Shown here one piece after another: positions 1 through 64,000 of a DNA stretch of 64,000 nt. The notes beneath the pieces were generated by a model. The model worked only from the letters and a program-made list of their open reading frames with translations, was not told the DNA's origin and did no database searches. A program made the position numbers and the translations under genes. Position 1 is the stretch's first letter. Every line of letters begins with the position of its first letter. The stretch spans positions 1,178,001 to 1,242,000 of the forward strand of contig NZ_CP019331.1 of assembly GCF_002163835.1 (NCBI RefSeq), read 5' to 3'. Source of the DNA: Polaribacter sp. SA4-10. GTDB lineage: Bacteria > Bacteroidota > Bacteroidia > Flavobacteriales > Flavobacteriaceae.

Positions 1-1
1 T

Positions 2-367
2 TGGAATTCATTTCCTGACACCCCAGTAGACTTAACAGTATTGCCAATTGTTAAAAAACTAATTAAAGATTGTCAATCTAAAGGCATCAAGGTTCTTATT
101 TACGAATCTCCCATGTATTATAAACACTTTGCAGATCAAAAAAAGCGTAATATACAGTTAGCTTCTTTTTGCAAACAACTTAATGTTCCCTTTGTAAATC
201 TAAACCTAGAGCCTTCGTTAACTAGAAATCCTAATTATTTTCAGGATACGAAAGAAAATAACCAGCATTTAACTTCTGAGGGAGGAGATGCCGTAGCTAA
301 AGTACTTGCAAATAAGATTGTACAACTCAAACTTCTATCAAAAACAAAAAAGAGTACCCATTTCTGA
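2..367 (+). CDS. C-terminal part of an SGNH/GDSL-like hydrolase (partial at window edge)
   Basis: The frame is open back to base 2, so this is the 3' end of a longer gene that begins before the window; the TTG at 41 is an internal codon. The visible part (about 121 residues) has alternating beta/alpha character (KVLIYESP, VPFVNLN) and ends with a D-x-x-x-N-N-Q-H-L-T-x-x-G-G stretch. This resembles the catalytic Asp/His block near the C-terminus of SGNH hydrolases such as those acting in cell-surface polysaccharide acetylation. The serine-bearing N-terminal block is outside the window, so activity cannot be judged. The family call is an inference from one motif. Confidence 0.5.
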   Translation, partial: WNSFPDTPVDLTVLPIVKKLIKDCQSKGIKVLIYESPMYYKHFADQKKRNIQLASFCKQLNVPFVNLNLEPSLTRNPNYFQDTKENNQHLTSEGGDAVAKVLANKIVQLKLLSKTKKSTHF

Positions 368-372
368 TTACT

Positions 373-426
373 CTTGTAGTAGCGGAAACCAGACTCAAAC
401 CAGTCACCTCACCTTCGCATCACAAG
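373..426 (-). other. Possible remnant of a tRNA 3' half
   Basis: Read on the minus strand, this stretch contains a T-arm-like block (GGTTTGAGTC between partly complementary flanks) followed by CGCTAC. That resembles the end of a flavobacterial tRNA. No matching 5' half or intact acceptor stem is present, so it is at most a decayed fragment, possibly left by past integration at a tRNA. Confidence 0.25.
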
Positions 427-641
427 TTAAAGTAAATTACTGATTTATTGCGTTTTAAGTTTTTTATTATTTAAATCGTGTTCTAAAACGTGTTTAATTT
501 AGATCGGATTATAATTTTATTATTGAGATTTAGTGATTTTTCTTACTTGTTTTCATAAAATAAAATACCATTAAATCATCTCTTAATAACAACTAACAAT
601 ATAAAAGCTTTCCAACCTTATAAATAGCTTTGTCTTAAAAT

Positions 642-2186
642 CTATTTTTTAACCAACTCCAATTCCAACTCTTCTAATGATTTTCCTTTCGTTTCTGGTA
701 ATATTTTTACCAGCATAAAGAATCCTAGTAAAGCAATTATTCCAAAGATAAAAAAGGTAAGTGCATTTCCTAAATTAGATAACTCCCAAGGAAAAATTAG
801 TTGCACTAAAGAACTTATTAACGAGTTTACAAAAGCGATAATACCAATTGCTAAACCTCTATATTTTAATGGGTATAATTCTGATAATAGCACCCACATT
901 ACAGGACCTAATGAAAAGGCAAAACAAGCTATAAAACCTAGAATACCTATTAATATTAAATCCGCATTTATCGTTGTTGCTGCTTCCAGAATAGCGCCAT
1001 CATTTTTACTATATATTTTATTTCCTAAAGCCGCTTTTACATCATTTTTAAAGTCAATATCATTTTCATACACTTTATCTGCCAAAGGCAATAATTTCTG
1101 GGATGCAGAAAATTCTAATTGATTAATTTTTTCTGATGTTAATTGATATGTTGCTTGGTTAAAACCATAAGCACACAACAATAAACTAACTGCAATACCT
1201 GCTGTACCAAATAATAATAAAGGCCTTCTGCCCATTCTATCAATTAAATAAATGGCAACAAACGTAAATATAACTGAAATTGTACTTAATAAAACGCCGG
1301 ATGAAAAAGCAGCATCTGTTCCTATTCCTGTTTGCTCAAATATTGAAGTTGCATAAAAATACACTGCGTTAATACCTGTAATTTGTTGCAAAACTCCTAC
1401 AATTAGACCAACAACTAAAATAAAACGCAATGATGGTTTTAATAAATCTTTAATTTTTATTGCAGATTTATTTTTATCAGCATGTATATTTTTTTCGATA
1501 GCAGCAATTTCTATACCTCCTCTTTCAGTACCATGAATCTTATTTAAAACTTTTTTTGCTTCTTCAAAATTTTCTTTCAAATACAACCAACGTGGACTTT
1601 TAGGAATAAAAAACAAGAAGACAAAATAACATACTGCAGGAATAAACTCTACCCCTAACATCCATCTCCAAACGTTTTCGTCCGTTAAAAATGTACTTTC
1701 TGATGTATTGTATTTATTGAAAAAATAATTACTTAAAAATGCCGCAAAAAAACCAAAAACGATATTCAGTTGTTGCAAAGAGACTAACTTCCCTCTATTT
1801 TCTGCTGTAGAAATTTCTGCAATATAAATTGGTGCTAAAACCAACGCTGCACCAAAAGCGATACCTCCAATAATTCTTGCGATATACAGCATTTCATAAG
1901 AAGATGCCATGGCGGATAAAACCGCAGAAATAGCATATAAAAAAGCAACAAAAATGAGCGTTTTTTTTCTTCCGATAAGATCACTTAATCTTCCAGAAAA
2001 CAACATCGCAAACATCGCTGCAAATGAAGGTGCACTTACCACCCAGCCTGATTGTATTTCACTTAAATCAAATTCAGGCCCTGCAAAAGACATGACTCCA
2101 GAAATAATTCCGGCATCAAAACCAAAAAGGAACCCTCCTAATGCTACTATAAAACTTATAAAAACAGTGTACGTCTTATTATTCAT
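642..2186 (-). CDS. Sugar porter family MFS transporter (XylE/GalP-like)
   Basis: A 514-residue inner-membrane transporter with about twelve hydrophobic segments. Sugar porter signatures are present: FGFDAGIISG in TM1, GRKK after TM2, PKSPRWL before the central loop, QQITGINAVYFY in TM7, DRMGRRPLL, and PETKGKSLEELE at the C-terminus. Such proteins import a hexose or pentose with H+. The loop between TM9 and TM10 (about residues 345-400) is longer than in XylE and rich in charged residues. The gene stands alone, with about 250 bp of non-coding sequence on each side. The substrate cannot be assigned from sequence alone. Confidence 0.9.
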   Translation of the reverse strand: MNNKTYTVFISFIVALGGFLFGFDAGIISGVMSFAGPEFDLSEIQSGWVVSAPSFAAMFAMLFSGRLSDLIGRKKTLIFVAFLYAISAVLSAMASSYEMLYIARIIGGIAFGAALVLAPIYIAEISTAENRGKLVSLQQLNIVFGFFAAFLSNYFFNKYNTSESTFLTDENVWRWMLGVEFIPAVCYFVFLFFIPKSPRWLYLKENFEEAKKVLNKIHGTERGGIEIAAIEKNIHADKNKSAIKIKDLLKPSLRFILVVGLIVGVLQQITGINAVYFYATSIFEQTGIGTDAAFSSGVLLSTISVIFTFVAIYLIDRMGRRPLLLFGTAGIAVSLLLCAYGFNQATYQLTSEKINQLEFSASQKLLPLADKVYENDIDFKNDVKAALGNKIYSKNDGAILEAATTINADLILIGILGFIACFAFSLGPVMWVLLSELYPLKYRGLAIGIIAFVNSLISSLVQLIFPWELSNLGNALTFFIFGIIALLGFFMLVKILPETKGKSLEELELELVKK

Positions 2187-2440
2187 AATCTATTTTAATT
2201 TTAAAAAAGTAAATTTAGTGAATTATTGTTTGCATTGCAGGAGGTGCAATTTCTAAAGTGTTTCATCATTACCAACTATTAATTTATATGCAATTTTAAC
2301 ATCTGTTTTATGAACCCTACAAAAACACCCGAATTTTACACTTATATACTTTATTTCAACTAAATCATGTACAAAAGTGTGTACGCTGATTTCTAATTAA
2401 TTTTAGTAAAAAAACAAACAGTATTTTACAAAACAAGAAT

Positions 2441-3214
2441 TTACACCAAAGACTTTTTCAAAACCTCTAACTCCACTCCTAACCCATTAAACATTTGTAT
2501 TATGCTACTCAGTTTTAATTCATGTTCATCATATTCTTGTGTATTTATGCTACATGTAAATTTCCAAAGTTCTAAGACTTCTGAAATTGGAACTTCATAA
2601 GATTGATATTCTCTGTTATCTGGCTTTAAGAGTAAGCTTCCTTTTTCTTCAATTTGGTCATATACTCGTTTATAGGTCATTCCGTCATTTTTAGTAACGA
2701 TAATGTAAGAAGTTCCGTTTTTAACCTCTTTTATGTCTTCTACAAATTCTGCAACTACATAAGAACCATCTTTCATTGGTAACATAGAATCTCCTTTTAT
2801 GGGAAATGCTCTGTGTTTTCCTGTAGGTAAAAAAGGGAGTTTAATTTTCTCTAATTGTTCAATATATTCTGGATCATCATACCCTAATAAATATCCTGCA
2901 GATGCTTTTGCAGAAACCACTTCTATTAAGTTTTCATTATGTTCATCTACAATTATTGGGAATAAAACTCTTTTATCTCCAACTTGTATGAATGAGATAT
3001 CTTTGGTTTTTGTTAAATCATTTCTCAATAAAATATCAATGGGTATTTTAAAGTAATTGGATAAGTCTATTAAAAACTCTAATGTTGGCGAAGAGCGATT
3101 CTCTTCATAAGAACCAATACGAGATCTAGTCACCTTTAATTCTTCTGCTAAACCTTCTTGAGAAAATTTTTTTAATGTTCTTAAGTGTTTAATGTTTTTT
3201 GATATAATTTTCAT
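2441..3214 (-). CDS. XRE/S24 self-cleaving repressor of the adjacent polymerase operon
   Basis: 257 residues: an HTH_3 DNA-binding domain (about 5-65; SQEGLAEELKVTRSRIGSYE) joined to a LexA/CI-type S24 peptidase domain (about 85-220). The self-cleavage machinery is visible: a candidate Ala106-Gly107 scissile bond (KASAGYL), nucleophile Ser143 in GDSMLP, and general base Lys182 in TYKRVY. The Ser-Lys spacing of 39 is close to that of LexA. It is divergent from the Y-family polymerase gene with only 52 bp between starts. The inference is that it represses the polymerase operon and is inactivated by RecA-dependent cleavage after DNA damage. A C-terminal extension of about 40 residues is not part of the usual fold. 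Confidence 0.85.
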   Translation of the reverse strand: MKIISKNIKHLRTLKKFSQEGLAEELKVTRSRIGSYEENRSSPTLEFLIDLSNYFKIPIDILLRNDLTKTKDISFIQVGDKRVLFPIIVDEHNENLIEVVSAKASAGYLLGYDDPEYIEQLEKIKLPFLPTGKHRAFPIKGDSMLPMKDGSYVVAEFVEDIKEVKNGTSYIIVTKNDGMTYKRVYDQIEEKGSLLLKPDNREYQSYEVPISEVLELWKFTCSINTQEYDEHELKLSSIIQMFNGLGVELEVLKKSLV

Positions 3215-3266
3215 AATACTACAAATGTAAGCAATAAATGTTTGTTTTTGTAGCTAATTTTGCGAT
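3215..3266. promoter_or_regulatory. Divergent promoter/operator between repressor and polymerase genes
   Basis: The 52-bp gap contains an inverted repeat CTACAAA (3219-3225) / TTTGTAG (3247-3253), and inside it two similar blocks CAAATGTAAG and TAAATGTTTG. A Bacteroidota -7 box, TAATTTTG (TAnnTTTG), lies at 3255-3262, only 4 bp before the GTG start at 3267, so the plus-strand transcript would be nearly or fully leaderless. The inverted repeat overlaps where polymerase would bind and is the best operator candidate. No experimental support can be claimed. Confidence 0.5.
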
Positions 3267-4481
3267 GTGAAGAAAAATATTTTACATCTAGATTTAGATA
3301 CTTTTTTTGTGTCTTGTGAACGATTGATTGATAGCCGTTTACAAAAGAGACCGCTGCTGGTTGGTGGAACAGGAGATCGTGGTGTAGTTGCCGCTTGTAG
3401 CTATGAAACGAGACTTTTTGGGGTGCATTCTGGCATGTCTATGAAAGTTGCAAAACGTTTGTGTCCTGAAGCAGTAACCATAAGAGGAAACACAAGTATT
3501 TATTCAAAATATTCTCAGATTGTTACTGAAATAGTCAAAGAAAAAGTGCCTCTTTTTGAAAAAGCAAGCATTGATGAATTTTATGCTGATTTGACAGGAA
3601 TGGATACTTTTTTTGGAAGCTATAAATATGCATCAGAATTAAGACAGCGAATTATAAAAGAAAGCGGACTTCCCATTTCTTTTGGATTGTCTGGCAATAA
3701 AATTGTTTCAAAAGTTGCTACTGGTGAAGCAAAACCAAATAATCAATTATTAATTAATGAAGGGTTTGAAAAAGAATTTATGGCACCTTTATCAATTAGA
3801 AAAATACCTTCTGTTGGAGAAAAAACATATCAAATTTTAAGAAATTTAGGGATCGAAAAAGTAAAAGTAATTCAAGAAATGCCAGTAGAAATGTTGGTTA
3901 GTGTTCTGGGTTTAAATGGAAGAACAATTTGGAAGCGTGCCAACGGAATTGACAATCCTCCTTTAATTCCGTTTCATGAAAGAAAATCTATTTCTACAGA
4001 ACGCACTTTTAATAAAGATACTATTGATATGAAAAAGCTGTCTCAAACTATTTTTGCAATGGCAGAAAATTTAGCATACCAACTTAGAAAGGGAGATAAA
4101 TTAGCAGCTGTGATTGTTATAAAAATTAGATATTCAGATTTTAACACCTATACAAAACAAGTTAAAATACCGTATACAAGTGCAGATCACATTATTATCC
4201 CAACAGTTGTAGCGCTTTTTAAAAAGTTGTATCAAAGACGCTTGTTAATTCGGTTGGTAGGGGTAAAGATTACAGATATTGTTAGTGGTAGTTATCAAAT
4301 TAATTTATTTGATGATTCAGAGCAAATGCTCGATTTATATAATGCTATGGATGCCATTAGAAATAAGTATGGAGCGTTAAGTGTTACAAGAGCTGCGGCT
4401 ATGGGCGCAAAATCTATTGGGCGTTTTAGCAATCCTTTTAATGGGGAACCACCAGCGCTTTTAGCACATAGAAAACAATAA
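3267..4481 (+). CDS. dinB: Y-family translesion DNA polymerase (DinB/Pol IV type)
   Basis: 404 residues. The N-terminus starts directly in the first catalytic motif (KKNILHLDLDTFFVSCE), which fixes the start at the GTG at 3267. The second motif SIDEFYADLTG supplies the catalytic Asp-Glu pair. Palm, fingers, thumb with helix-hairpin-helix (IPSVGEKTYQILRNLG) and little-finger regions are all present, so this looks like an active polymerase rather than a degenerate ImuB. Its TAA overlaps the next gene's ATG by one base (TAATG), implying translational coupling with the DnaE-like polymerase. Such pairs perform damage-induced, error-prone synthesis. Regulation is probably by the divergent S24 repressor. 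Confidence 0.9.
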   Translation: MKKNILHLDLDTFFVSCERLIDSRLQKRPLLVGGTGDRGVVAACSYETRLFGVHSGMSMKVAKRLCPEAVTIRGNTSIYSKYSQIVTEIVKEKVPLFEKASIDEFYADLTGMDTFFGSYKYASELRQRIIKESGLPISFGLSGNKIVSKVATGEAKPNNQLLINEGFEKEFMAPLSIRKIPSVGEKTYQILRNLGIEKVKVIQEMPVEMLVSVLGLNGRTIWKRANGIDNPPLIPFHERKSISTERTFNKDTIDMKKLSQTIFAMAENLAYQLRKGDKLAAVIVIKIRYSDFNTYTKQVKIPYTSADHIIIPTVVALFKKLYQRRLLIRLVGVKITDIVSGSYQINLFDDSEQMLDLYNAMDAIRNKYGALSVTRAAAMGAKSIGRFSNPFNGEPPALLAHRKQ

Positions 4482-7400
4482 TGTATTTAAACTGTCACTC
4501 ATATTACTCTTTACGCTATGGTACCTTTTCTGAGGTAGAATTGTTAAAGCTTGCAAAAGAAAATCATGTTGATACGATTGCACTTACAGATATCAACAAT
4601 ACATCTGCATGTTTAAATTTTATTCAACAAGCTCAAAAATTCAATATAAAACCTGTTGTTGGAGTCGATTTTAGAAATGGCAATACCCAACAGTTTATTG
4701 CATTAGCAAAAAGTAACAAAGGTTTTGAAAACATAAATAGGTATTTGTCTACCTTTTTAGCATCTAAAAACCCCATTCCAGATCAACCAGAATTTTTAGA
4801 AGATGTTTTTATTATTTATCCTTTTGAAAAAACATTAGAATTAAACTTAACGTCTTTTAAGGAAAATGAATTTGTTGGTATTTCTGTTGCTGAAATTAAT
4901 AAACTCCGATTTTCATATTTAAAAAAATATACGGATAAATTGGTGGTACAACAACAAGTTACCATTCGAAATAAAAAGGATTTTAATGCACACAGATTGT
5001 TACGTGCAATAGATAACAATACCTTATTAAGTAAACTACGAACATCAGCGCAGTGCCTAGAAACAGATAAGATGTACACTGCAGCTGTTTTGCATGACTA
5101 TTTTAAAGAGTTTCCTTCTATAATTGAAAATACCAGTACACTTTTAGAGCACTGTAATAATACACCACACAGCACTACAGCCGCGCATTGCAGCGGTGTT
5201 CAATTTGGGTTTGGCAGTGATCGGGAAAATCAAAATAAGCAATACTATTGCGATAGCTTTGAAGAAGATTGCACAATGTTATTAGAGCTTTGCCATACAA
5301 AGATCAACAGAAGATATAAAAAGGTAACACAAAAAGTTACAGATAGACTTCAAAAAGAATTGAAAGTTATTATTGAATTAAAATTTGTTTCCTTTTTTTT
5401 AATCAATTATGACATTGTCAATTATGCAAAAAGTAAAGGATATTTTCATGTGGGTAGGGGCAGTGGTGCCAATAGTATTGTTGCCTATATTATTGGCATT
5501 ACAGATGTAGATCCTATTGAATTAGATTTGTATTTCGAGCGATTTATAAATCCATTTAGAGCATCTCCACCCGATTTTGATATTGATTTTTCATGGAAAG
5601 ACAGAGATGATGTTACCAGTTATATTTTTAAACGTTTTAAAAACACCGCACTTTTAGCGACTTACAATACTTTTAAATACAGAGCTGTAATTAGAGAGTT
5701 AGGAAAGGTTTTTGGGCTTCCAAAAGAAGAAATTGACAAGCTGAGTACCGCATCAAAACAACAAAAAATGCTTCTTAAACAGGCGTCTACTACTCATAAG
5801 AAGACAGTGCCAGCGCAGTCGAATAGCAGTGCTACAGTGTATCAACAACAAGAAATAGACAGCATTGCAAAGTTGGTTTTAACGTATGGAAAGTTCATAG
5901 AAGGGTTTCCAAATTATGTAAGTGTGCATTCGGCAGGCATCTTAATTTTAGACAAACCCATTCATTATTATTCTGCAACAAATCTTCCGCCAAAAGGATA
6001 TCCTACTGTGCAGTTTGATATGAACATTGCAGACGATGTAGGTGTTTTTAAATTTGATATTTTAGGGCAACGGGGTTTGGCAAAAATTAAAGAAGCACTT
6101 GAGATTATAAAAAAGAACAGACCCAATGCCCCTCCAATAGATATTACAGATGTAGAAAAATTTAAAAAGGATGCAAATATTAATCACTTATTAAAAACGG
6201 GTGGTGCCATTGGTGCTTATTATGTGGAGTCTCCTGCAATGCGGGGTTTGATGCAGAAATTACAAACACAAGATTATTTGGGTTTGGTGGCTGCGAGTTC
6301 AATTATTAGACCTGGCGTTTCTGGATCTGGAATGAAAGATGAGTTTATTAAAAGACATCGCTATCCAGAAAAAAGAAAAGAAGCAAACCCTATTTTATTA
6401 GCGATTATGCCAGAAACTTATGGTGTAATGGTGTATCAAGAAGATGTTATGAAAGTGGCTAGCAAGTTTGCAGATTTAACATTGGGTGAAGCCGATATTT
6501 TAAGACGGGGAATGAGTGGAAAATATCGTTCTCTTGAAGAATTTAAAGCAGTGGAAGATAAGTTTGTTTCAAATTGTAAGAAAAAAGGACATAAAGAGGC
6601 ACTAATTTTTGAAGTTTGGAATCAGATTAAAAGTTTTGCAGGATATGCTTTTGCAAAAGGGCATTCTGCATCGTATGCTGTAGAAAGTTATCAGAGTTTA
6701 TTTTTAAAATGCTATTATCCTATAGAATTTATGGTAGCAGTTTTAAACAATGGCGGCGGTTTTTATTCTGCTGCGCATTATATTCATGAAGCCAGAATGA
6801 AAGGTGCTATTATAGCGTTGCCTTGCATTAATAAAAGCAATCATCCAAATAGCGTTATTGATACCTCTATTTATTTAGGGTTTGGGTATTTAAAAAGTTT
6901 AGAATATTTGGTTATTAAACGGTTCTTAACAGAACGGCAATTGTATGGAGAATTTACATCGCTAGATAATTTTATAGAGCGTGTTGTTATCAGCATAGAA
7001 CAGCTTACTATTTTAATTAGAATAGATGGATTTCGATTTACAGGAAAATCGAAAACGCAATTATTATGGGAAGCGATATTTAAATTAAATGCCACCAAAC
7101 AAAAGACAAAACAAGCACAGCTTTTTAAAATTGAGCATACAAAATATGAGTTGCCAAAATTAGCATCTCATTGGATTGAAAATGTGTATGACGAAATGGA
7201 ATTATTAGGATTTACAATTCACGATTACTTTAAACTAGTTGCAGCCCCTTATTTACCGAGTATAAAAGCAAGAGAAATGATTGCTTATACGAATGAGAAT
7301 GTTTTAATATATGGTTTGTTGGTTACTACGAGATACAACAAAACTTCACAGGGTAAATTAATGCGATTAAGCACGTTTGTTGATCAAGAGGGCCATTATT

Positions 7401-7558
7401 TTGATGCAGTTCATTTTACCGATGTGCTAGACTTGTATCCTATAAATGGAATTGGTATTTACGCTTGTTATGGTAAAATTACAAATCGATATGATTTTTG
7501 TAGTATGCATATTATTACCTCTAAGAAGATGGGTATTGTTGTAGATCCGAGATGTTGA
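4481..7558 (+). CDS. dnaE2: DnaE2/ImuC-type DNA polymerase III alpha subunit (error-prone)
   Basis: 1025 residues. An N-terminal PHP domain (about 1-200) starts with NCHSYYSLRYGT instead of the usual HLHSxYSLLDG, so the metal-binding histidine cluster is incomplete, as is common in DnaE2 proteins. The C-family catalytic core includes GRGSGANSIVAY and the Asp triad region SPPDFDIDFSW, then GVMVYQEDVM and FAKGHSASYA. The C-terminus carries an HhH and OB-like region and ends early compared with replicative DnaE. A Gln/Ser/Thr-rich low-complexity insert lies near residues 425-455. It forms a two-gene operon with the Y-family polymerase; the pair is the Bacteroidota equivalent of an ImuB-DnaE2 mutasome. 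Confidence 0.88.
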   Translation: MYLNCHSYYSLRYGTFSEVELLKLAKENHVDTIALTDINNTSACLNFIQQAQKFNIKPVVGVDFRNGNTQQFIALAKSNKGFENINRYLSTFLASKNPIPDQPEFLEDVFIIYPFEKTLELNLTSFKENEFVGISVAEINKLRFSYLKKYTDKLVVQQQVTIRNKKDFNAHRLLRAIDNNTLLSKLRTSAQCLETDKMYTAAVLHDYFKEFPSIIENTSTLLEHCNNTPHSTTAAHCSGVQFGFGSDRENQNKQYYCDSFEEDCTMLLELCHTKINRRYKKVTQKVTDRLQKELKVIIELKFVSFFLINYDIVNYAKSKGYFHVGRGSGANSIVAYIIGITDVDPIELDLYFERFINPFRASPPDFDIDFSWKDRDDVTSYIFKRFKNTALLATYNTFKYRAVIRELGKVFGLPKEEIDKLSTASKQQKMLLKQASTTHKKTVPAQSNSSATVYQQQEIDSIAKLVLTYGKFIEGFPNYVSVHSAGILILDKPIHYYSATNLPPKGYPTVQFDMNIADDVGVFKFDILGQRGLAKIKEALEIIKKNRPNAPPIDITDVEKFKKDANINHLLKTGGAIGAYYVESPAMRGLMQKLQTQDYLGLVAASSIIRPGVSGSGMKDEFIKRHRYPEKRKEANPILLAIMPETYGVMVYQEDVMKVASKFADLTLGEADILRRGMSGKYRSLEEFKAVEDKFVSNCKKKGHKEALIFEVWNQIKSFAGYAFAKGHSASYAVESYQSLFLKCYYPIEFMVAVLNNGGGFYSAAHYIHEARMKGAIIALPCINKSNHPNSVIDTSIYLGFGYLKSLEYLVIKRFLTERQLYGEFTSLDNFIERVVISIEQLTILIRIDGFRFTGKSKTQLLWEAIFKLNATKQKTKQAQLFKIEHTKYELPKLASHWIENVYDEMELLGFTIHDYFKLVAAPYLPSIKAREMIAYTNENVLIYGLLVTTRYNKTSQGKLMRLSTFVDQEGHYFDAVHFTDVLDLYPINGIGIYACYGKITNRYDFCSMHIITSKKMGIVVDPRC

Positions 7559-7956
7559 TAAGATTAAAAATTGAGAAAAAATATTTTTCCGAAAAATTAA
7601 AAAAGTCATCCTAATAAAAGTTCAGAATAGCTATTCTTGGAACCCGATTGCATTGAGCATTACAGACCTTTGAATACTGAGTTTAACGAAATAATTAAAA
7701 AAACCTTCACAATAGTGTTTATGGCTCTTTATAATAAATTGCTATTGAAATATAAAGTACCTTTTTAGGATAATAAAGCGGACTAATAATATCATTATTC
7801 AGTTTTAATTAATAGGTTAAATTTACCCTGAATTTATACTGATTCGTTAGAAATTGATACCTAGGTAATACATTTTCGAACAAAGAACTGAGATAAAAAA
7901 GACTTTTAAATGGAGGTCCTTTAAAAGTTGAAGTTAGGAGAAAACAGGCACCAGTA
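7559..7956. other. Intergenic stretch without a recognised gene
   Basis: About 400 bp between convergent genes. I see no coding signal. A perfect 14-bp palindrome (AGAATAGCTATTCT) lies near 7625-7638. No clear terminator with a U-tract follows the polymerase gene. Confidence 0.4.
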
Positions 7957-8313
7957 TTAAGACATTGTTCTTTTTCTAACAATCAATATTTCATCATCGG
8001 AGAAAGACATCCAACCAAAATCATATACCCAAAAAAAGGTTTTATTTTTGCTATTAATATGCCAATGTGTATTGTACTTAAAATTAAATTTCTTTTTTTC
8101 TAGCAGTATTCTAGGTACTTTTTTTTGTAGCAAATTTTTTCCTAAAACTTCTAATAATATGGATCGATTTCTGTGTAAAATGATATCGATATCTTTGACA
8201 GCAATGGCTGTTACTTTTCGTAAATTAACATGATAATAATTTTTACAGCGCTGCGAACAAAATTTCTTATCGCTTCGTCCTTTTACTACGTTATTACATA
8301 TTTTATATTTCAT
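7957..8313 (-). CDS. Small zinc-ribbon protein (DUF2116-like N-terminus)
   Basis: 118 residues. The N-terminus (ICNNVVKGRSDKKFCSQRC, residues 5-23) matches the GRsDKKFCsxxCR half of a small zinc-ribbon family common in flavobacteria. The expected first Cys of the leading CxxC is Tyr3 here, so zinc binding may be impaired or completed by another residue. The remainder (VKDIDIILHRNRSILLEVLG..., then WVYDFGWMSF) is uncharacterised. It is divergent from the cassette recombinase with 131 bp between starts. Function unknown; nucleic-acid binding is possible. Confidence 0.65.
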   Translation of the reverse strand: MKYKICNNVVKGRSDKKFCSQRCKNYYHVNLRKVTAIAVKDIDIILHRNRSILLEVLGKNLLQKKVPRILLEKKKFNFKYNTHWHINSKNKTFFWVYDFGWMSFSDDEILIVRKRTMS

Positions 8314-8417
8314 ATACCTAACAAAGGTACGTTTTATCTGTCTTTACACGCTATTCGTTTTTAACGGTTAGTACACACCTATATTTAAATCAACTTTATA
8401 ATGCTACTATTATCTTT

Positions 8418-8425
8418 TATATTTG
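8418..8425 (+). promoter_or_regulatory. -7 promoter box of the cassette recombinase
   Basis: TATATTTG fits the Bacteroidota TAnnTTTG box and lies 19 bp before the recombinase TTG start. No convincing -33 TTG element is visible, so the promoter may be weak. Confidence 0.4.
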
Positions 8426-8444
8426 AGCTATAAATAGTAACACT

Positions 8445-9557
8445 TTGGATAATACACCAATTATTTATCAGCCTTTAAAGAATGCAAAACGCATTAAAAT
8501 TCATATCCCTTATGAACTAAAGGAACTACGCGATGTTTTTAAGAAAATTAACACCACTTTTTGGCATCCCAATCAAAAATTATGGTCTATTATGTATACA
8601 GAAGAAAACGTGGCACTGATAAAAAATATTTTTGGTAAAAACTATAAAACAGTAAATGAGGTAACGCCTACCCCTATTGAAAAAAGACCGCTTAACCAAT
8701 ATGCAATCGAACAGCTTTTTAGATTGGAAAAAGCGTTAGTTTTAAAAAAGTATAGTGCCTCGAGTGTGCGAACCTACAAGAATATGTTTAGTGTTTTTTT
8801 AACAAAATTTTCTAACAAAGATATTAGCATAATAACCAAAGAGGAAATAGAGGGTTTTGTTTATGAATTAATTACAAAAAATAAAATTGGAGAGAGTTAT
8901 CAAAATCAACTTATAAACGCTATTAAAGCGTATTATGAACACGTTTTAAAACTACCTAGAGAGTATTATGAAATACAACGTCCAAAAAAAGCGGTAAGCA
9001 TACCAAACGTATTAAGTAAAGAAGAAGTTTTAAAAATTATACAGCATCCTAAAAACATTAAGCACAAAGCCATTTTATGGACTATTTATAGTGCTGGACT
9101 TCGAATTTCTGAGGTCTTAAATTTGAGAATTATAGATATTCATTCTAAAGAAGGATACTTATTTGTAAAGGATAGTAAAGGAAAAAAAGATCGAAAAACT
9201 ATTTTATCAAATCATTTAGTAGTGTTATTACGTACCTATTTTAAGAAAGAAAAACCATCTTACTGGTTGTTTGAAGGACAAACAGGCGGAAAATACAGTA
9301 CTACAAGTGTACGCGCTATTTTTAGAAAAGCAGTAGCAGAAACGAACTCTAATCCTTGGGCAACGGTGCATACCTTGCGTCATTCGTTTGCTACACATTG
9401 TATAGAAAACAATGTAAATTTAAGGTATTTACAGAATATGCTAGGGCATAACTCTCCGAAAACTACAGAAATCTATACCAAAACAATTCATATTAATAAT
9501 AAAAATATCGAAAGTCCTTTGGACAATATGCTGAAAAACGTTAATTTTAAAACATAA
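8445..9557 (+). CDS. Tyrosine recombinase heading the gene-cassette array (Xer-like, non-IntI)
   Basis: 370 residues. All catalytic residues are present: Arg220 (AGLRISEVL), Lys245/247 (DSKGKKDR), His309 and Arg312 (HTLRHSFATH), His335 (LGHNSPKTT) and Tyr344 (EIYTKT). A SAM-like core-binding domain occupies about 85-180, and an extra N-terminal domain (about 1-65, including FWHPNQKLWSI) precedes it. The region between the catalytic Lys and HxxR is of normal XerD length, so the additional helix that marks classical IntI is absent. No ATG or GTG is available in frame after the upstream stop at 8424, so TTG at 8445 is the likely start. It is transcribed toward the cassettes and ends 40 bp before the first cassette boundary. 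Inferred role: excision and integration of cassettes at the palindromic sites. Confidence 0.85.
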   Translation: MDNTPIIYQPLKNAKRIKIHIPYELKELRDVFKKINTTFWHPNQKLWSIMYTEENVALIKNIFGKNYKTVNEVTPTPIEKRPLNQYAIEQLFRLEKALVLKKYSASSVRTYKNMFSVFLTKFSNKDISIITKEEIEGFVYELITKNKIGESYQNQLINAIKAYYEHVLKLPREYYEIQRPKKAVSIPNVLSKEEVLKIIQHPKNIKHKAILWTIYSAGLRISEVLNLRIIDIHSKEGYLFVKDSKGKKDRKTILSNHLVVLLRTYFKKEKPSYWLFEGQTGGKYSTTSVRAIFRKAVAETNSNPWATVHTLRHSFATHCIENNVNLRYLQNMLGHNSPKTTEIYTKTIHINNKNIESPLDNMLKNVNFKT

Positions 9558-9606
9558 AACATATATGTGATATATCAACAATACGCATATACAATTGTTA
9601 GATGCC
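9558..9606 (+). other. attI-like primary insertion site
   Basis: Between the recombinase stop and the first cassette, the sequence ATACAATTGTTAG keeps the form of the 3' end of the array palindromes (TATACxCAAxxCGTT) but has no 5' palindromic partner upstream. The cassette's private box GTTAGATGCC is at 9597-9606. A simple site at this position is what an attI would look like; this is an inference. Confidence 0.5.
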
Positions 9607-9710
9607 ATTGATAAAATATATTCCGTAAAAATTTTAGGATGGTAAAACGTGGGTTGTGGCAAAGCAAAAACCAATGTTAGCGTGGGGACATCGCTTATTT
9701 TGGGGTCGCA

Positions 9711-9762
9711 CATTTTTAAAATTTAGTTTTAAAAAAAGATAAAAAACTAAATTTAAAAAATG
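9711..9762. repeat. AT-rich inverted repeat in cassette 1
   Basis: Arms at about 9711-9730 and 9741-9762 (core TTTAGTTTT / AAAACTAAA, extended by A/T runs) are nearly perfectly complementary around a 10-nt loop. It would form a strong hairpin on either strand, though without the GC-rich stem of a classical terminator. Confidence 0.6.
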
Positions 9763-9928
9763 CACTTGTGGCACTTCCGACTGGACAACGGTGTTTTCGA
9801 GCCAGATTGCGCAGTGGCGGAATACAAAATCGGACAACTAAGCGACATAGCTTTGCGGAATTTTTTCTTCTTTGCAAAATCTGAGTTAAATCCAGCGAAA
9901 TAAATGCGTACTTTTAACTTTGAGAAAT

Positions 9929-10003
9929 ATTTCTCACTGTGATGTAGAAAATCATTTCTCACTCGGGCGCGAAAAATCATTTCTCACTCGGACGCAGAAA
10001 GAT
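9929..10003. repeat. Three tandem 25-bp repeats in cassette 1
   Basis: ATTTCTCACT occurs at 9929-9938, 9954-9963 and 9979-9988, exactly 25 bp apart. The following 15 bp are also similar (copies 2 and 3 share TCGGxCGCxxAAA). The first copy overlaps a perfect palindrome GAGAAATATTTCTC (9923-9936). The phasing suggests protein-binding iterons or slippage-derived repeats. Three units without distinct spacers do not make a CRISPR. Confidence 0.65.
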
Positions 10004-10006
10004 AAC

Positions 10007-10212
10007 GGCATCTAACAATGTATAAAAAAAATAGGGTGGCTTAGTTTAAATTCAATGGTTTGGGCGCACAGGTAAGACCGCCGAATTTTTACAAATTCGA
10101 CTTTTGCTGAATAAAAAAGGTAAAAGTAAAATTTGTAAAAATCAGCTCGAGACTTAGCCAAAGGGCGTTTTGCGCTTGTTCCCTACTTTTCTTATACCTA
10201 ACGTTGTGCAAC
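10007..10212 (+). repeat. attC-like site 1 (206 bp)
   Basis: Starts with GGCATCTAAC and ends with GTTGTGCAAC (10203-10212). The arms pair as GTATAA...TAGGG with CCCTA...TTATAC. The centre contains a perfect 13-bp inverted repeat ATTTTTACAAATT (10085-10097) / AATTTGTAAAAAT (10130-10142). It is longer than the other sites but has the same plan: private box, outer stem, inner hairpin, next cassette's private box. Confidence 0.75.
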
Positions 10213-10214
10213 AT

Positions 10215-10730
10215 ATGAAAATGAAGTTTACAATTAACATATTATTTCTATTCATCTTTACGTTTTCATTTTCACAAAATGAAATTACGTATGAAAAAAC
10301 TCTTTCTGATATTAAAAGCTCTTCAAAAATTTTAACTACTACATTAATAATTCCAGATGTTGAATTTTACATTGGAATATTTACGACAGATTGGATAGTT
10401 GAGGATTTAACAGAAGAACAATGTGGAGACATTAAAACTGATTCGTTAAAGAACTCAAAAATCATTAAAATTCTTGAATCAAAAAAACTGTTAGAAAAGT
10501 TATATGTAGAAATGGAAAACAATAATTATGAAAGTATAAACTCATCTGAAAAATTTGAATGGAAAGACGCAAAACTTGTAATTAATATGAATTTCTCGGA
10601 CGAATCTGATGTATTCAATCAAGTATATATCCCAATAATGAATAAAAAGAAAGCGAAAGAATTGATCAAATCAATTAGTCCAATATTTGAATCTGACTTT
10701 TGTTTTAAAAAATTAAAAAGGAAATTATAA
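10215..10730 (+). CDS. Exported protein of unknown function (cassette 2, first gene)
   Basis: 171 residues. The open frame extends upstream to 10170, but that part lies inside the preceding attC-like site. The ATG at 10215, just after the cassette boundary, gives a clean signal peptide (MKMKFTINILFLFIFTFSFSQ) and is chosen as the start. The mature protein is acidic/lysine-rich and contains VEMENNNYESINSSEKFEW, with no domain I recognise. It is followed 20 bp later by a lipoprotein gene in the same cassette, so the two are probably co-expressed and may act together in the periplasm. Confidence 0.65.
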   Translation: MKMKFTINILFLFIFTFSFSQNEITYEKTLSDIKSSSKILTTTLIIPDVEFYIGIFTTDWIVEDLTEEQCGDIKTDSLKNSKIIKILESKKLLEKLYVEMENNNYESINSSEKFEWKDAKLVINMNFSDESDVFNQVYIPIMNKKKAKELIKSISPIFESDFCFKKLKRKL

Positions 10731-10750
10731 ATACGTAGTAAAACATAATC

Positions 10751-11218
10751 ATGAAAACGAAAATAATCAAAATATTGACTTTTTTATTTACAATTATTTT
10801 GTTTTTAAGTTGCAATGGAATAAAAGAGAAAAAGAATATTTATGGAAACTGGTATTCAAGTAATTCTGAAAAACTTGAAGACAATACAATTGACTATACA
10901 GAAGTTTTTATAAAAAATGACACTGTTCATATTTGCTCTGAATATATATTAAGAATGTTACCGAGAAAAATGATTTTAAAAAACGACTCTTTATTTTTTC
11001 ACTCAAAAACCGACTCAAATTTTGTTGGAAATATTTTAAAGCAATCAAAAAATAGTTTTGACTTAGGAATAGATAGTAAAAATAAAAGAACCTATTATAA
11101 ATTGGAAAGTGTTAAGAATCTTGAAAGTCTAATCAATGGAGAGATAACGGAAAAAGATTATCAAGATGAATTTATAAAACGAATGAATATTAGATATAAT
11201 AAATTGAAAAATGAATAA
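10751..11218 (+). CDS. Small lipoprotein of unknown function (cassette 2, second gene)
   Basis: 155 residues with a type II signal (FTIILFLSCNG; Cys21 is the probable lipidation site). The sequence after it (NIYGNWYSSNS..., VFIKNDTVHIC, LKNDSLFFHSK) resembles the beta-rich 'lipocalin-like' small lipoproteins found widely in Bacteroidota, but no specific family can be assigned. The stop is only 6 bp before the cassette's 3' box, the tight packing typical of gene cassettes. Confidence 0.65.
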   Translation: MKTKIIKILTFLFTIILFLSCNGIKEKKNIYGNWYSSNSEKLEDNTIDYTEVFIKNDTVHICSEYILRMLPRKMILKNDSLFFHSKTDSNFVGNILKQSKNSFDLGIDSKNKRTYYKLESVKNLESLINGEITEKDYQDEFIKRMNIRYNKLKNE

Positions 11219-11224
11219 AAATAC

Positions 11225-11362
11225 GTTGCACAACACCGTGTATAATTCATTGCTAGTACTCGCCTACTTACGAAAATCCTCGCGGATTTTCTATTCAGTT
11301 TGTATTTAATAAATTAGGTGTTTAATCAACGCAAAAAATCATACACAAAACCGTTAGCTACA
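11225..11362 (+). repeat. attC-like site 2 (138 bp)
   Basis: GTTGCACAAC (11225-11234), the exact reverse complement of this cassette's left box, is followed by ACCGTGTATAATTCATTGC. The central hairpin is GAAAATCC-TCGC-GGATTTTC (11272-11291). The right arm CATACACAAAACC leads into GTTAGCTACA (11353-11362), the box of the next cassette. It is a good reference copy for the family. Confidence 0.85.
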
Positions 11363-11427
11363 ATTCCACTCATTTCCAAAAATGAGTAATTAATAATAGA
11401 TAAATTAAAAAAAAGCTATTCTGAAAA

Positions 11428-11721
11428 GTGAAAAAGATACATTTAATATTATATTTTTATAAGTCATTTGCATTAGCAAGTATCATAATATCTGGATTTT
11501 TATGCTATTTAATAAATCTTTGGGAAAAAAGTGGCTTCATCATTTCATTACTAACTTTCTTTAAAATAATTACTTTAGGAATTATTTATTATTTCATAAA
11601 TGACTCACATAATAACGAATTTGTTTTTTACAAGAACCTTGGAATCTCTAACAAATCCTTATGGATTTCAACTATTAGTTTTGACTTTATGATTTATTTA
11701 ATAATGATAATATTAACTTAA
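11428..11721 (+). CDS. Small membrane protein, probable ABC permease partner (cassette 3)
   Basis: 97 residues starting at GTG, with three hydrophobic segments (about 12-30, 36-56, 78-96). Its stop codon directly abuts the ATG of an ABC ATPase, so it is presumably the membrane half of a minimal transporter. It is much shorter than a normal ABC-2 permease (six segments), so it may oligomerise or be a regulator. No family recognised. Confidence 0.6.
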   Translation: MKKIHLILYFYKSFALASIIISGFLCYLINLWEKSGFIISLLTFFKIITLGIIYYFINDSHNNEFVFYKNLGISNKSLWISTISFDFMIYLIMIILT

Positions 11722-12381
11722 ATGAAGAAAAATAAATTAGAAATTGATAGTGTTTTATTTGAAGTTAAAAAGAATCAAATATTAAACAATGTATACTTAA
11801 AACTTGAGGCAGGAACTATTACAGCTTTATTAGGAAGAAATGGTTCGGGAAAATCCTCTTTATTCAAAATAATTTTAGGAATTATCAAACCAAGAGAAAA
11901 ATCATTACGGATTAACGACGTTTCTTTTTTCAATAAAAATCCGTCAAATAAAGATATCTTATATTTATCTCAAAACAATTTTATTCCAAAAAAACTGAAA
12001 ATAAAAACAGTATTCAATTTTTTTAAATTAGATTTTTTTGATTTTGAAGAATCTTTTCCCGAATTTAAAAACATATCAAAAAATTGTTTAGGAACATTAT
12101 CGGGAGGAGAAAGAAGAATTATTGAAACATATCTCATTTTAAAATCGGAATCAAAATTTGCAATACTTGATGAGCCCTTTTCTCAAATTATGCCTGTTCA
12201 CGTTCAAAAAATCAAGAATTTAATTATTCAATCTAAAGAAAAAAAAGGAATATTAATTTCAGACCATTTATATGAACATATCAAGGATATAAGTGATGAA
12301 ATTTACTTGGTAGCTAATAAAAAGGTTTATTTAACAAAAGAAAAAACTGATTTAATTAGGTTAGGCTACTTAAGAAAATAA
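11722..12381 (+). CDS. ABC transporter ATP-binding protein (cassette 3)
   Basis: 219 residues. Walker A GRNGSGKSS, Q-loop (YLSQNNF), signature LSGGERR, Walker B FAILDEPF and a switch-type His (SDHLYEH) are all present, so the ATPase should be active. The sequence is short and Lys-rich, ending soon after the H-loop. It is paired with the 97-residue membrane protein immediately upstream and lies 2 bp from the cassette's 3' box. The substrate is unknown; resistance or export of a small toxic molecule would suit a mobile cassette, but this is speculation. Confidence 0.85.
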   Translation: MKKNKLEIDSVLFEVKKNQILNNVYLKLEAGTITALLGRNGSGKSSLFKIILGIIKPREKSLRINDVSFFNKNPSNKDILYLSQNNFIPKKLKIKTVFNFFKLDFFDFEESFPEFKNISKNCLGTLSGGERRIIETYLILKSESKFAILDEPFSQIMPVHVQKIKNLIIQSKEKKGILISDHLYEHIKDISDEIYLVANKKVYLTKEKTDLIRLGYLRK

Positions 12382-12382
12382 C

Positions 12383-12521
12383 TGTAGCTAACACCGTATA
12401 AAAATAATGCTTAGTTTAGTGCTTAATCAAGAGTCCGTGCGCTTTTGTTTCGTCTGATTTTCCTTCGGAAAATCCTCGCACACAAAACCGCACTATTCTT
12501 ATACACAAACCGTTGTAAAAC
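12383..12521 (+). repeat. attC-like site 3 (139 bp)
   Basis: TGTAGCTAAC (12383-12392) is the exact reverse complement of the left box at 11353-11362. It is followed by ACCGTATAA, an inner hairpin GATTTTCC-TTC-GGAAAATC (12456-12474), the right arm TTATACACAAACC and the next box GTTGTAAAAC (12512-12521). The inner stem has the opposite A/T orientation to site 2 yet still pairs perfectly. Confidence 0.85.
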
Positions 12522-12558
12522 ATTAAAACGTTGAATAAACGTACTTACGTTAGCAGTA
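12522..12558 (+). repeat. Relic 3' end of a second attC-like subtype
   Basis: ATAAACGTACTTAC followed by GTTAGCAGTA (about 12549-12558) is nearly the same as the 3' end of site 9 (ATAAACGTGTTTAC-GTTAGCAACA). No matching 3' box TACTGCTAAC is found downstream, so this is likely a leftover from a lost cassette. Confidence 0.5.
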
Positions 12559-12626
12559 ATTAAAAAAATGAAATTTATTAAAACATAATATTTTATTCCT
12601 TAAATTTGTTTTTTAAATAATTTTTT

Positions 12627-13862
12627 ATGAAAAAAATCTTACTACTTTTAGTTATTATATTGAGCTCATGCGAAAAAAATATTACTAACATATATGAATA
12701 TGAAGAACCTTTAGGAACAGGTTTGTACATGTATGGTACCACATATGAGGGAGGAGCAAATGGTCTTGGAACTATTTATAGAGTTGATCAAAATGGTCAA
12801 AACATTCAGAAACTATTTGATTTCACAACCACAACTGGAGGTAATCCCACGGCAGGTTTAACATTAGCTGGTAACGGTAAACTTTACGGATTTACAAACT
12901 CTGATGGACAAATTGTTAATGCCGGAGCAGTATTTGCCACAGGTTCTTTTTATGAATTTGATCCTCTAACAAATGATCTGCAAGTAATACAATACTTCGA
13001 TGATTTATCTCCGACAGGGTACTTGCACAATATCAGCCCATTACTTCACACTAATGGTTTATTGTATTCCACTAGTGAAATAACAGGTATGGGTGATGAT
13101 GGAAAAATTTGGTCTTATGATATAAATACGAGTACAATTTCAATTTTAGACACTTTAGATGCCAATATATATGGCCCAAATAAAAGTAAATTAATGGAGG
13201 CATCTGATGCTCATATATACTTCACAACGGCTAGTGGCTCAAAAAACGGTTATGGTGCAATAATTAGATTTAACACTGCTACAGACTCGCTTGAGGTAGT
13301 TTATGCATCGCCTGGAGGTTTCCCCAACAGTAATCAATTTGAAGGGGCTAGCAATAATACATTATTTGAAGCTTCAGATGGCTACCTTTATGGTGCTTCA
13401 AAATTAGGTGGAGCTAATAATAAAGGAAACCTTTTTAAAATTGATAAAAATGGTAATAACTATCAAAACCTTTGGAGTTTTGAATGGATTGTAGCAATTG
13501 AAGGTTGGGATCCACAAGGTGGTTTTATAGAAAAAAATGGTTTCTTATATTCAGCTACTGCACAACACAATCAACAAGATGCCAATTCAGGTGCGTTTTA
13601 TAAGGTAGAGCTGGCAACAGGAAACCTTACATTTACTAACTTCCTAGATTTTGAAGGGTATAGACCAATAGGAACATTTATAGAATCATCAAACGGAAGG
13701 TTTTATATAACCTGTTCTGGTGGTACTATTACCGATGGTAGCATTGTTGAATATAATCCCTTAAATGGCAATATAACTCAAAGACATGATTTTAATATAG
13801 GGAATAATGGAGTAAACCCACTGCGAAACTCTCTATGCCTTGTAGACTTAGGAGCACTTTAG
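12627..13862 (+). CDS. Lipoprotein with TIGR03803-type (GLOEO_VERRUCO) repeats (cassette 4)
   Basis: 411 residues with a lipoprotein signal (VIILSSCEK). The body is built of about six repeats of the form G-x-LYG-x-T-x-x-GG-x-x-x-x-GT-x-Y-R-x-D (for example MYGTTYEGGANGLGTIYRVD and LYGASKLGGANNKGNLFKID), the pattern of TIGR03803, which probably folds as a beta-propeller. Such proteins are surface or periplasmic with unknown ligands. A -7-like box TAAATTTG lies at 12601-12608, 18 bp before the start, so the cassette may carry its own promoter. Confidence 0.75.
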   Translation: MKKILLLLVIILSSCEKNITNIYEYEEPLGTGLYMYGTTYEGGANGLGTIYRVDQNGQNIQKLFDFTTTTGGNPTAGLTLAGNGKLYGFTNSDGQIVNAGAVFATGSFYEFDPLTNDLQVIQYFDDLSPTGYLHNISPLLHTNGLLYSTSEITGMGDDGKIWSYDINTSTISILDTLDANIYGPNKSKLMEASDAHIYFTTASGSKNGYGAIIRFNTATDSLEVVYASPGGFPNSNQFEGASNNTLFEASDGYLYGASKLGGANNKGNLFKIDKNGNNYQNLWSFEWIVAIEGWDPQGGFIEKNGFLYSATAQHNQQDANSGAFYKVELATGNLTFTNFLDFEGYRPIGTFIESSNGRFYITCSGGTITDGSIVEYNPLNGNITQRHDFNIGNNGVNPLRNSLCLVDLGAL

Positions 13863-13959
13863 GGCGAAAGTAGTGTTTATAAGAGATTGAGAGTGAGAGT
13901 GAAAAACTAATGATAACAAAGAACTGAGTGTAATATTCGTCAAAATAAAATTAATAAAT

Positions 13960-14508
13960 ATGAAATCAATTAAAATTACACTTATTTTATTAATCATTAC
14001 AACAGTTGCAAATGCTCAGTTAAAAGTTGGAGGAAAACTATCATACGGTTCGGAAATAGAAAGTTTAGGTATTGGTGCTAAAGCAATTTATGAATTAAAT
14101 GAAAACTTTTCTTTGTCAGGAGAATTAAATTACTTTTTTGGAATTACTACAACAACGACTAACAGTTTTATGGGTCAAAATTTCAGCAGTTCTGAAGTTG
14201 ATACAGGTTTGGTAACATTAAATACAGATTTACATTATAATATAAATATATCAAACTCAAATGACTTAAGATTTTATGGTATAGGTGGTTTGAACTTTTC
14301 GTTTTACGGAACAGATGTAACAGCACATAATAGCATCACTGGTTCGACAAGTGCTGACAATAATGAAACTTTTATTGGTTTAAATTTAGGTTTTGGAGGA
14401 GGATTTTCTATAACAGATAAATTAGACTTAATATCTGAACTTAAATATATAATTAGTGATTTAAACCAAATAGTTTTTAGCGCAGGAGCAGTTTATAGCT
14501 TAAATTAA
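13960..14508 (+). CDS. Outer-membrane beta-barrel protein (cassette 4)
   Basis: 182 residues with a signal peptide (ITLILLIITTVANAQ). Eight or so alternating amphipathic strands (VGGKLSYGSEIESLGIGAKAIYEL, FSLSGELNYFFG, FIGLNLGFGGGFSI) fit an OmpA/OprB-type 8-stranded porin-like barrel of the outer-membrane beta-barrel family. It is preceded by 97 bp of non-coding sequence after the lipoprotein gene and ends 17 bp before the cassette 3' box GTTTTACAAC. Confidence 0.7.
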   Translation: MKSIKITLILLIITTVANAQLKVGGKLSYGSEIESLGIGAKAIYELNENFSLSGELNYFFGITTTTTNSFMGQNFSSSEVDTGLVTLNTDLHYNINISNSNDLRFYGIGGLNFSFYGTDVTAHNSITGSTSADNNETFIGLNLGFGGGFSITDKLDLISELKYIISDLNQIVFSAGAVYSLN

Positions 14509-14525
14509 AACTACGAATTGAAAAC

Positions 14526-14542
14526 GTTTTACAACACAGTGT
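14526..14542 (+). repeat. 5' end of attC-like site 4 (interrupted)
   Basis: GTTTTACAAC (14526-14535) is the exact reverse complement of the box at 12512-12521. After ACAACACAGTGT the expected TATAATTC is replaced by the end of a large integrated element. The remainder of the site resumes at 30309. Joining 14526-14530, 30309-30428 and 31656-31670 gives 140 bp, the length of intact sites. Confidence 0.8.
14531..14542. repeat. Left attachment repeat of the integrative element
   Basis: ACAACACAGTGT, matching ACAACACGGTGT at 30309-30320. The core is also part of the conserved attC-like sequence (for example ACAACACCGTGT in site 2), so the element appears to have recombined within that sequence. 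Confidence 0.65.
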
Positions 14543-14603
14543 TGTGTAAGTAATACCCCTAAAGCCTTTATTTTATTGATTAAATAAGAATTATTTAAAA
14601 AAA

Positions 14604-14622
14604 GGTACAACATAGGTACAAC
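14604..14622 (+). repeat. Left arm-type integrase-binding repeats (candidate)
   Basis: GGTACAACATAGGTACAAC contains two copies of GGTACAAC. An almost identical sequence occurs inside the other end of the element (30176-30195) in the same orientation. This arrangement is expected of arm sites for the element's integrase. Confidence 0.55.
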
Positions 14623-14672
14623 TTTTTAAACTATAGAATTGTGAAGAAAATATAGTGATCTATAGCCACAAA

Positions 14673-14704
14673 AAAACCGCTTCTAAATTAATAGAAACGG
14701 TTTT
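14673..14704 (-). terminator. Rho-independent terminator after the DUF6266 gene
   Basis: Stem AAAACCG-C-TTCTA / TAGAA-A-CGGTTTT with a 6-nt loop. On the minus strand the stem is followed by a run of T. It lies 26 bp beyond the stop of the DUF6266 gene, and also works symmetrically on the plus strand. Confidence 0.75.
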
Positions 14705-14729
14705 CAATATGTATTTAAACTTAAAGTTA

Positions 14730-15371
14730 TTAAGCAGCCGTACCAGAGCCTAAATACACACTATTTGATACTTGTGTACCATCAGCAGAAACAAACGCCA
14801 TAAATAGCTCTACTGTGTCTCCTACATAAGTATTTGGTATTGTAACCACTTGCGAACCTATAATTCTATCAGCACCATCCAAAATAGAAATTGATTCTTT
14901 CTTACTTGGGTTGTAAACCAACACCATCGCTTTGTCTGTTGCATTAGCGTTACCTTCTGCCGAGTTATCTCCCCAATCAAAACTTACTTGTCCTGCGGTT
15001 GCTAAATCGGTTGTACCATTTAACACTCCAGATAAAGGACCTCTACTCAATAAAGCATTTGCATAATCTACTGTAAAGTTTGGTGCAACACCACCTACTG
15101 CATTATTTAGCACGTAAGACATAGCAGCATTAAATTCTGTTTTCTTGGTCGCAAATGACTTATAACCGATTTTAATAAAGCTTTTAGTCGCCTGTAAATA
15201 CTCCAATGTAATAGTAAATTTATTACGCTGATTTACTTGTCCCTCTGTTCGAGGATTTGCCACGCTCGATGGCTTAATTCTGATGTAGTCAATACCTTTC
15301 CAACTACCACCAATTACGTTACCTACTTTTCCTGATAACCCTCCTAAAATACCCTGTGCAATTTTACCCAT
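14730..15371 (-). CDS. DUF6266 family protein
   Basis: 213 residues with the characteristic start MGKIAQGILGGLSGKVGNVI then WKGIDYIRIKPSSVANPRTEGQ, typical of DUF6266 in Bacteroidota. The remainder is beta-rich, with Ig-like or fibre-like character (VSFDWGDNS, AMVLVYNPSKKESI, VELFMAFVSADG). It has no signal peptide. It is the last gene before the left end of the integrative element, separated from the other cargo by about 1.1 kb of non-coding DNA, and has its own terminator. Function unknown; a structural or phage-derived role has been suspected for such families but is not shown here. Confidence 0.75.
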   Translation of the reverse strand: MGKIAQGILGGLSGKVGNVIGGSWKGIDYIRIKPSSVANPRTEGQVNQRNKFTITLEYLQATKSFIKIGYKSFATKKTEFNAAMSYVLNNAVGGVAPNFTVDYANALLSRGPLSGVLNGTTDLATAGQVSFDWGDNSAEGNANATDKAMVLVYNPSKKESISILDGADRIIGSQVVTIPNTYVGDTVELFMAFVSADGTQVSNSVYLGSGTAA

Positions 15372-15963
15372 TACTATTTAAATTTAAAATTAATACTCGT
15401 TCGGATTTGGTACGGACTTGACATTGCTTTTAAACTTTGTTTACTCTTCTAATATAACGAAAATTATGCCAAATTGTTACTGTTTTGTTGTGTCACGATG
15501 CCTTAACACTACATTACTTTAGTTTGCTTTAAATTGGTGTAGAAAAATATTTAAACTCTTTAAAACTGCCATTTTAACAATGACATATCTTGTATTTTTT
15601 ACTTAACGAAATGAAACAAACAAAGAATTTTGATAAAGAAATTAAATGAATTTAGCAGGGTTTTTGTGCAGATGAATGAGGTAAGGATAAAATATCCATT
15701 GAACGTTTTTAAAAATTGAGAATTGCGGATGGCTTGAGCGCAAAGGCATTCACAAATTTTAAAAATGTTAGCCCAAATGGCGATTGAATGCCGAATTATG
15801 AGTAGGGAAATAATTAAAGTACATAGTGCGATGGCAGCAGCGAGGATAAGTGTATAATTCTTTATTTGTTTTGTTCTAATGTTTTAATTGATTTTATTAA
15901 AAGTGGTTGCTAATAATTATCATTGAATAACTTAATTACCTCAACTAAATAACTCTTTTTAAT

Positions 15964-15986
15964 AAGCGGAAATAGCATCCGCTTTT
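15964..15986 (+). terminator. Short hairpin, possible plus-strand terminator
   Basis: AAGCGG (15964-15969) pairs with CCGCTT (15979-15984) around a 9-nt loop and is followed by TT and an A-rich stretch. The stem is only 6 bp and no plus-strand gene precedes it, so the assignment is tentative. Confidence 0.35.
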
Positions 15987-16223
15987 AGTGAAAACAACTT
16001 TATGTATTTTCTGACAAATAAATATTTATACTCTTATTGGCATTTTTTGATTTTATAGGTGCTTTACAAATTATCTTATGTAAAACTAATCTTCAAAATT
16101 AAAAGTCTTATTGTAATGAAACTAAAAAAGCACTTATAAAAACAATGCAACAAAGACGAATGTTCATTAATAGTACAAAATATTGTTATTAGTTCAGATG
16201 TGAGCGTTGGATGTGCGGCTATT

Positions 16224-16287
16224 TTACATAATAGCAGTTATAACTACCTGTAGTTTACGCAAGAGTATTATAACTTCTATTATGTAA
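16224..16287. repeat. Long hairpin, candidate replication/transfer origin
   Basis: Arms 16224-16243 and 16268-16287 form a 20-bp stem with a single mismatch: TTACATAATAG pairs with CTATTATGTAA, and AGTTATAA with TTATAACT. The 24-nt loop includes a mini-stem CTAC-CT-GTAG and the sequence TTTACGC. Rolling-circle initiators nick at such structures, and a gpII/X-like protein is encoded in the same element. The link is inferred. Confidence 0.6.
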
Positions 16288-16510
16288 CTTAGCTTTGGGG
16301 AGTTTTGTGTTTTATGAAAACAATATTAAAGATTGCTTTTTATAGTTGTATTTGAGTTTGCGAAAATACAAGCTATAAAATGCAAGTACCTTTAGAATAT
16401 TAAAACGCTAAACTTGCAGTGGAAAGCGGAACAACACAAAAGACAGAGTGTTTTTGCTTTTTCGCAATAAACTGGCTTTTGTGGTGTGTGGATTTTAAAG
16501 TGAATTTCTA

Positions 16511-16918
16511 TTAAATATTAGTATATTCTAAATACAACCAATTAACAAAATCATTTAACTTAGACTTTATCAATTCTTCATCATTGTACTCTACCATTTT
16601 TAAACCTTTAACAGTAACCTCAATTTTTTGTTTCTTTTCTATTGTTTGAATCATATCATAATACTTATCATATAACCAATCTCTGCAACATAAATCATCA
16701 TCTGGTAATTTTCCAAATTTAGGATTATGTTCTAAACCATTAAGAACATTAAAATCATAGTCTTTTGTATTATCTTTTGGAAAACCAACTAAGTCTAATA
16801 CAATATCATAAATTTGAACAGACACCTTAGTTAAGTCAATTCCTTTTTGCTCTAATTCCTCAAATAGACATTCTTGTTTAAATTCTTCAAACAATAGATT
16901 CACTAAACTATCTTTCAT
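16511..16918 (-). CDS. Hypothetical protein at the end of the restriction/TA operon
   Basis: 135 residues, acidic and helical (LVNLLFEEFKQECLFEELEQKG, KSKLNDFVNWLYLEYTNI). A D-F-x-V-L-N-G-L-E-H stretch and DDDLCCRDWLYDKYYDMI are distinctive, but I do not recognise the family. It lies 38 bp downstream of the SecB-like gene on the same strand and is probably co-transcribed with it. It could be a fourth part of that module or an immunity/accessory factor; nothing in the sequence decides this. Confidence 0.55.
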   Translation of the reverse strand: MKDSLVNLLFEEFKQECLFEELEQKGIDLTKVSVQIYDIVLDLVGFPKDNTKDYDFNVLNGLEHNPKFGKLPDDDLCCRDWLYDKYYDMIQTIEKKQKIEVTVKGLKMVEYNDEELIKSKLNDFVNWLYLEYTNI

Positions 16919-16956
16919 ATTATATCAAATACTTAATATTACAGAATAATCAAAGA

Positions 16957-17385
16957 CTACTTACTCTCTATAGGCGGAATAGATGGATTAACAACAGGAA
17001 GAATAGCACCATTTAAAAAAGTACCTCTAAACACACCATACATTACACCTCTTACAGTAGAAATAGAAATAGAGTTTAACATTACCGTTGCGCCTTCAGG
17101 TAGTGCAATTGTGTTATGTTCTTTATCAAAATATTTATTTAATTTCTCTACAAAATATAAACAACTTACTTTAATGTAGCCTAATTTAGATTGTGTATCG
17201 TTATCCAACACATTGATAATACAAGTAACAATTACCAATTCACGATCTAAATTAAAACTTTGTTTTAATTGTAAATCGAAACCAAATACGGTATTATTAT
17301 CTATACGATTTTTAGGTTCTGTGATACTTGTTTCAAGTATTTCGATACCTTTTATTTGAAAATTAAATTGTTTTTCCGCTTCCAT
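16957..17385 (-). CDS. SecB-like chaperone of a putative toxin-antitoxin-chaperone module
   Basis: 142 residues, length close to SecB. The pattern of long beta strands (FGFDLQLKQSFNLDRELVIV, LGYIKVSCLYFVEKLNKYF), a helix and the C-terminal block SISTVRGVMYGVFRGTFLNG followed by AILPVVNP matches the SecB form (...R..I......F..P...P), though not its strict residues. It starts 2 bp after an HTH antitoxin-like gene, which itself overlaps a putative toxin gene. That order is the plan of TAC modules, where a SecB-like chaperone stabilises the antitoxin. The fold assignment is from pattern only. Confidence 0.5.
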   Translation of the reverse strand: MEAEKQFNFQIKGIEILETSITEPKNRIDNNTVFGFDLQLKQSFNLDRELVIVTCIINVLDNDTQSKLGYIKVSCLYFVEKLNKYFDKEHNTIALPEGATVMLNSISISTVRGVMYGVFRGTFLNGAILPVVNPSIPPIESK

Positions 17386-17387
17386 TA

Positions 17388-17834
17388 TTAAGCTTGATAT
17401 TGTCTACAATTACTTTGCTGAGAATCTAATAAACCTATTTGATAAGCATTATGTATATAATCTAAACTATTATAACTATCAAAACCACTTGTTATATTTT
17501 CCATTACAGGAAAACTAAAACTAATTGTAATATCTTGTTTTTCCTTTGCAAAGAAATCTATATTTAACACCTCACCTATTTCAACCAAAGTGTCTTGAGT
17601 AAAATTATGAGTACCACTAAGCCATTTTGTAATTATACTTGGGCTTTTCATATTTAATGCACTTAAAAGTCTGGTATTATTCCAACCTTTAGCATCCATA
17701 GCTTCACGAATTTTTGTTGCATTAAGCATACGTTGTTCCGTTTTCTTCATTTCTACAGGTGATATTTCTTCTAAAATATCATCTAAAAAATCAAAGTCTT
17801 GTTCTGCTGATTTAATCATAATTAAGGTTTTCAA
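17388..17834 (-). CDS. HTH-domain antitoxin-like regulator
   Basis: 148 residues. An XRE/HTH_3 domain occupies about 40-98 (ATKIREAMDAKGWNNTRLLS, then SPSIITKWLSGTHNFTQDTL). An acidic N-terminal extension (FDFLDDILEEISPVE) precedes it, and the tail contains ISFSFPV. The first 23 bp overlap the upstream toxin-like gene; a second possible start lies at 17819. HigA-type antitoxins have this architecture. The C-terminal extension could be the chaperone-addiction segment recognised by the SecB-like partner. It probably autoregulates the set. Confidence 0.65.
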   Translation of the reverse strand: MKTLIMIKSAEQDFDFLDDILEEISPVEMKKTEQRMLNATKIREAMDAKGWNNTRLLSALNMKSPSIITKWLSGTHNFTQDTLVEIGEVLNIDFFAKEKQDITISFSFPVMENITSGFDSYNSLDYIHNAYQIGLLDSQQSNCRQYQA

Positions 17835-18318
17835 TTGTTAAGTCTCCTTCAAAATCCATTCCATCTTCACTAAAACGGATTTCTTTGTCTTGCATTTTTT
17901 CTGTTATAAGTTTCGATAACTCTCTAAGTATGTAGTTTTCGCGTTCTAAATTAGTGTCTTCTTGAAAAGTTCTAATTGATTTTGGTTTATAACCACCACC
18001 CCCAACTATGACTAATTGCGAACCATACCGAACACAATACAATCTTAAATTGCTATTATCTTCATCATAGAGTGCACAAACACCATCACCAGGACTTCCT
18101 TCGCGTAGTTTAAAAAAGTTTTCTCTCATACCTGTTTTAGAACCCATAGTCTTTAAACGAGCTACTATATCTTTTATTTCACTTTTAAATGAATTTTGAT
18201 TATTCACTACAAAGTTTTTAAATGATGTATTTTCTTCCTCATCAATTAAAATAGTATAAACTGAACCTCTTGAGCCACTTAAATTCGGTATTTTTATTAA
18301 TTGACATTTAGAAAACAT
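17812..18318 (-). CDS. Putative HigB/RelE-like toxin
   Basis: 168 residues. The middle contains MRENFFKLREGSPGDGVCA, then NLRLYCVRYGSQLVIVGGGG, reminiscent of the strand pair 'LRLxxxRxxxxxxxLxxGxxKk' in RelE/HigB-type ribonucleases. The C-terminal part (RENYILRELSKLITEK, then SEDGMDFEG) is a helical extension. It overlaps the HTH gene by 23 bp and begins 47 bp after hsdR. This is a toxin call by context plus a weak motif. The alternative is an uncharacterised restriction-accessory protein. Confidence 0.5.
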   Translation of the reverse strand: MFSKCQLIKIPNLSGSRGSVYTILIDEEENTSFKNFVVNNQNSFKSEIKDIVARLKTMGSKTGMRENFFKLREGSPGDGVCALYDEDNSNLRLYCVRYGSQLVIVGGGGYKPKSIRTFQEDTNLERENYILRELSKLITEKMQDKEIRFSEDGMDFEGDLTIENLNYD

Positions 18319-18365
18319 ATGGTCTGCAAATATATAACATTTTTTACTTATAAGTGAAATTATCT

Positions 18366-21218
18366 TTATCTAGCCATTCCATTAATAAAAGTCTCTACAA
18401 AGTTTACTACTTTATTTAAGATTCTATCTCCTATTAATTTACGTATTAAAACATTTGGCTTTGTACCCTCTATTAAATCTAACAATTCACCACGCAATGG
18501 TTCTCTTTCTGCATAGAGGTAATCTTCTATAAGTTTTTGTGTCTTTTCTGATGATAGATTTTCTTCTTTTACAAATACTTCAAATGCTTTTTGTTGTTCT
18601 TCTGACCAAAATTTCTCAAACTCTTGTGGGATGGTTTCAGAATCTTCTATTTCAGGTAAATTATCTTCTATAAATTTTTCTATTAAGACTCGTTTACTTC
18701 TTAAATTAGCTTCTCCAGTTAATAAATCTACTACTTCTTTTTTCTTAGCTTCTTGCTCTTCTTTCTTAACATCTTTTAAGGAAGCTAATAGTTTTAAAAT
18801 ATAAGTAACATTGATTTCGTCTCTATGAATTAATTCTAATTCAAAATCTACATCATCTAATATTGATACTTTTTCCTTAGCATTATCGTCTTTAGTTTTT
18901 TGCCATAAATCAAGATACTTACTTCTAAAATCATTAAACAACTGTTCTTGCATTGCCAAATCTTCCCAATCGAAATTAGCAAAGGTTGTCATTGTGTTTT
19001 TTAAACGCATTAACTCTCTAAATGCCTTAATAAACTCTAATTCATCTTCTTCACTTACTAAATCATTAACGCTATTTACAGTTGGTGTAACTTTAAGTAA
19101 TTCTATATACCCTTCATTGAATTTTTGTGTATAATCTTCATAAGGTTTCATTATAATAACATCTATCGCTTCTTTGTTACTAAAGAGTGTTATTGCTTGA
19201 TCTGTTACTTTTTTAAGATTACGAAATACTACAATATTACCTTGTGACTTCTGTTCGTTTATAATTCTATTTGTTCTTGAATATGCTTGTATTAATCCGT
19301 GGTATTTTAAATTTTTATCTACATATAAAGTATTTAAAGATGGACTATCAAAACCTGTTAAAAACATATTTACTACTAACAAAATATCAATCTTACGTTC
19401 TTTTACTTTCTTTGATATATCGTTGTAATAATTGTAAAATGATTGACTGTCTTTTGTTGAGAAATTAGAACCAAACATCTCATTATAATGCCCTATATAA
19501 CTTTCTAACTTGTCTCTTTTATGCAAATTCAAGCCATATAAAGCAGGTGATTCTTCAATTACCGAAACCTCTTCTGGAATATATCCATTTGCATCTGCAT
19601 CCTCTTCGTTAGCCACATAACTAAATATGGTTGCAATTTTTAGATTGTGTTTGCCTTCTAATTTTTTACGATGCAAAATATCATAATAATTAACCAACAT
19701 ATCTGTACTACCAACACAAAACATTCCTGTAAATTCTTTGTTGTGTGTTTTACGATTATGATTTGCTATGATATAATCTGCTATTTTATCCAAACGTTTT
19801 GGTGACTCCATTAACTCTTTACGGTCAATATCTTCTACTTCAATATCTATTTCTGTTGCAGATTCTTTTTGTTTGTATTTACCAACATATTCTACTGCAA
19901 ATTTTAATACATTTTCATCTTTAATAGCATCTGTAATCACGTATTTATGCAGGCATTCACCAAATAATTCTTTAGTAGTACGTTTCCCTAGTTCGTTTTT
20001 AACCGCATTGTCTGCAAATATTGGTGTGCCTGTAAAGCCAAACATTTGAAAGTTATTGAAGAACGCTTTTATACGGTTATGTGTATCTCCAAATTGACTT
20101 CTATGACATTCATCGAAAATAAAGACGATACGTTCATCTTTCATTTTATCCATTTTCGCTAAATAGTTCTTTTTACTAATTGCTGTATTTAGTTTTTGAA
20201 TGGTTGTTACAATAATTTTTGTATCGTCACTAAACTGTTTTACTAATGCTTTGGTATTATCTGTGCCATCTATACTGCCTTTAGAGAAACTATTAAACTC
20301 TTTAGTAGTTTGGTAATCTAAATCTTTTCTGTCTACCACAAATACCACTTTTTTAACTTGTGGCATTTTCATAATAATCTGACTTGCTTTAAAAGATGTA
20401 AGTGTTTTACCTGAACCTGTGGTATGCCATATATAACCGTTATGTGTACTATTTTTGACTTTATCTATTATATTTTCTACTGCAAAGTACTGATACGGTC
20501 TCAATACCATCAATATTTTATGCGTTTCGTTTAAAACAATGTATTTACATATCATTTTAGAGATATGACAAGGGTCTAAAAACTCACTCGTAAAACCATT
20601 TAGAATATTGGTTAATCGCTTGTTTTCATTATTTGTCCAATAGAATGTTTGCTTGAATGATTGATGCCTGTTATTTGCATAGTATTTGGTATTTACACCG
20701 TTACTAATTACAAATATTTGAACGTATTGAAATAAGGCTGATTTAGCACCAAACGAATGTCTTTGATAGCGATTTATTTGATTAAAGGCTTCTTTCATTT
20801 CTAAGCCTCTACGCTTTAATTCTATTTGAACTAACGGTAAGCCATTCACTAATAAAGTTACATCATAACGATTCTTATAACTCCCTTCAATAGTTACTTG
20901 ATTAGTTACTTGATATTGATTTTGACACCAATGCTCGGTATTTAAAAACTCGAAATATAAGTTATCGCCATTATCTCTAACAATATGCTGTTTTTCTCTT
21001 AGTGTTTTAGCTTTTTCAAATACAGAACCTTTGCTTAGTATATTTAATACACGATCAAATTCTTTTTCAGAAAACTGAACCTTATTATGTTTTTCTAATT
21101 GTTTTTTTAGATTTTCAATTAATGCTTTTTCGTCTTTTAGTTTTACTTTTTCATAACCAAGAGTCGCTAATTGCGCAACTAATTTATTCTCCAATACCTG
21201 TTCTGCCTGTGTACTCAT
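18366..21218 (-). CDS. hsdR: Type I restriction enzyme, R (motor/nuclease) subunit
   Basis: 950 residues. The N-terminal PD-(D/E)xK nuclease has Asp119 (NRYDVTLLVNG) and Glu133-x-Lys135 (QIELKRRG). The SF2 helicase has a Q-motif (RPYQYFAVE), Walker A HTTGSGKT (about 265-272), DECHRSQFG as DEAx box, FGFTGTPIF as motif III and YSRTNRI as motif VI. A helical C-terminal region for complex assembly follows. All catalytic residues appear intact. It cleaves unmethylated foreign DNA together with HsdM and HsdS. Unusually, it is separated from hsdS by two accessory genes and a 171-bp gap that holds a candidate small RNA. Confidence 0.93.
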   Translation of the reverse strand: MSTQAEQVLENKLVAQLATLGYEKVKLKDEKALIENLKKQLEKHNKVQFSEKEFDRVLNILSKGSVFEKAKTLREKQHIVRDNGDNLYFEFLNTEHWCQNQYQVTNQVTIEGSYKNRYDVTLLVNGLPLVQIELKRRGLEMKEAFNQINRYQRHSFGAKSALFQYVQIFVISNGVNTKYYANNRHQSFKQTFYWTNNENKRLTNILNGFTSEFLDPCHISKMICKYIVLNETHKILMVLRPYQYFAVENIIDKVKNSTHNGYIWHTTGSGKTLTSFKASQIIMKMPQVKKVVFVVDRKDLDYQTTKEFNSFSKGSIDGTDNTKALVKQFSDDTKIIVTTIQKLNTAISKKNYLAKMDKMKDERIVFIFDECHRSQFGDTHNRIKAFFNNFQMFGFTGTPIFADNAVKNELGKRTTKELFGECLHKYVITDAIKDENVLKFAVEYVGKYKQKESATEIDIEVEDIDRKELMESPKRLDKIADYIIANHNRKTHNKEFTGMFCVGSTDMLVNYYDILHRKKLEGKHNLKIATIFSYVANEEDADANGYIPEEVSVIEESPALYGLNLHKRDKLESYIGHYNEMFGSNFSTKDSQSFYNYYNDISKKVKERKIDILLVVNMFLTGFDSPSLNTLYVDKNLKYHGLIQAYSRTNRIINEQKSQGNIVVFRNLKKVTDQAITLFSNKEAIDVIIMKPYEDYTQKFNEGYIELLKVTPTVNSVNDLVSEEDELEFIKAFRELMRLKNTMTTFANFDWEDLAMQEQLFNDFRSKYLDLWQKTKDDNAKEKVSILDDVDFELELIHRDEINVTYILKLLASLKDVKKEEQEAKKKEVVDLLTGEANLRSKRVLIEKFIEDNLPEIEDSETIPQEFEKFWSEEQQKAFEVFVKEENLSSEKTQKLIEDYLYAEREPLRGELLDLIEGTKPNVLIRKLIGDRILNKVVNFVETFINGMAR

Positions 21219-21284
21219 TTATTTTATCTTTTTTAAGATATGAGGATAAATATTATAATATTGTTAATATTGATACGATTATTG

Positions 21285-21313
21285 TTGATAACTAAAATAA
21301 AATCATATATTTG
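21285..21313 (+). promoter_or_regulatory. Strong Bacteroidota promoter facing into the hsd operon (antisense)
   Basis: TTG (21285-21287), 18-bp spacer, then TATATTTG (21306-21313): an excellent match to the TTG/TAnnTTTG consensus on the plus strand. All genes here are on the minus strand, so the promoter has no protein-coding target and probably drives the RNA described next. Confidence 0.65.
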
Positions 21314-21319
21314 CAGTGT

Positions 21320-21390
21320 TCATTCTACCATATTAGGAGAATTGAATTACGAAGTCCGATACGCCCAGATGTGTACCGGATTTTGCGGTT
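21320..21390 (+). ncRNA. Candidate small structured RNA between hsdR and accessory genes
   Basis: Starting about 7 nt after the promoter box, the plus strand can form a small hairpin ATTCT/AGAAT. It then forms a strong one: AAGTCCG (21352-21358) with CGGATTT (21377-21383), extended inside by TACGC/GTGTA around the loop CCAGAT. The right end reaches the stop codon of the 179-residue protein gene on the other strand. No long U-tract follows, so the 3' end is uncertain. On the minus strand the same hairpin could instead be a processing or termination signal for the upstream gene. Confidence 0.5.
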
Positions 21391-21929
21391 TAATACACTT
21401 CCTCTAATTTATTTTTAAACTTATTTTTTATCATATTAGGGCCACCATATTTCTTTTCAAGATAATATGCTGTAATAAAATAGTAATCTAATTTACTTCT
21501 TTGTGGTTCTAAAATAATGATATATTTTTCTGTTACATTATAGATGTATGTTCTAATAATATCTTTGCCTCTAATTCTATTCTCGCAACTAAATATTTTT
21601 ACATCATCTGTTATCTTTTCTTTAATATGAGGTAAAATCCAGTGCAATCTTTTAGAACGTTCAAAATCAAAAAAATCTCTAGACTTGATTATTTTCCCTT
21701 TTTTATCCCTTGTGTCTTCTGTCTTATAAGTTAAGTGTTTAAATAAAGAATCTACATCTATAACATCTTCTTTTTTTAAAGGTCTAATGATTTTAGTTTG
21801 AAAAGTAAAATACATATTATCTGCAATATCTCTATCAAAAATTGCTTTTAAAGACACCTTTCTTTGACTTTCATTTAAGTGATTTAACTCTAAAAAATCT
21901 TTATATTTTTTTATATAATTAATTGCCAT
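21390..21929 (-). CDS. Uncharacterised protein, possibly PBECR/BECR-fold nuclease
   Basis: 179 residues. The block RSKRLHWILPHIKEK, then RIRGKDIIRTYIYNVTEKYI and ILEPQRSKLDYYFITAYYLE, resembles phage-associated Barnase/EndoU/ColicinE5-RelE-like (PBECR) domains, with His, Arg, Thr and Tyr as possible active-site residues. It overlaps the upstream DUF3800 gene by 11 bp and lies in the hsd operon. The nuclease call is a pattern match from memory and needs a profile search. Alternatives: unknown phage-type accessory protein. Confidence 0.5.
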   Translation of the reverse strand: MAINYIKKYKDFLELNHLNESQRKVSLKAIFDRDIADNMYFTFQTKIIRPLKKEDVIDVDSLFKHLTYKTEDTRDKKGKIIKSRDFFDFERSKRLHWILPHIKEKITDDVKIFSCENRIRGKDIIRTYIYNVTEKYIIILEPQRSKLDYYFITAYYLEKKYGGPNMIKNKFKNKLEEVY

Positions 21930-22599
21930 TCTTTAAATCGATAAAAAATAAGTTAAACTTCTTTTCTGCTTTTGTGGTTCTTTCTGTTAAAGGTTTACCA
22001 CAAATTTTTTCGATTTTATCTATAATATTGGTTTTAGCTGTTACTTTATTTAATCCTCTTAACTTATAATTTATTGCACCCATTAATACATCTGTTAATT
22101 GCATTAATTCACTTTCATAAGATTTAATAATTTGTAGATTTCTAATATTACAATAATCTCTTTCAAGATACTTTTTTAGGCTATGCGCTTTTTTATAAGA
22201 GTGTGTATCTTTTATATCTAAATAGATATTGTAGTAGTTTTCTGGAAATATTTTTTTGTTTAAAAGTTGATAATACATTTTGTCATAAAAAATATTGTGG
22301 TCTTGATTATGATCTGTGTGACTTAATTGCGATTTATCTATAACAATTGCTCTAAAGTTTAAATCATTACTAAAAAAATAATCTATTATTTCGTTGTAAA
22401 AAGGGTATTGAGATTTAGAAATAGAACTCCATTTCATTTCACCTCTGTAGAAATGTGCCAACTTCATTTCTCTTATATTTTTATTGTGCATTTTTAATAA
22501 ATGATAAGGTGTACTTATATATGAAAGAATCATATAAGGTTGCCCATCATTTTCTATATGTGTGCTTTCATCACAATAAATATTAAATGTTTTACTCAT
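21919..22599 (-). CDS. DUF3800 domain protein
   Basis: About 226 residues. The N-terminal FNIYCDESTHIENDG has the acidic strand D-E-S that defines DUF3800, a family with an RNase H-like fold; later VIDKSQL, IYLDIKDTHSYK and ESELMQLTDVLMGAI provide the other acidic positions (D, D, E/D). An upstream ATG at 22617 would overlap hsdS, so the ATG at 22599 fits the family start better and leaves a 10-bp gap. DUF3800 genes are frequent in restriction and defence loci, with unknown role. Confidence 0.75.
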   Translation of the reverse strand: MSKTFNIYCDESTHIENDGQPYMILSYISTPYHLLKMHNKNIREMKLAHFYRGEMKWSSISKSQYPFYNEIIDYFFSNDLNFRAIVIDKSQLSHTDHNQDHNIFYDKMYYQLLNKKIFPENYYNIYLDIKDTHSYKKAHSLKKYLERDYCNIRNLQIIKSYESELMQLTDVLMGAINYKLRGLNKVTAKTNIIDKIEKICGKPLTERTTKAEKKFNLFFIDLKNGN

Positions 22600-22609
22600 A
22601 CTTTTATTT

Positions 22610-23845
22610 TTAAACAAACATTTGTAGTAACAATCCTTTTTTATAAATTTTCGTGGTTTCTATTTGTTCATTAACAGCATTTATTTTATCATCTATTTTC
22701 GATAAAAAATTGGCTAGTTTTCTTTGTTCCTTTATTGTTGGAAAAACTATTTTAGCAACTTTAAACAAGTTTGACCTTATATATGGCTGATCAGAACCAA
22801 CCAATTCAATTTCAACTTCCTTCAAAAAATGATTTGACCTTAAAAACTGATATAAAAAAACTGGATTAATTTTATCTTTATTAAAATCTAATTTACCAGC
22901 CCTTTGATATAAATAACCTTCTACTTTTAAATCATAAATACAAACTTTTAGTTTGCCAGACACAATTGGTCGGTTAAGACCAAGAAGAATATCTCCTTTT
23001 GTTAGCTTGATGTGATTTTTATTATTATTTACTGATATAAAATATGGGGTATCAATTTTTAATTTGTTTGGGGAGATATTCACGCCTTGGATTAAAATAA
23101 CCCCCTTCTTTACATAATTTTTTAATTCATATGCACTTCCAGCCACAATCTTGATAGGAAACTTTAATTTTGTCCATTCAGGAAAGTCCTGTGCATTTTC
23201 ATCTTTAAACCTTAACTGTTGTTTAAAGATTTGTTGCATCATACCTTTTTTGTAATCTTCTAAACCATTTAGTTTTTCTTGAAGCTGACTTAATTTTATA
23301 TCTACTATATTGAAGAAATGTGCAATTCTTTTTTGTTCTTCCAACTTCGGTGCATAAATACGGTCATTTAAAACGTATTCGTTACTAATTTTCATATCAT
23401 TTTTAGCACCCTTTTTAACCAATGGTCTTAAATATCTATTCAAGTTTGCATCTAAGGAAAAATAGTATTCTATAAACTGTCCATCTGTTTTATCGTTAAC
23501 CTTATAAACAGCATACAATGTAGAAACAATACCTGCTTTACGCTTATTTAATTTTATAATACCATAAGGGTTTGCTTTTAATGGGCTTTTAGTATAAACA
23601 ATTTGATTAAGCTCTACTACACCATAATTATGAACAGAAACACCTGCATAAGAACGACCTAAATGTTCAATTTGGTTAACAATACCTGATTCTCCCGATA
23701 CCGATAAAACATCTTCTTTATCATATTTTAAATCTCCATTTTTAGCTTTAGAAACCGTTAATAGTTCATTAAGTTGTTTATGCTCCCAACCTACCTTAAA
23801 CTCTGGAAAACGCACCAATGGTGTTTTGTTTTTTTGTTTATCCAT
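22610..23845 (-). CDS. hsdS: Type I restriction enzyme, S (specificity) subunit
   Basis: 411 residues with the two-fold HsdS plan: TRD1 (about 1-165), conserved helix (LEEQKRIAHFFNIVDIKLSQ and following coiled coil), TRD2 (about 225-365), second conserved helix (TIKEQRKLANFLSKIDDKIN and following). Each half would read one part of a bipartite recognition site. It lies 3 bp downstream of hsdM. The recognition sequence cannot be predicted by eye. Confidence 0.92.
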   Translation of the reverse strand: MDKQKNKTPLVRFPEFKVGWEHKQLNELLTVSKAKNGDLKYDKEDVLSVSGESGIVNQIEHLGRSYAGVSVHNYGVVELNQIVYTKSPLKANPYGIIKLNKRKAGIVSTLYAVYKVNDKTDGQFIEYYFSLDANLNRYLRPLVKKGAKNDMKISNEYVLNDRIYAPKLEEQKRIAHFFNIVDIKLSQLQEKLNGLEDYKKGMMQQIFKQQLRFKDENAQDFPEWTKLKFPIKIVAGSAYELKNYVKKGVILIQGVNISPNKLKIDTPYFISVNNNKNHIKLTKGDILLGLNRPIVSGKLKVCIYDLKVEGYLYQRAGKLDFNKDKINPVFLYQFLRSNHFLKEVEIELVGSDQPYIRSNLFKVAKIVFPTIKEQRKLANFLSKIDDKINAVNEQIETTKIYKKGLLLQMFV

Positions 23846-23848
23846 AAT

Positions 23849-25471
23849 TTAAAAAGGTGTGTCGATATTCAATTCTTTACATAGCGCTATCAACTCTTTA
23901 TCTGTATCTTGCATACTGTTTTCTAATATTTTTAAATCTTTAGAAACTTTAGCAACATCAACAGGTTCTTCTTCAACAAATGTATTTACATACCTTGGTA
24001 TATTTAGATTGTATTCATTTTCGTGAATTTCTTTAAGAGGTGCTAAATAACTGTATTTATCAACTACAACTCTTTCTTTATAAGTACTAACAATCTTTTC
24101 AATATGTTCTTCTAATAAAATATTTTGTGTGCCTCTTTCAAAATGAATACTACTATCAATAAACAAAACATCTTCAGGGTTTTCTCTACACTTTTTAAAC
24201 ACTAAAATACTTGTTGGAATTGGTGTTCCATAGAATAAGTTTGCAGGTAAACCTATAACAGCATCCAAATAATTACGGTCTTCAATTAAATATCTTCGAA
24301 TATGTTGTTCTGCACCACTTCTAAACAATGCACCGTGAGGTAAAACAAGTGCCATTACACCATTATCAGCAATATGATGCACCATATGTTGCACAAATGC
24401 AAAATCTGCTTTACTACCTGGTGCTAACTTACCATATTGGCTAAATCTATCATCGCTCATAAAGAGTTGGTTAGCACTCCACTTTGCAGAAAATGGTGGA
24501 TTAGCTACAATAGCTTCAAAACGATGTTCTAAGTGTTGTGGGTGTTCTAAGGTATCTTCTTGTTTAATGTCAAATTTACGATAATGCACACCGTGCAATA
24601 TCATATTCATACGTGCTAAGTTGTAGGTAGTACGGTTTAATTCTTGACCGTAAAAGTTATTTACTTCATCTACTTCTTTAGCCACACGCAATAGTAAAGA
24701 ACCACTGCCACAAGTTGGGTCATATACAGATTTTAGTTTCTTTTTACCTGTTGTTACCAACTTAGCCAATACCATACTAACTTCTTGCGGTGTGTAAAAT
24801 TCGCCTGCTTTTTTACCTGCGCCACTTGCAAATTTTCCTATTAGGTATTCGTAAGCATCACCCAATACATCTAACTCTGTGTTTTCTAATTTGAAATCTA
24901 TTTTATCTAAGTGTGCGAGTACTTTAGCAATAATCTCGTTTCGAGCTTCTGGACTTTTACCTAATTTGGTAGAGTTTAAATCCATATCTTCAAAAAGGTC
25001 TTCAAAATCTTCTTCACTATCCGTACCCATTGTACTGTTTTGGATATTGTTTAAGATTTTCTGTAAATCTTCTAATATGAAATTATCTTTTGTATTGTAG
25101 GTTAATGAAGTATCTTCTGCTACAGCATTACTTTCTTTTTCATCTTCATTATGATTACCACGTTTAGAAACTGCTGAAAATAACTCTGATGGTTTTAAGA
25201 AGTAACCTAATTTCTCTAATGATTCTTCTTTTATAGCCTCTATATATTCTTTTCCTGTTTCTGTGTTTTCGTCTATTTCAGAAAATAAAAATGTATCACC
25301 ACCTTCTTTCAATATTTTGTTAGCGTATATTTCCATTTTTTCAGACAGATATTTGTAGAAAATAAAGCCTAATATATAATCTCGAAACTCATCTGCATTC
25401 ATTTTACCTCTAAGGGTGTTCGCAATATTCCAGAGTTGTTGTTCTAATTGTTTTTTATGGTCGTCTGACAT
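23849..25471 (-). CDS. hsdM: Type I restriction enzyme, M (N6-adenine methyltransferase) subunit
   Basis: 540 residues. The N-terminal HsdM_N helical domain (LEQQLWNIANTLRGKMNADE, FRDYILGFIFYKYLSEK) is followed by a gamma-type N6-adenine methyltransferase: motif I DPTCGSGSLLLRV for AdoMet binding, motif IV NPPFS for catalysis, and AGKKAGEFYTPQEV upstream. A C-terminal helical tail probably contacts HsdS. It is the first gene of the hsd operon (hsdM-hsdS-DUF3800-179 aa-hsdR), with about 110 bp of non-coding sequence upstream. Confidence 0.94.
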   Translation of the reverse strand: MSDDHKKQLEQQLWNIANTLRGKMNADEFRDYILGFIFYKYLSEKMEIYANKILKEGGDTFLFSEIDENTETGKEYIEAIKEESLEKLGYFLKPSELFSAVSKRGNHNEDEKESNAVAEDTSLTYNTKDNFILEDLQKILNNIQNSTMGTDSEEDFEDLFEDMDLNSTKLGKSPEARNEIIAKVLAHLDKIDFKLENTELDVLGDAYEYLIGKFASGAGKKAGEFYTPQEVSMVLAKLVTTGKKKLKSVYDPTCGSGSLLLRVAKEVDEVNNFYGQELNRTTYNLARMNMILHGVHYRKFDIKQEDTLEHPQHLEHRFEAIVANPPFSAKWSANQLFMSDDRFSQYGKLAPGSKADFAFVQHMVHHIADNGVMALVLPHGALFRSGAEQHIRRYLIEDRNYLDAVIGLPANLFYGTPIPTSILVFKKCRENPEDVLFIDSSIHFERGTQNILLEEHIEKIVSTYKERVVVDKYSYLAPLKEIHENEYNLNIPRYVNTFVEEEPVDVAKVSKDLKILENSMQDTDKELIALCKELNIDTPF

Positions 25472-25581
25472 TTGGTGTGTGCAATTTTTTAAAGAGTGTT
25501 AAAAATATAATAATAATCTGATTTAATAATAAGGATTTCTGTATTTACTTTTTACCCCTGTTTTATGTTATATTACAAGTC

Positions 25582-26475
25582 CTAAAATAGGGTGTTTTTT
25601 ATACTTGTCTCTAACTGCTGTTTTATATAGATTAGATGCATATTATTTGATAACTTTTTTAGTTTATTATACACCTTTCTACGATTACCAAATGTTTCAA
25701 AATGGTCTATTTTATATTGTCTTAGTATCTCTTGATTCTGAAATAATGCTAATACTTCTTTTTCTTTATTATTGAGCTGTGACAAAGGAATACTCTGTTT
25801 CTTTTCTATCTTATCGTATTTATCTAATAACTCATCTGCTAACATTTGATACTTCTCTTTATCTATTAAATCTCTAACCGTATATATTCCAATAGGATTT
25901 TTACGTTTATTTAGATTTCGTGTATAGATTTCTAACTCGAACCGAAATAATGGCTTGTTTAACTTTATACGCTCGTGTGTTTTTACTTCAAAAGTTTTAT
26001 CATAGCCTTTTACATTATAGTCTGTGAGATAGAATTTTTTACCGTATTGCTTATTAGCACCTAACATCGGAATTGGTTGTTTACCGTTTAAGCTTAACCA
26101 AGGATCTAGAATTGGTTTTGCTTCTTCTTCTATTATTGTACCAACTGCTAAGTAATGAATATTAGCATCATACACATTGAAAGGTAAAACACTATTTAAT
26201 TTACTTAATGCCTTAACGACTTGTGAGTATGAAAACGACTCGTAATTATTACCCATATACCATTTTTGAAGTGAGTTATTACAAGAGATTGTATTTCCTT
26301 TTAAACGAAGGTCTAAGTTATCTACACTTGTTTTGTAACCGTTTACTTTTTGGGTTTTATCGTTATAAGTAGGACACCATTTCAAACCTTCCCAGATAAA
26401 TAATTCTTCTCTTTGTTCTAAAACTTCTATTGGTAAATTAGCTACTTGATACTTTATCTTTATTGTATCGTACAA
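25582..26475 (-). CDS. Putative gpII/X-type phage/plasmid replication protein
   Basis: 297 residues. The start MYDTIKIKY, the region NCNNSLQKWYMGNNY-like (SCNNSLQKWYMGNNYESFS), then KKFYLTDYNVKGYDKT and LFRFELEIYTRNLNK resemble the filamentous-phage gene II/X (CRI) replication initiators found in Bacteroidota elements. Such proteins nick a double-strand origin through a tyrosine to start rolling-circle replication; candidates here are the Tyr residues around YNVKGYDKT. It is only 5 bp downstream of the excisionase-like gene. A moderately confident family call. Confidence 0.5.
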   Translation of the reverse strand: MYDTIKIKYQVANLPIEVLEQREELFIWEGLKWCPTYNDKTQKVNGYKTSVDNLDLRLKGNTISCNNSLQKWYMGNNYESFSYSQVVKALSKLNSVLPFNVYDANIHYLAVGTIIEEEAKPILDPWLSLNGKQPIPMLGANKQYGKKFYLTDYNVKGYDKTFEVKTHERIKLNKPLFRFELEIYTRNLNKRKNPIGIYTVRDLIDKEKYQMLADELLDKYDKIEKKQSIPLSQLNNKEKEVLALFQNQEILRQYKIDHFETFGNRRKVYNKLKKLSNNMHLIYIKQQLETSIKNTLF

Positions 26476-26480
26476 AACGA

Positions 26481-26765
26481 TTACCTTTTATTTTTAAAGG
26501 CTTTGTTGTAGTTTTTGTCTAGTAAGACTTCTACATCTTTCATCTTGTAGTAAATTTTACTACCAATCTGAGAAAATGATACTTTACCTTCATCTCTCCA
26601 AGTTTGGGCGGTACGTTTGCTAATATTCATTAGCTGAATAAACTCCTGATTGTCAAGGAAAACATTTTGTGGGTTTTTTGAGTTTTCTTCTAATTTTCCG
26701 TTTAAGTTATCTAAACGATTTACTAAATTGTTGTACTGTTCTGATGTTAAAATTACTGCTTCCAT
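26481..26765 (-). CDS. HTH_17/MerR-like DNA-binding protein (excisionase-like)
   Basis: 94 residues. A winged-helix HTH spans about 38-85 (FIQLMNISKRTAQTWRDEGK, then FSQIGSKIYYKMKDVEVLL), the compact form used by excisionases and small regulators in Bacteroidota integrative elements. A short coiled-coil stretch (LVNRLDNLNGKLEE) precedes it. Its position between the integrase side and the replication gene fits a role in excision or in controlling replication. Confidence 0.8.
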   Translation of the reverse strand: MEAVILTSEQYNNLVNRLDNLNGKLEENSKNPQNVFLDNQEFIQLMNISKRTAQTWRDEGKVSFSQIGSKIYYKMKDVEVLLDKNYNKAFKNKR

Positions 26766-26855
26766 TTTGGTATATATTTTAAATTATACCGCAAGATTGC
26801 ATCAATGATAGGTACTTATAAGGCTGACCTTATAAGACCTTTTATTGACTGTATT

Positions 26856-28907
26856 TTAATGAAGTGGATTGTCTTTTATGTATTGTTTTGCATCTTTTTG
26901 AAACTTTTGAGAAACATCAGAAAAATCAAGTTTTGACTTTAATTCTAAACCTATCTCTTTTGCAATTATTTTACACAGTTTATCTATACCTATTTGAGAT
27001 AAAATATTTTCTTCTCTTAATGCTTCTACAACACCTCTTAAAGCTCCTTTCTTTCTTGAACTTAAAACAGACTTACCATCAACCGTAATACTTAAATCTT
27101 CAAGTAACTTTAGTATGTAATCCTGATTCTCTTGATTTACAAATGTTTTAAAACTATCTATTCCTTCTACTTCTAATGATAAATATTTTGTTTGATTGGG
27201 TAAAAAAGTAATAGGGCTAATTTGAATTGTTTCTTTTATAAATTCAGCTTCTATTGATAAAAACTCCTTAAATAGATTTGGGTATTTATCTTCTTTATCT
27301 TTAAAATCTTTCTTTCTATCTACTAAGATTCTAAATTTCAACTCTCTATGCCTTAACTCTTTTAATCTACTTTGTATATATAATACTTTATTGTTTGGCT
27401 CTGCATTATCTAAAACACCTTGTAAGCGTGATATACTTTTCTCAAATATTCGGCTATATTTTTCACGATGATTATAAAAATGAATATCTAATGGTAATGA
27501 AGTACTAAACATTTCTTTTAAAAAAGCATTCATTGCTTCTTCAAGTTCAATTGACAACTCTTTATCTAATACCATTTGATTTGTTAATGAAAGAATCATA
27601 GTATGCGAAGCTGCATCACGTTTGAAATACATAGTTCTTGTATCAAATATTTCATTATAATTTACAGAAATATACCAACTAATATTCTGTAAAATATATG
27701 CTTCTTTTAATTTCTTTAAATACTTTTTTTCGCCTTTATTAAATAATGCATTTATCTTAAAATCTGATATAAGTGGATTTTTATTTTCATCTCTAAGTAA
27801 GTAAAAAACCTCCTTTTTTTTAATTTTATTGTATTTATCTATTTGCTTCTCAAATTCATTTCTTAAATAATTACGAATCACTTTTTTACTATTTGCTCGA
27901 TTAAATGCAAAATCCCCAATTACTTTAGTTATTGATTGAAATTCTTGCTCAGCTTCATTAATTTTCTGATTTAACAAATCTTCCCAAACAGAATATTTAA
28001 AAGGGTCTTGAATAGATTTACCTTTAACAATATCTTTTAACCAAGACAACAAGAGGTCTAGCGTATAAAACACCATATATTCATTACTAAACAGCGTTTT
28101 TGGCTCACTTGACAACTTAGTTAATACTTTGCCTACTGTTGATGGGTTTAAGCGTCTAAACTCTATTCTATCGTTAAAAAAAGATGGATAATTAAATAAT
28201 AACAATTCATCATTAAAATTATCAATATCAAAACCTTTAAAAGCAAAAAGTTTAGCCAGTATTCTTTTTATTTCTTTGGCATCATTTAATGATTCTATTA
28301 ACTCTTCTTCAAGAATTTGAATTTGCTCATTAATAAACTCTAAAGGCTCATTTATTGTAGAACAATATTCTTGATGGTTTTTAACTAATAATTCAACCTC
28401 ATAAGAAACTATTTTTATTAATCTATCAGATTGCCAAGTAACCATTTTATAATAGTCCTCTTTTTCTATATTATATTGATTATCATACGTGATAAGATAC
28501 TGACATTCTTTTCCAGATAAAAAATCATTAAAAGTGAATTTTGGTATTTGCTTTCTTAAAACACTAACTCTTTTGTGTATTAAGTAATTTATCTTACCTA
28601 AATAAACTGCTTCTTTTAATTCTACAAATTCATCTACATTCAGTAAAAAATACCTACTTGAAAATTGAGTAAGTAACCAATCTTCTGAACTGTGATTTTT
28701 CACATAGTATGGGTGGTTATTCTCATCAATTAATTCTTTAATTCTGTTTTCTTCAGATACTAGAAACTTAAATTCGTCAAAGTGCTCGAGGTTCTTCACC
28801 TTATTTAAAACGTTAGTTTTAAAATCTTGTTCTGCTTTTTTTACTGCATCAGAATGAATCGTTTCAAATTGAGCTTTTAAAATAGTATTGATGGGTTTGT
28901 TGAACAT
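26856..28907 (-). CDS. Large uncharacterised protein paired with the element integrase
   Basis: 683 residues, predominantly helical and Lys/Glu-rich, with no signal peptide or recognised enzymatic motif. A conserved-looking segment around 430-540 (MYFKRDAASHTMILSLTNQM, then LQGVLDNAEP) and a C-terminal block (SSRKKGALRGVVEALREENI, ending YIKDNPLH) could be DNA- or protein-interaction domains. It starts 3 bp downstream of the integrase stop, so the two are co-translated. That pairing suggests a function in integration, excision or element control. I do not recognise a family. Confidence 0.6.
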   Translation of the reverse strand: MFNKPINTILKAQFETIHSDAVKKAEQDFKTNVLNKVKNLEHFDEFKFLVSEENRIKELIDENNHPYYVKNHSSEDWLLTQFSSRYFLLNVDEFVELKEAVYLGKINYLIHKRVSVLRKQIPKFTFNDFLSGKECQYLITYDNQYNIEKEDYYKMVTWQSDRLIKIVSYEVELLVKNHQEYCSTINEPLEFINEQIQILEEELIESLNDAKEIKRILAKLFAFKGFDIDNFNDELLLFNYPSFFNDRIEFRRLNPSTVGKVLTKLSSEPKTLFSNEYMVFYTLDLLLSWLKDIVKGKSIQDPFKYSVWEDLLNQKINEAEQEFQSITKVIGDFAFNRANSKKVIRNYLRNEFEKQIDKYNKIKKKEVFYLLRDENKNPLISDFKINALFNKGEKKYLKKLKEAYILQNISWYISVNYNEIFDTRTMYFKRDAASHTMILSLTNQMVLDKELSIELEEAMNAFLKEMFSTSLPLDIHFYNHREKYSRIFEKSISRLQGVLDNAEPNNKVLYIQSRLKELRHRELKFRILVDRKKDFKDKEDKYPNLFKEFLSIEAEFIKETIQISPITFLPNQTKYLSLEVEGIDSFKTFVNQENQDYILKLLEDLSITVDGKSVLSSRKKGALRGVVEALREENILSQIGIDKLCKIIAKEIGLELKSKLDFSDVSQKFQKDAKQYIKDNPLH

Positions 28908-28910
28908 ATT

Positions 28911-30128
28911 TTAATTGATGTATTTATCTACTGCATTATCTAATTCACTACTTATAATTTTTGCATATACTTGTGTTATTCCAATATCTGAATGGTCCAT
29001 AAGTTTAGAAACGTGTTCTATACGCATACCATTGTTTAACGCTCTGGTAGCAAATGTATGCCTACTTATATGGAATGTTAAAGAGAAAGGTAATTCTAAA
29101 CTTTTACCCATTCTTGTTAAATACATACAACTTAATGCAATTGCTTGTCCTACTACTTTAGCTCTTCGTTCTCTATCAATAAAATAATCTTTATCAATAT
29201 TTGCAAAAGGAAATATTATATCATCTTGTTTTGTCTCTGATGTTTTATATTTTTCTAAAATATCAATTGCTTTTTGTCCTATTCTTATACTATGCTGCCT
29301 GCTAGTTTTACGAATATTTTTTGTTACTTTTTGCTCTTTAGAATTGTAGTTATTCCATTTTAATTCGATTACATCACCAAACCTTAAACCACCTGCAAAG
29401 ATTGAAAAGATAAACATATCTTTTATAATTTGTGCCTTTGCCTTATCGGAAACCTCTAATTTAATAAAAGCATCTAATTGTTCTGCTGTTAAATAACGTT
29501 TTGTACTCTTTGCTTTTTTTACTTTAAACTTACTGAAAGGAAAATGATTTAAAGGTACTAAATCTTCTCTCTGCGCTTCTTTAAACATTAGGTTAAGAAT
29601 CTTTAAAGAAAAATTTATAGTTGTGTTATTGTTACCTAAAGTAGTGCTACAGTAACCTGCATAGTCTTTTAAAGTTGTTACCGTAATATCTTCAAACATT
29701 AACTCTCTATGACCAACAAAAGTTTCAAACTTTTTGATATAGTTTTTATAATTATTATAGGTTGATAGCGCAAGTGTGTCTTTTTGTTTTTCACAACGAT
29801 TATATGAATACTCAAAGAAGTTTGTTAATGGCTTGCCTTTTATTGCTTCTTTTAATTTTCGTGCTGATGTAGATTTATTCTTTCTTTCTAAGTCCGCAAC
29901 ATCTCCCTTTGCATCTGCAACTTTTTGAGAGATATAAGCATTTAATCTTCCAGAATTACTGTGATTCTTTTTAACTTTTTGTTTATCTTCATCCCATTCA
30001 TTTGGGTTTAATTTTAAACTCAAAGAAATAAATTTTGTTTTACGGTCTTTTATTAATCTAAGATATAAAGGTGCTTCGCCTGATTTATCTATCTTATCTT
30101 TTTTTAGAATTAATTTTATTGAAGACAT
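28911..30128 (-). CDS. Tyrosine integrase of the integrative element
   Basis: 405 residues from the ATG at 30128. The upstream part of the open frame (to 30236) is rejected, because MSSIKLILKKDKIDKSGEAP is the standard N-terminus of Bacteroidota integrases with an Arm-DNA-bind_5 domain. A SAM-like core-binding domain and catalytic domain follow: Arg in FAGGLRFGDVIEL, Lys in NIRKTS, His-x-x-Arg in FHISRHTFATRA, His in MDHSDIGITQ and the nucleophile in QVYAKI. It catalyses integration between the att repeats at both ends. It lies about 180 bp inside attR and reads inward. Confidence 0.9.
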   Translation of the reverse strand: MSSIKLILKKDKIDKSGEAPLYLRLIKDRKTKFISLSLKLNPNEWDEDKQKVKKNHSNSGRLNAYISQKVADAKGDVADLERKNKSTSARKLKEAIKGKPLTNFFEYSYNRCEKQKDTLALSTYNNYKNYIKKFETFVGHRELMFEDITVTTLKDYAGYCSTTLGNNNTTINFSLKILNLMFKEAQREDLVPLNHFPFSKFKVKKAKSTKRYLTAEQLDAFIKLEVSDKAKAQIIKDMFIFSIFAGGLRFGDVIELKWNNYNSKEQKVTKNIRKTSRQHSIRIGQKAIDILEKYKTSETKQDDIIFPFANIDKDYFIDRERRAKVVGQAIALSCMYLTRMGKSLELPFSLTFHISRHTFATRALNNGMRIEHVSKLMDHSDIGITQVYAKIISSELDNAVDKYIN

Positions 30129-30175
30129 AATGTATTGATTTATAGAGAGTGCAATGGACTGCAAACCAATACTAA

Positions 30176-30195
30176 GGTACAACATTAGGTATAAC
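30176..30195 (+). repeat. Right arm-type integrase-binding repeats (candidate)
   Basis: GGTACAACATTAGGTATAAC, nearly the same as 14604-14622, just upstream of the integrase start. Its position may also allow the integrase to control its own promoter. Confidence 0.55.
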
Positions 30196-30308
30196 AAACA
30201 ATGCTTTTTAATGTATTTTATTGCATTATGTTGCATTAACTAAAACAACAAAACCCTTTATTTACAAGGCTTTAAGTGAAATATAAAGAAATTGAATATA
30301 ATATTAAG

Positions 30309-30320
30309 ACAACACGGTGT
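30309..30320. repeat. Right attachment repeat of the integrative element
   Basis: ACAACACGGTGT, differing at one base from the left repeat. It continues directly into TATAATTCATTGC, the standard attC-like sequence, showing where the host DNA resumes. Confidence 0.65.
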
Positions 30321-30428
30321 ATAATTCATTGCTTTGGTCGTTGCTTATTTGGAAAATTCTTTCGGAATTTTCTCTGGCACGTTTTTGTTTGCTAAATTAG
30401 TTGCTTAAACACGCAACTAACCATACAC
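30309..30428 (+). repeat. Body of attC-like site 4
   Basis: Continuation of the site begun at 14526. It includes an inner hairpin GAAAATTC (30352-30359) / GAATTTTC (30365-30372), GCTTAAACACGCAAC and the right arm ending CCATACAC, where an IS110-family element is inserted. The inner stem differs from site 2 on both arms at the same level, preserving pairing. Confidence 0.8.
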
Positions 30429-30468
30429 GTATTCCAAGATCAAATCCTAATAGAAGTTACTATTTTTT

Positions 30469-31461
30469 TTATGCTGCATAATTTTGAAGAACTACATAAG
30501 GAGTTCCTCTTTTTACTACTGCAAATGCTCTAGCTATGAGTTTATTTCTAACATTATTTATCGCTAGCATTTTATCTTTTCCTTCCGCTAACTTTCTCTT
30601 ATAATAGATTCGTAATTCACTATCATGTTGAATGGCAGAAATACTTGCCATACTTAATAAACTTTTCATCTTTCTATCTCCTAAATAATGACATTGCTTT
30701 CTTCTTTTTATACTAGTACCCGACTCATGTGCAAAAGGTGCTGTTCCACAATAACTCGAGAAAGAACGCCAATTATCAAATCTTGTAAAATTACCTGTAT
30801 GGTAAATTAATTGACAAGCAACCACAAAACCAACTCCCTTTAAACTTGATAATAATTCATAATTTTTTTGCATTGAAACATCATCAAAGATGAGCTCTTC
30901 TATTCTAATCTCTATTGCCTTTACTTGTTTAGATAAGTAATCAATACTTCTTTTTAAACTGATACAACCTGCATCTGTGGTAGAACTTGTTAAAAATACT
31001 TTCATCTCTTTTAAAGTACCTTTCAAACCAGCATTGTTTCTAACTAGTTGATCTCTTAACGCTAATAATCTACCAAGTTCTAAATGGGTTGTACTTTTAA
31101 CTGTACTTGGAATTAATTCTTCTCTATAAATCCACCCATATCTAGCAATTAAACTTGCATCCAAACGATCTGTTTTCTCTTTTACAATACCTGAGGAACG
31201 CTTAATTTTCAATGGGCTTTCTTCTACATAAACAATCTTCTGACTATTTAGATAAAGTGCTAATTTTAAAGAATAATATCCCGTATTCTCAAAACAATAA
31301 AAAACACTAACCCCTTTTGTTGATTTTAAAACCCAGTTTAATAAGCTTTTATAACCTACAATATCATTCTTAAACTCCTTGTGAACTTGAGCTTGATAAC
31401 AATAAGCATCAATTGTTTTTTTTGATACATCAATTCCTACGACTTCTTTGTAATTTTTCAT
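30469..31461 (-). CDS. IS110-family DEDD transposase, copy A
   Basis: 330 residues. N-terminal RuvC-like DEDD domain: Asp11 in VVGIDVSKKT, Glu in FYCFENTGYYS, two Asp in KTDRLDASLIARY. C-terminal Tnp_20 domain: LSSLKGVGFVVACQL and FSSYCGTAPFAHESGTS with the conserved Ser region, ending GTPYVVLQNYAA. Full length and apparently intact. The recombinase acts with a bridge RNA to insert the element at a guided target. Confidence 0.92.
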   Translation of the reverse strand: MKNYKEVVGIDVSKKTIDAYCYQAQVHKEFKNDIVGYKSLLNWVLKSTKGVSVFYCFENTGYYSLKLALYLNSQKIVYVEESPLKIKRSSGIVKEKTDRLDASLIARYGWIYREELIPSTVKSTTHLELGRLLALRDQLVRNNAGLKGTLKEMKVFLTSSTTDAGCISLKRSIDYLSKQVKAIEIRIEELIFDDVSMQKNYELLSSLKGVGFVVACQLIYHTGNFTRFDNWRSFSSYCGTAPFAHESGTSIKRRKQCHYLGDRKMKSLLSMASISAIQHDSELRIYYKRKLAEGKDKMLAINNVRNKLIARAFAVVKRGTPYVVLQNYAA

Positions 31462-31504
31462 ATTTTTACATTTAAGTGAATAAATATGTTGCTTTAACTA
31501 CTTC

Positions 31505-31640
31505 CTTTATCGGGAGATTTAACTCCTGGTATTCCAAATGGTTCTTGGCAACTTTATAGAAAGAGAGGACTCGTACGTGTACTGGAGCTTCAAATCTAAA
31601 ACACGTTATAGTTCTCCTCTTTTTCTATCTAAAGATATTT
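31505..31640 (-). ncRNA. Predicted bridge (seek) RNA of IS110 copy A
   Basis: On the minus strand, upstream of the transposase, a 13-bp stem (arms 31615-31627 and 31557-31569, one mismatch) encloses a large loop. Within the loop, AACGTGTT (opposite 31600-31607) is complementary to the right insertion flank AACACGTT (31656-31663), and TACACGTA (opposite 31574-31581) equals the left junction TACAC|GTA. A following loop has TTGGAATAC (opposite 31530-31538), complementary to the element end GTATTCCAA (30429-30437). This is the target-loop/donor-loop plan of IS110 bridge RNAs. The ends of the transcript are approximate. Confidence 0.65.
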
Positions 31641-31655
31641 AATACAAACTAAAGA

Positions 31656-31670
31656 AACACGTTGTGTTTA
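31656..31670 (+). repeat. 3' end of attC-like site 4 with cassette-5 box
   Basis: AACAC followed by GTTGTGTTTA (31661-31670). The reverse complement TAAACACAAC occurs at 34251-34260, closing cassette 5. Confidence 0.8.
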
Positions 31671-31754
31671 ATTAATAACCATCAATAATACTATTGTCGT
31701 TTCTGTAACACCTCGCTTTAAAAAGCATCAAATCATTAAGCGAAAGGAAAAACA

Positions 31755-32627
31755 ATGAAGAACCCATTATCAGATAAATATTCGGAAAAAGAAAACATAA
31801 TCCTAGTGGACAGAATACTTGAAGGAGATTCGAAAGCACTTAACCAGCTAGTAGACATTCATCAGGCTTTTATTTACAATGTAGCATGGAAAATGACCCA
31901 CAGTAACGAGGATGCCCTGGACTTAACTCAAGAAGTGCTTATTAAAGTAATTACCAAACTGTCAACTTTTAAAAAAGAAAGTGCTTTTAGAACATGGTTA
32001 TATCGGATTGTGTTTAATGAGTTTTTACAATCAAAAAGAAAACAGAAAGAAAAAGCCTTCCCCAGTTTCGAAGAACATGACCGACAATTAAATGCCGTTC
32101 CTGATCCAGAACTGACACCAGAAGAAGAACTGGAATTAAAAGATTATACTCGAGAGGTTAAATTCAGATGCACTTCCGCTATGCTTATTTGCCTTGATAG
32201 AGAACAAAGACTAATATATTTGTTAGGAGACTCCTTCAGTATCGATCACAATGTAGGTGCCGAAATTTCTGGAATTACACCTCAAAACTTCAGGGTAAAA
32301 TTGTCCAGAGCACGGAAAGAATTACACAATTACATGGAGTATAGATGTGGATTGATAAAAAAGTCTAATCCGTGTAGATGTTCTAAAAAAGCAAAGAGCG
32401 CTTTGAAAATGGGTGTATTGAATGAGAACAATCTGATCTTCAAAACTTCCTTTACAAAGAAAATTGGTGATTTCGTTACAGAAAATCTGGATACCATCAC
32501 AGATGTGATAGACCATAAATATGTGGAAATATTTAGAGATCATCCGACCAAAACGAAATTTGATGCAGAAACAGTTATTAGCAAAATAATTAATGACAAA
32601 ACCATCAAAAATTTATTTAAACTTTAA
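31755..32627 (+). CDS. ECF-type sigma factor with Cys-rich C-terminal extension (cassette 5)
   Basis: 290 residues. Sigma2 region (LNQLVDIHQAFIYNVAWKMT, DALDLTQEVLIKVI, FRTWLYRIVFNEF) and sigma4 region (REQRLIYLLGDSF, ISGITPQNFRVKLSRARKEL) are complete. After sigma4 comes CGLIKKSNPCRCSKKAKSAL, a Cys-rich motif found in a subset of ECF sigma factors, which may bind metal and sense a signal, plus about 80 further residues. No anti-sigma gene is adjacent. It is the first gene of a three-gene cassette and may control it. Confidence 0.85.
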   Translation: MKNPLSDKYSEKENIILVDRILEGDSKALNQLVDIHQAFIYNVAWKMTHSNEDALDLTQEVLIKVITKLSTFKKESAFRTWLYRIVFNEFLQSKRKQKEKAFPSFEEHDRQLNAVPDPELTPEEELELKDYTREVKFRCTSAMLICLDREQRLIYLLGDSFSIDHNVGAEISGITPQNFRVKLSRARKELHNYMEYRCGLIKKSNPCRCSKKAKSALKMGVLNENNLIFKTSFTKKIGDFVTENLDTITDVIDHKYVEIFRDHPTKTKFDAETVISKIINDKTIKNLFKL

Positions 32628-32773
32628 TTTAAACTGCTTGATAATGAGTGGTAAGCCGCTGGATCCCCTTTATTTAATTCGTTTTTGTGTAACACGTCCA
32701 TTTTTGATGCATCTAAATGTTCAAACGCCATAATGGGGTTTAAATTTAATATAAATCAAAAAAAAATAAAGGT

Positions 32774-33334
32774 ATGTTAATTACAATTTTAGTTATAGTT
32801 GGAGTGCTTGTAATGCTCAACGTTATAGTAAAAAGAGATTTGCATTTTGAAGAAGAGGTGTTGATAAATAAAGGCATTGATGAATCTTGGGAAGTTCTTG
32901 GGAACCAATTTACGGAGGCTCATTTGTGGTCTACAAATTTTAAATCCTCTAGGCCAGGAGGAAAACCTAAATTGAATGGTCTTGATTATCTCCACCGTGA
33001 AACCATGACTGAAAAGGGTGAGAATTTTCAAGAGTTAGATGAATTCGACCCAGATAATTACAAATTGTCTTATCATGTATCAAAAGGAGTTCCAGGAATT
33101 GCGAAAAGTGCGCTGGGTGATTGGAGTTTAAGTAAATTGAGTAATGAACAAACTAGATTGAATGTTCACTTTATATTGGAAACAAAAGGTCTTTTAGGGT
33201 TTGTAATGAGTCCAATTATCTCCAGTAAGATTAGTAACGCATCGACTGAAATTACAGAAGAACTCAAATACTATCTAGAAAATGGCAAACCACATCTTAG
33301 GAAATTAGAATCAAATAATAATAATAATAACTAA
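32774..33334 (+). CDS. SRPBCC-family protein with N-terminal membrane anchor (cassette 5)
   Basis: 186 residues. An N-terminal hydrophobic segment (MLITILVIVGVLVMLNVIV) precedes a START/polyketide-cyclase-like fold: HFEEEVLINKGIDESWEVLG at the beginning and a C-terminal helix (KISNASTEITEELKYYLENG). A poly-Asn tail ends the protein because of an AAT repeat just before the stop. Such domains bind hydrophobic ligands. It lies 6 bp before a haloalkane-dehalogenase-like gene, so both probably act on related small molecules. Confidence 0.7.
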   Translation: MLITILVIVGVLVMLNVIVKRDLHFEEEVLINKGIDESWEVLGNQFTEAHLWSTNFKSSRPGGKPKLNGLDYLHRETMTEKGENFQELDEFDPDNYKLSYHVSKGVPGIAKSALGDWSLSKLSNEQTRLNVHFILETKGLLGFVMSPIISSKISNASTEITEELKYYLENGKPHLRKLESNNNNNN

Positions 33335-33340
33335 GAAAAA

Positions 33341-34225
33341 ATGGAAAAGAATATATCAGCAGAATTCCCTTTCGAATCAAAGTATTTGGAGGTTAATGGA
33401 AGTAAAATACATTATATCGAAGAAGGTGAAGGAGATCCAATATTATTTCTACATGGCAATCCAGCATCGAACTATTTATGGCGGAATATTATTCCTTACG
33501 TCGGCAAACAAGCTAGATGTATCGCTCCTGACTTAATAGGAATGGGGAAATCTAGCAAGCCTGATATAGACTATGGTTTTCAAGATTCATATGACTATTT
33601 GGATTCATTTATTAAGCAACTCGGCTTAAAAAACGTTACACTTATACTACATGATTGGGGTTCAGGTTTAGGATTTCATTATGCAAATACACATCAGGAA
33701 AACATCAAAGCTATTGTCTTTATGGAGGCCATGTATGATGCACCTTCTATATCTGACATGCCATTTTCTCTAAAAATAGCACTGAAAATGATTCGTAATC
33801 CGATATTTGGAAAATTAATGGTTTTGAGGGCTAATTTATTCATAAAAAAAATGCTGCCCGATACCATCTCACGGAAACTAAACAAGGATGAAAAGAATTA
33901 CTATTCAGCACCTTACCCTAATGCTAAGAGTAGAAAGCCATTATTAGCATGGGCAATGAATGTACCATTTAAAGATGGCAAAACTACCAGCGCAACCGCA
34001 GCTATTAAATCTTGGGCAAAATGGTTGTCAAAAAGTGATATCCCAAAACTATGCTTCTATGCTTCGCCAGGAATAATTATGAAACAAAAAGATATTGAGG
34101 TGATAAAAAACACATTTAAAAATACAGAGATAGTGTATTTGGGCCCCGGACTCCATTTTATACAAGAAGATTATCCGCATGAAATAGGAAATGCAATTTC
34201 TAAATGGTACGACAAAATTAAATAA
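33341..34225 (+). CDS. Haloalkane dehalogenase-like alpha/beta hydrolase (cassette 5)
   Basis: 294 residues. Oxyanion motif LHGNPASNYLWRNIIPYV, nucleophile Asp105 in ILHDWGSGLGFHYA, and base His272 in GPGLHFIQEDYPHEIG are typical of subfamily II haloalkane dehalogenases (DhaA/LinB type), which hydrolyse carbon-halogen bonds. The expected halide-stabilising Asn in the first block and Trp next to the nucleophile (Trp106) are present. The catalytic acid is probably the Glu in FMEAMYDAP. No signal peptide, so cytoplasmic. It ends 25 bp before the cassette's 3' box. Real substrates may be other than halogenated compounds. Confidence 0.82.
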   Translation: MEKNISAEFPFESKYLEVNGSKIHYIEEGEGDPILFLHGNPASNYLWRNIIPYVGKQARCIAPDLIGMGKSSKPDIDYGFQDSYDYLDSFIKQLGLKNVTLILHDWGSGLGFHYANTHQENIKAIVFMEAMYDAPSISDMPFSLKIALKMIRNPIFGKLMVLRANLFIKKMLPDTISRKLNKDEKNYYSAPYPNAKSRKPLLAWAMNVPFKDGKTTSATAAIKSWAKWLSKSDIPKLCFYASPGIIMKQKDIEVIKNTFKNTEIVYLGPGLHFIQEDYPHEIGNAISKWYDKIK

Positions 34226-34250
34226 CATAATTTTCAAGAAACATAAAAAC

Positions 34251-34386
34251 TAAACACAACAATGTATAAAAGCAATAGCGGTTCTTGTGCAAACTTGAAC
34301 CGTTTTTGCGTTTAATTAAGTATCTTATAACATGAAAAGTAAGTGCTTTAAATCCGCTACTGCTCTTATACTAAACGTTCTACGCA
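34251..34386 (+). repeat. attC-like site 5 (136 bp)
   Basis: TAAACACAAC (34251-34260), then AATGTATAAAAGCAATAGCGG pairing with CCGCTACTGCTCTTATAC, inner stem CGGTTC (34279-34284) / GAACCG (34297-34302), and the next box GTTCTACGCA (34377-34386). Divergent in sequence from sites 2-8 but with the same form and length. Confidence 0.8.
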
Positions 34387-34388
34387 AT

Positions 34389-35435
34389 TTGAAAAAAACG
34401 ACATTCTACATATTAACAATTTTGCTTTTGACAAGTTCGGGCGCATTCTCGCAAGATGATTTGTCACGAAAAAATTTGAATGAAAATATTGGCTCGACTT
34501 ATCTAACTGAATATAAACAAGCCGAATACTATTTCAACCTCGTACCTTTAGAAAACTCAAAATATAATTTTCATTTCAGATATATAAAGTCTGGACAAAT
34601 CATTGATTTGTATAGAGAAAATGACGAAAATTTTTCTGGTCAAATAACCAATTTTATACAAGAAACAAAAGAAGTCAAAACAGATTACGGATACAATTCA
34701 GCGCCGATTAATTATGTATTTGATAAAATAAAAATTGCAGATACAAACGCAACCAAACTTGGACAATATATATTAAATACAAAATCAAATGAAATCCCTA
34801 CCGATAGTTTAATACCAAATTGGAATTTCAATTGGTTAGACTGTGGAGCAATAAAATTTAAGTACAAGATAAAAAATAGAATCTCAAGTGGAACTTACAC
34901 TTGTCCTCAAAATCAGAACGACAGTATTAAATATGTGACTGGAATTAAAAACCTGAAAGACACAATATCGAATATTCTAGAATTGAAAACAACATTTGAT
35001 GATTTCACAAATAAACTACCTAAAGGAGCATCTTACAAAATTGATGGTTGGATAACAATGCTTAAGCTATCCGAAAAACAACTTGAATGGCGTGAAAAGA
35101 ACAAACCAATGAGAGATTATTTAAAAACCATAAAAGATACAATTGACAATTATTTGGAACTTGAATTAAATAGACTAATACCAAATTCTGCGGATTTAGA
35201 TTGTTTTGATGATTATCGTCTGACTTTTAATAAAAACGGACAATTAAAAAATATGAAAGTTGATATGGGATTTTGGGAACGGACATTTGACAAAGATTAT
35301 AAAAAATGTAGACGGATTCTAAAAAAAGCTTTTAGAGAAATAAGAGTTGATTTTGTTGACCCTAAATATGTTTTCTATCGAAATTTAAGTTTTGGCGGAA
35401 AAGAAATTTATATAACTGATCCAACATTATATTGA
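34389..35435 (+). CDS. Exported protein of unknown function (cassette 6)
   Basis: 348 residues from the TTG at 34389. The open frame reaches back to an ATG at 34332, but those 19 codons lie inside attC-like site 5. Starting at 34389, just after the cassette boundary, gives a standard signal peptide (KKTTFYILTILLLTSSGAFS, cleavage before QDDL). The mature part has no domain I know; two Cys (DCGAIKF, YTCPQN) could form a disulphide. The C-terminal region (LTFNKNGQLKNMKVDMGFWE, KKCRRILKKAFREIRVDFV-like) resembles TonB-C-like or energy-transducing C-termini only vaguely. The stop is 8 bp before the 3' box. Confidence 0.65.
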   Translation: MKKTTFYILTILLLTSSGAFSQDDLSRKNLNENIGSTYLTEYKQAEYYFNLVPLENSKYNFHFRYIKSGQIIDLYRENDENFSGQITNFIQETKEVKTDYGYNSAPINYVFDKIKIADTNATKLGQYILNTKSNEIPTDSLIPNWNFNWLDCGAIKFKYKIKNRISSGTYTCPQNQNDSIKYVTGIKNLKDTISNILELKTTFDDFTNKLPKGASYKIDGWITMLKLSEKQLEWREKNKPMRDYLKTIKDTIDNYLELELNRLIPNSADLDCFDDYRLTFNKNGQLKNMKVDMGFWERTFDKDYKKCRRILKKAFREIRVDFVDPKYVFYRNLSFGGKEIYITDPTLY

Positions 35436-35443
35436 GAAAAAAC

Positions 35444-35581
35444 TGCGTAGAACACCGTGTATAATTCATTGCTAGTTAGTGTTTACTTGCGAAAGTCCTA
35501 GCGGACTTTCTATCTGTGTTTTATTTGCTAACTTTAGTGCTTAAACGCGCAACGAGATCATACACAATTCCGTTGTGCAAC
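35444..35581 (+). repeat. attC-like site 6 (138 bp)
   Basis: TGCGTAGAAC (35444-35453), exact reverse complement of 34377-34386; ACCGTGTATAATTCATTGC; inner hairpin GAAAGTCC-TAGC-GGACTTTC (35491-35510); TCATACACAATTCC; then GTTGTGCAAC (35572-35581). Compared with site 2 the hairpin shows an A-T to G-C change on both arms. Confidence 0.85.
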
Positions 35582-35635
35582 ATAACCAAAAAACTCAAGA
35601 CTGAATAAAAACGATTATTAATATTAAAACTAAAA

Positions 35636-36055
35636 ATGAATTTTAAATACTCTATTTGTCATCCTGAAAAAGAGGATATTGAATATAAGAATAACCCAAT
35701 CTCTGAAAAAGAAGTTTTGGAAATTTCTAAAAATTATGCTTGGATTGAAAAACTGAAATTCTCTGATACTTTAAATCCTGAAAGTGTGTGTTATAGTCCG
35801 TCTTTAGATTTTACAAATATTAAGAACGGAAAAAGTTTTTGTCTAACTGCTGGTTATGATAAAAATGGAAAGTTAGAGTTTTCATTGTGGTACAATAGAC
35901 CGAAAAAAGTAAAAGTATTATTTGGTTTATTAGGAGAAAAAGAAAAAATGGTTGTTGATGATTTTTGGTCATTAAACTTTGAAGAGTCAATGAAATATCT
36001 TGAATATTTTGTAAACGGAAATTACTCAACAATTGAAAAACTATACAGAAAATAA
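35636..36055 (+). CDS. Hypothetical cytoplasmic protein (cassette 7)
   Basis: 139 residues with no signal peptide or membrane segment. It contains SPSLDFTNIKNGKSFCLTAG, FSLWYNRPKKVKVLFGLLGE and VVDDFWSLNFEESMKYLEYF; the alternation of acidic and aromatic residues recalls small immunity-like proteins, but no family is recognised. It is the only gene in its cassette, with its stop 1 bp before the 3' box, the classical one-gene cassette layout. Confidence 0.65.
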   Translation: MNFKYSICHPEKEDIEYKNNPISEKEVLEISKNYAWIEKLKFSDTLNPESVCYSPSLDFTNIKNGKSFCLTAGYDKNGKLEFSLWYNRPKKVKVLFGLLGEKEKMVVDDFWSLNFEESMKYLEYFVNGNYSTIEKLYRK

Positions 36056-36056
36056 C

Positions 36057-36180
36057 GTTGCCCAACACCGTATAAACTTTATTGCTGGCTTCTTGTGTAC
36101 TTACGAAAGTCCTCGCGGACTTTCTTGGTCAGTAATTATTTACTAACTTTACTGCTAAATCAACGCAACAAAGCTTATAC
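36057..36180 (+). repeat. Body of attC-like site 7 (interrupted by IS110)
   Basis: GTTGCCCAAC (36057-36066) matches the reverse complement of 35572-35581 at 9 of 10 positions. It is followed by ACCGTATAAACTTTATTGC, hairpin GAAAGTCC-TCGC-GGACTTTC (36105-36124) and the right arm GCTTATAC, where IS110 copy B is inserted. With the last 15 bp at 37441-37455 the site totals 139 bp. Confidence 0.82.
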
Positions 36181-36220
36181 GTATTCCAAGGTCAAATACT
36201 AATTAAATAAAATCTTTTTT

Positions 36221-37213
36221 TTAAGCTACAAATTTTTGTAATACGACATAAGGAGTTCCTCTTTTTACTACTGCAAAAGCTCTTGATAAAATCTTATTTC
36301 TAACATTATTGATAGCAACCATTTTTGGTTTTCCTTCTGAATTTTTTTTATTATAATATTGTTTTAATTCTTGGTCGCATTGTATCGCACTAACACTGGC
36401 TAGTGTTAACAGTGTTTTCATTTTCCTATCTCCTATGTGATGAATTCTATTTTTTCGATGTATGCTAGTTCCAGAACTGTGCTCAAAAGGAGCTACACCA
36501 CAATAACTTGAAAACTGGCGCCAACTATCAAATCGTTTAAAGTTACTCGTGTGATATAACAGCTGACAAGAAAGCACTAATCCAACGCCTTTTAAGGTAT
36601 TTAAAAGCTCATAATTCTTTTGTAATGATTCATCCTTACTCATTAGGTTTTTTATATGGTTCTCTAATGCTATAATTTGTTTTGTAAGATAATGAATGGT
36701 TTTTTTGATAATGTTACAGCAATCATCAGTTGATGGACTGCTAAGCAAGGTTTGCATTTCTTTGAGACTACTCATTTTACCCGTGCGGTCTCTTACCAAC
36801 TGATCTCTAAAGGATAACAGGCGTCCTAATTCTTGAATATCTTGTTCTTTTGGACTACTTAAAACAAGTTCTTCTTTGTAAAGCCAAGCATATCTAGCAA
36901 TCATAGCTGAATCAAGCTTATCTGTTTTTCCTCTAACAACACCTGACGAGCGGTTAATTGCTAAAGGGCTTTCTTCAAAGTAATCTAAATCATTTTCTGA
37001 CAGATAAACACTAAGGTTTGTAGAGTAATGTCCTGTATTCTCAAAACAGAAAAAATAAACCTGTTCTTTTAAGTACGTTTCTGTCCAAGACAAAAGTGCT
37101 TTGTACCCTTTAGGCGTATTTGAAAATACGCGGTGTACCACTCTGTTGTGAATATGTGCATCTAAGGTTAATTTAGATACATCAATACCAATAACATCTG
37201 AATAATTTTTCAT
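36221..37213 (-). CDS. IS110-family DEDD transposase, copy B
   Basis: 330 residues from the ATG at 37213 (MKNYSDVIGIDVSKLT), matching copy A in length and start; the upstream 17 codons of the open frame are rejected. DEDD residues lie in GIDVSK, FCFENTGHYS and KTDKLDSAMIARYAW. The Tnp_20 region has LNTLKGVGLVLSCQLLYHTS and SYCGVAPFEHSSGTSIH. Intact. The C-terminal GTPYVVLQKFVA is shared with copy A. Confidence 0.92.
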   Translation of the reverse strand: MKNYSDVIGIDVSKLTLDAHIHNRVVHRVFSNTPKGYKALLSWTETYLKEQVYFFCFENTGHYSTNLSVYLSENDLDYFEESPLAINRSSGVVRGKTDKLDSAMIARYAWLYKEELVLSSPKEQDIQELGRLLSFRDQLVRDRTGKMSSLKEMQTLLSSPSTDDCCNIIKKTIHYLTKQIIALENHIKNLMSKDESLQKNYELLNTLKGVGLVLSCQLLYHTSNFKRFDSWRQFSSYCGVAPFEHSSGTSIHRKNRIHHIGDRKMKTLLTLASVSAIQCDQELKQYYNKKNSEGKPKMVAINNVRNKILSRAFAVVKRGTPYVVLQKFVA

Positions 37214-37269
37214 ATTTTTAAATATTATTTCTTGTAAATAAGAAATTGTTAATAAATGTTGCAATGACT

Positions 37270-37410
37270 ATCACCTTTAATAGAAAGTAATTCCTGGTAT
37301 TCCAAATGGTCCTAAAGCAACCTAAGAAGAACAAGAGGACTGATACGTGTAAAGGAACTGATATTCAAAACAACGTTTTAGTTCTCCTCTTGTTTCTTAG
37401 TAAATAGAAT
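37270..37410 (-). ncRNA. Predicted bridge (seek) RNA of IS110 copy B
   Basis: Minus-strand RNA with stem CTAAGAA...CAAGAGGA / TCCTCTTG...TTCTTAG. The loop contains AACGTTGTT (opposite 37369-37377), complementary to this copy's own right flank AACAACGTT (37440-37448), and TACACGTA (opposite 37344-37351), matching the left junction TATAC|GTA with one mismatch. The donor-type loop has TTGGAATAC (opposite 37297-37305), complementary to the element end. The right-flank guide differs from copy A exactly where the flanks differ. Confidence 0.65.
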
Positions 37411-37440
37411 AACTACTTTATTGATGAGGTAAAGTAAAGA

Positions 37441-37455
37441 ACAACGTTGGTGTTC
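37441..37455 (+). repeat. 3' end of attC-like site 7 with cassette-8 box
   Basis: ACAAC followed by GTTGGTGTTC (37446-37455). The partner box AAACACCAAC at 38002-38011 matches its reverse complement at 9 of 10 positions. Confidence 0.75.
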
Positions 37456-37545
37456 ATTACTCACTCGAAATCAAAAAAACCTGAATTAATGTTTTTTGAA
37501 TTTTAAAATAACTGAAAAAGGAAAACTTAATTTAATAAAAACAAT

Positions 37546-37986
37546 ATGAAAATATTCAAGGTCTATAAAATTATAACCTATTTTTTACAACTATTTTTTA
37601 TTGTTGGAATATTCTTAACAGTTAAAGATGTTTATGAAGGAATTATAGTTCTTGATTACAAGAGTATTCTACTTGTAATAACTTTGATTGTCCTTTTTTT
37701 ATCAGTAACCTTCTATAATACTAAATCGCATAAATTTCACAACAATAATTTAGGAATATTAAACAAAAGAGAAAGGAAGAAAATTAAGATTTCTACACTA
37801 ATTAATATCTTAATTGGAATATCCATAACAATATTGTTTTTAGTAATTTTGACTGTATATCGGATTAAAGATTTATCATTTTCTGAAATTTCTAGAACAT
37901 TATTAAGTTTGGTTTTATTTCTTTATGGAATACTAAAAACGACTCATTCAATTAAAACATTTAAGATACTAAAAACAATAAAATGA
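37546..37986 (+). CDS. Four-helix membrane protein of unknown function (cassette 8)
   Basis: 146 residues with four hydrophobic segments (about 12-30, 36-54, 84-104, 112-130) joined by a basic loop (NKRERKKIKIST). No family recognised. It is the only gene of its cassette, 90 bp after the left box and 15 bp before the right box. It starts at an ATG after an A-rich stretch, usual in this genome. Confidence 0.65.
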   Translation: MKIFKVYKIITYFLQLFFIVGIFLTVKDVYEGIIVLDYKSILLVITLIVLFLSVTFYNTKSHKFHNNNLGILNKRERKKIKISTLINILIGISITILFLVILTVYRIKDLSFSEISRTLLSLVLFLYGILKTTHSIKTFKILKTIK

Positions 37987-38001
37987 ATTGAATAAAAAAC
38001 G

Positions 38002-38139
38002 AAACACCAACACCGTGCATAATTAATTGCTTTGTTTTAGCTTACTTACGAAAATCCTCGCGGATTTTCTACTTGGCATTTTATTTATTAATTTAGTGCT
38101 TGCGAACGCAACTAATCTTGTACAAACACGTTGCCACCA
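38002..38139 (+). repeat. attC-like site 8 (138 bp)
   Basis: AAACACCAAC, ACCGTGCATAATTAATTGC, hairpin GAAAATCC-TCGC-GGATTTTC (38050-38069), TTGTACAAACAC, then box GTTGCCACCA (38130-38139). Uninterrupted. Confidence 0.85.
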
Positions 38140-38161
38140 ATTGGAGAAAAAGTGTATATAA

Positions 38162-38788
38162 ATGAACAATCCTGAAATTTTTAAAGGAACCACTGTAAAC
38201 GAAAGACTCTATTTATCTGGAAAGTTGGATGAGTTTGACAATGCAATTAAAAAAGATAACAGGAATACTGCATACAGAATCTTAAGAGAACTTAAAGTTG
38301 ACGAACCTTCGATAATTTTAATTGTTGGTCATACAAGAGAAAGTTTACAATATCCAAATGCTTGGGATTTTCCGAATGAAAACCATAACAATCTGAAAAA
38401 TGAGAATAATGCAACTTTGGAATACTCAAACCTAAATGAAATAGGAAAGGGAGCGCCAATTAGCGGAAATTGTAAACTGAATAAAGGAACGAAAAATATT
38501 GTAATCGGAAATAATTGTGGTGGACCAGCTTTATGGAATGAATCTGGACTTAAATTAGCAATTCCTATTTGGGAAAAATCGTTTTTTAAAGGAACATTTC
38601 AGAGAATTGGAATATTAGATTTGGAAAAGCAGACTTTGACTAAATATAAAAAGAAGTATCGAGTTTTAAATTTAATATCATTTAAGAACAACCTGATTAA
38701 AGGAATTGACAGCCCAATTCATAAAACTAAACATATCGAATTTGATTATGAAAAGGAACAGATTGAAAAAATTATCGGAATAAAATAA
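38162..38788 (+). CDS. Hypothetical protein (cassette 9)
   Basis: 208 residues, no signal peptide. The N-terminal 45 residues (FKGTTVNERLYLSGKLDEFD, AYRILRELKVDE) look like a small helical domain seen at the start of several flavobacterial hypothetical proteins. The remainder (IILIVGHTRESLQYPNAWDF, NIVIGNNCGGPALWNESGLK) contains a Gly/Asn-rich patch without a known motif. Stop 1 bp before the cassette 3' box TGGTGGCAAC, again a single-gene cassette. Confidence 0.65.
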   Translation: MNNPEIFKGTTVNERLYLSGKLDEFDNAIKKDNRNTAYRILRELKVDEPSIILIVGHTRESLQYPNAWDFPNENHNNLKNENNATLEYSNLNEIGKGAPISGNCKLNKGTKNIVIGNNCGGPALWNESGLKLAIPIWEKSFFKGTFQRIGILDLEKQTLTKYKKKYRVLNLISFKNNLIKGIDSPIHKTKHIEFDYEKEQIEKIIGIK

Positions 38789-38789
38789 C

Positions 38790-38996
38790 TGGTGGCAACA
38801 CCGTTTATAATTTATTGTTAGTTTTAGCAAATTTACGAAAATCCTCGCGGATTTTGAACTGCCCCCAAAAAGTTAGACACTATTTTAGGACATCAATAAA
38901 ACAGGTATTTTCACTTATAGGTTTCCTCTTTCAAAAAAGGTAACTTGGCTAACTACGTTTATAAAACATTACATAAACGTGTTTACGTTAGCAACA
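38790..38996 (+). repeat. attC-like site 9 (interrupted, variant arms)
   Basis: TGGTGGCAAC (38790-38799), exact reverse complement of 38130-38139. The left arm ACCGTTTAT pairs with ATAAACGTG near the right end, so both arms have changed together from the usual TGTATAA/TTATACA. The inner hairpin GAAAATCC-TCGC-GGATTTT (38837-38855) is cut by an IS3-like fragment. It ends in GTTAGCAACA (38987-38996). Confidence 0.7.
38860..38940. mobile_element. Terminal fragment of an IS3-like insertion sequence
   Basis: TGCCCCCAAAAAGTTAGACA (38860-38879) is a typical terminal inverted repeat of IS3-family (IS150-like) elements. About 60 bp of following sequence has no homologous partner end or transposase here, so only a stub remains inside site 9. 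The exact inner limit is uncertain. Confidence 0.55.
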
Positions 38997-39017
38997 AGTT
39001 GATATAAAATTAATTAA

Positions 39018-39403
39018 ATGGCTTTAGAAACAAATACATCTGAATTAATAAAAGGAATGCATCAAAGTTGAACAACGGAGAATATGTGTTTTCTAATGTA
39101 AAGCATTTAACTAAAAATGATTGTAAGAATACAATTTGTGAGTTCAAAGAAAAGGAAAGAACAACTATTGTGATTCATAAAAGAAAGGCAGACGAATTAA
39201 ATTTAAGTTATGAATATATTGCCTCCTGGATTACCTTAATGATTCACTCATCTCTTGATGCCATGGGTTTGACTGCAATATTTTCAACAGAATTAGCAAA
39301 AAATGATATAAGTTGCAATGTTATTGCAGGATATTACAATGACCTTATTTTAATTGATAAAAAAGATTCAGATAAAGCAATTAGAGTTTTAACAATGTTG
39401 TGA
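39018..39403 (+). pseudogene. ACT_7 (DUF2241-like) domain protein with a frameshift (cassette 10)
   Basis: The first part reads from the ATG at 39018 as MALETNTSELIKGMH and then meets a stop at 39069. The second part, in another frame from about 39065, reads K-LNNGEYVFSNVKHL to the stop at 39403, with YEYIASWITLMIHSSLDAMG and AKNDISCNVIAGYYND. Together they match the ACT_7 family, in which L-x-x-M-x-P-x-L-x-x-G-x-YVF is continuous; one missing base after the CAT codon near 39063 explains the break. The longer 3' fragment could be made from the TTG at 39068 but would lack the first strand. Full-length family members are small ligand-binding regulators. Confidence 0.7.
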
Positions 39404-39422
39404 GAAAATTACAAATAAAACC

Positions 39423-39480
39423 TGTTGCTAACACTTCATAAAATCCCATTAACGAATTTTTAAAATTCATAAACGAGTCT
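39423..39480 (+). repeat. attC-like site 10, degenerate right end of the array
   Basis: TGTTGCTAAC (39423-39432), exact reverse complement of 38987-38996, followed by ACTTCATAAAAT. The expected central hairpin and 3' arm are not recognisable, so the array appears to end or to be truncated here. Confidence 0.6.
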
Positions 39481-39522
39481 AACCCTGTTTGAAACTGCAC
39501 CCTTTTTATAGCTTATTTTAAT

Positions 39523-39655
39523 AAGCGTCAATACGAGTTTACGAAGCAATCTCTTTTTAATAATGAGAGTGCCTTCGTTTACAAAAAAATAAAACTTAGA
39601 AATTACAGTTATAAAAGAATACAGTGTAAAGCACGAAACAGCTTCAAATAAAAAC
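39523..39655. repeat. Dispersed repeat (copy 1)
   Basis: Contains AAGCGTCAATACGAG, ACGAAGCAATCTC, GAGAGTGCC and AAAGCACGAAACAGCTTC in the same order as the repeat at 54022-54146. It resembles the flavobacterial 'GAGGAACGAAGCAATCTC' interspersed repeat, with self-complementary ends. Confidence 0.55.
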
Positions 39656-39665
39656 AGTTATTTAG

Positions 39666-40985
39666 CTATGCTTTCTTTGTCTTATATCTTCCATAAATCA
39701 AAATATAGCCATAACAAAAAATTGTTAAAACAAACGCAGTTTTAAAACCAAAACCATCAATTAAAGATCCGAATATAAAAGGGATTACTGCCCCACCAAC
39801 AATTGCCATGCACAATAAACCAGAGGCTTGTGCTTTTAAATCTCCTAAACCTTCTAGGCTTAAAGTAAAAATTGTTGGAAACATTATAGAATTAAATAAA
39901 CCAACAGCCAAAATAGACCACATAGAAAGTAAACCTGCAGTATTAATCGAAATTAAAATCATTGCAATTGCAAGACTTGCAAAAATTGATAAGACTTTTC
40001 CTGGAGCCATTATTTTTGTTAAATATGCACCAACAAAACGACCAATCATTGCGCCTCCCCAATAGAAAATTACAAAAATTCCTAATAAAGATTTAGGGTC
40101 TGAATCTGTAAATGTTTTGTTAAAAGTACTTGCAATAGTGTTCGCAATATGCATCATAGTTTCATTTTGAGAAACTATGGTTGCTAAATTCATATCAGAA
40201 AAATAGTTCACCAAAAAACTACCAATAGCAACTTCTGCACCAACATAAACAAAAATTCCTAATGCACCTAACAGCATCATTTTGTTTTTCAACAAGGTTA
40301 TATAGCCACCTTTTGGAGTCTCTTGCATCACTTTAGGTAAGTTTATAAATGCAAAAATAGCAGCTAAAATTGCGATGGAAGAAGCGATGAATATAAATGG
40401 AGTTTGCACAGTTGCCGCTTCATCAAAATAATACTTCGTTTTATCAATTTCATTTAAAAGATTAATTTCTTCGGATGTTTTTACAGAATCACTTAATAAA
40501 AATAAAGCGCCAACTACAGGTGCAATTGTGGTACCTAAAGAATTGAATGCTTGAGATAAATTTAATCTACTACTTGCACCATCTTCACTACCTAACAAAG
40601 CAACATAAGGGTTTGCTGCTACTTGTAAAATTGTAATACCGCCAGCAAGTGTGAAATAACCGATTAGAAAAACTGAAAAAGTTCTGTATTCTGCTGCAGG
40701 ATAGAACAACAAACAACCTAAAGCCATTGTTAACAAACCTAAAACGATTCCTTTTTTGTAACCAATTTTTGATAAAATAAAACCTGCAGGTAAAGAGAAA
40801 ACGAAAAAAGCGACAAAAAAGGCAAACTGAACTAAAACTGTTTTCGCATAAGACATTTCGAAAATGTCTTTTAATCTAGGCACTAAACTGTCTACTAGAA
40901 CCGTAATAAATCCCCAAAGGAAAAATAAAGTTGTTAAAAATATAAAGGAACTTTTATGAGATTTGTTAATTGATACCGTTGACAT
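39666..40985 (-). CDS. Sugar MFS transporter (FucP/NagP/GluP family)
   Basis: 439 residues, about twelve membrane segments. The opening FLWGFITVLVDSLVPRLKD, AGFILSKIGYKKGIV, LQVAANPYVALLGSEDGASS with RLNLSQAFNSLGT are hallmarks of the FucP-like sugar:H+ symporters (fucose, glucose/galactose, GlcNAc). It is the last gene of a minus-strand operon with a glycosylasparaginase (2-bp gap) and two GH92 mannosidases, so mannose or GlcNAc released from N-glycans is the likely substrate. It is an inner-membrane protein. Confidence 0.88.
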   Translation of the reverse strand: MSTVSINKSHKSSFIFLTTLFFLWGFITVLVDSLVPRLKDIFEMSYAKTVLVQFAFFVAFFVFSLPAGFILSKIGYKKGIVLGLLTMALGCLLFYPAAEYRTFSVFLIGYFTLAGGITILQVAANPYVALLGSEDGASSRLNLSQAFNSLGTTIAPVVGALFLLSDSVKTSEEINLLNEIDKTKYYFDEAATVQTPFIFIASSIAILAAIFAFINLPKVMQETPKGGYITLLKNKMMLLGALGIFVYVGAEVAIGSFLVNYFSDMNLATIVSQNETMMHIANTIASTFNKTFTDSDPKSLLGIFVIFYWGGAMIGRFVGAYLTKIMAPGKVLSIFASLAIAMILISINTAGLLSMWSILAVGLFNSIMFPTIFTLSLEGLGDLKAQASGLLCMAIVGGAVIPFIFGSLIDGFGFKTAFVLTIFCYGYILIYGRYKTKKA

Positions 40986-40987
40986 AG

Positions 40988-41995
40988 TTATGCTTTGTTA
41001 AAATAATCTGATTTAATATTTTTGTTTTCTTCGTCTTTATAAATATTGTAGCTAAACCATTCATGAATGGAATAAGCACCTGTTTCACCTTGTTTATTTA
41101 CTGCAATATAACCAACTTGGAAGTTTTTAAAATCCTTACCAGGTTTGTTTACAATTCTGCCAATTGCTATTTCACAAGCTTCTTGTGGCGTTTTTCCTTG
41201 TCGCATTAATTCAACAATTAAAAAACTTCCTACCGTTTTTAAAACTTCTTCTCCTAAACCAGTGGCAGATGCTCCTCCAATTTCATTGTCAACAAATAAA
41301 CCACCTCCAATAATTGGCGAATCTCCTACTCTGCCGGCCATTTTATAAGCCAATCCACTTGTGGTACAAGCACCAGAAATATGCCCATTTTTGTCAATGG
41401 CTAACATACCAATTGTATCGTGATTTTCTATGTTAATAATTGGTTTGTATTCCGATTTTTCTTTCCATTTTTCCCAAGCTTTTTTGGAAGCTTCTGTTAA
41501 TAAATTTTCTCTCTCAAATCCTTTTAAAACTGCAAATTTTTCTGCTCCATCACCAACTAACATCACATGAGGTGTATCTTCCATCACCTTTCTTGCAACA
41601 GAAATTACATGTTTAATGTTCTTAACTCCCAGAACGGCTCCGTAATTTCCTTTTTCATCCATAATACAGGCATCTAAAGTAACATCACCATCTCTATCTG
41701 GTAAACCTCCTTTACCAACAGATTGTCCTTCTTCATTAGCCTCTTCAATTCTACAACCTTGTTCTACAGCATCTATTGCTGACCCCCCTTTTTCTAAAAC
41801 TTTTGCAGCAGTTTCAACCGCCAAATCAGTTTTCCATGTCGCAATTACCAAAGGTCTTATTGGGTTTAAAGTTGATGAAAGTCCTTTTTTATCTGATGTT
41901 TTAGTATCGCTATTACAACCTATGAATGCTGAGGAAACTGCTACTAAACCTAAACCAGTTACTGATGTTTTTTTTATAAAATTTCTTCTTTTCAA
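40988..41995 (-). CDS. N4-(beta-N-acetylglucosaminyl)-L-asparaginase (glycosylasparaginase)
   Basis: 335 residues, Ntn-hydrolase of the asparaginase-2 family. The autocatalytic cleavage site is HDTIGMLAID (Thr becomes the N-terminal nucleophile of the beta subunit), followed by GACTTSGLAYKMAGRVGDSP and IGGGLFVDNEIGGASATGLG. The enzyme cuts the GlcNAc-Asn bond of glycoasparagines. The N-terminus MKRRNFIKKTSVTGLG has a twin-arginine motif and then AFIGC as lipobox, so it is probably a Tat-exported lipoprotein. It overlaps none of its neighbours but is 5 bp from GH92-1. Role: final step of N-glycan removal. Confidence 0.9.
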   Translation of the reverse strand: MKRRNFIKKTSVTGLGLVAVSSAFIGCNSDTKTSDKKGLSSTLNPIRPLVIATWKTDLAVETAAKVLEKGGSAIDAVEQGCRIEEANEEGQSVGKGGLPDRDGDVTLDACIMDEKGNYGAVLGVKNIKHVISVARKVMEDTPHVMLVGDGAEKFAVLKGFERENLLTEASKKAWEKWKEKSEYKPIINIENHDTIGMLAIDKNGHISGACTTSGLAYKMAGRVGDSPIIGGGLFVDNEIGGASATGLGEEVLKTVGSFLIVELMRQGKTPQEACEIAIGRIVNKPGKDFKNFQVGYIAVNKQGETGAYSIHEWFSYNIYKDEENKNIKSDYFNKA

Positions 41996-42000
41996 TTTAA

Positions 42001-44319
42001 TTAGTTTTTAGGTTGATTAGACATTTTAAAGACAAATTCTCCACCATTCATAATTTCATCGTGCAAAATATAATTTCTATCAATTACTTTTCCATTTATG
42101 GACAAACTTTTAACATAAACATTCTCTTTTGATTGATTTTCTGCTGAAATCATCAAAGTATTTCCATTTTCCAAATTTAAAGTAGCCTTTTTCACCAACG
42201 GACTCCCCAATGCATATCTATTTGAACCTGGTGTTACTGGATAAAAACCTAAACTACTAAATATATACCAAGCACTCATTTGCCCCGCATCATCATTACC
42301 ACATAAACCATCTACACCAGCACCATACATTGTATCCATAATCATACGAACTCTTGCTTGTGTTTTATATTCATCGCCTGTCCAATTATATAAATACGGA
42401 ATATGATGACCTGGTTCGTTTCCATGAACATAGTTGCCTATAATTCCATCTCTGGTAATATCTTCATGTTTTTCTATATATTTATTTTCTAATTCTTGGG
42501 TAAATAAATTATCTAAAAAATGACTAAAAGTTTCTTTTCCTCCCATCATTTTAACCATTTTATCTAGTTGATGCGGAACATACAAACCATAATTCCATGC
42601 GTTTACTTCAATAAAACCCTGTCCATGTGTATCTAAAGGATCAAAGTTTTTACGAAAACTTCCATTTGATAATCTCGGACTCATATAGCCGTTTTCTGTA
42701 TTGAAAACATTGTTGTAATATTCCGATCTTTCTAAAAATGTTTCTGCCGTTTCGGAATCTCCAACACTTTCTGCAATTTGTGCAATTGTCCAATCATCAT
42801 AAGCCAATTCTAATGTTTTAGAAACGGAAGAGTGGCTTTTATCATCTGGTACATATTTATAATCTATATAATCTCCTAAGCCATCAAAATAACGAACATT
42901 TGCTGTTGTCACAGAAGCTTTAAGCGCTTTCTTTTTATCAAAATCTCCAACACCTTTTACTATGGCGTCTGAAATTACCGATGTTGCATGGTAGCCAATC
43001 ATACACCAATTTTCGTTTGCATAATGACTCCAAATTGGTAACATATTATGAACACTTTCCTTTTGATGCGCCAACATCGATTTTATCATATTATTATTAC
43101 GCTCTTGCTGTATCACATTAAACAATGGATGCAACGCTCTGTAAGTGTCCCATAATGAGAATATTGTGTAATTCACAAACCCTTCTGATGTATGAATATT
43201 TTGATCTAAACCTCTATATTTTCCATCTACATCTTCATACAAAACAGGACTTAACATAGTATGATACAAAGCTGTATAAAACGTTTCCTTCTGAGATTCT
43301 TCAATTGTCTCTACGTCTATTTTAGACAATTCAGCATTCCACTTTTGTTGGGTTTCTTCTTTGGTTTTATTGAAATCCCAATGGGGAATTTCAGCTTTTA
43401 AATTTTTCATTGCTCCAGCAGAACTCACACCAGATAAAGCAAATTTTATTTTTATTTTTTCTCCTTCTTCAGTATCAAAATTAAAATACGCACGAATATC
43501 TTTTCCTGCCATTTCCGGGAAATTCTCTTTTTGATTAAAACGTCTATAAAAACCATCATAGGTTAACTTATCATATTTTTTATGTCCGTAACTTTTAAAT
43601 GCTTTCGAAAACTTCATCGCAAAAAACACTTTTTTAGTTCTTGCCCAACCTTTCGTTTGTCTGTAACCAGTAACTGTAGAATCGTTTTCTACACGTAAAA
43701 ATGTCCAAACATTTTTATTATCATGATGATATACATTATAGACCAAATCCAATAAAATATGAGATTCTGTAGATTCTGGAAAGGTATATTGATGAAAACC
43801 AACACGATCTGAAGCTGTTAATTCTGCTTTGATATTATAATCCTCTATATCAACTTTATAATAACCAGGTTTCGCTTTTTCATCATTATGAGAAAATGTT
43901 GAATAAAATCCTTTTGTACCATCTGCCGTTTTGATAGGATCTAAAATTAAGTCTCCAACAGTTGGCATAACTAATGAATCACCCAAATCTGAATGTCCCG
44001 TTCCGCTAAAATTTGTGTGGGCGAAACCAATAATTGTGCTATCTCTATATTGATAACCAGCACAATATTCATACGTTTTTGAATTGTATTTATCGTCTTT
44101 AAACATCACTTCAAAATTAGTTTGCGGACTCAATTGAACCATACCAAAAGGTGCAGTTGCACCGGGAAAAACATGTCCCATTTTACTGGTTCCAATCATC
44201 GGATTTACAAATTCCGTATAGTCTTTTGATCGGTTTTCAACTTGTTTTAAATTAGCCGGATTAGAATTACAACTAATACCTAGAATCGTAATTAGTATAT
44301 AAAATATATTATTTCTCAT
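42001..44319 (-). CDS. GH92 alpha-mannosidase lipoprotein (1)
   Basis: 772 residues with lipoprotein signal (ILITILGISCNS). GH92 signatures: GHVFPGATAPFGMVQLSP near residue 48, YSFSHTHFSG-like AHTNFSGTGHSDLGD, FSLWDTYRALHPL, and CGNDDAGQMSAWYIFS with the catalytic acid/base region, plus GNEPGHHIPYLYN. These Ca2+-dependent exo-mannosidases trim alpha-1,2 (or 1,3/1,6) mannose from high-mannose N-glycans and act in the periplasm or on the surface. Length is typical. It lies 47 bp downstream of the second GH92. Confidence 0.93.
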   Translation of the reverse strand: MRNNIFYILITILGISCNSNPANLKQVENRSKDYTEFVNPMIGTSKMGHVFPGATAPFGMVQLSPQTNFEVMFKDDKYNSKTYEYCAGYQYRDSTIIGFAHTNFSGTGHSDLGDSLVMPTVGDLILDPIKTADGTKGFYSTFSHNDEKAKPGYYKVDIEDYNIKAELTASDRVGFHQYTFPESTESHILLDLVYNVYHHDNKNVWTFLRVENDSTVTGYRQTKGWARTKKVFFAMKFSKAFKSYGHKKYDKLTYDGFYRRFNQKENFPEMAGKDIRAYFNFDTEEGEKIKIKFALSGVSSAGAMKNLKAEIPHWDFNKTKEETQQKWNAELSKIDVETIEESQKETFYTALYHTMLSPVLYEDVDGKYRGLDQNIHTSEGFVNYTIFSLWDTYRALHPLFNVIQQERNNNMIKSMLAHQKESVHNMLPIWSHYANENWCMIGYHATSVISDAIVKGVGDFDKKKALKASVTTANVRYFDGLGDYIDYKYVPDDKSHSSVSKTLELAYDDWTIAQIAESVGDSETAETFLERSEYYNNVFNTENGYMSPRLSNGSFRKNFDPLDTHGQGFIEVNAWNYGLYVPHQLDKMVKMMGGKETFSHFLDNLFTQELENKYIEKHEDITRDGIIGNYVHGNEPGHHIPYLYNWTGDEYKTQARVRMIMDTMYGAGVDGLCGNDDAGQMSAWYIFSSLGFYPVTPGSNRYALGSPLVKKATLNLENGNTLMISAENQSKENVYVKSLSINGKVIDRNYILHDEIMNGGEFVFKMSNQPKN

Positions 44320-44366
44320 TAATTTAGTTTATTAAAGATTCCTGCTTACAAAGGAATGACAGATTT

Positions 44367-47291
44367 TTAATTTATTTGAATTTCATCTACAAATAGCCAA
44401 CTTTTACCATCATGTTTAGCTCCTAAATGCCATGCTGGAAGTTTACCTATTTTTTTTGCGATGATTTTTATAAATCTAGCTTTACCCAATTTTGATACCT
44501 TTACAGTTTCAACCTTTACTTCATCTGTGTTTTCTGGAATATTAAATTTCCAATTTGACTCTTTTTTAAAATTTAACCCATCCAAAGAAGTAAATACATC
44601 AACTTCTTTTGGAAGAAAAATCCAACTTCTTTGGTCCTTTAAAAATGATACTTTTAAAGTATATATTAAAGTTTCTTTACCTAAATCTACAATTGCATTT
44701 AAATCTGTGTCAAAATAACCTTGCCAAGTTCCTGTTCTAAAATCTTCTGCTCCAACAATTCCATCAATCAATGCATTTTGTCCACCTGCATTGTACTGAT
44801 TTGCATAATCCGTTTTTAAATCGATTTTAATATTTGGATCAATTTTGTAAAAAGCTGTTGAAATTACAGCACTTTTTCTGTCTTCTTTTTGAGCAAATAC
44901 TTTTAAAGTAGCTTTATCTGAAATTAAAAATGGTATAGAATATTCCTTAAATTCATCTTTTAAAGAATAGAATATTTTTGCGTTTTCTTCTACGGTCTTT
45001 AAAGTAACTTCTGTGCTTCCTTTAAAAGCAATTTCTCCTTTTGCTATAAATGGAGCTGCAACTATTAAATGTTTATTAATTGCCGTCTTAGGAATATTTT
45101 TATCTGCAGTTCCCCAGTTTGAAGGTTGATTTGTCATTTCGAAAACCAAAGTTCCTCCATTCAAAATATCTTGATGATTGATATAAGAATACTCATAATT
45201 TTTACCATTCAATTTTGCAGATTTAATATATTTATTTTCTGGTAAATTATTAATTGCTTTCACTGTAAATGATTTTCCACTTTCTAAATTAATGGTTGCT
45301 TTATCAAAAAGCGGACTTCCAATTATATATTGATTTGAACCTGGAGTAACCGGATAAAATCCTAAAGAAGAAAAAACATACCAAGCACTCATTTGCCCAC
45401 AATCTTCATTTCCAGAAATTCCATCTGGCGTATTTGTATACAATTCCGTTAAAATCTGACGTGTTTTTTCTTGCGTTTTGTGGGGTTTATTTACAAAATT
45501 ATACAAATATGCCATGTGATGACTTGGCTCATTTCCGTGCGCATATTGCCCAATTAAACCTGTAATATCAACCTGGTGACTTCCTGAAGTTTTATCTTCT
45601 GCTGTAAATAATTTATCTAATTGATTTTCTAGGTTTTTCTTTCCTCCTAATAAATTTATAAACCCAGAAACATCTTGTGGGACATAAAAACTATATTGCC
45701 AAGAATTGGCTTCTGTGTAATTAAAATTCACCTCATAAGGGTCAAAAGGCGCAAACCAAGTATTTCTAAAACGACCTCTCATAAACTGAGTTGATGGATC
45801 AAAAATATTCTTATAGAATTGTGCTCTTTCTGTATATGTTTTGTAATCATTTTCTTTTCCTAAAGATTTTGCCATTTGCGCAATTGTCCAGTCATCATAA
45901 GCATATTCTAAAGTTTTAGAAACGGATTCAGATTCTTTTTCCACAGGAATAAAACCAAATTTCTTATACGAATCCAAACCTAATTTATCACGAGTTGCAG
46001 AATGTTTCATCGCTTTAAAAGCCTTTTCAACATCATAATTTTTAATCCCTTTTAAATACGCGTCAGCAATAACAGGAACTGCATGATAACCAATCATACA
46101 ACCTGTATAATTTCCTGCTAAATCCCAAATTGGCATAATGCCACCTTCATCATATTTTGCTAAAAAGGTATTTATAAAATCGTTCGTTTTTTCTTGTTCA
46201 ATAATTGTGTATAAAGGATGCGCAGCTCTGTAAGTATCCCAAAGTGAGAAAACAGTATAATAATCGAAATCTTTGGCTTCGTGGATTTTCATATCTATTC
46301 CTCTATATCTTCCATCAACATCTTGATACAAATTTGGAGCAATAGAAACATGATACATTGAAGAATAAAAATTAACTTTATTGTCATCACTTGTATCTTC
46401 AACCACAATTTTTTCTAATTGTTTTTCCCAAAAATCTTGTGCAGTTTTTTTTACTTGTTCAAAAGTTTGATTTCCAATTTCACCCTTTAAATTCCTTTTT
46501 GCACCTTCTATATCAACAGCAGAAATTCCTATTTTAATAATTATAGGTTCGTTATTTGGATTGATAAAGTTCAACGCTATTTTTTGCCCTCCAGCCATTC
46601 CTTGTTTTGGTGGAGATTGCAAAACATCAGAAAAAGAATGGGAAGTTTTAATTGTAAAAAACAAACGTTGATCTGTTGCCCAAGCTTCAGAAAAACGATA
46701 TCCAGAAAGTTCTGTATCAGAAACGCTATTAATTTTTGCATCTAAAACCTTATCTCTGTGCAATAAATCTAAAATAACAAATTGATTTTCAGCAGAAGGA
46801 AAATTGTATTTATGAATTCCGCTTCTTTTAGAAACGGTTAACTCAACATCAATATTTGTATCGTCTAAGTGTACTTTATAAAAACCTGGTTCGGCAACTT
46901 CTTTCTCGTGAGAAAATTTCGATTTATAGCCTTCTTTTCCATCTGCACCATTGTTAAAAACTTGCTTATTGGTTGGCATTAATAAGATATCTCCATAATC
47001 TGAAACTCCTGTTCCGCTTAAATGCGTGTGCGAAAACCCGTAAATTTCATCATCAGAATAATGATACCCAGAACAGCCATCCCAACCATCTAAGCGTGTA
47101 TCCGGACTTAATTGCATCATTCCAAATGGCATTGTTGCACCAGGGTATGTATGACCGTGACCACCTGTTCCAATAAACGGATTTACATAAGAAATAAGGT
47201 TAACATCTTTTTTTGCACCTTCAATTTGCCCCTGTTTACAAGAAAGAATAAAAAAGAATAAAAGATAAAAAAGTGATTTATAAAGTTTCAT
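44367..47291 (-). CDS. GH92 alpha-mannosidase lipoprotein (2) with C-terminal carbohydrate-binding modules
   Basis: 974 residues, lipoprotein signal (LLFFFILSCKQ). GH92 core about 30-730: GHGHTYPGATMPFGMMQLSP, FSHTHLSGTGVSDYGD, FSLWDTYRAAHPL, GNEPSHHMAYLYN, GNEDCGQMSAWYVFSS. The extra 240 residues hold a CHB_HEX_C-type Ig-like region (KGSTEVTLKTVEENAKIFYS) and an F5/8 type C-like module beginning YNAGGQNALIDGIVG and ending KSWLFVDEIQIN, the same architecture as the GH20 enzyme next door. First gene of the minus-strand operon. Probably a different linkage specificity from the other GH92. Confidence 0.92.
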   Translation of the reverse strand: MKLYKSLFYLLFFFILSCKQGQIEGAKKDVNLISYVNPFIGTGGHGHTYPGATMPFGMMQLSPDTRLDGWDGCSGYHYSDDEIYGFSHTHLSGTGVSDYGDILLMPTNKQVFNNGADGKEGYKSKFSHEKEVAEPGFYKVHLDDTNIDVELTVSKRSGIHKYNFPSAENQFVILDLLHRDKVLDAKINSVSDTELSGYRFSEAWATDQRLFFTIKTSHSFSDVLQSPPKQGMAGGQKIALNFINPNNEPIIIKIGISAVDIEGAKRNLKGEIGNQTFEQVKKTAQDFWEKQLEKIVVEDTSDDNKVNFYSSMYHVSIAPNLYQDVDGRYRGIDMKIHEAKDFDYYTVFSLWDTYRAAHPLYTIIEQEKTNDFINTFLAKYDEGGIMPIWDLAGNYTGCMIGYHAVPVIADAYLKGIKNYDVEKAFKAMKHSATRDKLGLDSYKKFGFIPVEKESESVSKTLEYAYDDWTIAQMAKSLGKENDYKTYTERAQFYKNIFDPSTQFMRGRFRNTWFAPFDPYEVNFNYTEANSWQYSFYVPQDVSGFINLLGGKKNLENQLDKLFTAEDKTSGSHQVDITGLIGQYAHGNEPSHHMAYLYNFVNKPHKTQEKTRQILTELYTNTPDGISGNEDCGQMSAWYVFSSLGFYPVTPGSNQYIIGSPLFDKATINLESGKSFTVKAINNLPENKYIKSAKLNGKNYEYSYINHQDILNGGTLVFEMTNQPSNWGTADKNIPKTAINKHLIVAAPFIAKGEIAFKGSTEVTLKTVEENAKIFYSLKDEFKEYSIPFLISDKATLKVFAQKEDRKSAVISTAFYKIDPNIKIDLKTDYANQYNAGGQNALIDGIVGAEDFRTGTWQGYFDTDLNAIVDLGKETLIYTLKVSFLKDQRSWIFLPKEVDVFTSLDGLNFKKESNWKFNIPENTDEVKVETVKVSKLGKARFIKIIAKKIGKLPAWHLGAKHDGKSWLFVDEIQIN

Positions 47292-47331
47292 TAAAATGAG
47301 TTTATTAAATTTACGAACACAAGATACTAAA
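47292..47331. promoter_or_regulatory. Divergent promoter region of the two N-glycan operons
   Basis: If the GH20 start at 47332 is right, only 40 bp separate the two divergent coding regions. No clear TAnnTTTG box is found on either strand within it, so promoters may overlap the coding starts. The close back-to-back arrangement implies shared control. Confidence 0.35.
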
Positions 47332-49629
47332 ATGAAAATTCACCTTTATTTAAAAACCCTAATTCTTCTCATTTTATTTGGGTGCACGAAGGAAATTCCA
47401 AAATCCATTGCGCCTAATATTATTCCGAAACCACTTTCACAAAAAATTGAGAAAGGTGTTTTTATTTTGGATAAAAATACTTCTTTGGAGTCAAGCATGA
47501 AATATAAAAATGTAGCTACATTTCTAAATTCTTATTTTGAAGAGAACTATAACCTAAAGCTAGCTTCAAAAAAAAGCAAAAATAAAATTGTTTTAAATGT
47601 TGATAATTCCATTAAAAATGAAGAAGGTTATCAACTTAAAGTTACAGAGAATAAAATCTCAATTTTAGCTAAAACATCTAAAGGCGCTTTTTATGCTGTA
47701 CAAAGTTTGATACAATTGTTACCTATAAAAACAAGTTCAAAAACAATAGCAGTACAATGTTTGGAAATAAAAGATGAACCTCGTTTTTCTTATAGAGGAA
47801 TGCATTTAGATGTTGCGCGTCATTTTTTTTCTGTAGATTTTATAAAAAAGTATATCCATTTAATGGCGCTGCTAAAAATGAATACATTTCATTGGCATTT
47901 AACGGAAGACCAAGGATGGAGAATTGAAATAAAAAAATATCCAAAACTACAAGAAATTGGAGGGTATAGAAACGAAACTCTAATTGGTCATTATTCCGAT
48001 CAACCTCACAAATTTGACGGAAAAAAATATGGTGGTTTTTACACACAAGAAGATATTAAAGAAATTGTAAAATATGCATCTGAAAGACAAATTACTATAA
48101 TTCCTGAAATTGAAATGCCGGGACATTCGCAAGCTGCGATTGCTGCATATCCAGAATTAGGGTGTACGGGGAAACAAATCGAAGTCGCCACAAAATGGGG
48201 CGTTTTTGAAGATATTTATTGTCCAAAAGAAACAACTTTTAAATTTTTAGAAGCTATAATTGATGAAGTTGTTGAATTATTTCCTGGAAAATACATTCAT
48301 ATTGGTGGAGATGAAGCTCCTAAAACAAGATGGAAAGAGTGTGCTCATTGTCAGCAATTGATTAAAAAAGAGGATTTAAAAGATGAACGTGGCTTACAAA
48401 GTTATTTCATTACGAGAATGGAAAAATACATCAACTCCAAAGGAAAACAAATAATTGGCTGGGATGAAATTTTAGAAGGTGGTTTAGCACCAAATGCAAC
48501 CGTAATGTCTTGGCGCGGAACAAATGGAGCCGTTGAGGCTGCAAAACAAAAACATAATGTAATTTTAACCCCTAACGCTCATTGCTATTTTGACCATTAT
48601 CAATCTGATAACGAAAATGAACCTTTGGCAATTGGCGGGTTTCTTCCTTTGGAAAAAGTATACAATTTCAATCCTATTCCTGAAGAATTAACAAAAGAAG
48701 AAAGCAAGTATGTTTTAGGTGCTCAAGGCAATGTTTGGACAGAATATATTTCAACTCCTGAAAAAGTAGAATATATGGCTTTTCCAAGAGCTATTGCTTT
48801 GGCAGAGGTTGTTTGGAGTGCTTCCAAAAATAAAAAATATTCAGATTTTATAAATAGATTAGCGCATTTTAATAAAAGATTGGATGTATTGAATGTGAAC
48901 TATGCAAATCATTTGTATGAAGTAAAAGGAACATTAATTAATGAAAAAGGAGAATTCAACTACGAATTAAAAACAACTACAAAAGGAAAAAATATTCGAT
49001 TTACAAGAGATGATTCTGAACCTAATCGTTCATCAACTTTATATACTGAGAAAATTAAAATAACTAAAAACAGCATAATTAGAGCCGCTGTTTTTGACGC
49101 TAATTCGAAGCAACCCTTAGGAAAAACATTTACCCAAAGAATTAATTTACATAAAGCTGTTGGAAAGAAAATTTATTTAAATGTTGCTCCAAATGAGGCC
49201 TACAATGCGGGAGGAAAACAAGCTTTAATTAATGGAATTTCTGGAAACAATAAACGATATGGAGACAAAGAATGGTTAGGATTTTCTGGTGATGATGTAG
49301 AAGTTACTATTGAATTTGACAAACCAACTGACATCAATTCTATTGCTACACGATTTTATAATGGAAAAGGCCAATGGATTTATGCACCTAAAGAAGTTGA
49401 TATAGCTTTAAAATTAAATGATGGGAAATACGTTTTTATAAAAAATAAAATTGCCCAAAGTGATTCAATTTTAAAATCTTATTATTACAATTTTAAAGAA
49501 TATAATCCTGAAAACATAAAAGTTAACTCCATAATAGTTACAGTTAAAAATTACGGAATTATTCCAGAAGGAAAACAAGGTGCAGGCCATAAAGCATGGA
49601 CCTTTATTGATGAAATAATTGTAGAATAA
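47332..49629 (+). CDS. GH20 beta-N-acetylhexosaminidase lipoprotein with C-terminal binding module
   Basis: 765 residues. The open frame begins at 47296, but the ATG at 47332 gives a proper lipoprotein signal (YLKTLILLILFGCTK) and is preferred. N-terminal GH20b domain (about 25-140), then catalytic barrel: FSYRGMHLDVARHFF, HWHLTEDQGWRIEI and the catalytic pair Asp327-Glu328 in HIGGDEAPKTRW, WDEILEGG, MSWRG. C-terminal CHB_HEX and F5/8-like modules (YNAGGKQALINGISG, AWTFIDEIIVE). It removes terminal GlcNAc, fitting N-glycan antenna or core processing. Confidence 0.93.
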   Translation: MKIHLYLKTLILLILFGCTKEIPKSIAPNIIPKPLSQKIEKGVFILDKNTSLESSMKYKNVATFLNSYFEENYNLKLASKKSKNKIVLNVDNSIKNEEGYQLKVTENKISILAKTSKGAFYAVQSLIQLLPIKTSSKTIAVQCLEIKDEPRFSYRGMHLDVARHFFSVDFIKKYIHLMALLKMNTFHWHLTEDQGWRIEIKKYPKLQEIGGYRNETLIGHYSDQPHKFDGKKYGGFYTQEDIKEIVKYASERQITIIPEIEMPGHSQAAIAAYPELGCTGKQIEVATKWGVFEDIYCPKETTFKFLEAIIDEVVELFPGKYIHIGGDEAPKTRWKECAHCQQLIKKEDLKDERGLQSYFITRMEKYINSKGKQIIGWDEILEGGLAPNATVMSWRGTNGAVEAAKQKHNVILTPNAHCYFDHYQSDNENEPLAIGGFLPLEKVYNFNPIPEELTKEESKYVLGAQGNVWTEYISTPEKVEYMAFPRAIALAEVVWSASKNKKYSDFINRLAHFNKRLDVLNVNYANHLYEVKGTLINEKGEFNYELKTTTKGKNIRFTRDDSEPNRSSTLYTEKIKITKNSIIRAAVFDANSKQPLGKTFTQRINLHKAVGKKIYLNVAPNEAYNAGGKQALINGISGNNKRYGDKEWLGFSGDDVEVTIEFDKPTDINSIATRFYNGKGQWIYAPKEVDIALKLNDGKYVFIKNKIAQSDSILKSYYYNFKEYNPENIKVNSIIVTVKNYGIIPEGKQGAGHKAWTFIDEIIVE

Positions 49630-50333
49630 TGAAATTAGAAATCTGTGCAAACTCGTATCAATCTGCAATGAATGCTCAAGAAGCAGGAGCTCATAGAGTT
49701 GAACTTTGTTCTGAACTTTCTATTGGCGGAATTACACCTTCTTATGCTTTATTGAAAAAAGTTTCTAAAGAATTAACCATTCCTGCACATGTTTTAATCA
49801 GACCAAGAAGTGGTGATTTTTGCTATTCTGAAACGGAGTTTTCATTAATGAAAGAAAACATCAAACTCTGTAAAAAACTAAATTTTAAAGGAATTGTATC
49901 AGGAGTTCTAAATCCTGATAATACAATTGATATTGCAAGAACAAAAGAACTTATTGCACTTTCTACACCTTTGACTTTTACTTTTCATCGCGCTTTTGAT
50001 TGCGTTAAAAACCCTAAAGAAACAGTAGAAATTTTAATAAATTTAGGAGTTCACAGCATTTTAACTTCTGGTAAACAAGAAAAAGCAGCACAAGGAATTG
50101 TATTGTTGAAAGAATTAAATCATCTTGCAAAAGGTAGAATTATAATTCTTCCAGGAAGTGGAATTAATTCAACGAATGCTCCCCTTTTCCAAGAAGCTGG
50201 ATTTAAGGAAATCCATACTTCAGCGTCAAAAACTATAAGGGACGAAAAAAATATTTTCTTTGGAAATACTACTCAAACTGTTTCTGATTTTAGAACGATC
50301 AAAGAAGTTTTAAAAATGATTAAAAATGCATAA
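49629..50333 (+). CDS. cutC: CutC family TIM-barrel protein
   Basis: 234 residues, start overlapping the GH20 stop by one base (TAATG). Family motifs: KLEICANSYQSAMNAQEAGA, HRVELCSELSIGGITPS, HVLIRPRSGDFCYSETE, FTFHRAFDC, ILTSGKQEKA and ILPGSGIN. CutC was named for copper tolerance in E. coli, but the barrel and conserved His/Glu/Arg residues suggest an enzyme. Placement between two glycoside hydrolases in a tightly overlapping operon favours a role in sugar metabolism in this organism. Cytoplasmic. Confidence 0.9.
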   Translation: MKLEICANSYQSAMNAQEAGAHRVELCSELSIGGITPSYALLKKVSKELTIPAHVLIRPRSGDFCYSETEFSLMKENIKLCKKLNFKGIVSGVLNPDNTIDIARTKELIALSTPLTFTFHRAFDCVKNPKETVEILINLGVHSILTSGKQEKAAQGIVLLKELNHLAKGRIIILPGSGINSTNAPLFQEAGFKEIHTSASKTIRDEKNIFFGNTTQTVSDFRTIKEVLKMIKNA

Positions 50334-52806
50334 AATTATTTTAGGTTTCTTATTTATACTTTTTTATGGTTGCAATACATTAGAAAGCGACCTTCCAATT
50401 GTTATAAAAATGAATAAAAATTGGCAATTTAAAGGTGTTGATACTTTAGAATGGAAAAAGGCAACAGTTCCTGGAAATGTATTTACTGATTTATTAGATC
50501 ACAAAATAATTGCCCCTCCTTTTATCAAAAATAATGAAGAAAGAGTACAATGGGTTTCTGATAAAAGTTGGGAATATAAAACCACGTTTACCCTTTCAGA
50601 TGAAATTTTAAAAAAACAAAACATTGAATTAAACTTCGAAGGCTTAGACACCTATGCTAAAATTTATATTAATGGAAATTATCAATTAGACACAGATAAC
50701 GCATTTAAAAAATATTCGATATCATTAAAAGATATTCCGATAAGTAAATCAAATGAATTGAGAATAGTCTTTCAGAATACAAAAAGTTTTGAAAACTCTG
50801 CAAAACTAAATTCAAACTATAAATTACCGGAAGGAAATCGAATTTACACCCGAAAAGCACAATTTCAATATGGCTGGGATTGGGGACCAAAACTAAATAC
50901 TTCAGGGATTTGGAAACCCATAACTTTAAACGCTTGGAATGATCTAAAATTTAAAAACATTTACATTAAGCAAAAAGAAATCGACAAGGAAAAGGCACTA
51001 CTATCAGTTGAAATAATCATAGAAAGTTCCTCTAACAAAAACATACAACTTTTTACAAAGATTAATACAGATATCATTTCGTCTAATATTGCTCTAAAAA
51101 AAGGAAAACACACCTATAAAGTTCCAATCGAAATCATAAACCCGAAATTATGGTGGACACATAATTTAGGAAATCCATATTTGTATAATTTTAATTTTCA
51201 ATTGATTTCTGATGGTAAAATAAAAGATGAAAAATCTATTAAAAAAGGAATTAGAACGATAAAACTAATCACAAAAAAAGATACTATTGGTGAATCTTTC
51301 TATTTTGAATTGAATGGAAAACCGGTTTATGTAAAAGGGGCAAACTATATTCCGCAAAACAGTTTTCAAAATAAAGTGACCAATCAACATTATGAAAAAT
51401 TGTTATCTGATGTTGTTGAATCTAATATGAATATGTTGCGAGTTTGGGGAGGTGGAATTTATGAAAATGATATTTTTTATGACTTGTGTGATCAAAAAGG
51501 AATTTTGGTTTGGCAAGATTTCATGTTTGCCTGCGCTATGTATCCCGGAGATATTGAATTCTTAGCGAATGTGGAAGAAGAAGCAGAACAACAAATTAAA
51601 AATTTAAGAAATCATGCATCGATTGCCTTGTGGTGTGGGAATAATGAAAATTCTGAAGGTTGGAAACGTTGGGGATGGCAAAACAATAGGACTAAAAAGG
51701 AGAAAGAAGAAATCTGGGGTGATTATTTGGCAGTATTTGACACCATTTTACCCAATGCAGTTGCTGAATTTAGTGAAACTGATTATTGGGAAACTTCACC
51801 CAAATATGGACGTGGAAATCCGAAATATCAAACAGAAGGCGATGCGCACGATTGGTGGGTTTGGCATGATGGCTATCCGTTTGAACATTTTGAAAAGAAT
51901 GTACCAAGATTTATGAGTGAATTTGGATTCCAATCTTTTCCGAGTTTTGAAACGATGAAATATATAAATCAGACTGAAGAAGTTACTTTAATGACAGATT
52001 CATGGAAATCTCATCAAAAACATGCTAGAGGGCTTAAATTGATTTTTGATTATATGGAACGTGATTATAAGGTTCCCACAAATGACGCTGACTATATATA
52101 TGTAAGTCAGTTATTACAAGCCAAAGGAATTGTCATGGGAATTGAAGCGCATAGAAGGGCAAAACCAACTAATATGGGTACTTTATATTGGCAATTAAAT
52201 GATTGCTGGCCAGCAATTTCTTGGTCGAGTATCGATTATTTTGGAAACTGGAAAGCCTTGCAATACAAAGCTAAAAAGGCTTTTGAAAATATTTTAATTT
52301 CATCGGTAATTGAAAATGGAAATGTAAAAACCTTTGTTATAAATGATACTTTTGAGTATTTAAAAGGAAACTTAAAACTGAGAGTGATCGATTTTTATGG
52401 GAAGGAATATTTAAGAAAAGATACTATTATTACAGTAAAAGAAAACGAAAGTAGACCTGTACATCAAGCAGAATTCAATGCTGTTTTTAAAGATATAAAA
52501 TCTGAAATAGTATTAATAACTGAATTTAACAATGAAAAATCGTACTTCTATTTTTCAAAGCCTAAAAATTTAAACTTACCAAAAGGAGATATTCAACAAA
52601 AAATTTCTAAAACAAAAGAGGGTTTTTCCATTACTTTAAAAAGTGATGTGTTACAAAAGGATGTGTTTTTATTCACAAAAGAAAAAGGACACTTTTCTGA
52701 CAACTTCTTTGATTTAATGCCTAATGAAATTAAGATTCTCGAATTTAAAACCACCAAAACTTCTTTGGATGATTTACAGATCAAAACGTTGAATAAAATA
52801 CTTTAG
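50326..52806 (+). CDS. GH2 beta-mannosidase lipoprotein
   Basis: 826 residues, lipoprotein signal (GFLFILFYGCNT). Domain order: jelly roll (about 25-200), Ig-like, TIM barrel, C-terminal domains. Beta-mannosidase hallmarks: YTRKAQFQYGWDWGP, MLRVWGGGIYEND, DLCDQKGILVWQDFMFACA. The acid/base is Glu441 in WCGNNENSEGW and the nucleophile Glu532 in FMSEFGFQSFPS. It would cleave the Man-beta-1,4-GlcNAc bond of the N-glycan core after GH92 trimming. It overlaps cutC by 8 bp. Confidence 0.92.
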   Translation: MHKIILGFLFILFYGCNTLESDLPIVIKMNKNWQFKGVDTLEWKKATVPGNVFTDLLDHKIIAPPFIKNNEERVQWVSDKSWEYKTTFTLSDEILKKQNIELNFEGLDTYAKIYINGNYQLDTDNAFKKYSISLKDIPISKSNELRIVFQNTKSFENSAKLNSNYKLPEGNRIYTRKAQFQYGWDWGPKLNTSGIWKPITLNAWNDLKFKNIYIKQKEIDKEKALLSVEIIIESSSNKNIQLFTKINTDIISSNIALKKGKHTYKVPIEIINPKLWWTHNLGNPYLYNFNFQLISDGKIKDEKSIKKGIRTIKLITKKDTIGESFYFELNGKPVYVKGANYIPQNSFQNKVTNQHYEKLLSDVVESNMNMLRVWGGGIYENDIFYDLCDQKGILVWQDFMFACAMYPGDIEFLANVEEEAEQQIKNLRNHASIALWCGNNENSEGWKRWGWQNNRTKKEKEEIWGDYLAVFDTILPNAVAEFSETDYWETSPKYGRGNPKYQTEGDAHDWWVWHDGYPFEHFEKNVPRFMSEFGFQSFPSFETMKYINQTEEVTLMTDSWKSHQKHARGLKLIFDYMERDYKVPTNDADYIYVSQLLQAKGIVMGIEAHRRAKPTNMGTLYWQLNDCWPAISWSSIDYFGNWKALQYKAKKAFENILISSVIENGNVKTFVINDTFEYLKGNLKLRVIDFYGKEYLRKDTIITVKENESRPVHQAEFNAVFKDIKSEIVLITEFNNEKSYFYFSKPKNLNLPKGDIQQKISKTKEGFSITLKSDVLQKDVFLFTKEKGHFSDNFFDLMPNEIKILEFKTTKTSLDDLQIKTLNKIL

Positions 52807-52885
52807 CGGAATATTATTACGACAAAGTTTAAGGAAGAATTTAAAATAAGTTGGAGGCTTGAGGTTTATTACTACTTCTTATTTA

Positions 52886-53842
52886 TTACTTTTTATTAAA
52901 AAACTGCGATTCTAAGAAACCTAAACCATACCCTAAAAATTGGGTTAGAGAAGTAAAAATACTTAAAAAAGCTACATATATATTTTTGTTTTGAAAGAAG
53001 GAATCCAAGAAAATTAGCAGGAAATAAAATCCATAGAAATAGAGTAATTGATGGTAACCAAAAATTGCTAAAATAATACTGATATCGATACCAATAATAA
53101 AAACACTAGGAAACCAATACGTGATTTTGGCAGTTTCCGGATACTTTTTATTCAATAAAGGTCTTGCAGTTCCAAATCCAAAAGTTTGTTTAAAAAATTG
53201 TTGAATGCTACTTCTACGTTTATGATATACAAACGCTTTTTCTATCAATTGAGTTTCAAAACCATTTTTCCAAAGTCTAAAAGTTAAATCGATGTCTTCT
53301 CCGTTTTTCATTTCAGAAAAACCTTGTGTTTTTTCAAATGCAATTTTAGACAGTCCTAAATTAAAGCTTCTTGGTTGAAACTTACCAACTGCTTGTTTCT
53401 TACCTCTAATTCCGCCTGTTGTTAAAACAGCAGTCATAGAATAATTAATTGCTTTTTGCAACGGAGTAAAACTTGTATGTGCAGCGTCTGGGCCACCAAA
53501 AGCAGCGGTAAACTTATTTTCTAAAGCATTCTTTACTTCAGATAAATATTGTTTTGGTAGAAGAACATCAGAATCTAAGATGATAAAATAGTTTCCTAAA
53601 GCTTTTTGCATTCCGAAATTACGGCTTGCTCCTGCGCCACTATTTTCTTTATAGAAATACTTTAAATTTAGTTGCTCCTTATATTTACCTATAACTTTAT
53701 CACTTTTATTAGTTGAACCATCTTCAATTATTAGCACTTCAAAATCATTAGAAAAATCTTGATTTACAAGACTTTCTAATAATTCGCCCATTTCAATTGG
53801 ACGATTATAAACGGGGATTATGATGGTAAAAAGTAGTTTCAA
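52886..53842 (-). CDS. Family 2 glycosyltransferase, membrane-associated
   Basis: About 319 residues. GT-A fold: LLFTIIIPVYNRPIEMGELL at the start, IEDGSTNKSD, NFGMQKALGNYFIILDSDVL with DSD as metal-binding motif, GGEDIDLT-like KNGEDIDLTFRLW as the ED motif. Two or three hydrophobic segments close the protein. The open frame extends to 54022, but the first 60 residues are Lys/Phe-rich and lack conservation character; the TTG at 53842 places the start right before the first GT2 strand and is preferred. Likely substrate: a surface polysaccharide or glycolipid precursor. Confidence 0.85.
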   Translation of the reverse strand: MKLLFTIIIPVYNRPIEMGELLESLVNQDFSNDFEVLIIEDGSTNKSDKVIGKYKEQLNLKYFYKENSGAGASRNFGMQKALGNYFIILDSDVLLPKQYLSEVKNALENKFTAAFGGPDAAHTSFTPLQKAINYSMTAVLTTGGIRGKKQAVGKFQPRSFNLGLSKIAFEKTQGFSEMKNGEDIDLTFRLWKNGFETQLIEKAFVYHKRRSSIQQFFKQTFGFGTARPLLNKKYPETAKITYWFPSVFIIGIDISIILAIFGYHQLLYFYGFYFLLIFLDSFFQNKNIYVAFLSIFTSLTQFLGYGLGFLESQFFNKK

Positions 53843-54021
53843 AGTTGAATGACTATTAAAATTTTTTGTAATGTAAATGTAGAGAAATAAAAAAAGTTGA
53901 AAGTTCTTATTGCTAAAAATCTTCAACTTTAAATAGTATAATTGCTTTTTAAATTCTCTAAAAGCGAACAACAAGTCTAGCGCAGATTGAAGAGGCATCC
54001 TTTTTATTTCTTTTTTTAACA

Positions 54022-54146
54022 AGCGTGATTACGAGGAACGAAGTAATCTCTTTCAGGTGAAGAGATTGCCACAGTTTATAAAAAAGTAAACTTCGTAATG
54101 ACAGCAATAAAAAGATATAACGTAAAGCTGGAAATAGCTTCTAAAA
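54022..54146. repeat. Dispersed repeat (copy 2)
   Basis: Contains GCGTGATTACGAGGAACGAA, GTAATCTC, GAGATTGCC and CTTCGTAATGACAG, the last forming an inverted match with the first. Similar in order to 39523-39655. This is the flavobacterial 'CGTCATTGCGAGGAACGAAG' type of interspersed repeat and lies in the gap between two minus-strand genes. Confidence 0.55.
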
Positions 54147-54149
54147 AAA

Positions 54150-54956
54150 TTACTCAAACTTTTCCATTACGGCATCACTAACTCCCATATTAGAAAAGCC
54201 ACCATCATGAAATAAATTTTGTAAAGTAACTTTTTTTGTTAAATCTGAAAACAGAGAAATGGTATAGTCTGCACATTCTAAAGCGGTTGCATTCCCTAAC
54301 GGACTCATTTTTTCTGCATACGCTATAAAACCATCAAAACCTTTTACTCCGGTTCCTGCTGTAGTTGGTGTTGGAGACTGAGAAATGGTGTTTACACGCA
54401 CTTTATGATCACGACCAAAGAAGTACCCAAAACTACGTGCAATGCTTTCTAAGTAGGCTTTATTATCTGCCATATCATTATAATCTGGAAAAACTCTTTG
54501 TGCAGCCATATAAGTTAATGCAACAATACTACCCCATTCTTTCATGGCATTTTTGTTGTATAAAACATTCATTGTTTTATGAAAAGAAACTGCAGAAACA
54601 TCCCAACCTTTTGTTGTGAAATCGTAATTTGGATCTGTATATGATTTCCCTTTTCTAACATTTACAGACATACCAATTGAGTGTAAAACAAAATCAATTT
54701 TACCGCCCAAAATCTCCATAGATTTTTCTACCAGGTTTTCTAAATCTTCAATTGAAGTTGCATCTGCTGGAATAATTTGAGCACCTGTTTTTTTTGCTAA
54801 AGCATCTAATTGCCCCATTCTAATAGAAGCTGGTGCATTTGTTAATACAAATTCTGCTCCTTCTTCTTTTGCTCTTTCAGCCGTTTTCCAAGCAATAGAA
54901 TGTTCATTTAAAGCACCAAAAATGATTCCTTTTTTTCCTTTTAGTAAGTTGTACAT
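54150..54956 (-). CDS. fabI: Enoyl-[acyl-carrier-protein] reductase (NADH)
   Basis: 268 residues, SDR fold of the FabI type. NAD-binding start GKKGIIFGALNEHSIAW, DVTS-like PADATSIEDL, FVLHSIGMS, catalytic Tyr and Lys in YNDMADNKAYLE, and the substrate-loop/C-terminal block TISQSPTPTTAGTGV then LFHDGGFSNMGVS. It performs the last reduction of each fatty-acid elongation cycle. Single cytoplasmic enzyme; full length. Confidence 0.95.
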   Translation of the reverse strand: MYNLLKGKKGIIFGALNEHSIAWKTAERAKEEGAEFVLTNAPASIRMGQLDALAKKTGAQIIPADATSIEDLENLVEKSMEILGGKIDFVLHSIGMSVNVRKGKSYTDPNYDFTTKGWDVSAVSFHKTMNVLYNKNAMKEWGSIVALTYMAAQRVFPDYNDMADNKAYLESIARSFGYFFGRDHKVRVNTISQSPTPTTAGTGVKGFDGFIAYAEKMSPLGNATALECADYTISLFSDLTKKVTLQNLFHDGGFSNMGVSDAVMEKFE

Positions 54957-55060
54957 TGTGCTGATTATTCGTGTTTGGTTTGTATATTATATGAGATTTC
55001 TCAATCGTTTTCAAACTCATTTCGAAATGACATGCTCACTTATTTTTAGTTTTATCAAAA

Positions 55061-56713
55061 CTAATTCAGTAATTCTTTTGCGTGCGTAAGTGCCGAATCG
55101 GAAATATCTTTTCCACTTAACATTTCTGCAATTTCAACAATTCTTTCTTGGGTAGACAATTGTTTTAAATTGGTTGTAGTAATTCCTTTTATTTCTTCTT
55201 TATAAACTTTGTAGTGATTGCTTCCTTTCGCTGCAATTTGAGGTAAATGCGTAATTGCAATTACTTGCATATTAGTACTCATATCTTGCATTATAGCTGC
55301 AATTTTATTAGAAACTTCACCAGAAACTCCGGTATCAATTTCATCAAAAATAATAGTTGGTAATTGTGTATTTGTTGATAAGACTTTCTTTACAGATAGC
55401 ATTATTCTTGATAATTCTCCTCCTGAAGCTACTTTCTTCAACTCACCAAAATTACCTCCTTTATTTGCAGAAAATAAAAATTCTAATTCGTCTTTTCCGT
55501 TTGATAAATAGTTTTTTGATGGTTTTATTTTGATAGAAAAACGGGCGTTTTCCATCCCTAAATCTGCCAATAATTTTTCTAATTCTTTTGTTAGCTTTGG
55601 TGTTGAATTAGTTCTTGCTTTCGAAATTAAACCTGCAACTTTATCTAACTTTTCTGAAACTGAATCTATTTCCTTTTGCTTTTTATTGATAACTTCACCT
55701 GCCGATTCTACAACGCCTACTTTTTCTGATAAATCTTCAAATACAGTTACTAATTCTTTATTTGAACTTACTGCATGTTTCTTCTGTAAATTATACAATA
55801 ATTGCAGTCTGTCATTAATTTCTTCTGCTTCATTAGGATTAAAATCTATATTCTCATTTGCATTTTCTAACTCAGCAACAATATCATCAATCTCAATTTT
55901 TACCGAAGTAACACGTGCTGAAATCTCTTGATATTCTTTAGAAAACGATGAAATTTTAGTCAGTCTATTTTCTAAAGTATTTAATAAATTCTGAATTCCG
56001 ATTTCTTCATTAACTGTAAGTTCTAAAGCTTCAGATAAATTGTCTTTAATAGCTTCTATATTATTTAATTTCTCTAACTTTTCTTCTAAAACGGCTTGCT
56101 CATCAACTTTAACTTTAGCTTCTTCTAATTCTTTAAATAAGTGTAAATTATAATCGTATTGTTGATTTGCTTCTTTTTGTATATTCTCTAATTCAACCAA
56201 TTCTTTTTTTAATTGACTTAATTGTACAAAGCCTCTTTTATAAGAAGAAATTCGTTCTTTATTTTTTGCTAATGCATCAATTACTGTAAACTGAAAACTA
56301 GTATCAGACAGTTGCATTGTTTGATGTTGTGAATGTACATCAATCAATTTAGATCTTAATTGATTTAAAACAGCTAACGTAACTGGCGTATCATTTACAA
56401 AGGCTCTTGATTTACCTGATGGCAAAATCTCTCTTCTAATAATGGTTTCCGTTTCGAAGTCTAAATCGACTTGATTAAAAAAATCTTCTAAATTATAATT
56501 TAAAATAGCAAGTCTTGCTTCTACAACACATTTTCTAGAAGTGTCTTTTAAAGATGATAAATCTGCCCTATTTCCTAAAACCAAACCTAAAGCCCCTAAA
56601 AGTATCGACTTCCCTGCTCCTGTTTCTCCTGTTATTATTGATAATCCCGAAGAAAAATTAATAGATAACTGATTGATTAACGCGTAATTATTTATGGATA
56701 GTTGTGTTAGCAA
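55061..56713 (-). CDS. recN: DNA repair protein RecN
   Basis: 550 residues, SMC-like ATPase. Walker A GETGAGKSILL near residue 31, long coiled coil (about 155-380; for example KELVELENIQKEANQQYDYN), signature SGGELSRIML and Walker B TIIFDEIDTGVSG, followed by QVIAITHLPQIAA. RecN organises broken ends for recombinational repair. It is the last gene of the bamD-rpoZ-coaBC-DUF4835-recN run on the minus strand, 78 bp after DUF4835. Confidence 0.95.
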   Translation of the reverse strand: MLTQLSINNYALINQLSINFSSGLSIITGETGAGKSILLGALGLVLGNRADLSSLKDTSRKCVVEARLAILNYNLEDFFNQVDLDFETETIIRREILPSGKSRAFVNDTPVTLAVLNQLRSKLIDVHSQHQTMQLSDTSFQFTVIDALAKNKERISSYKRGFVQLSQLKKELVELENIQKEANQQYDYNLHLFKELEEAKVKVDEQAVLEEKLEKLNNIEAIKDNLSEALELTVNEEIGIQNLLNTLENRLTKISSFSKEYQEISARVTSVKIEIDDIVAELENANENIDFNPNEAEEINDRLQLLYNLQKKHAVSSNKELVTVFEDLSEKVGVVESAGEVINKKQKEIDSVSEKLDKVAGLISKARTNSTPKLTKELEKLLADLGMENARFSIKIKPSKNYLSNGKDELEFLFSANKGGNFGELKKVASGGELSRIMLSVKKVLSTNTQLPTIIFDEIDTGVSGEVSNKIAAIMQDMSTNMQVIAITHLPQIAAKGSNHYKVYKEEIKGITTTNLKQLSTQERIVEIAEMLSGKDISDSALTHAKELLN

Positions 56714-56791
56714 ATCTTTAAAAATTAGAGCTTAAAAGTAACTATTTTAATTTAGAATTAATAATAAAATGCAAGTTGAACACTAAAACTG

Positions 56792-57682
56792 CTATTCAAT
56801 ATCTTTCCACTTATTATTATTGTTTGGAGAAATTTTCCTTAAAGTCTGTACCAACTTTGAAGTATTCCTTGTATTTGGCCCATCAGAATACACATTAACA
56901 ATTTCATCTGCTTTGGCATCAAAAAATAATCTGATTAAGTAATTACCAACCGTTTTATTGTAAATCCTTTCTAAAGATAAAGCAGCGTCTTCAATATTTT
57001 GTTTTGCCTTATTTTTATTTGAAGAAAAATTATCAAAACCATTTCTATGGTAGTTGTATAAAGCGTCTCTAAAGCTCTTTAATTTAGGAGACATTAAATT
57101 ATCTATTAATAAATAACGGTTTTGTTTACCAACTTGATTAGACCAAGCAGCTTGTCCACTTTGTTGTGCTTGCAACATTACGTTTTGTGCTTCTTTTAGA
57201 TATTCTTCTCCTCCGTATTTTTTAAAGGTATCTGCATCAGCTCCTAGAATTACATTTACATAAAAAACAATGGTAGAAACTAAATTACTATCAAAAGAGT
57301 TTTTATTATAAATTAGAGGATCAAACTCATTATACTTAAAGCTAAAATCATTGTCTTTAAGGTTTAATACTGGTGATGCGTACGTAGAACCAAAAACAGG
57401 TCTTGTAGACTGTACCTGCAATGTTGCTTTAAACATATTTGCATCTCTAGAAGTAATAATAATTGTCATTGCACAATCTATTCTTTCTTCTGTTTTTACT
57501 GTTTGATTCGTCCATTTTGTCTGATTAATATACTCATTTAAGGACTTTTGTAATGTTGTAAAAACTTGTTTATTAGAACCAGAAATTTGCTCTGAATTAA
57601 CTGTTATTAAACAATTTAACTCTTGTGCATTTATGTTAAAAATAGAAAATAATACTGCAAAAAGAAAAACAAGTTTACGCAT
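56792..57682 (-). CDS. DUF4835 family periplasmic protein (PorD-type)
   Basis: 296 residues with signal peptide (LVFLFAVLFSIFNINAQ) and the DUF4835 pattern: LNCLITVNSEQISGSNKQVF, TQQ-like QVQSTRPVFGSTYASPVLN, DNDFSFKYNEFDPLIYN and YLLIDNLMSPKLKSFRDALY. Family members are restricted to Bacteroidota; some databases name it PorD and link it to type IX secretion, which I recall but cannot verify here. The start overlaps coaBC by 8 bp, showing translational coupling. Complete. Confidence 0.85.
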   Translation of the reverse strand: MRKLVFLFAVLFSIFNINAQELNCLITVNSEQISGSNKQVFTTLQKSLNEYINQTKWTNQTVKTEERIDCAMTIIITSRDANMFKATLQVQSTRPVFGSTYASPVLNLKDNDFSFKYNEFDPLIYNKNSFDSNLVSTIVFYVNVILGADADTFKKYGGEEYLKEAQNVMLQAQQSGQAAWSNQVGKQNRYLLIDNLMSPKLKSFRDALYNYHRNGFDNFSSNKNKAKQNIEDAALSLERIYNKTVGNYLIRLFFDAKADEIVNVYSDGPNTRNTSKLVQTLRKISPNNNNKWKDIE

Positions 57683-58886
57683 TTATTTTATTGATTATTT
57701 CGTTCATAATATCCTTAGCCACTTCTACTTTAGACTTTAATTCAAATGATTTTTCATTTAAATCTTTATCAATAATAGTAATTTTATTTGTGTCTGTAGC
57801 AAAACCTGCACCTTTATCTTGTAATGAGTTTAATACAATGGCATCTAAATTCTTATGTTTTAGTTTGCCTTTCGCATTTTCTAGCTCATTATTTGTTTCC
57901 AAAGCAAAACCTACTAAAAATTGATTCTTTTTAATAGCTCCCAAAGAAGCTAAAATATCTTTTGTAGGTGCTAGTTCTATTTGTAACGCTGTATCCGTCT
58001 TTTTTATTTTCTGATGTGCACTCTTTTTTGGTTTATAATCTGCAACTGCAGCTGAAAGTATTGCAATATCTACATTTTCAAAATAAGTATGAGCAGCATT
58101 ATACATTTCATCCGCAGAAACTACATCAATTCTTTGTACAAATGAATGTTGAATTTTTTGATGACTTGGCCCTGAAATTAAATAAACCTCAGCACCTAAA
58201 TTAGCCGCTGCTTTTGCAATAGCAAACCCCATTTTACCAGAAGAATGATTTCCAATAAAACGCACAGGATCTATAGCTTCATAAGTTGGGCCAGCAGTAA
58301 TTAAAACTTTTTTTCCTTTTAGAGGTAATTTTGATAAGAGATCGTTTTCTATAAAAGTTACAATATCTTGTGGTTCTGCCATTCTTCCTTCTCCAACTAA
58401 ACCACTAGCTAATTCGCCAGAAGTTGCAGGAATAATAATATTGCCAAAACTTTGTAATTTGTCTAAACTTTCTTTTGTAGATGGATGAATGTACATATCC
58501 AAATCCATTGCAGGAGCAAAATAAACTGGACACTTTGCAGATAAATAGGTTGCTAACAACAAATTATCACATGTTCCATTTGCCATTTTAGCCATTGTAT
58601 TTGCAGTTGCAGGTGCAACTAACATATAATCTGCCCAAAGACCTAAATCTACGTGATTGTTCCATAACTCATTCTCATCTTCTTTATTGTAAAAAGCAGA
58701 ATGAACAGGGTTTTTAGAAAGTGTGGAAAGTGTAAGAGGTGTTATAAAATCTTTAGACGCAGGAGTCATAATAACTTTGACTTCTGCGCCTAATTTTATA
58801 AATAAACGGACTAAACTAGCCGTTTTATAAGCGGCAATTCCTGCAGTAATACCTAAAAGAATTTTTTTTCCGCTTAAAACAGACAT
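57675..58886 (-). CDS. coaBC: Bifunctional phosphopantothenoylcysteine decarboxylase / phosphopantothenate-cysteine ligase
   Basis: 403 residues. The CoaC half (about 1-180) has GKKILLGITAGIAAYKTASL, catalytic His in NNHVDLGLWADYMLVAPAT-like region and PAMDLDMYIHPS. The CoaB half (about 185-403) starts GKKVLITAGPTYEAIDPVRF, with IGNHSSGKMGFAIA and LVGFALETN. It converts 4'-phosphopantothenate plus cysteine to 4'-phosphopantetheine for CoA synthesis. It starts 1 bp after rpoZ. Confidence 0.95.
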   Translation of the reverse strand: MSVLSGKKILLGITAGIAAYKTASLVRLFIKLGAEVKVIMTPASKDFITPLTLSTLSKNPVHSAFYNKEDENELWNNHVDLGLWADYMLVAPATANTMAKMANGTCDNLLLATYLSAKCPVYFAPAMDLDMYIHPSTKESLDKLQSFGNIIIPATSGELASGLVGEGRMAEPQDIVTFIENDLLSKLPLKGKKVLITAGPTYEAIDPVRFIGNHSSGKMGFAIAKAAANLGAEVYLISGPSHQKIQHSFVQRIDVVSADEMYNAAHTYFENVDIAILSAAVADYKPKKSAHQKIKKTDTALQIELAPTKDILASLGAIKKNQFLVGFALETNNELENAKGKLKHKNLDAIVLNSLQDKGAGFATDTNKITIIDKDLNEKSFELKSKVEVAKDIMNEIINKINA

Positions 58887-58887
58887 A

Positions 58888-59208
58888 TTATTCTGTTTCT
58901 GGGCCTCTATGATAAACTTTACCTTCTAACCATTCTTCAACAGCCATTGCAGTTGGTTTTGGTAATTTTTCATAAAATTTAGAAACTTCAATTTGTTCTT
59001 TGTTTTCAAAAACTTCTTCTAAACTATCGTTATAAGTAGCAAATTCATCTAATTTATCTACTAATTCCTTTTTTAAATCAGAATTTATTTGAACTGCTCT
59101 TTTGGCAATGATAGAAATAGCTTCGTAAATGTTTCCAGTCTCCGCTTCAATTTCATTTTTATTATAAGTAATAGTACTTAATGGTGCCTTTGTATCTTTA
59201 TAATCCAT
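58888..59208 (-). CDS. rpoZ: RNA polymerase omega-like subunit
   Basis: 106 residues. Bacteroidota RpoZ form: TIYEAISIIAKRA-like NIYEAISIIAKRAVQINSDL, then KELVDKLDEFATYNDSLEEV and FYEKLPKPTAMAVEEWLEGK. It stabilises the beta' subunit. It lies 9 bp downstream of bamD and 1 bp before coaBC, the standard order in the family. Confidence 0.9.
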   Translation of the reverse strand: MDYKDTKAPLSTITYNKNEIEAETGNIYEAISIIAKRAVQINSDLKKELVDKLDEFATYNDSLEEVFENKEQIEVSKFYEKLPKPTAMAVEEWLEGKVYHRGPETE

Positions 59209-59217
59209 AATTTATTA

Positions 59218-60078
59218 TTATTTCTTTTGTAAACTAACTGTTTTCTTTTGTTTCGCTATTAATTCTTCAACTCTTTTATCTTCTGCTTGTAATGTGGCTA
59301 ACATTATATTTGAATCTTCCATAAATTGAGATTCAGGAAAATTTCTTTCTAGCTTTTCATATGCTTCTATAGCATCTTTAATTCTTTCTTGCCTTCTCCT
59401 ATCTGTACTTTTTAAAACAAAATCATGAGCTGCTTTTAATCTGTAATATAAAGCTTCCTCTTTAAACTCAGACCCTAAATAATCTGACAATAAGTTATCA
59501 AAAGCTTGTATTGCTGCTTTATAATTTCTTAAATCGTAATCTGCTGTTCTATAATATGTCTTCGCTATTTCAAAAGATTTCTTTTGCAATTTATAACGTA
59601 ACTCCTTGTAATGCTTATTTGCTTCAGGTATTTTTTCTGAATCTGGATACGTGTTTATAAAACTTTGAAAAGATGCTAATGCTTTATTTGTATCTGTTGG
59701 ATCTTTACTAAAAACTGGTGAAGCTAACTTATATCCGTATGCAGATAAAAATGCTGCTTCTTCTTTTTTAGAACTCTTTGGATAATTTTTTGCAAAACGA
59801 TCAAAATAATAACCAGCGGTAGTGTAATTTTTTTCATTAAAATTAGACTGAGCAACCATAAACTGAATACGCTCCATTTGTGGTTTACCCCTGTAGGTTG
59901 GTGTTATCTTCTCAAATAAACGCATTGCTTTGCTAAAATCTTTACTTTCGTATAGTTTTACTGCCATTTTATACTGCTCTTCGGCAGTACCTTTATTTAA
60001 TACTTTTTGATACTCGCCACATGAAAACAACAGTAGACTAAACATCAATAAATACGCTAAATTTTTAATTTTTTGCAT
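59218..60078 (-). CDS. bamD: Outer membrane assembly lipoprotein BamD
   Basis: 286 residues. Lipoprotein signal LLMFSLLLFSCGEY (Cys20). Five TPR-like helical pairs, beginning EEQYKMAVKLYESKDFSKAM and including FDRFAKNYPKSSKKEEAAFL and NKALASFQSFINTYPDSEKI. A basic C-terminal tail follows. It is part of the BAM complex that inserts beta-barrels into the outer membrane. First gene of the conserved operon. Confidence 0.92.
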   Translation of the reverse strand: MQKIKNLAYLLMFSLLLFSCGEYQKVLNKGTAEEQYKMAVKLYESKDFSKAMRLFEKITPTYRGKPQMERIQFMVAQSNFNEKNYTTAGYYFDRFAKNYPKSSKKEEAAFLSAYGYKLASPVFSKDPTDTNKALASFQSFINTYPDSEKIPEANKHYKELRYKLQKKSFEIAKTYYRTADYDLRNYKAAIQAFDNLLSDYLGSEFKEEALYYRLKAAHDFVLKSTDRRRQERIKDAIEAYEKLERNFPESQFMEDSNIMLATLQAEDKRVEELIAKQKKTVSLQKK

Positions 60079-60082
60079 CGGG

Positions 60083-60090
60083 CAAAATTA
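60083..60090 (-). promoter_or_regulatory. -7 box of the bamD operon
   Basis: Minus-strand TAATTTTG fits TAnnTTTG and ends 4 bp before the bamD ATG, so the message would be nearly leaderless. No good -33 TTG is visible. Confidence 0.4.
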
Positions 60091-60208
60091 GTTATAAATT
60101 ATGGAATATTAAAACGATTTTTTACACAGTTAATTGTGCAGTGCAATTATCAACAAAAAAGAGCAAAAATAAGGCTTTTTTGATACTAAAAGTTTGTTAA
60201 TATTATTA

Positions 60209-60712
60209 TTATTTAGAATCTGCTCCAATTAGTTGTTTTATATCGTTATCAAACAAATAAAAACCACTTTTATCATCTCCAATTAAGTTAATCTTATCTA
60301 AAATATTTCTTGCTTGTGCTTCTTCTTCAATTTGTTCCGAAACATACCATTGTAGAAAATTGTGCGTTGCATAATCTTTTTCTTTTAAAGAAATATCAAC
60401 TAAATCATTTATATATCCAGATACTGCCACTTCATGATTAAATAATTCTTGAAACATTTCTTTGAAAGACCCAAATTCTAATGGTGGAGCTTTTAAAGAA
60501 GAAACTTTTGCATGTCCGCCTCTTTCATTTATAAATTTCACCAGCTTTAACATGTGCATTCTTTCTTCATCTGATTGTGCGTACATAAATTGTGAAACAC
60601 CTTCAAAACCTTGAGTTTCTGCCCAAGAAGCCATCGATAAATATACTTGTGAAGATTGCGCTTCTATAGTTACTTGATTATTTAATGCATCTTGTATTAC
60701 TGCTGATAACAT
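60209..60712 (-). CDS. ftnA: Non-heme ferritin
   Basis: 167 residues, four-helix bundle. Ferroxidase ligands: Glu in ALNNQVTIEAQSSQVYLSMA, Glu/His in SDEERMHMLKLV (E-x-x-H), and Glu/Gln in WYVSEQIEEEAQARNIL. It stores iron in a 24-mer cage in the cytoplasm. It begins 11 bp after the dapA stop and may share its transcript. Confidence 0.93.
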   Translation of the reverse strand: MLSAVIQDALNNQVTIEAQSSQVYLSMASWAETQGFEGVSQFMYAQSDEERMHMLKLVKFINERGGHAKVSSLKAPPLEFGSFKEMFQELFNHEVAVSGYINDLVDISLKEKDYATHNFLQWYVSEQIEEEAQARNILDKINLIGDDKSGFYLFDNDIKQLIGADSK

Positions 60713-60723
60713 AATTTATTAGA

Positions 60724-61599
60724 TTAAAAATTGGCTACAAAATTAGCGATTTTTAACTGAAGTTCTGCACTTGCTTTCACTAAAGGTAAACGAACTTCAT
60801 TTGAACAAATTGTTAGTTCTTTTAAAACCGTTTTTATTCCTGCTGGATTATTTTCTTCAAAGATATAATCTATAACATCCATCATTTTATAGTGAATATC
60901 ATATGCTTCCTTGTTTCTCCCTTCTAATCCTAATTGAATCATTGTAGAAAATTCTTTAGGAAATGCTTGTCCTATTACAGAAATCACTCCAGAACCTCCT
61001 GCTAATGCAATTGGTAAAGCTAAGTCATCATCGCCAGAAATAATTAAAAAGTCTGCTGGCTTGTTCTTTAATAACTCAAAATATTGTTGAATATTATTCC
61101 CTGCTTCTTTTATTGCTACGATGTTACTAAAATCATTTGCTAAACGTAACGTTGTTGCTGGCTCCATGTTTTTAGCAGTTCTTCCAGGAACATTATATAA
61201 AATAATTGGTTTTTTAGTTGCTTCTGCTAAGGCTTTAAAGTGCTGATAAAAGCCTTCTTGTGTTGGCTTACTATAATAGGGTACAACAGATAGAATTCCA
61301 TCAATCTTAGATAAATCTCTTGTTTTAAACTCCTTAACAACTTCTAATGTATTGTTTCCTCCAATTCCTAAAACTAAAGGCAATCTTCCATTATTTGTTT
61401 TAACAATAACGTCAATAAGTTCTTGTTTTTCTTCTTTAGTAATAGTAGCACTTTCTGCTGTTGTACCATTTATTACCAAATAATTAGTTCCGTTTTCAAT
61501 ATTAAAATTCACTAATTTAACAAGCGCATCAAAATCTACATTTAAATCTTCTTTAAATGGTGTAATCAACGCAACTCCTGTTCCAATAAATTTTTGCAT
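60724..61599 (-). CDS. dapA: 4-hydroxy-tetrahydrodipicolinate synthase
   Basis: 291 residues, TIM barrel of the DHDPS/NAL family. Catalytic residues: Tyr135 in [11 protein letters not shown], Schiff-base Lys164 in [10 protein letters not shown], and Thr46-Thr47 in INGTTAES (usual GTTGE). Arg140 binds the carboxylate. It condenses pyruvate and aspartate semialdehyde on the path to diaminopimelate and lysine. Complete. Confidence 0.94.
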
Positions 61600-61621
61600 T
61601 ATTTGTTCTATTTTAGAAGAA

Positions 61622-61629
61622 CAAAATTA
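61622..61629 (-). promoter_or_regulatory. -7 box of dapA
   Basis: Minus-strand TAATTTTG (TAnnTTTG), 22 bp before the dapA start; -33 element not obvious. Confidence 0.4.
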
Positions 61630-61699
61630 CAATATAAAGATTGATTTCTAATTGAAAAACCTAATTCTTAGAAAGAATAAACAACTTCATTCATAAAGT

Positions 61700-62221
61700 T
61701 TAATTTTTTATCTTTTTTAAGATTTGTAAATACTTCTTAAGTTCTAAAGTATATTGTTTAATATTAGTAATTTTTTCTGCAATTTCAATTTGATACAAAT
61801 GTGAGTTCACACTAGAAAAACCAACTTTAAAGGAAGCTTTAGATTGCAATACTGCAGTTTCTAAATATAAATTATTTGTATTGAAATAGCCTATTAACAA
61901 ATCAACAGGTTGCTCTAAAAAACTTAAAAAGCTAACATCTGTAAATTCTCCTTTCCAGTTTATATTATTTTCCGAAAAATGCATATAGGAAAGCTCATCT
62001 AATTTGTTATAAGCCCTGTAACTATAAATTTTAGAATTTTTTATGTTGAATATTTTTTCAACTTCGCTTTGAACATCTATTTTAGAAGTGATATCTTCTG
62101 TTGTTAAAATACCAATAGTATGTATTTTTTTTTCAGAAATAACGGTATTTTCTGTTAGTTTTGATAGTGATTTATCAAACTTTCTTTTAAGTATATATTG
62201 TTTAAACTTACTAACCTTCAT
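61700..62221 (-). CDS. DUF6913-type hypothetical protein
   Basis: 173 residues, Lys-rich, no signal peptide. KKIHTIGILTTEDITSKIDV, YMHFSENNINWKGEF and LIGYFNTNNLYLETAVLQSK match the pattern of a flavobacterial protein family (DUF6913) often found near dapA. The alpha/beta pattern suggests a small sensor-like fold with unknown role. It stands 100 bp upstream of dapA on the same strand. Confidence 0.7.
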   Translation of the reverse strand: MKVSKFKQYILKRKFDKSLSKLTENTVISEKKIHTIGILTTEDITSKIDVQSEVEKIFNIKNSKIYSYRAYNKLDELSYMHFSENNINWKGEFTDVSFLSFLEQPVDLLIGYFNTNNLYLETAVLQSKASFKVGFSSVNSHLYQIEIAEKITNIKQYTLELKKYLQILKKIKN

Positions 62222-62257
62222 GAACTATTGTATCTTCTAATTGTGTAAAAATAGCAA

Positions 62258-63346
62258 TTATTTACTTGATATTTCTAACAAAATAAATTGATTTAATTGT
62301 TTACCAAATCTCTGAAAATTATCATCGGAAACTAAAACTAATGATTGATTGCCATTTGCTAATTTTGGACCAAAAGTAATTCCTTCAATATTATCTACAA
62401 TTCCTTCTGTTAATTGCTCTTTTACATTTTCAAAACTAAATAGTAAACGCTTTTTTAACGGAATAAACGCTGTTTCTTTTAATGATGCTACTTCTAAAAC
62501 ATTCGTTGTTTTAGCATCTATAAAAGCATCAAATATTCTAACAATATTACCATGAACACCATAATTACTTTGATATGCTCTTTCAATAATAAAAAAATGA
62601 TTTTCCTTGTACTCTAAAATAGCTGTAAGACCGTTTATGTTAATCTTACCTTTTGCTGGTCTTGTAATATTTTCTAATTGATATGCAAATTGTTTCGTGG
62701 CTTTTTTACTTTTGTTATCAAAATACGTAATTCTAACTGGAGACGATGTTTTTTCAAACGTTGGTTCTACCCCATCAATAATTAAAGGAGACTCCATTGC
62801 AACCCAAAAACCTTTATTATCTGTACTTCTAGACGATCCTTCAAAAACACCATTATGCTTTAATTTTGCTACTGTATTTGGAATAAATTTATCTGGAATT
62901 GTATATTTACGAACAAAATTACCCAATGAATCTGTTGTAAAAACGGATGGACTTTTACCATTATTTATAGAGCCTTCACTAACAAAATTAACCTCTTGAG
63001 TTTCTCTATCAATAAAAATTGACTCTAAATCCAAAGCATTTTGATTATAAAAAGCGGTTGTAGTATCGTTTAAAAAAACAACATTCTTAAAATCTACAGA
63101 TTTAATTTTATTTTGTTGAATATCTATTTTTGCTTTAATAAACCTTGGTACTCTATCGTCATCAACTACAAAATAATAAAATCCGTTTGAATAATCTACA
63201 CCAGAAAGTCCTCCTATAATTGTATTTTTAAACGAGATTGAATCTGCTAAAACATACTCATCTAAAAAAGATAAATTAGTTTGAGTATTTTTTTTACAAG
63301 AAAATAAAACACTAACAAAAAAGAAGTAAAAAAAAAGGTTTTTCAT
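62258..63346 (-). CDS. Lipoprotein, esterase-like activity of phytase family
   Basis: 362 residues with a lipoprotein signal (FFFVSVLFSCKK). The propeller-like repeats SGVDYSNGFYYFVVDDDRVP, ALDLESIFIDRETQEVNFVS and DNIEGITFGPKLANGNQSLV are the markers of the phytase-like esterase family (PF13449), a beta-propeller with conserved acidic loops. Periplasmic or surface. Substrate unknown. It lies 36 bp upstream of the DUF6913 gene. Confidence 0.8.
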   Translation of the reverse strand: MKNLFFYFFFVSVLFSCKKNTQTNLSFLDEYVLADSISFKNTIIGGLSGVDYSNGFYYFVVDDDRVPRFIKAKIDIQQNKIKSVDFKNVVFLNDTTTAFYNQNALDLESIFIDRETQEVNFVSEGSINNGKSPSVFTTDSLGNFVRKYTIPDKFIPNTVAKLKHNGVFEGSSRSTDNKGFWVAMESPLIIDGVEPTFEKTSSPVRITYFDNKSKKATKQFAYQLENITRPAKGKININGLTAILEYKENHFFIIERAYQSNYGVHGNIVRIFDAFIDAKTTNVLEVASLKETAFIPLKKRLLFSFENVKEQLTEGIVDNIEGITFGPKLANGNQSLVLVSDDNFQRFGKQLNQFILLEISSK

Positions 63347-63466
63347 TAATAACTGTTTTTTGCTAAATTATTAATTTTATGAATCAATACTTGCTAAAAC
63401 GTATTTGTATTCATTAAAATTGTATAATCTGCAAAAAAAAACGCTAAAAAGAGTAAAACTAAAAAA

Positions 63467-64000
63467 TTATTGATGCGCATTTTTAACAACCATTGCCTTA
63501 CAAATTAAATATTGTGCAACAATATAAGTTATCATAATACTAATAGCATACATTTCTTTAGGTTCATAAAATCGATTTATTGCAATTAAACTATCTGAAA
63601 TTATAAAAATTATTGCTCCTAAAAACAACCACAAATTTTCTGAAGTTCTTTCTTGCATATAGTTTAGTAAAGCAACTGCACCAAATGTGCAAATTGTAAT
63701 TCCGTATACAATTACAGGAAGTAACATTTCTCTTAAATTATCTTTTATTAAAAAGAGTAAACCCACTAAAATCATTACAAAAGGAATAGAAGAAAATACT
63801 ATTTTCTGAAAACTAATTTTCTTTAAAAAGCCTGCTGTTATTTTAATATATAAAATATGTGCAATTAAAAAGGAAGCTAATCCGTAGATGAAAAATTCTT
63901 CTTTAAAAAGTAAAAAAACATCACCCCAAAAAGAAAAAAATAATGCAGAAACAACCCAAAAACTAGATTTTTTAGATGAAACTAAATAAACAATTACTAA
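63467..64000 (-). CDS. YhhN/TMEM86-family membrane protein (partial at window edge)
   Basis: The frame remains open from the stop at 63467 to base 64000, about 178 residues, so the gene continues beyond the window; the internal ATG at 63775 is not the start. Hydrophobic segments follow each other closely, with WLFLGAIIFIISDSLIAINR and ISIMITYIVAQYLI in the C-terminal part. This SDSxIA-type motif characterises the YhhN/lysoplasmalogenase-like family. Inner-membrane protein, possibly hydrolysing vinyl-ether lipids. Confidence 0.8.
   Translation of the reverse strand, partial: LVIVYLVSSKKSSFWVVSALFFSFWGDVFLLFKEEFFIYGLASFLIAHILYIKITAGFLKKISFQKIVFSSIPFVMILVGLLFLIKDNLREMLLPVIVYGITICTFGAVALLNYMQERTSENLWLFLGAIIFIISDSLIAINRFYEPKEMYAISIMITYIVAQYLICKAMVVKNAHQ

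Follow-up and report, generated by a model that had tools for sequence, protein, structure and literature searches.

The window analysed here is a stretch of 64,000 nucleotides from the genome of Polaribacter sp. SA4-10. A gene for an Xer-like tyrosine recombinase of 370 residues (8445-9557, plus strand) is followed in it by eleven sites, A to K, and ten cassettes with GTT at their boundaries, all in one orientation on the plus strand. The cassette array behind a recombinase, as described in the original prediction, is real and larger than first described. An attI-like site (9560-9609, plus strand) lies next to the gene, with its exchange point GTT at 9597-9599, 39 bp past the recombinase stop codon. 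The full sites B (11224-11363), C (12382-12522), F (34250-34387), G (35443-35582) and I (38001-38140) measure 138-141 bp when the variable arms are counted, and sites A (10006-10213) and J (38789-38997) are longer. Only the left halves of sites D (14525-14535) and K (39422-39432) are visible, and the right half of site D was not found.

Cassette 1 (9598-10203) carries no convincing gene and has site A at its end. Cassette 2 (10204-11353) holds two small genes without assigned function, the first ending at 10730 and the second at 10751-11218, and cassette 3 (11354-12512) encodes a small protein (11428-11721) and an ABC ATPase (11722-12381). In cassette 4 (12513-14535), an unassigned gene (12627-13862) and a gene for a beta-barrel protein (13960-14508) are followed by the left half of site D. 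Cassette 5 (31662-34377) encodes a sigma-70 region 2 protein, an unassigned protein and an alpha/beta hydrolase, and cassette 6 (34378-35572) a single protein to which no function was assigned. Unassigned proteins are also encoded by cassettes 7 (35573-37446; gene at 35636-36055), 8 (37447-38130; 37546-37986) and 9 (38131-38987; 38162-38788), which end in the split site H, in site I and in site J, respectively. Cassette 10 (38988-39432) carries an ACT-domain protein (39068-39403) and ends with the left half of site K, the last recognised site. Three insertions interrupt the array. The first is a minus-strand integrative element outside the cassette system (14602-30185, approximate ends), which encodes a tyrosine integrase and the type I restriction-modification proteins HsdR, HsdM and HsdS; a 12-nt direct repeat lies at 14602 and 30174, and the listed start of the integrase frame (28911-30236) falls beyond it. 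The other two are IS110-family elements inside sites E and H, with minus-strand transposase genes at 30469-31461 and 36221-37264. Site E (30303-30443) is cut near its right end, leaving its R' (GTT) at 31661, and the left part of site H (36056-36198) is separated from its R' GTT at 37446, past the IS110.

The GTT of the attI-like site marks a sharp breakpoint. Up to this triplet the window's site is the same as that of the second platform in the genome, and after it the two differ. Three genomes have two platform copies that can be compared in this way. The platform pair G000a/b is identical over 303 nt up to the GTT and unrelated beyond, and the pairs G001a/b and G034a/b show identities of 0.98 and 0.99 up to the GTT, again with unrelated sequence beyond. 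By inspection, an attI was seen beside the recombinase gene in nine of nine platforms. Automatic matching located one for 19 of 27 fetched recombinases, 27-167 nt after the gene, and gave no match for five of the 27 despite sites downstream, the window's one included.

The sites were predicted to lie off the attC consensus, and this was borne out by counts that required the AAC/GTT core: GTTRRRY fitted 66 of 812 sites, RYYYAAC 66 of 803, and both together 6 of 773. The AAC/GTT core itself was present in 358 and 360 of 396 sites. For 200 of 200 sites sampled in circle form (-26.1 versus -21.0 kcal/mol) and 196 of 200 in array form, the bottom strand was predicted to fold more stably, related sites among them being non-independent. 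Two positions of the L box, alignable in 654 of 773 sites, are conserved as A.C on the top strand and G.T on the bottom strand in 622 and 625 of the 654, and the stem end shows the same pattern in 562 of 640. The two arms of the consensus L box have the same length, and its bottom strand contains two G.T wobbles.

The seven nucleotides outside the GTT/AAC are complementary within each cassette and not within each site. Over the ten cassettes of the window, 68 of 70 positions were complementary by eye within their own cassette; 100 non-own pairings averaged 2.19 of 7, the best of them reaching 7 through an address common to two sites, and none of 200,000 permutations reached 68 of 70. As these site ends were set by eye and in part guided by the pairing being measured, an automated count is the better test. 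Among stretches of 25 genomes picked for holding sites or recombinases, 664 of 732 neighbouring pairs matched at 6 or more of 7 positions, compared with 51 of 707 same-site pairs, 38 of 688 pairs in the reverse direction, and 77 on average (99 at maximum) in within-array shuffles. The window's own genome gave 8 of 19 by automated pairing and 10 of 28 at a looser cut-off, and several of its site clusters have probably decayed. On plasmid stretches the rule held for two of five pairs in Persicobacter and for none of one in Tenacibaculum. Since the seven nucleotides by the GTT differ between partner sites, a Cre-like exchange with a matching overlap is unlikely.

The recombinase consists of an N-terminal domain (residues 1-80), a core-binding domain (PF13495) and a catalytic domain (PF00589). 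R220, K245, K248, H309, R312, H335 and Y344, which we take to be the catalytic positions of enzymes of this type, do not vary among the aligned sequences (40 of 40). Its description as a non-IntI enzyme is upheld by the lack of the IntI insertion and by its scores against the integron-integrase model TIGR02249, which were 177 bits, and 114.7 in a genome search, both below the cut-off of 265 bits. Alignment with IntI4 (2a3v) leaves a gap at the insertion. The distance from GKGxKxR to HxLRH is 64-66 in the array heads that gave a match to each motif, and 64-65 in 27 of 27 fetched recombinases with a slightly different motif. In 19 of 21 over-cut-off IntI loci it is 107, the other two having no motif match. 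Array-head recombinases carry the extra N-terminal domain; that of the window matched HARP (PF07443) with 23.7 bits, below the Pfam gathering cut-off of 25, and 3 of 14 such domains matched HARP at E<=1.

We consider it possible, but rather unlikely, that this is an ordinary integron lineage, whose recombinase derives from an IntI that lost the additional domain and whose sites drifted off the consensus. The AAC/GTT core, the attI next to the gene and the bottom-strand folding are common to attC systems, IntI4 is among the best PDB sequence matches of the recombinase beside XerA-type proteins, and a clade of array heads and IntI was not rejected (p-AU 0.287). The accessible text of one study also describes the IntI insertion as not fully conserved inside the integron-like subgroup (PMC8138268). 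However, 18 IntI rows formed their own group in the tree (100/100) and 24 of 26 array-head rows another (98/91), the insertion is absent from every array head with both motifs as well as from all the fetched recombinases, and array heads have the extra N-terminal domain. A bolder reading, to which we give slightly less than even chances, is an independently invented second class of integron. In it, an Xer-type recombinase would have acquired a branched-DNA-binding, HARP-like N-terminal domain in place of the IntI insertion and would use it to read folded single-stranded cassette sites. The class would run through the whole Flavobacterium family and extend to other Bacteroidota, and its superintegrons of more than 100 cassettes would trade genes between species.

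IntI itself is present in the phylum, with 21 of 61 sampled phylum genomes over the TIGR02249 cut-off. None of six sampled genomes of the window's family and none of 58 genomes of the genus exceeded it, the controls of the genus search likewise giving no signal. Bacteroidota appear in the list of phyla with IntI in the available part of one paper (PMC8618304). For Bacteroidetes, the available text on IntegronFinder 2.0 adds to an earlier hit for an integrase alone a single complete integron, that of Salinibacter ruber, and finds it intriguing that some clades lack integrons (PMC9024848). No prior report of the system was found in the accessible text of the literature searched, which comprised few subscription papers and lay outside preprints.

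A covariance model was built from five sites of the window together with two of another array in its genome. The search with it, which the original prediction had proposed, found sites family-wide, 180 of 199 genomes and 179 of 198 genera containing them. Recombinase matches at E<=1e-70 occurred in 134 of the 199 genomes: in 132 of the 180 site-bearing ones, compared with 2 of the 19 others (Fisher p 1e-7). Among named relatives, all 38 site matches lay downstream of a recombinase homologue and on the same strand, at 13 of 42 loci; the other 29 gave no match to the model, whose training sites come from one genus, and some of the contigs stop early. Same-strand sites lay within 5 kb downstream of 24 of 27 fetched recombinases and were not found within that distance for the other three. 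None was seen upstream in the fetched platforms, a weak result as the upstream sequence was short in many. The scatter of sites without relation to the recombinase, named beforehand as refuting the idea, was not observed, although in the window's genome many of the 69 site matches at E<=1 lie far from either recombinase copy.

These data bear on whether the host XerC/XerD or another enzyme recombines the sites, the adjacent recombinase being a passenger. Two further Xer-like genes, more distant at 31% and 28% identity, lie elsewhere in the genome of the window, and 48 of the 180 site-bearing genomes lack the recombinase at the strict cut-off, both of which would suit such a reading. However, we regard it as very improbable and rejected it on the association data: the same-strand downstream position at all 13 named loci with sites and at most fetched platforms, the attI that follows the array recombinase gene wherever it was found, the platform breakpoints, and the co-occurrence of recombinase and sites across genomes.

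With one genome per species, cassettes were compared between species in place of strains. Cassettes at least 90% identical in different species had unrelated flanks in 27 of 27 pairs, some of which share a cassette, with median flank identities of 0.31 upstream and 0.32 downstream. They were shared as whole units with matching ends, and the next address differed in all 27. The cassette logic first proposed is sustained by the own-cassette pairing, these inter-species cassettes and the GTT breakpoints of the platform pairs. The Pfam matches of 90 mutually dissimilar cassette proteins, picked by a script with at most eight per genome, fell into 66 families, of which 63 were each represented by a single protein. 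In one genome (G013), 117 site matches were found in 100 kb. That the palindromes are REP-like repeats or transcription terminators, with arrays arising by ordinary homologous recombination, would agree with numerous intergenic hairpins in many genera, but it is hardly credible and was rejected, as it would not predict addresses that pair within their own cassette, sharp breaks at GTT or flanks without similarity, and no Rfam family matched at gathering score in 8-40 kb.

Among known systems, the closest likeness is to IntI integrons, especially the sedentary chromosomal ones of Vibrio. Both have a recombinase gene with attI alongside, a GTT exchange triplet, long one-orientation arrays of mostly single genes without assigned function, a favoured bottom strand (here by predicted energy) and cassettes common to several species. 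The pairing of R'' with R' over 9-11 nt in the folded strand is a further likeness to the integron as described in the accessible part of one paper (PMC2727003). In contrast, the flavobacterial recombinase gene reads toward the array, opposite to the usual orientation of an integron integrase gene, and its product lacks the additional domain, scores below the cut-off and has an extra N-terminal domain. Unlike attC, the flavobacterial sites have a variable 7-nt address instead of RYYY/RRRY, and two predicted wobble pairs in place of evident extrahelical bases of the kind that set strand choice in attC. The site clusters away from the recombinase in the window's genome resemble CALIN, the attC clusters without an integrase, except that the sites are off the attC consensus. 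A dif site occurs once per chromosome and carries no cargo. Whereas XerA, XerC, XerD and XerH act in such dif systems, here tens of sites are arrayed with cargo, and the same genome has its other two Xer-like genes besides the array recombinase. Structure-specific DNA-binding domains of the HARP/XPB-UvsW type are also among the closest known systems.

The system works like an integron, yet its recombinase lies below the IntI score and lacks the insertion, and its sites depart from the consensus. Judged from sequence, the locus is very probably an integron-type chromosomal cassette array, in which the Xer-like recombinase is likely to insert and excise cassettes at the GTT; mechanistically it would be an integron whose integrase is of another kind. 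We propose that the adjacent recombinase would perform the exchange between the GTT of the attI-like site (9597) and the GTT of the sites of about 140 bp. The substrate would be single-stranded and folded, with the hairpin predicted to form from the bottom strand of the site. The two conserved G.T wobbles of the L box, together with the one at the stem end, may mark the bottom strand, and the N-terminal domain may help to recognise folded DNA, substituting for the IntI insertion.

The system would add a second kind of integron, common across a family from which few have been reported. It makes testable whether the IntI insertion is needed for folded single-stranded sites or another domain is enough, and the arrays are a large pool of genes yet to be tested. 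Should the proposed mechanism be right, tools based on IntI and RYYYAAC/GTTRRRY would have overlooked a main route by which these bacteria exchange genes.

The array proposed in the original prediction, a recombinase gene followed by ten same-orientation cassettes with palindromes between them, is present in the window, which lies within a single contig of 3,435,762 bp. A tyrosine recombinase of 370 aa (8445-9557) leads the array, and eleven imperfect palindromes, sites A-K, extend downstream to about 39432 with the cassette genes between them in a single orientation. Cassette 1 (9598-10203) has no convincing gene despite being nearest to attI, and site A at its end is longer than most sites. 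An integrative element in minus orientation (about 14602-30185) interrupts the array; it carries its own arm-type tyrosine integrase and the type I restriction-modification genes HsdR, HsdM and HsdS, accompanied by a 12-nt direct repeat AAGGTACAACAT. Two IS110-family elements sharing one orientation and 73% alike across 128 nt of one repeat also break the array, inserted near the right ends of site E (30434-31660) and site H (36185-37445). By eye, a hairpin-like stretch is common to their non-coding ends; in each case its loop matches the target junction of that same element, ACACGTT for one and ACAACGTT for its counterpart, which is what a bridge/seekRNA directed at sites E and H would be expected to show. 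IS1111 elements targeting attC are already known, as stated in a passage of PMC11187229.

Every site starts with C-N7-AAC and ends with GTT-N7-A, in which N7 represents seven variable nucleotides. With the site ends in the window placed by eye, the N7 arms of the same site do not pair (20 of 63 positions); the N7 after GTT pairs with the N7 before AAC of the next downstream site at 68 of 70 positions over the ten cassettes. Non-own pairings (n = 100) reached 2.19 of 7 on average, and none of 200,000 permutations was as good as the own-cassette pairing. Therefore, both halves of the address belong to one cassette and the site is complete only in the circle. Integron cassettes follow the same logic, with R''/R' pairing up to 9-11 nt according to a passage of PMC2727003. 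For an automated test, a profile built from the top 150 among 389 model matches found 849 sites in 50 stretches (1.394 Mb) of 29 same-genus genomes, picked for having sites or recombinases. Neighbouring pairs, testable in 25 of the 29 genomes, obeyed this cassette law at 6 or more of 7 positions in 664 of 732 cases, against 77 on average after shuffling within arrays; the within-site and reverse-direction controls gave 51/707 and 38/688, respectively. Counting each distinct address pair once yielded 220/286, and the window's own genome 8/19.

A GTT at 9597, 39 bp past the recombinase stop codon, opens cassette 1. All nine platforms inspected, each comprising a recombinase gene and an attI-like site, possess such a GTT, and its seven bases pair 7/7 with a downstream site, which is the nearest detected site in seven of them. 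For the window platform the partner is site A, placed by hand; for the platform copy G000b of the window's genome it is the second site, the first one there having no readable left arm. An automated search gave an attI match at 6-7 of 7 for 19 of 27 recombinases. The upstream part is alike in many platforms, with ATATAAC or ATATAAAC directly before GTT. Three genomes hold two platform copies each, with 303 nt up to GTT 100%, 98% and 99% identical and the following 300 nt unrelated (25-35%). Breakpoints at GTT are the picture that would be expected, at the sequence level, of different cassettes entering one point. In G034, one of these three genomes, the reading frame of one recombinase of the pair is shortened to 297 codons.

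Folding of 200 sites sampled from 640 reconstituted circle-form sites, with DNA parameters, predicted the bottom strand to be more stable in 200/200 (mean -26.1 versus -21.0 kcal/mol for the top strand) and in 196/200 in the array form, the sites being related and hence not independent. For three single sites, the array-form fold showed no clear advantage over shuffled sequence (z from -0.3 to -1.2). The predicted preference arises because the bottom strand has G.T where the top strand has A.C, at two L-box positions (622 and 625 of the 654 alignable sites out of 773), or C/A, at the stem-end pair (562/640). In 622/654 sites, the R and L boxes are 3 nt apart on one side and 6 nt apart on the other. 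Classical attC also uses the bottom strand only, with strand choice mainly from extrahelical bases, as a passage of PMC2727003 describes.

Among 645 law-obeying cassettes, 27 inter-species pairs, some having a cassette in common, share at least 90% identity over the full length. None of the 27 has related flanks (median identities of 0.31 and 0.32), nor does any pair agree in the address that follows. The longest reading frame is on the array strand in 537/645 cassettes. Ninety script-picked cassette proteins matched 66 Pfam families, of which 63 are represented by a single protein; the first 25 families listed include methylases, Fic, barstar, acetyltransferases and PF00144 (beta-lactamase family), the last in three of the 90.

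The original prediction added that this may be an independent or deeply diverged cassette system in Bacteroidota. The covariance model R1, built from seven sites, gave 69 matches in the window's genome (E<=1) and matched 56/58 genus genomes (E<=1e-3). At E<=1e-4 it matched 180/199 genomes of the family sample, taken as Flavobacteriaceae going by named relatives, and 29/118 of the phylum sample. Family recombinases (E<=1e-70) occur in 134/199 genomes, 132/180 site-bearing versus 2/19 site-free (Fisher p 1e-7). Of 80 named loci 42 were searched for sites, and 13 contain 38 matches, all of which share the strand of the recombinase and follow it downstream. Arundinibacter roseus, from another family, has four consecutive cassettes at 7/7 with diverged sites, the fourth longer than the other three and the bottom strand predicted to be favoured in 4/4. 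An SSB-family gene (L126, the A. roseus locus, 11108-11455) lies between its recombinase and attI-like site, consistent with a single-strand substrate. Among the remaining named loci that were scanned, nothing matching this SSB turned up close to the recombinase. Sites also occur in five plasmid records of Tenacibaculum, Persicobacter and Flagellimonas. The 405-kb plasmid pPP2 of Persicobacter psychrovividus (L293) bears an array of mostly hypothetical genes in one orientation (13/13 listed), with the law in 2/5 neighbouring pairs by the same profile. WP_338398735.1 occurs twice within 16 kb of this array.

Further site clusters in the window's genome (G000, contig C1), detected as covariance-model matches, lie at 59-145, 540-562, 906-912 and 963-973 kb; no recombinase match was found near three of the four, and that at 540-562 kb adjoins a recombinase fragment. 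As far as about 912 kb the sites lie in minus orientation, apart from those near 787-790 kb; from 963 kb to 1.89 Mb they lie in plus orientation, apart from 1145 kb. This pattern may follow the replichores. Genomes G045 and G056 have 28 and 34 recombinase-like matches, many of them short or broken, compared with 20 in G013 and at most 9 in any other of the genus; those in G045 and G056 are possibly a repeated element derived from a recombinase-like gene.

One complete integron in Bacteroidetes proper is named in a passage of PMC9024848, and Bacteroidota are among the phyla listed with integrons in an excerpt of PMC8618304; no prior report of this cassette system was found in the literature searched, preprints being outside its scope. 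By the tests run, the system is not of the IntI family. No IntI exceeded the cut-off in 58 genus genomes, in a search that gave no match in control genomes either. It resembles integrons in its attI, one-way array, GTT exchange, circle-completed address, bottom-strand asymmetry and whole-cassette traffic. To judge from these sequence features, the window system appears to work like an integron, with the adjacent recombinase, on the best inference, as the putative catalyst of exchange via a folded strand.
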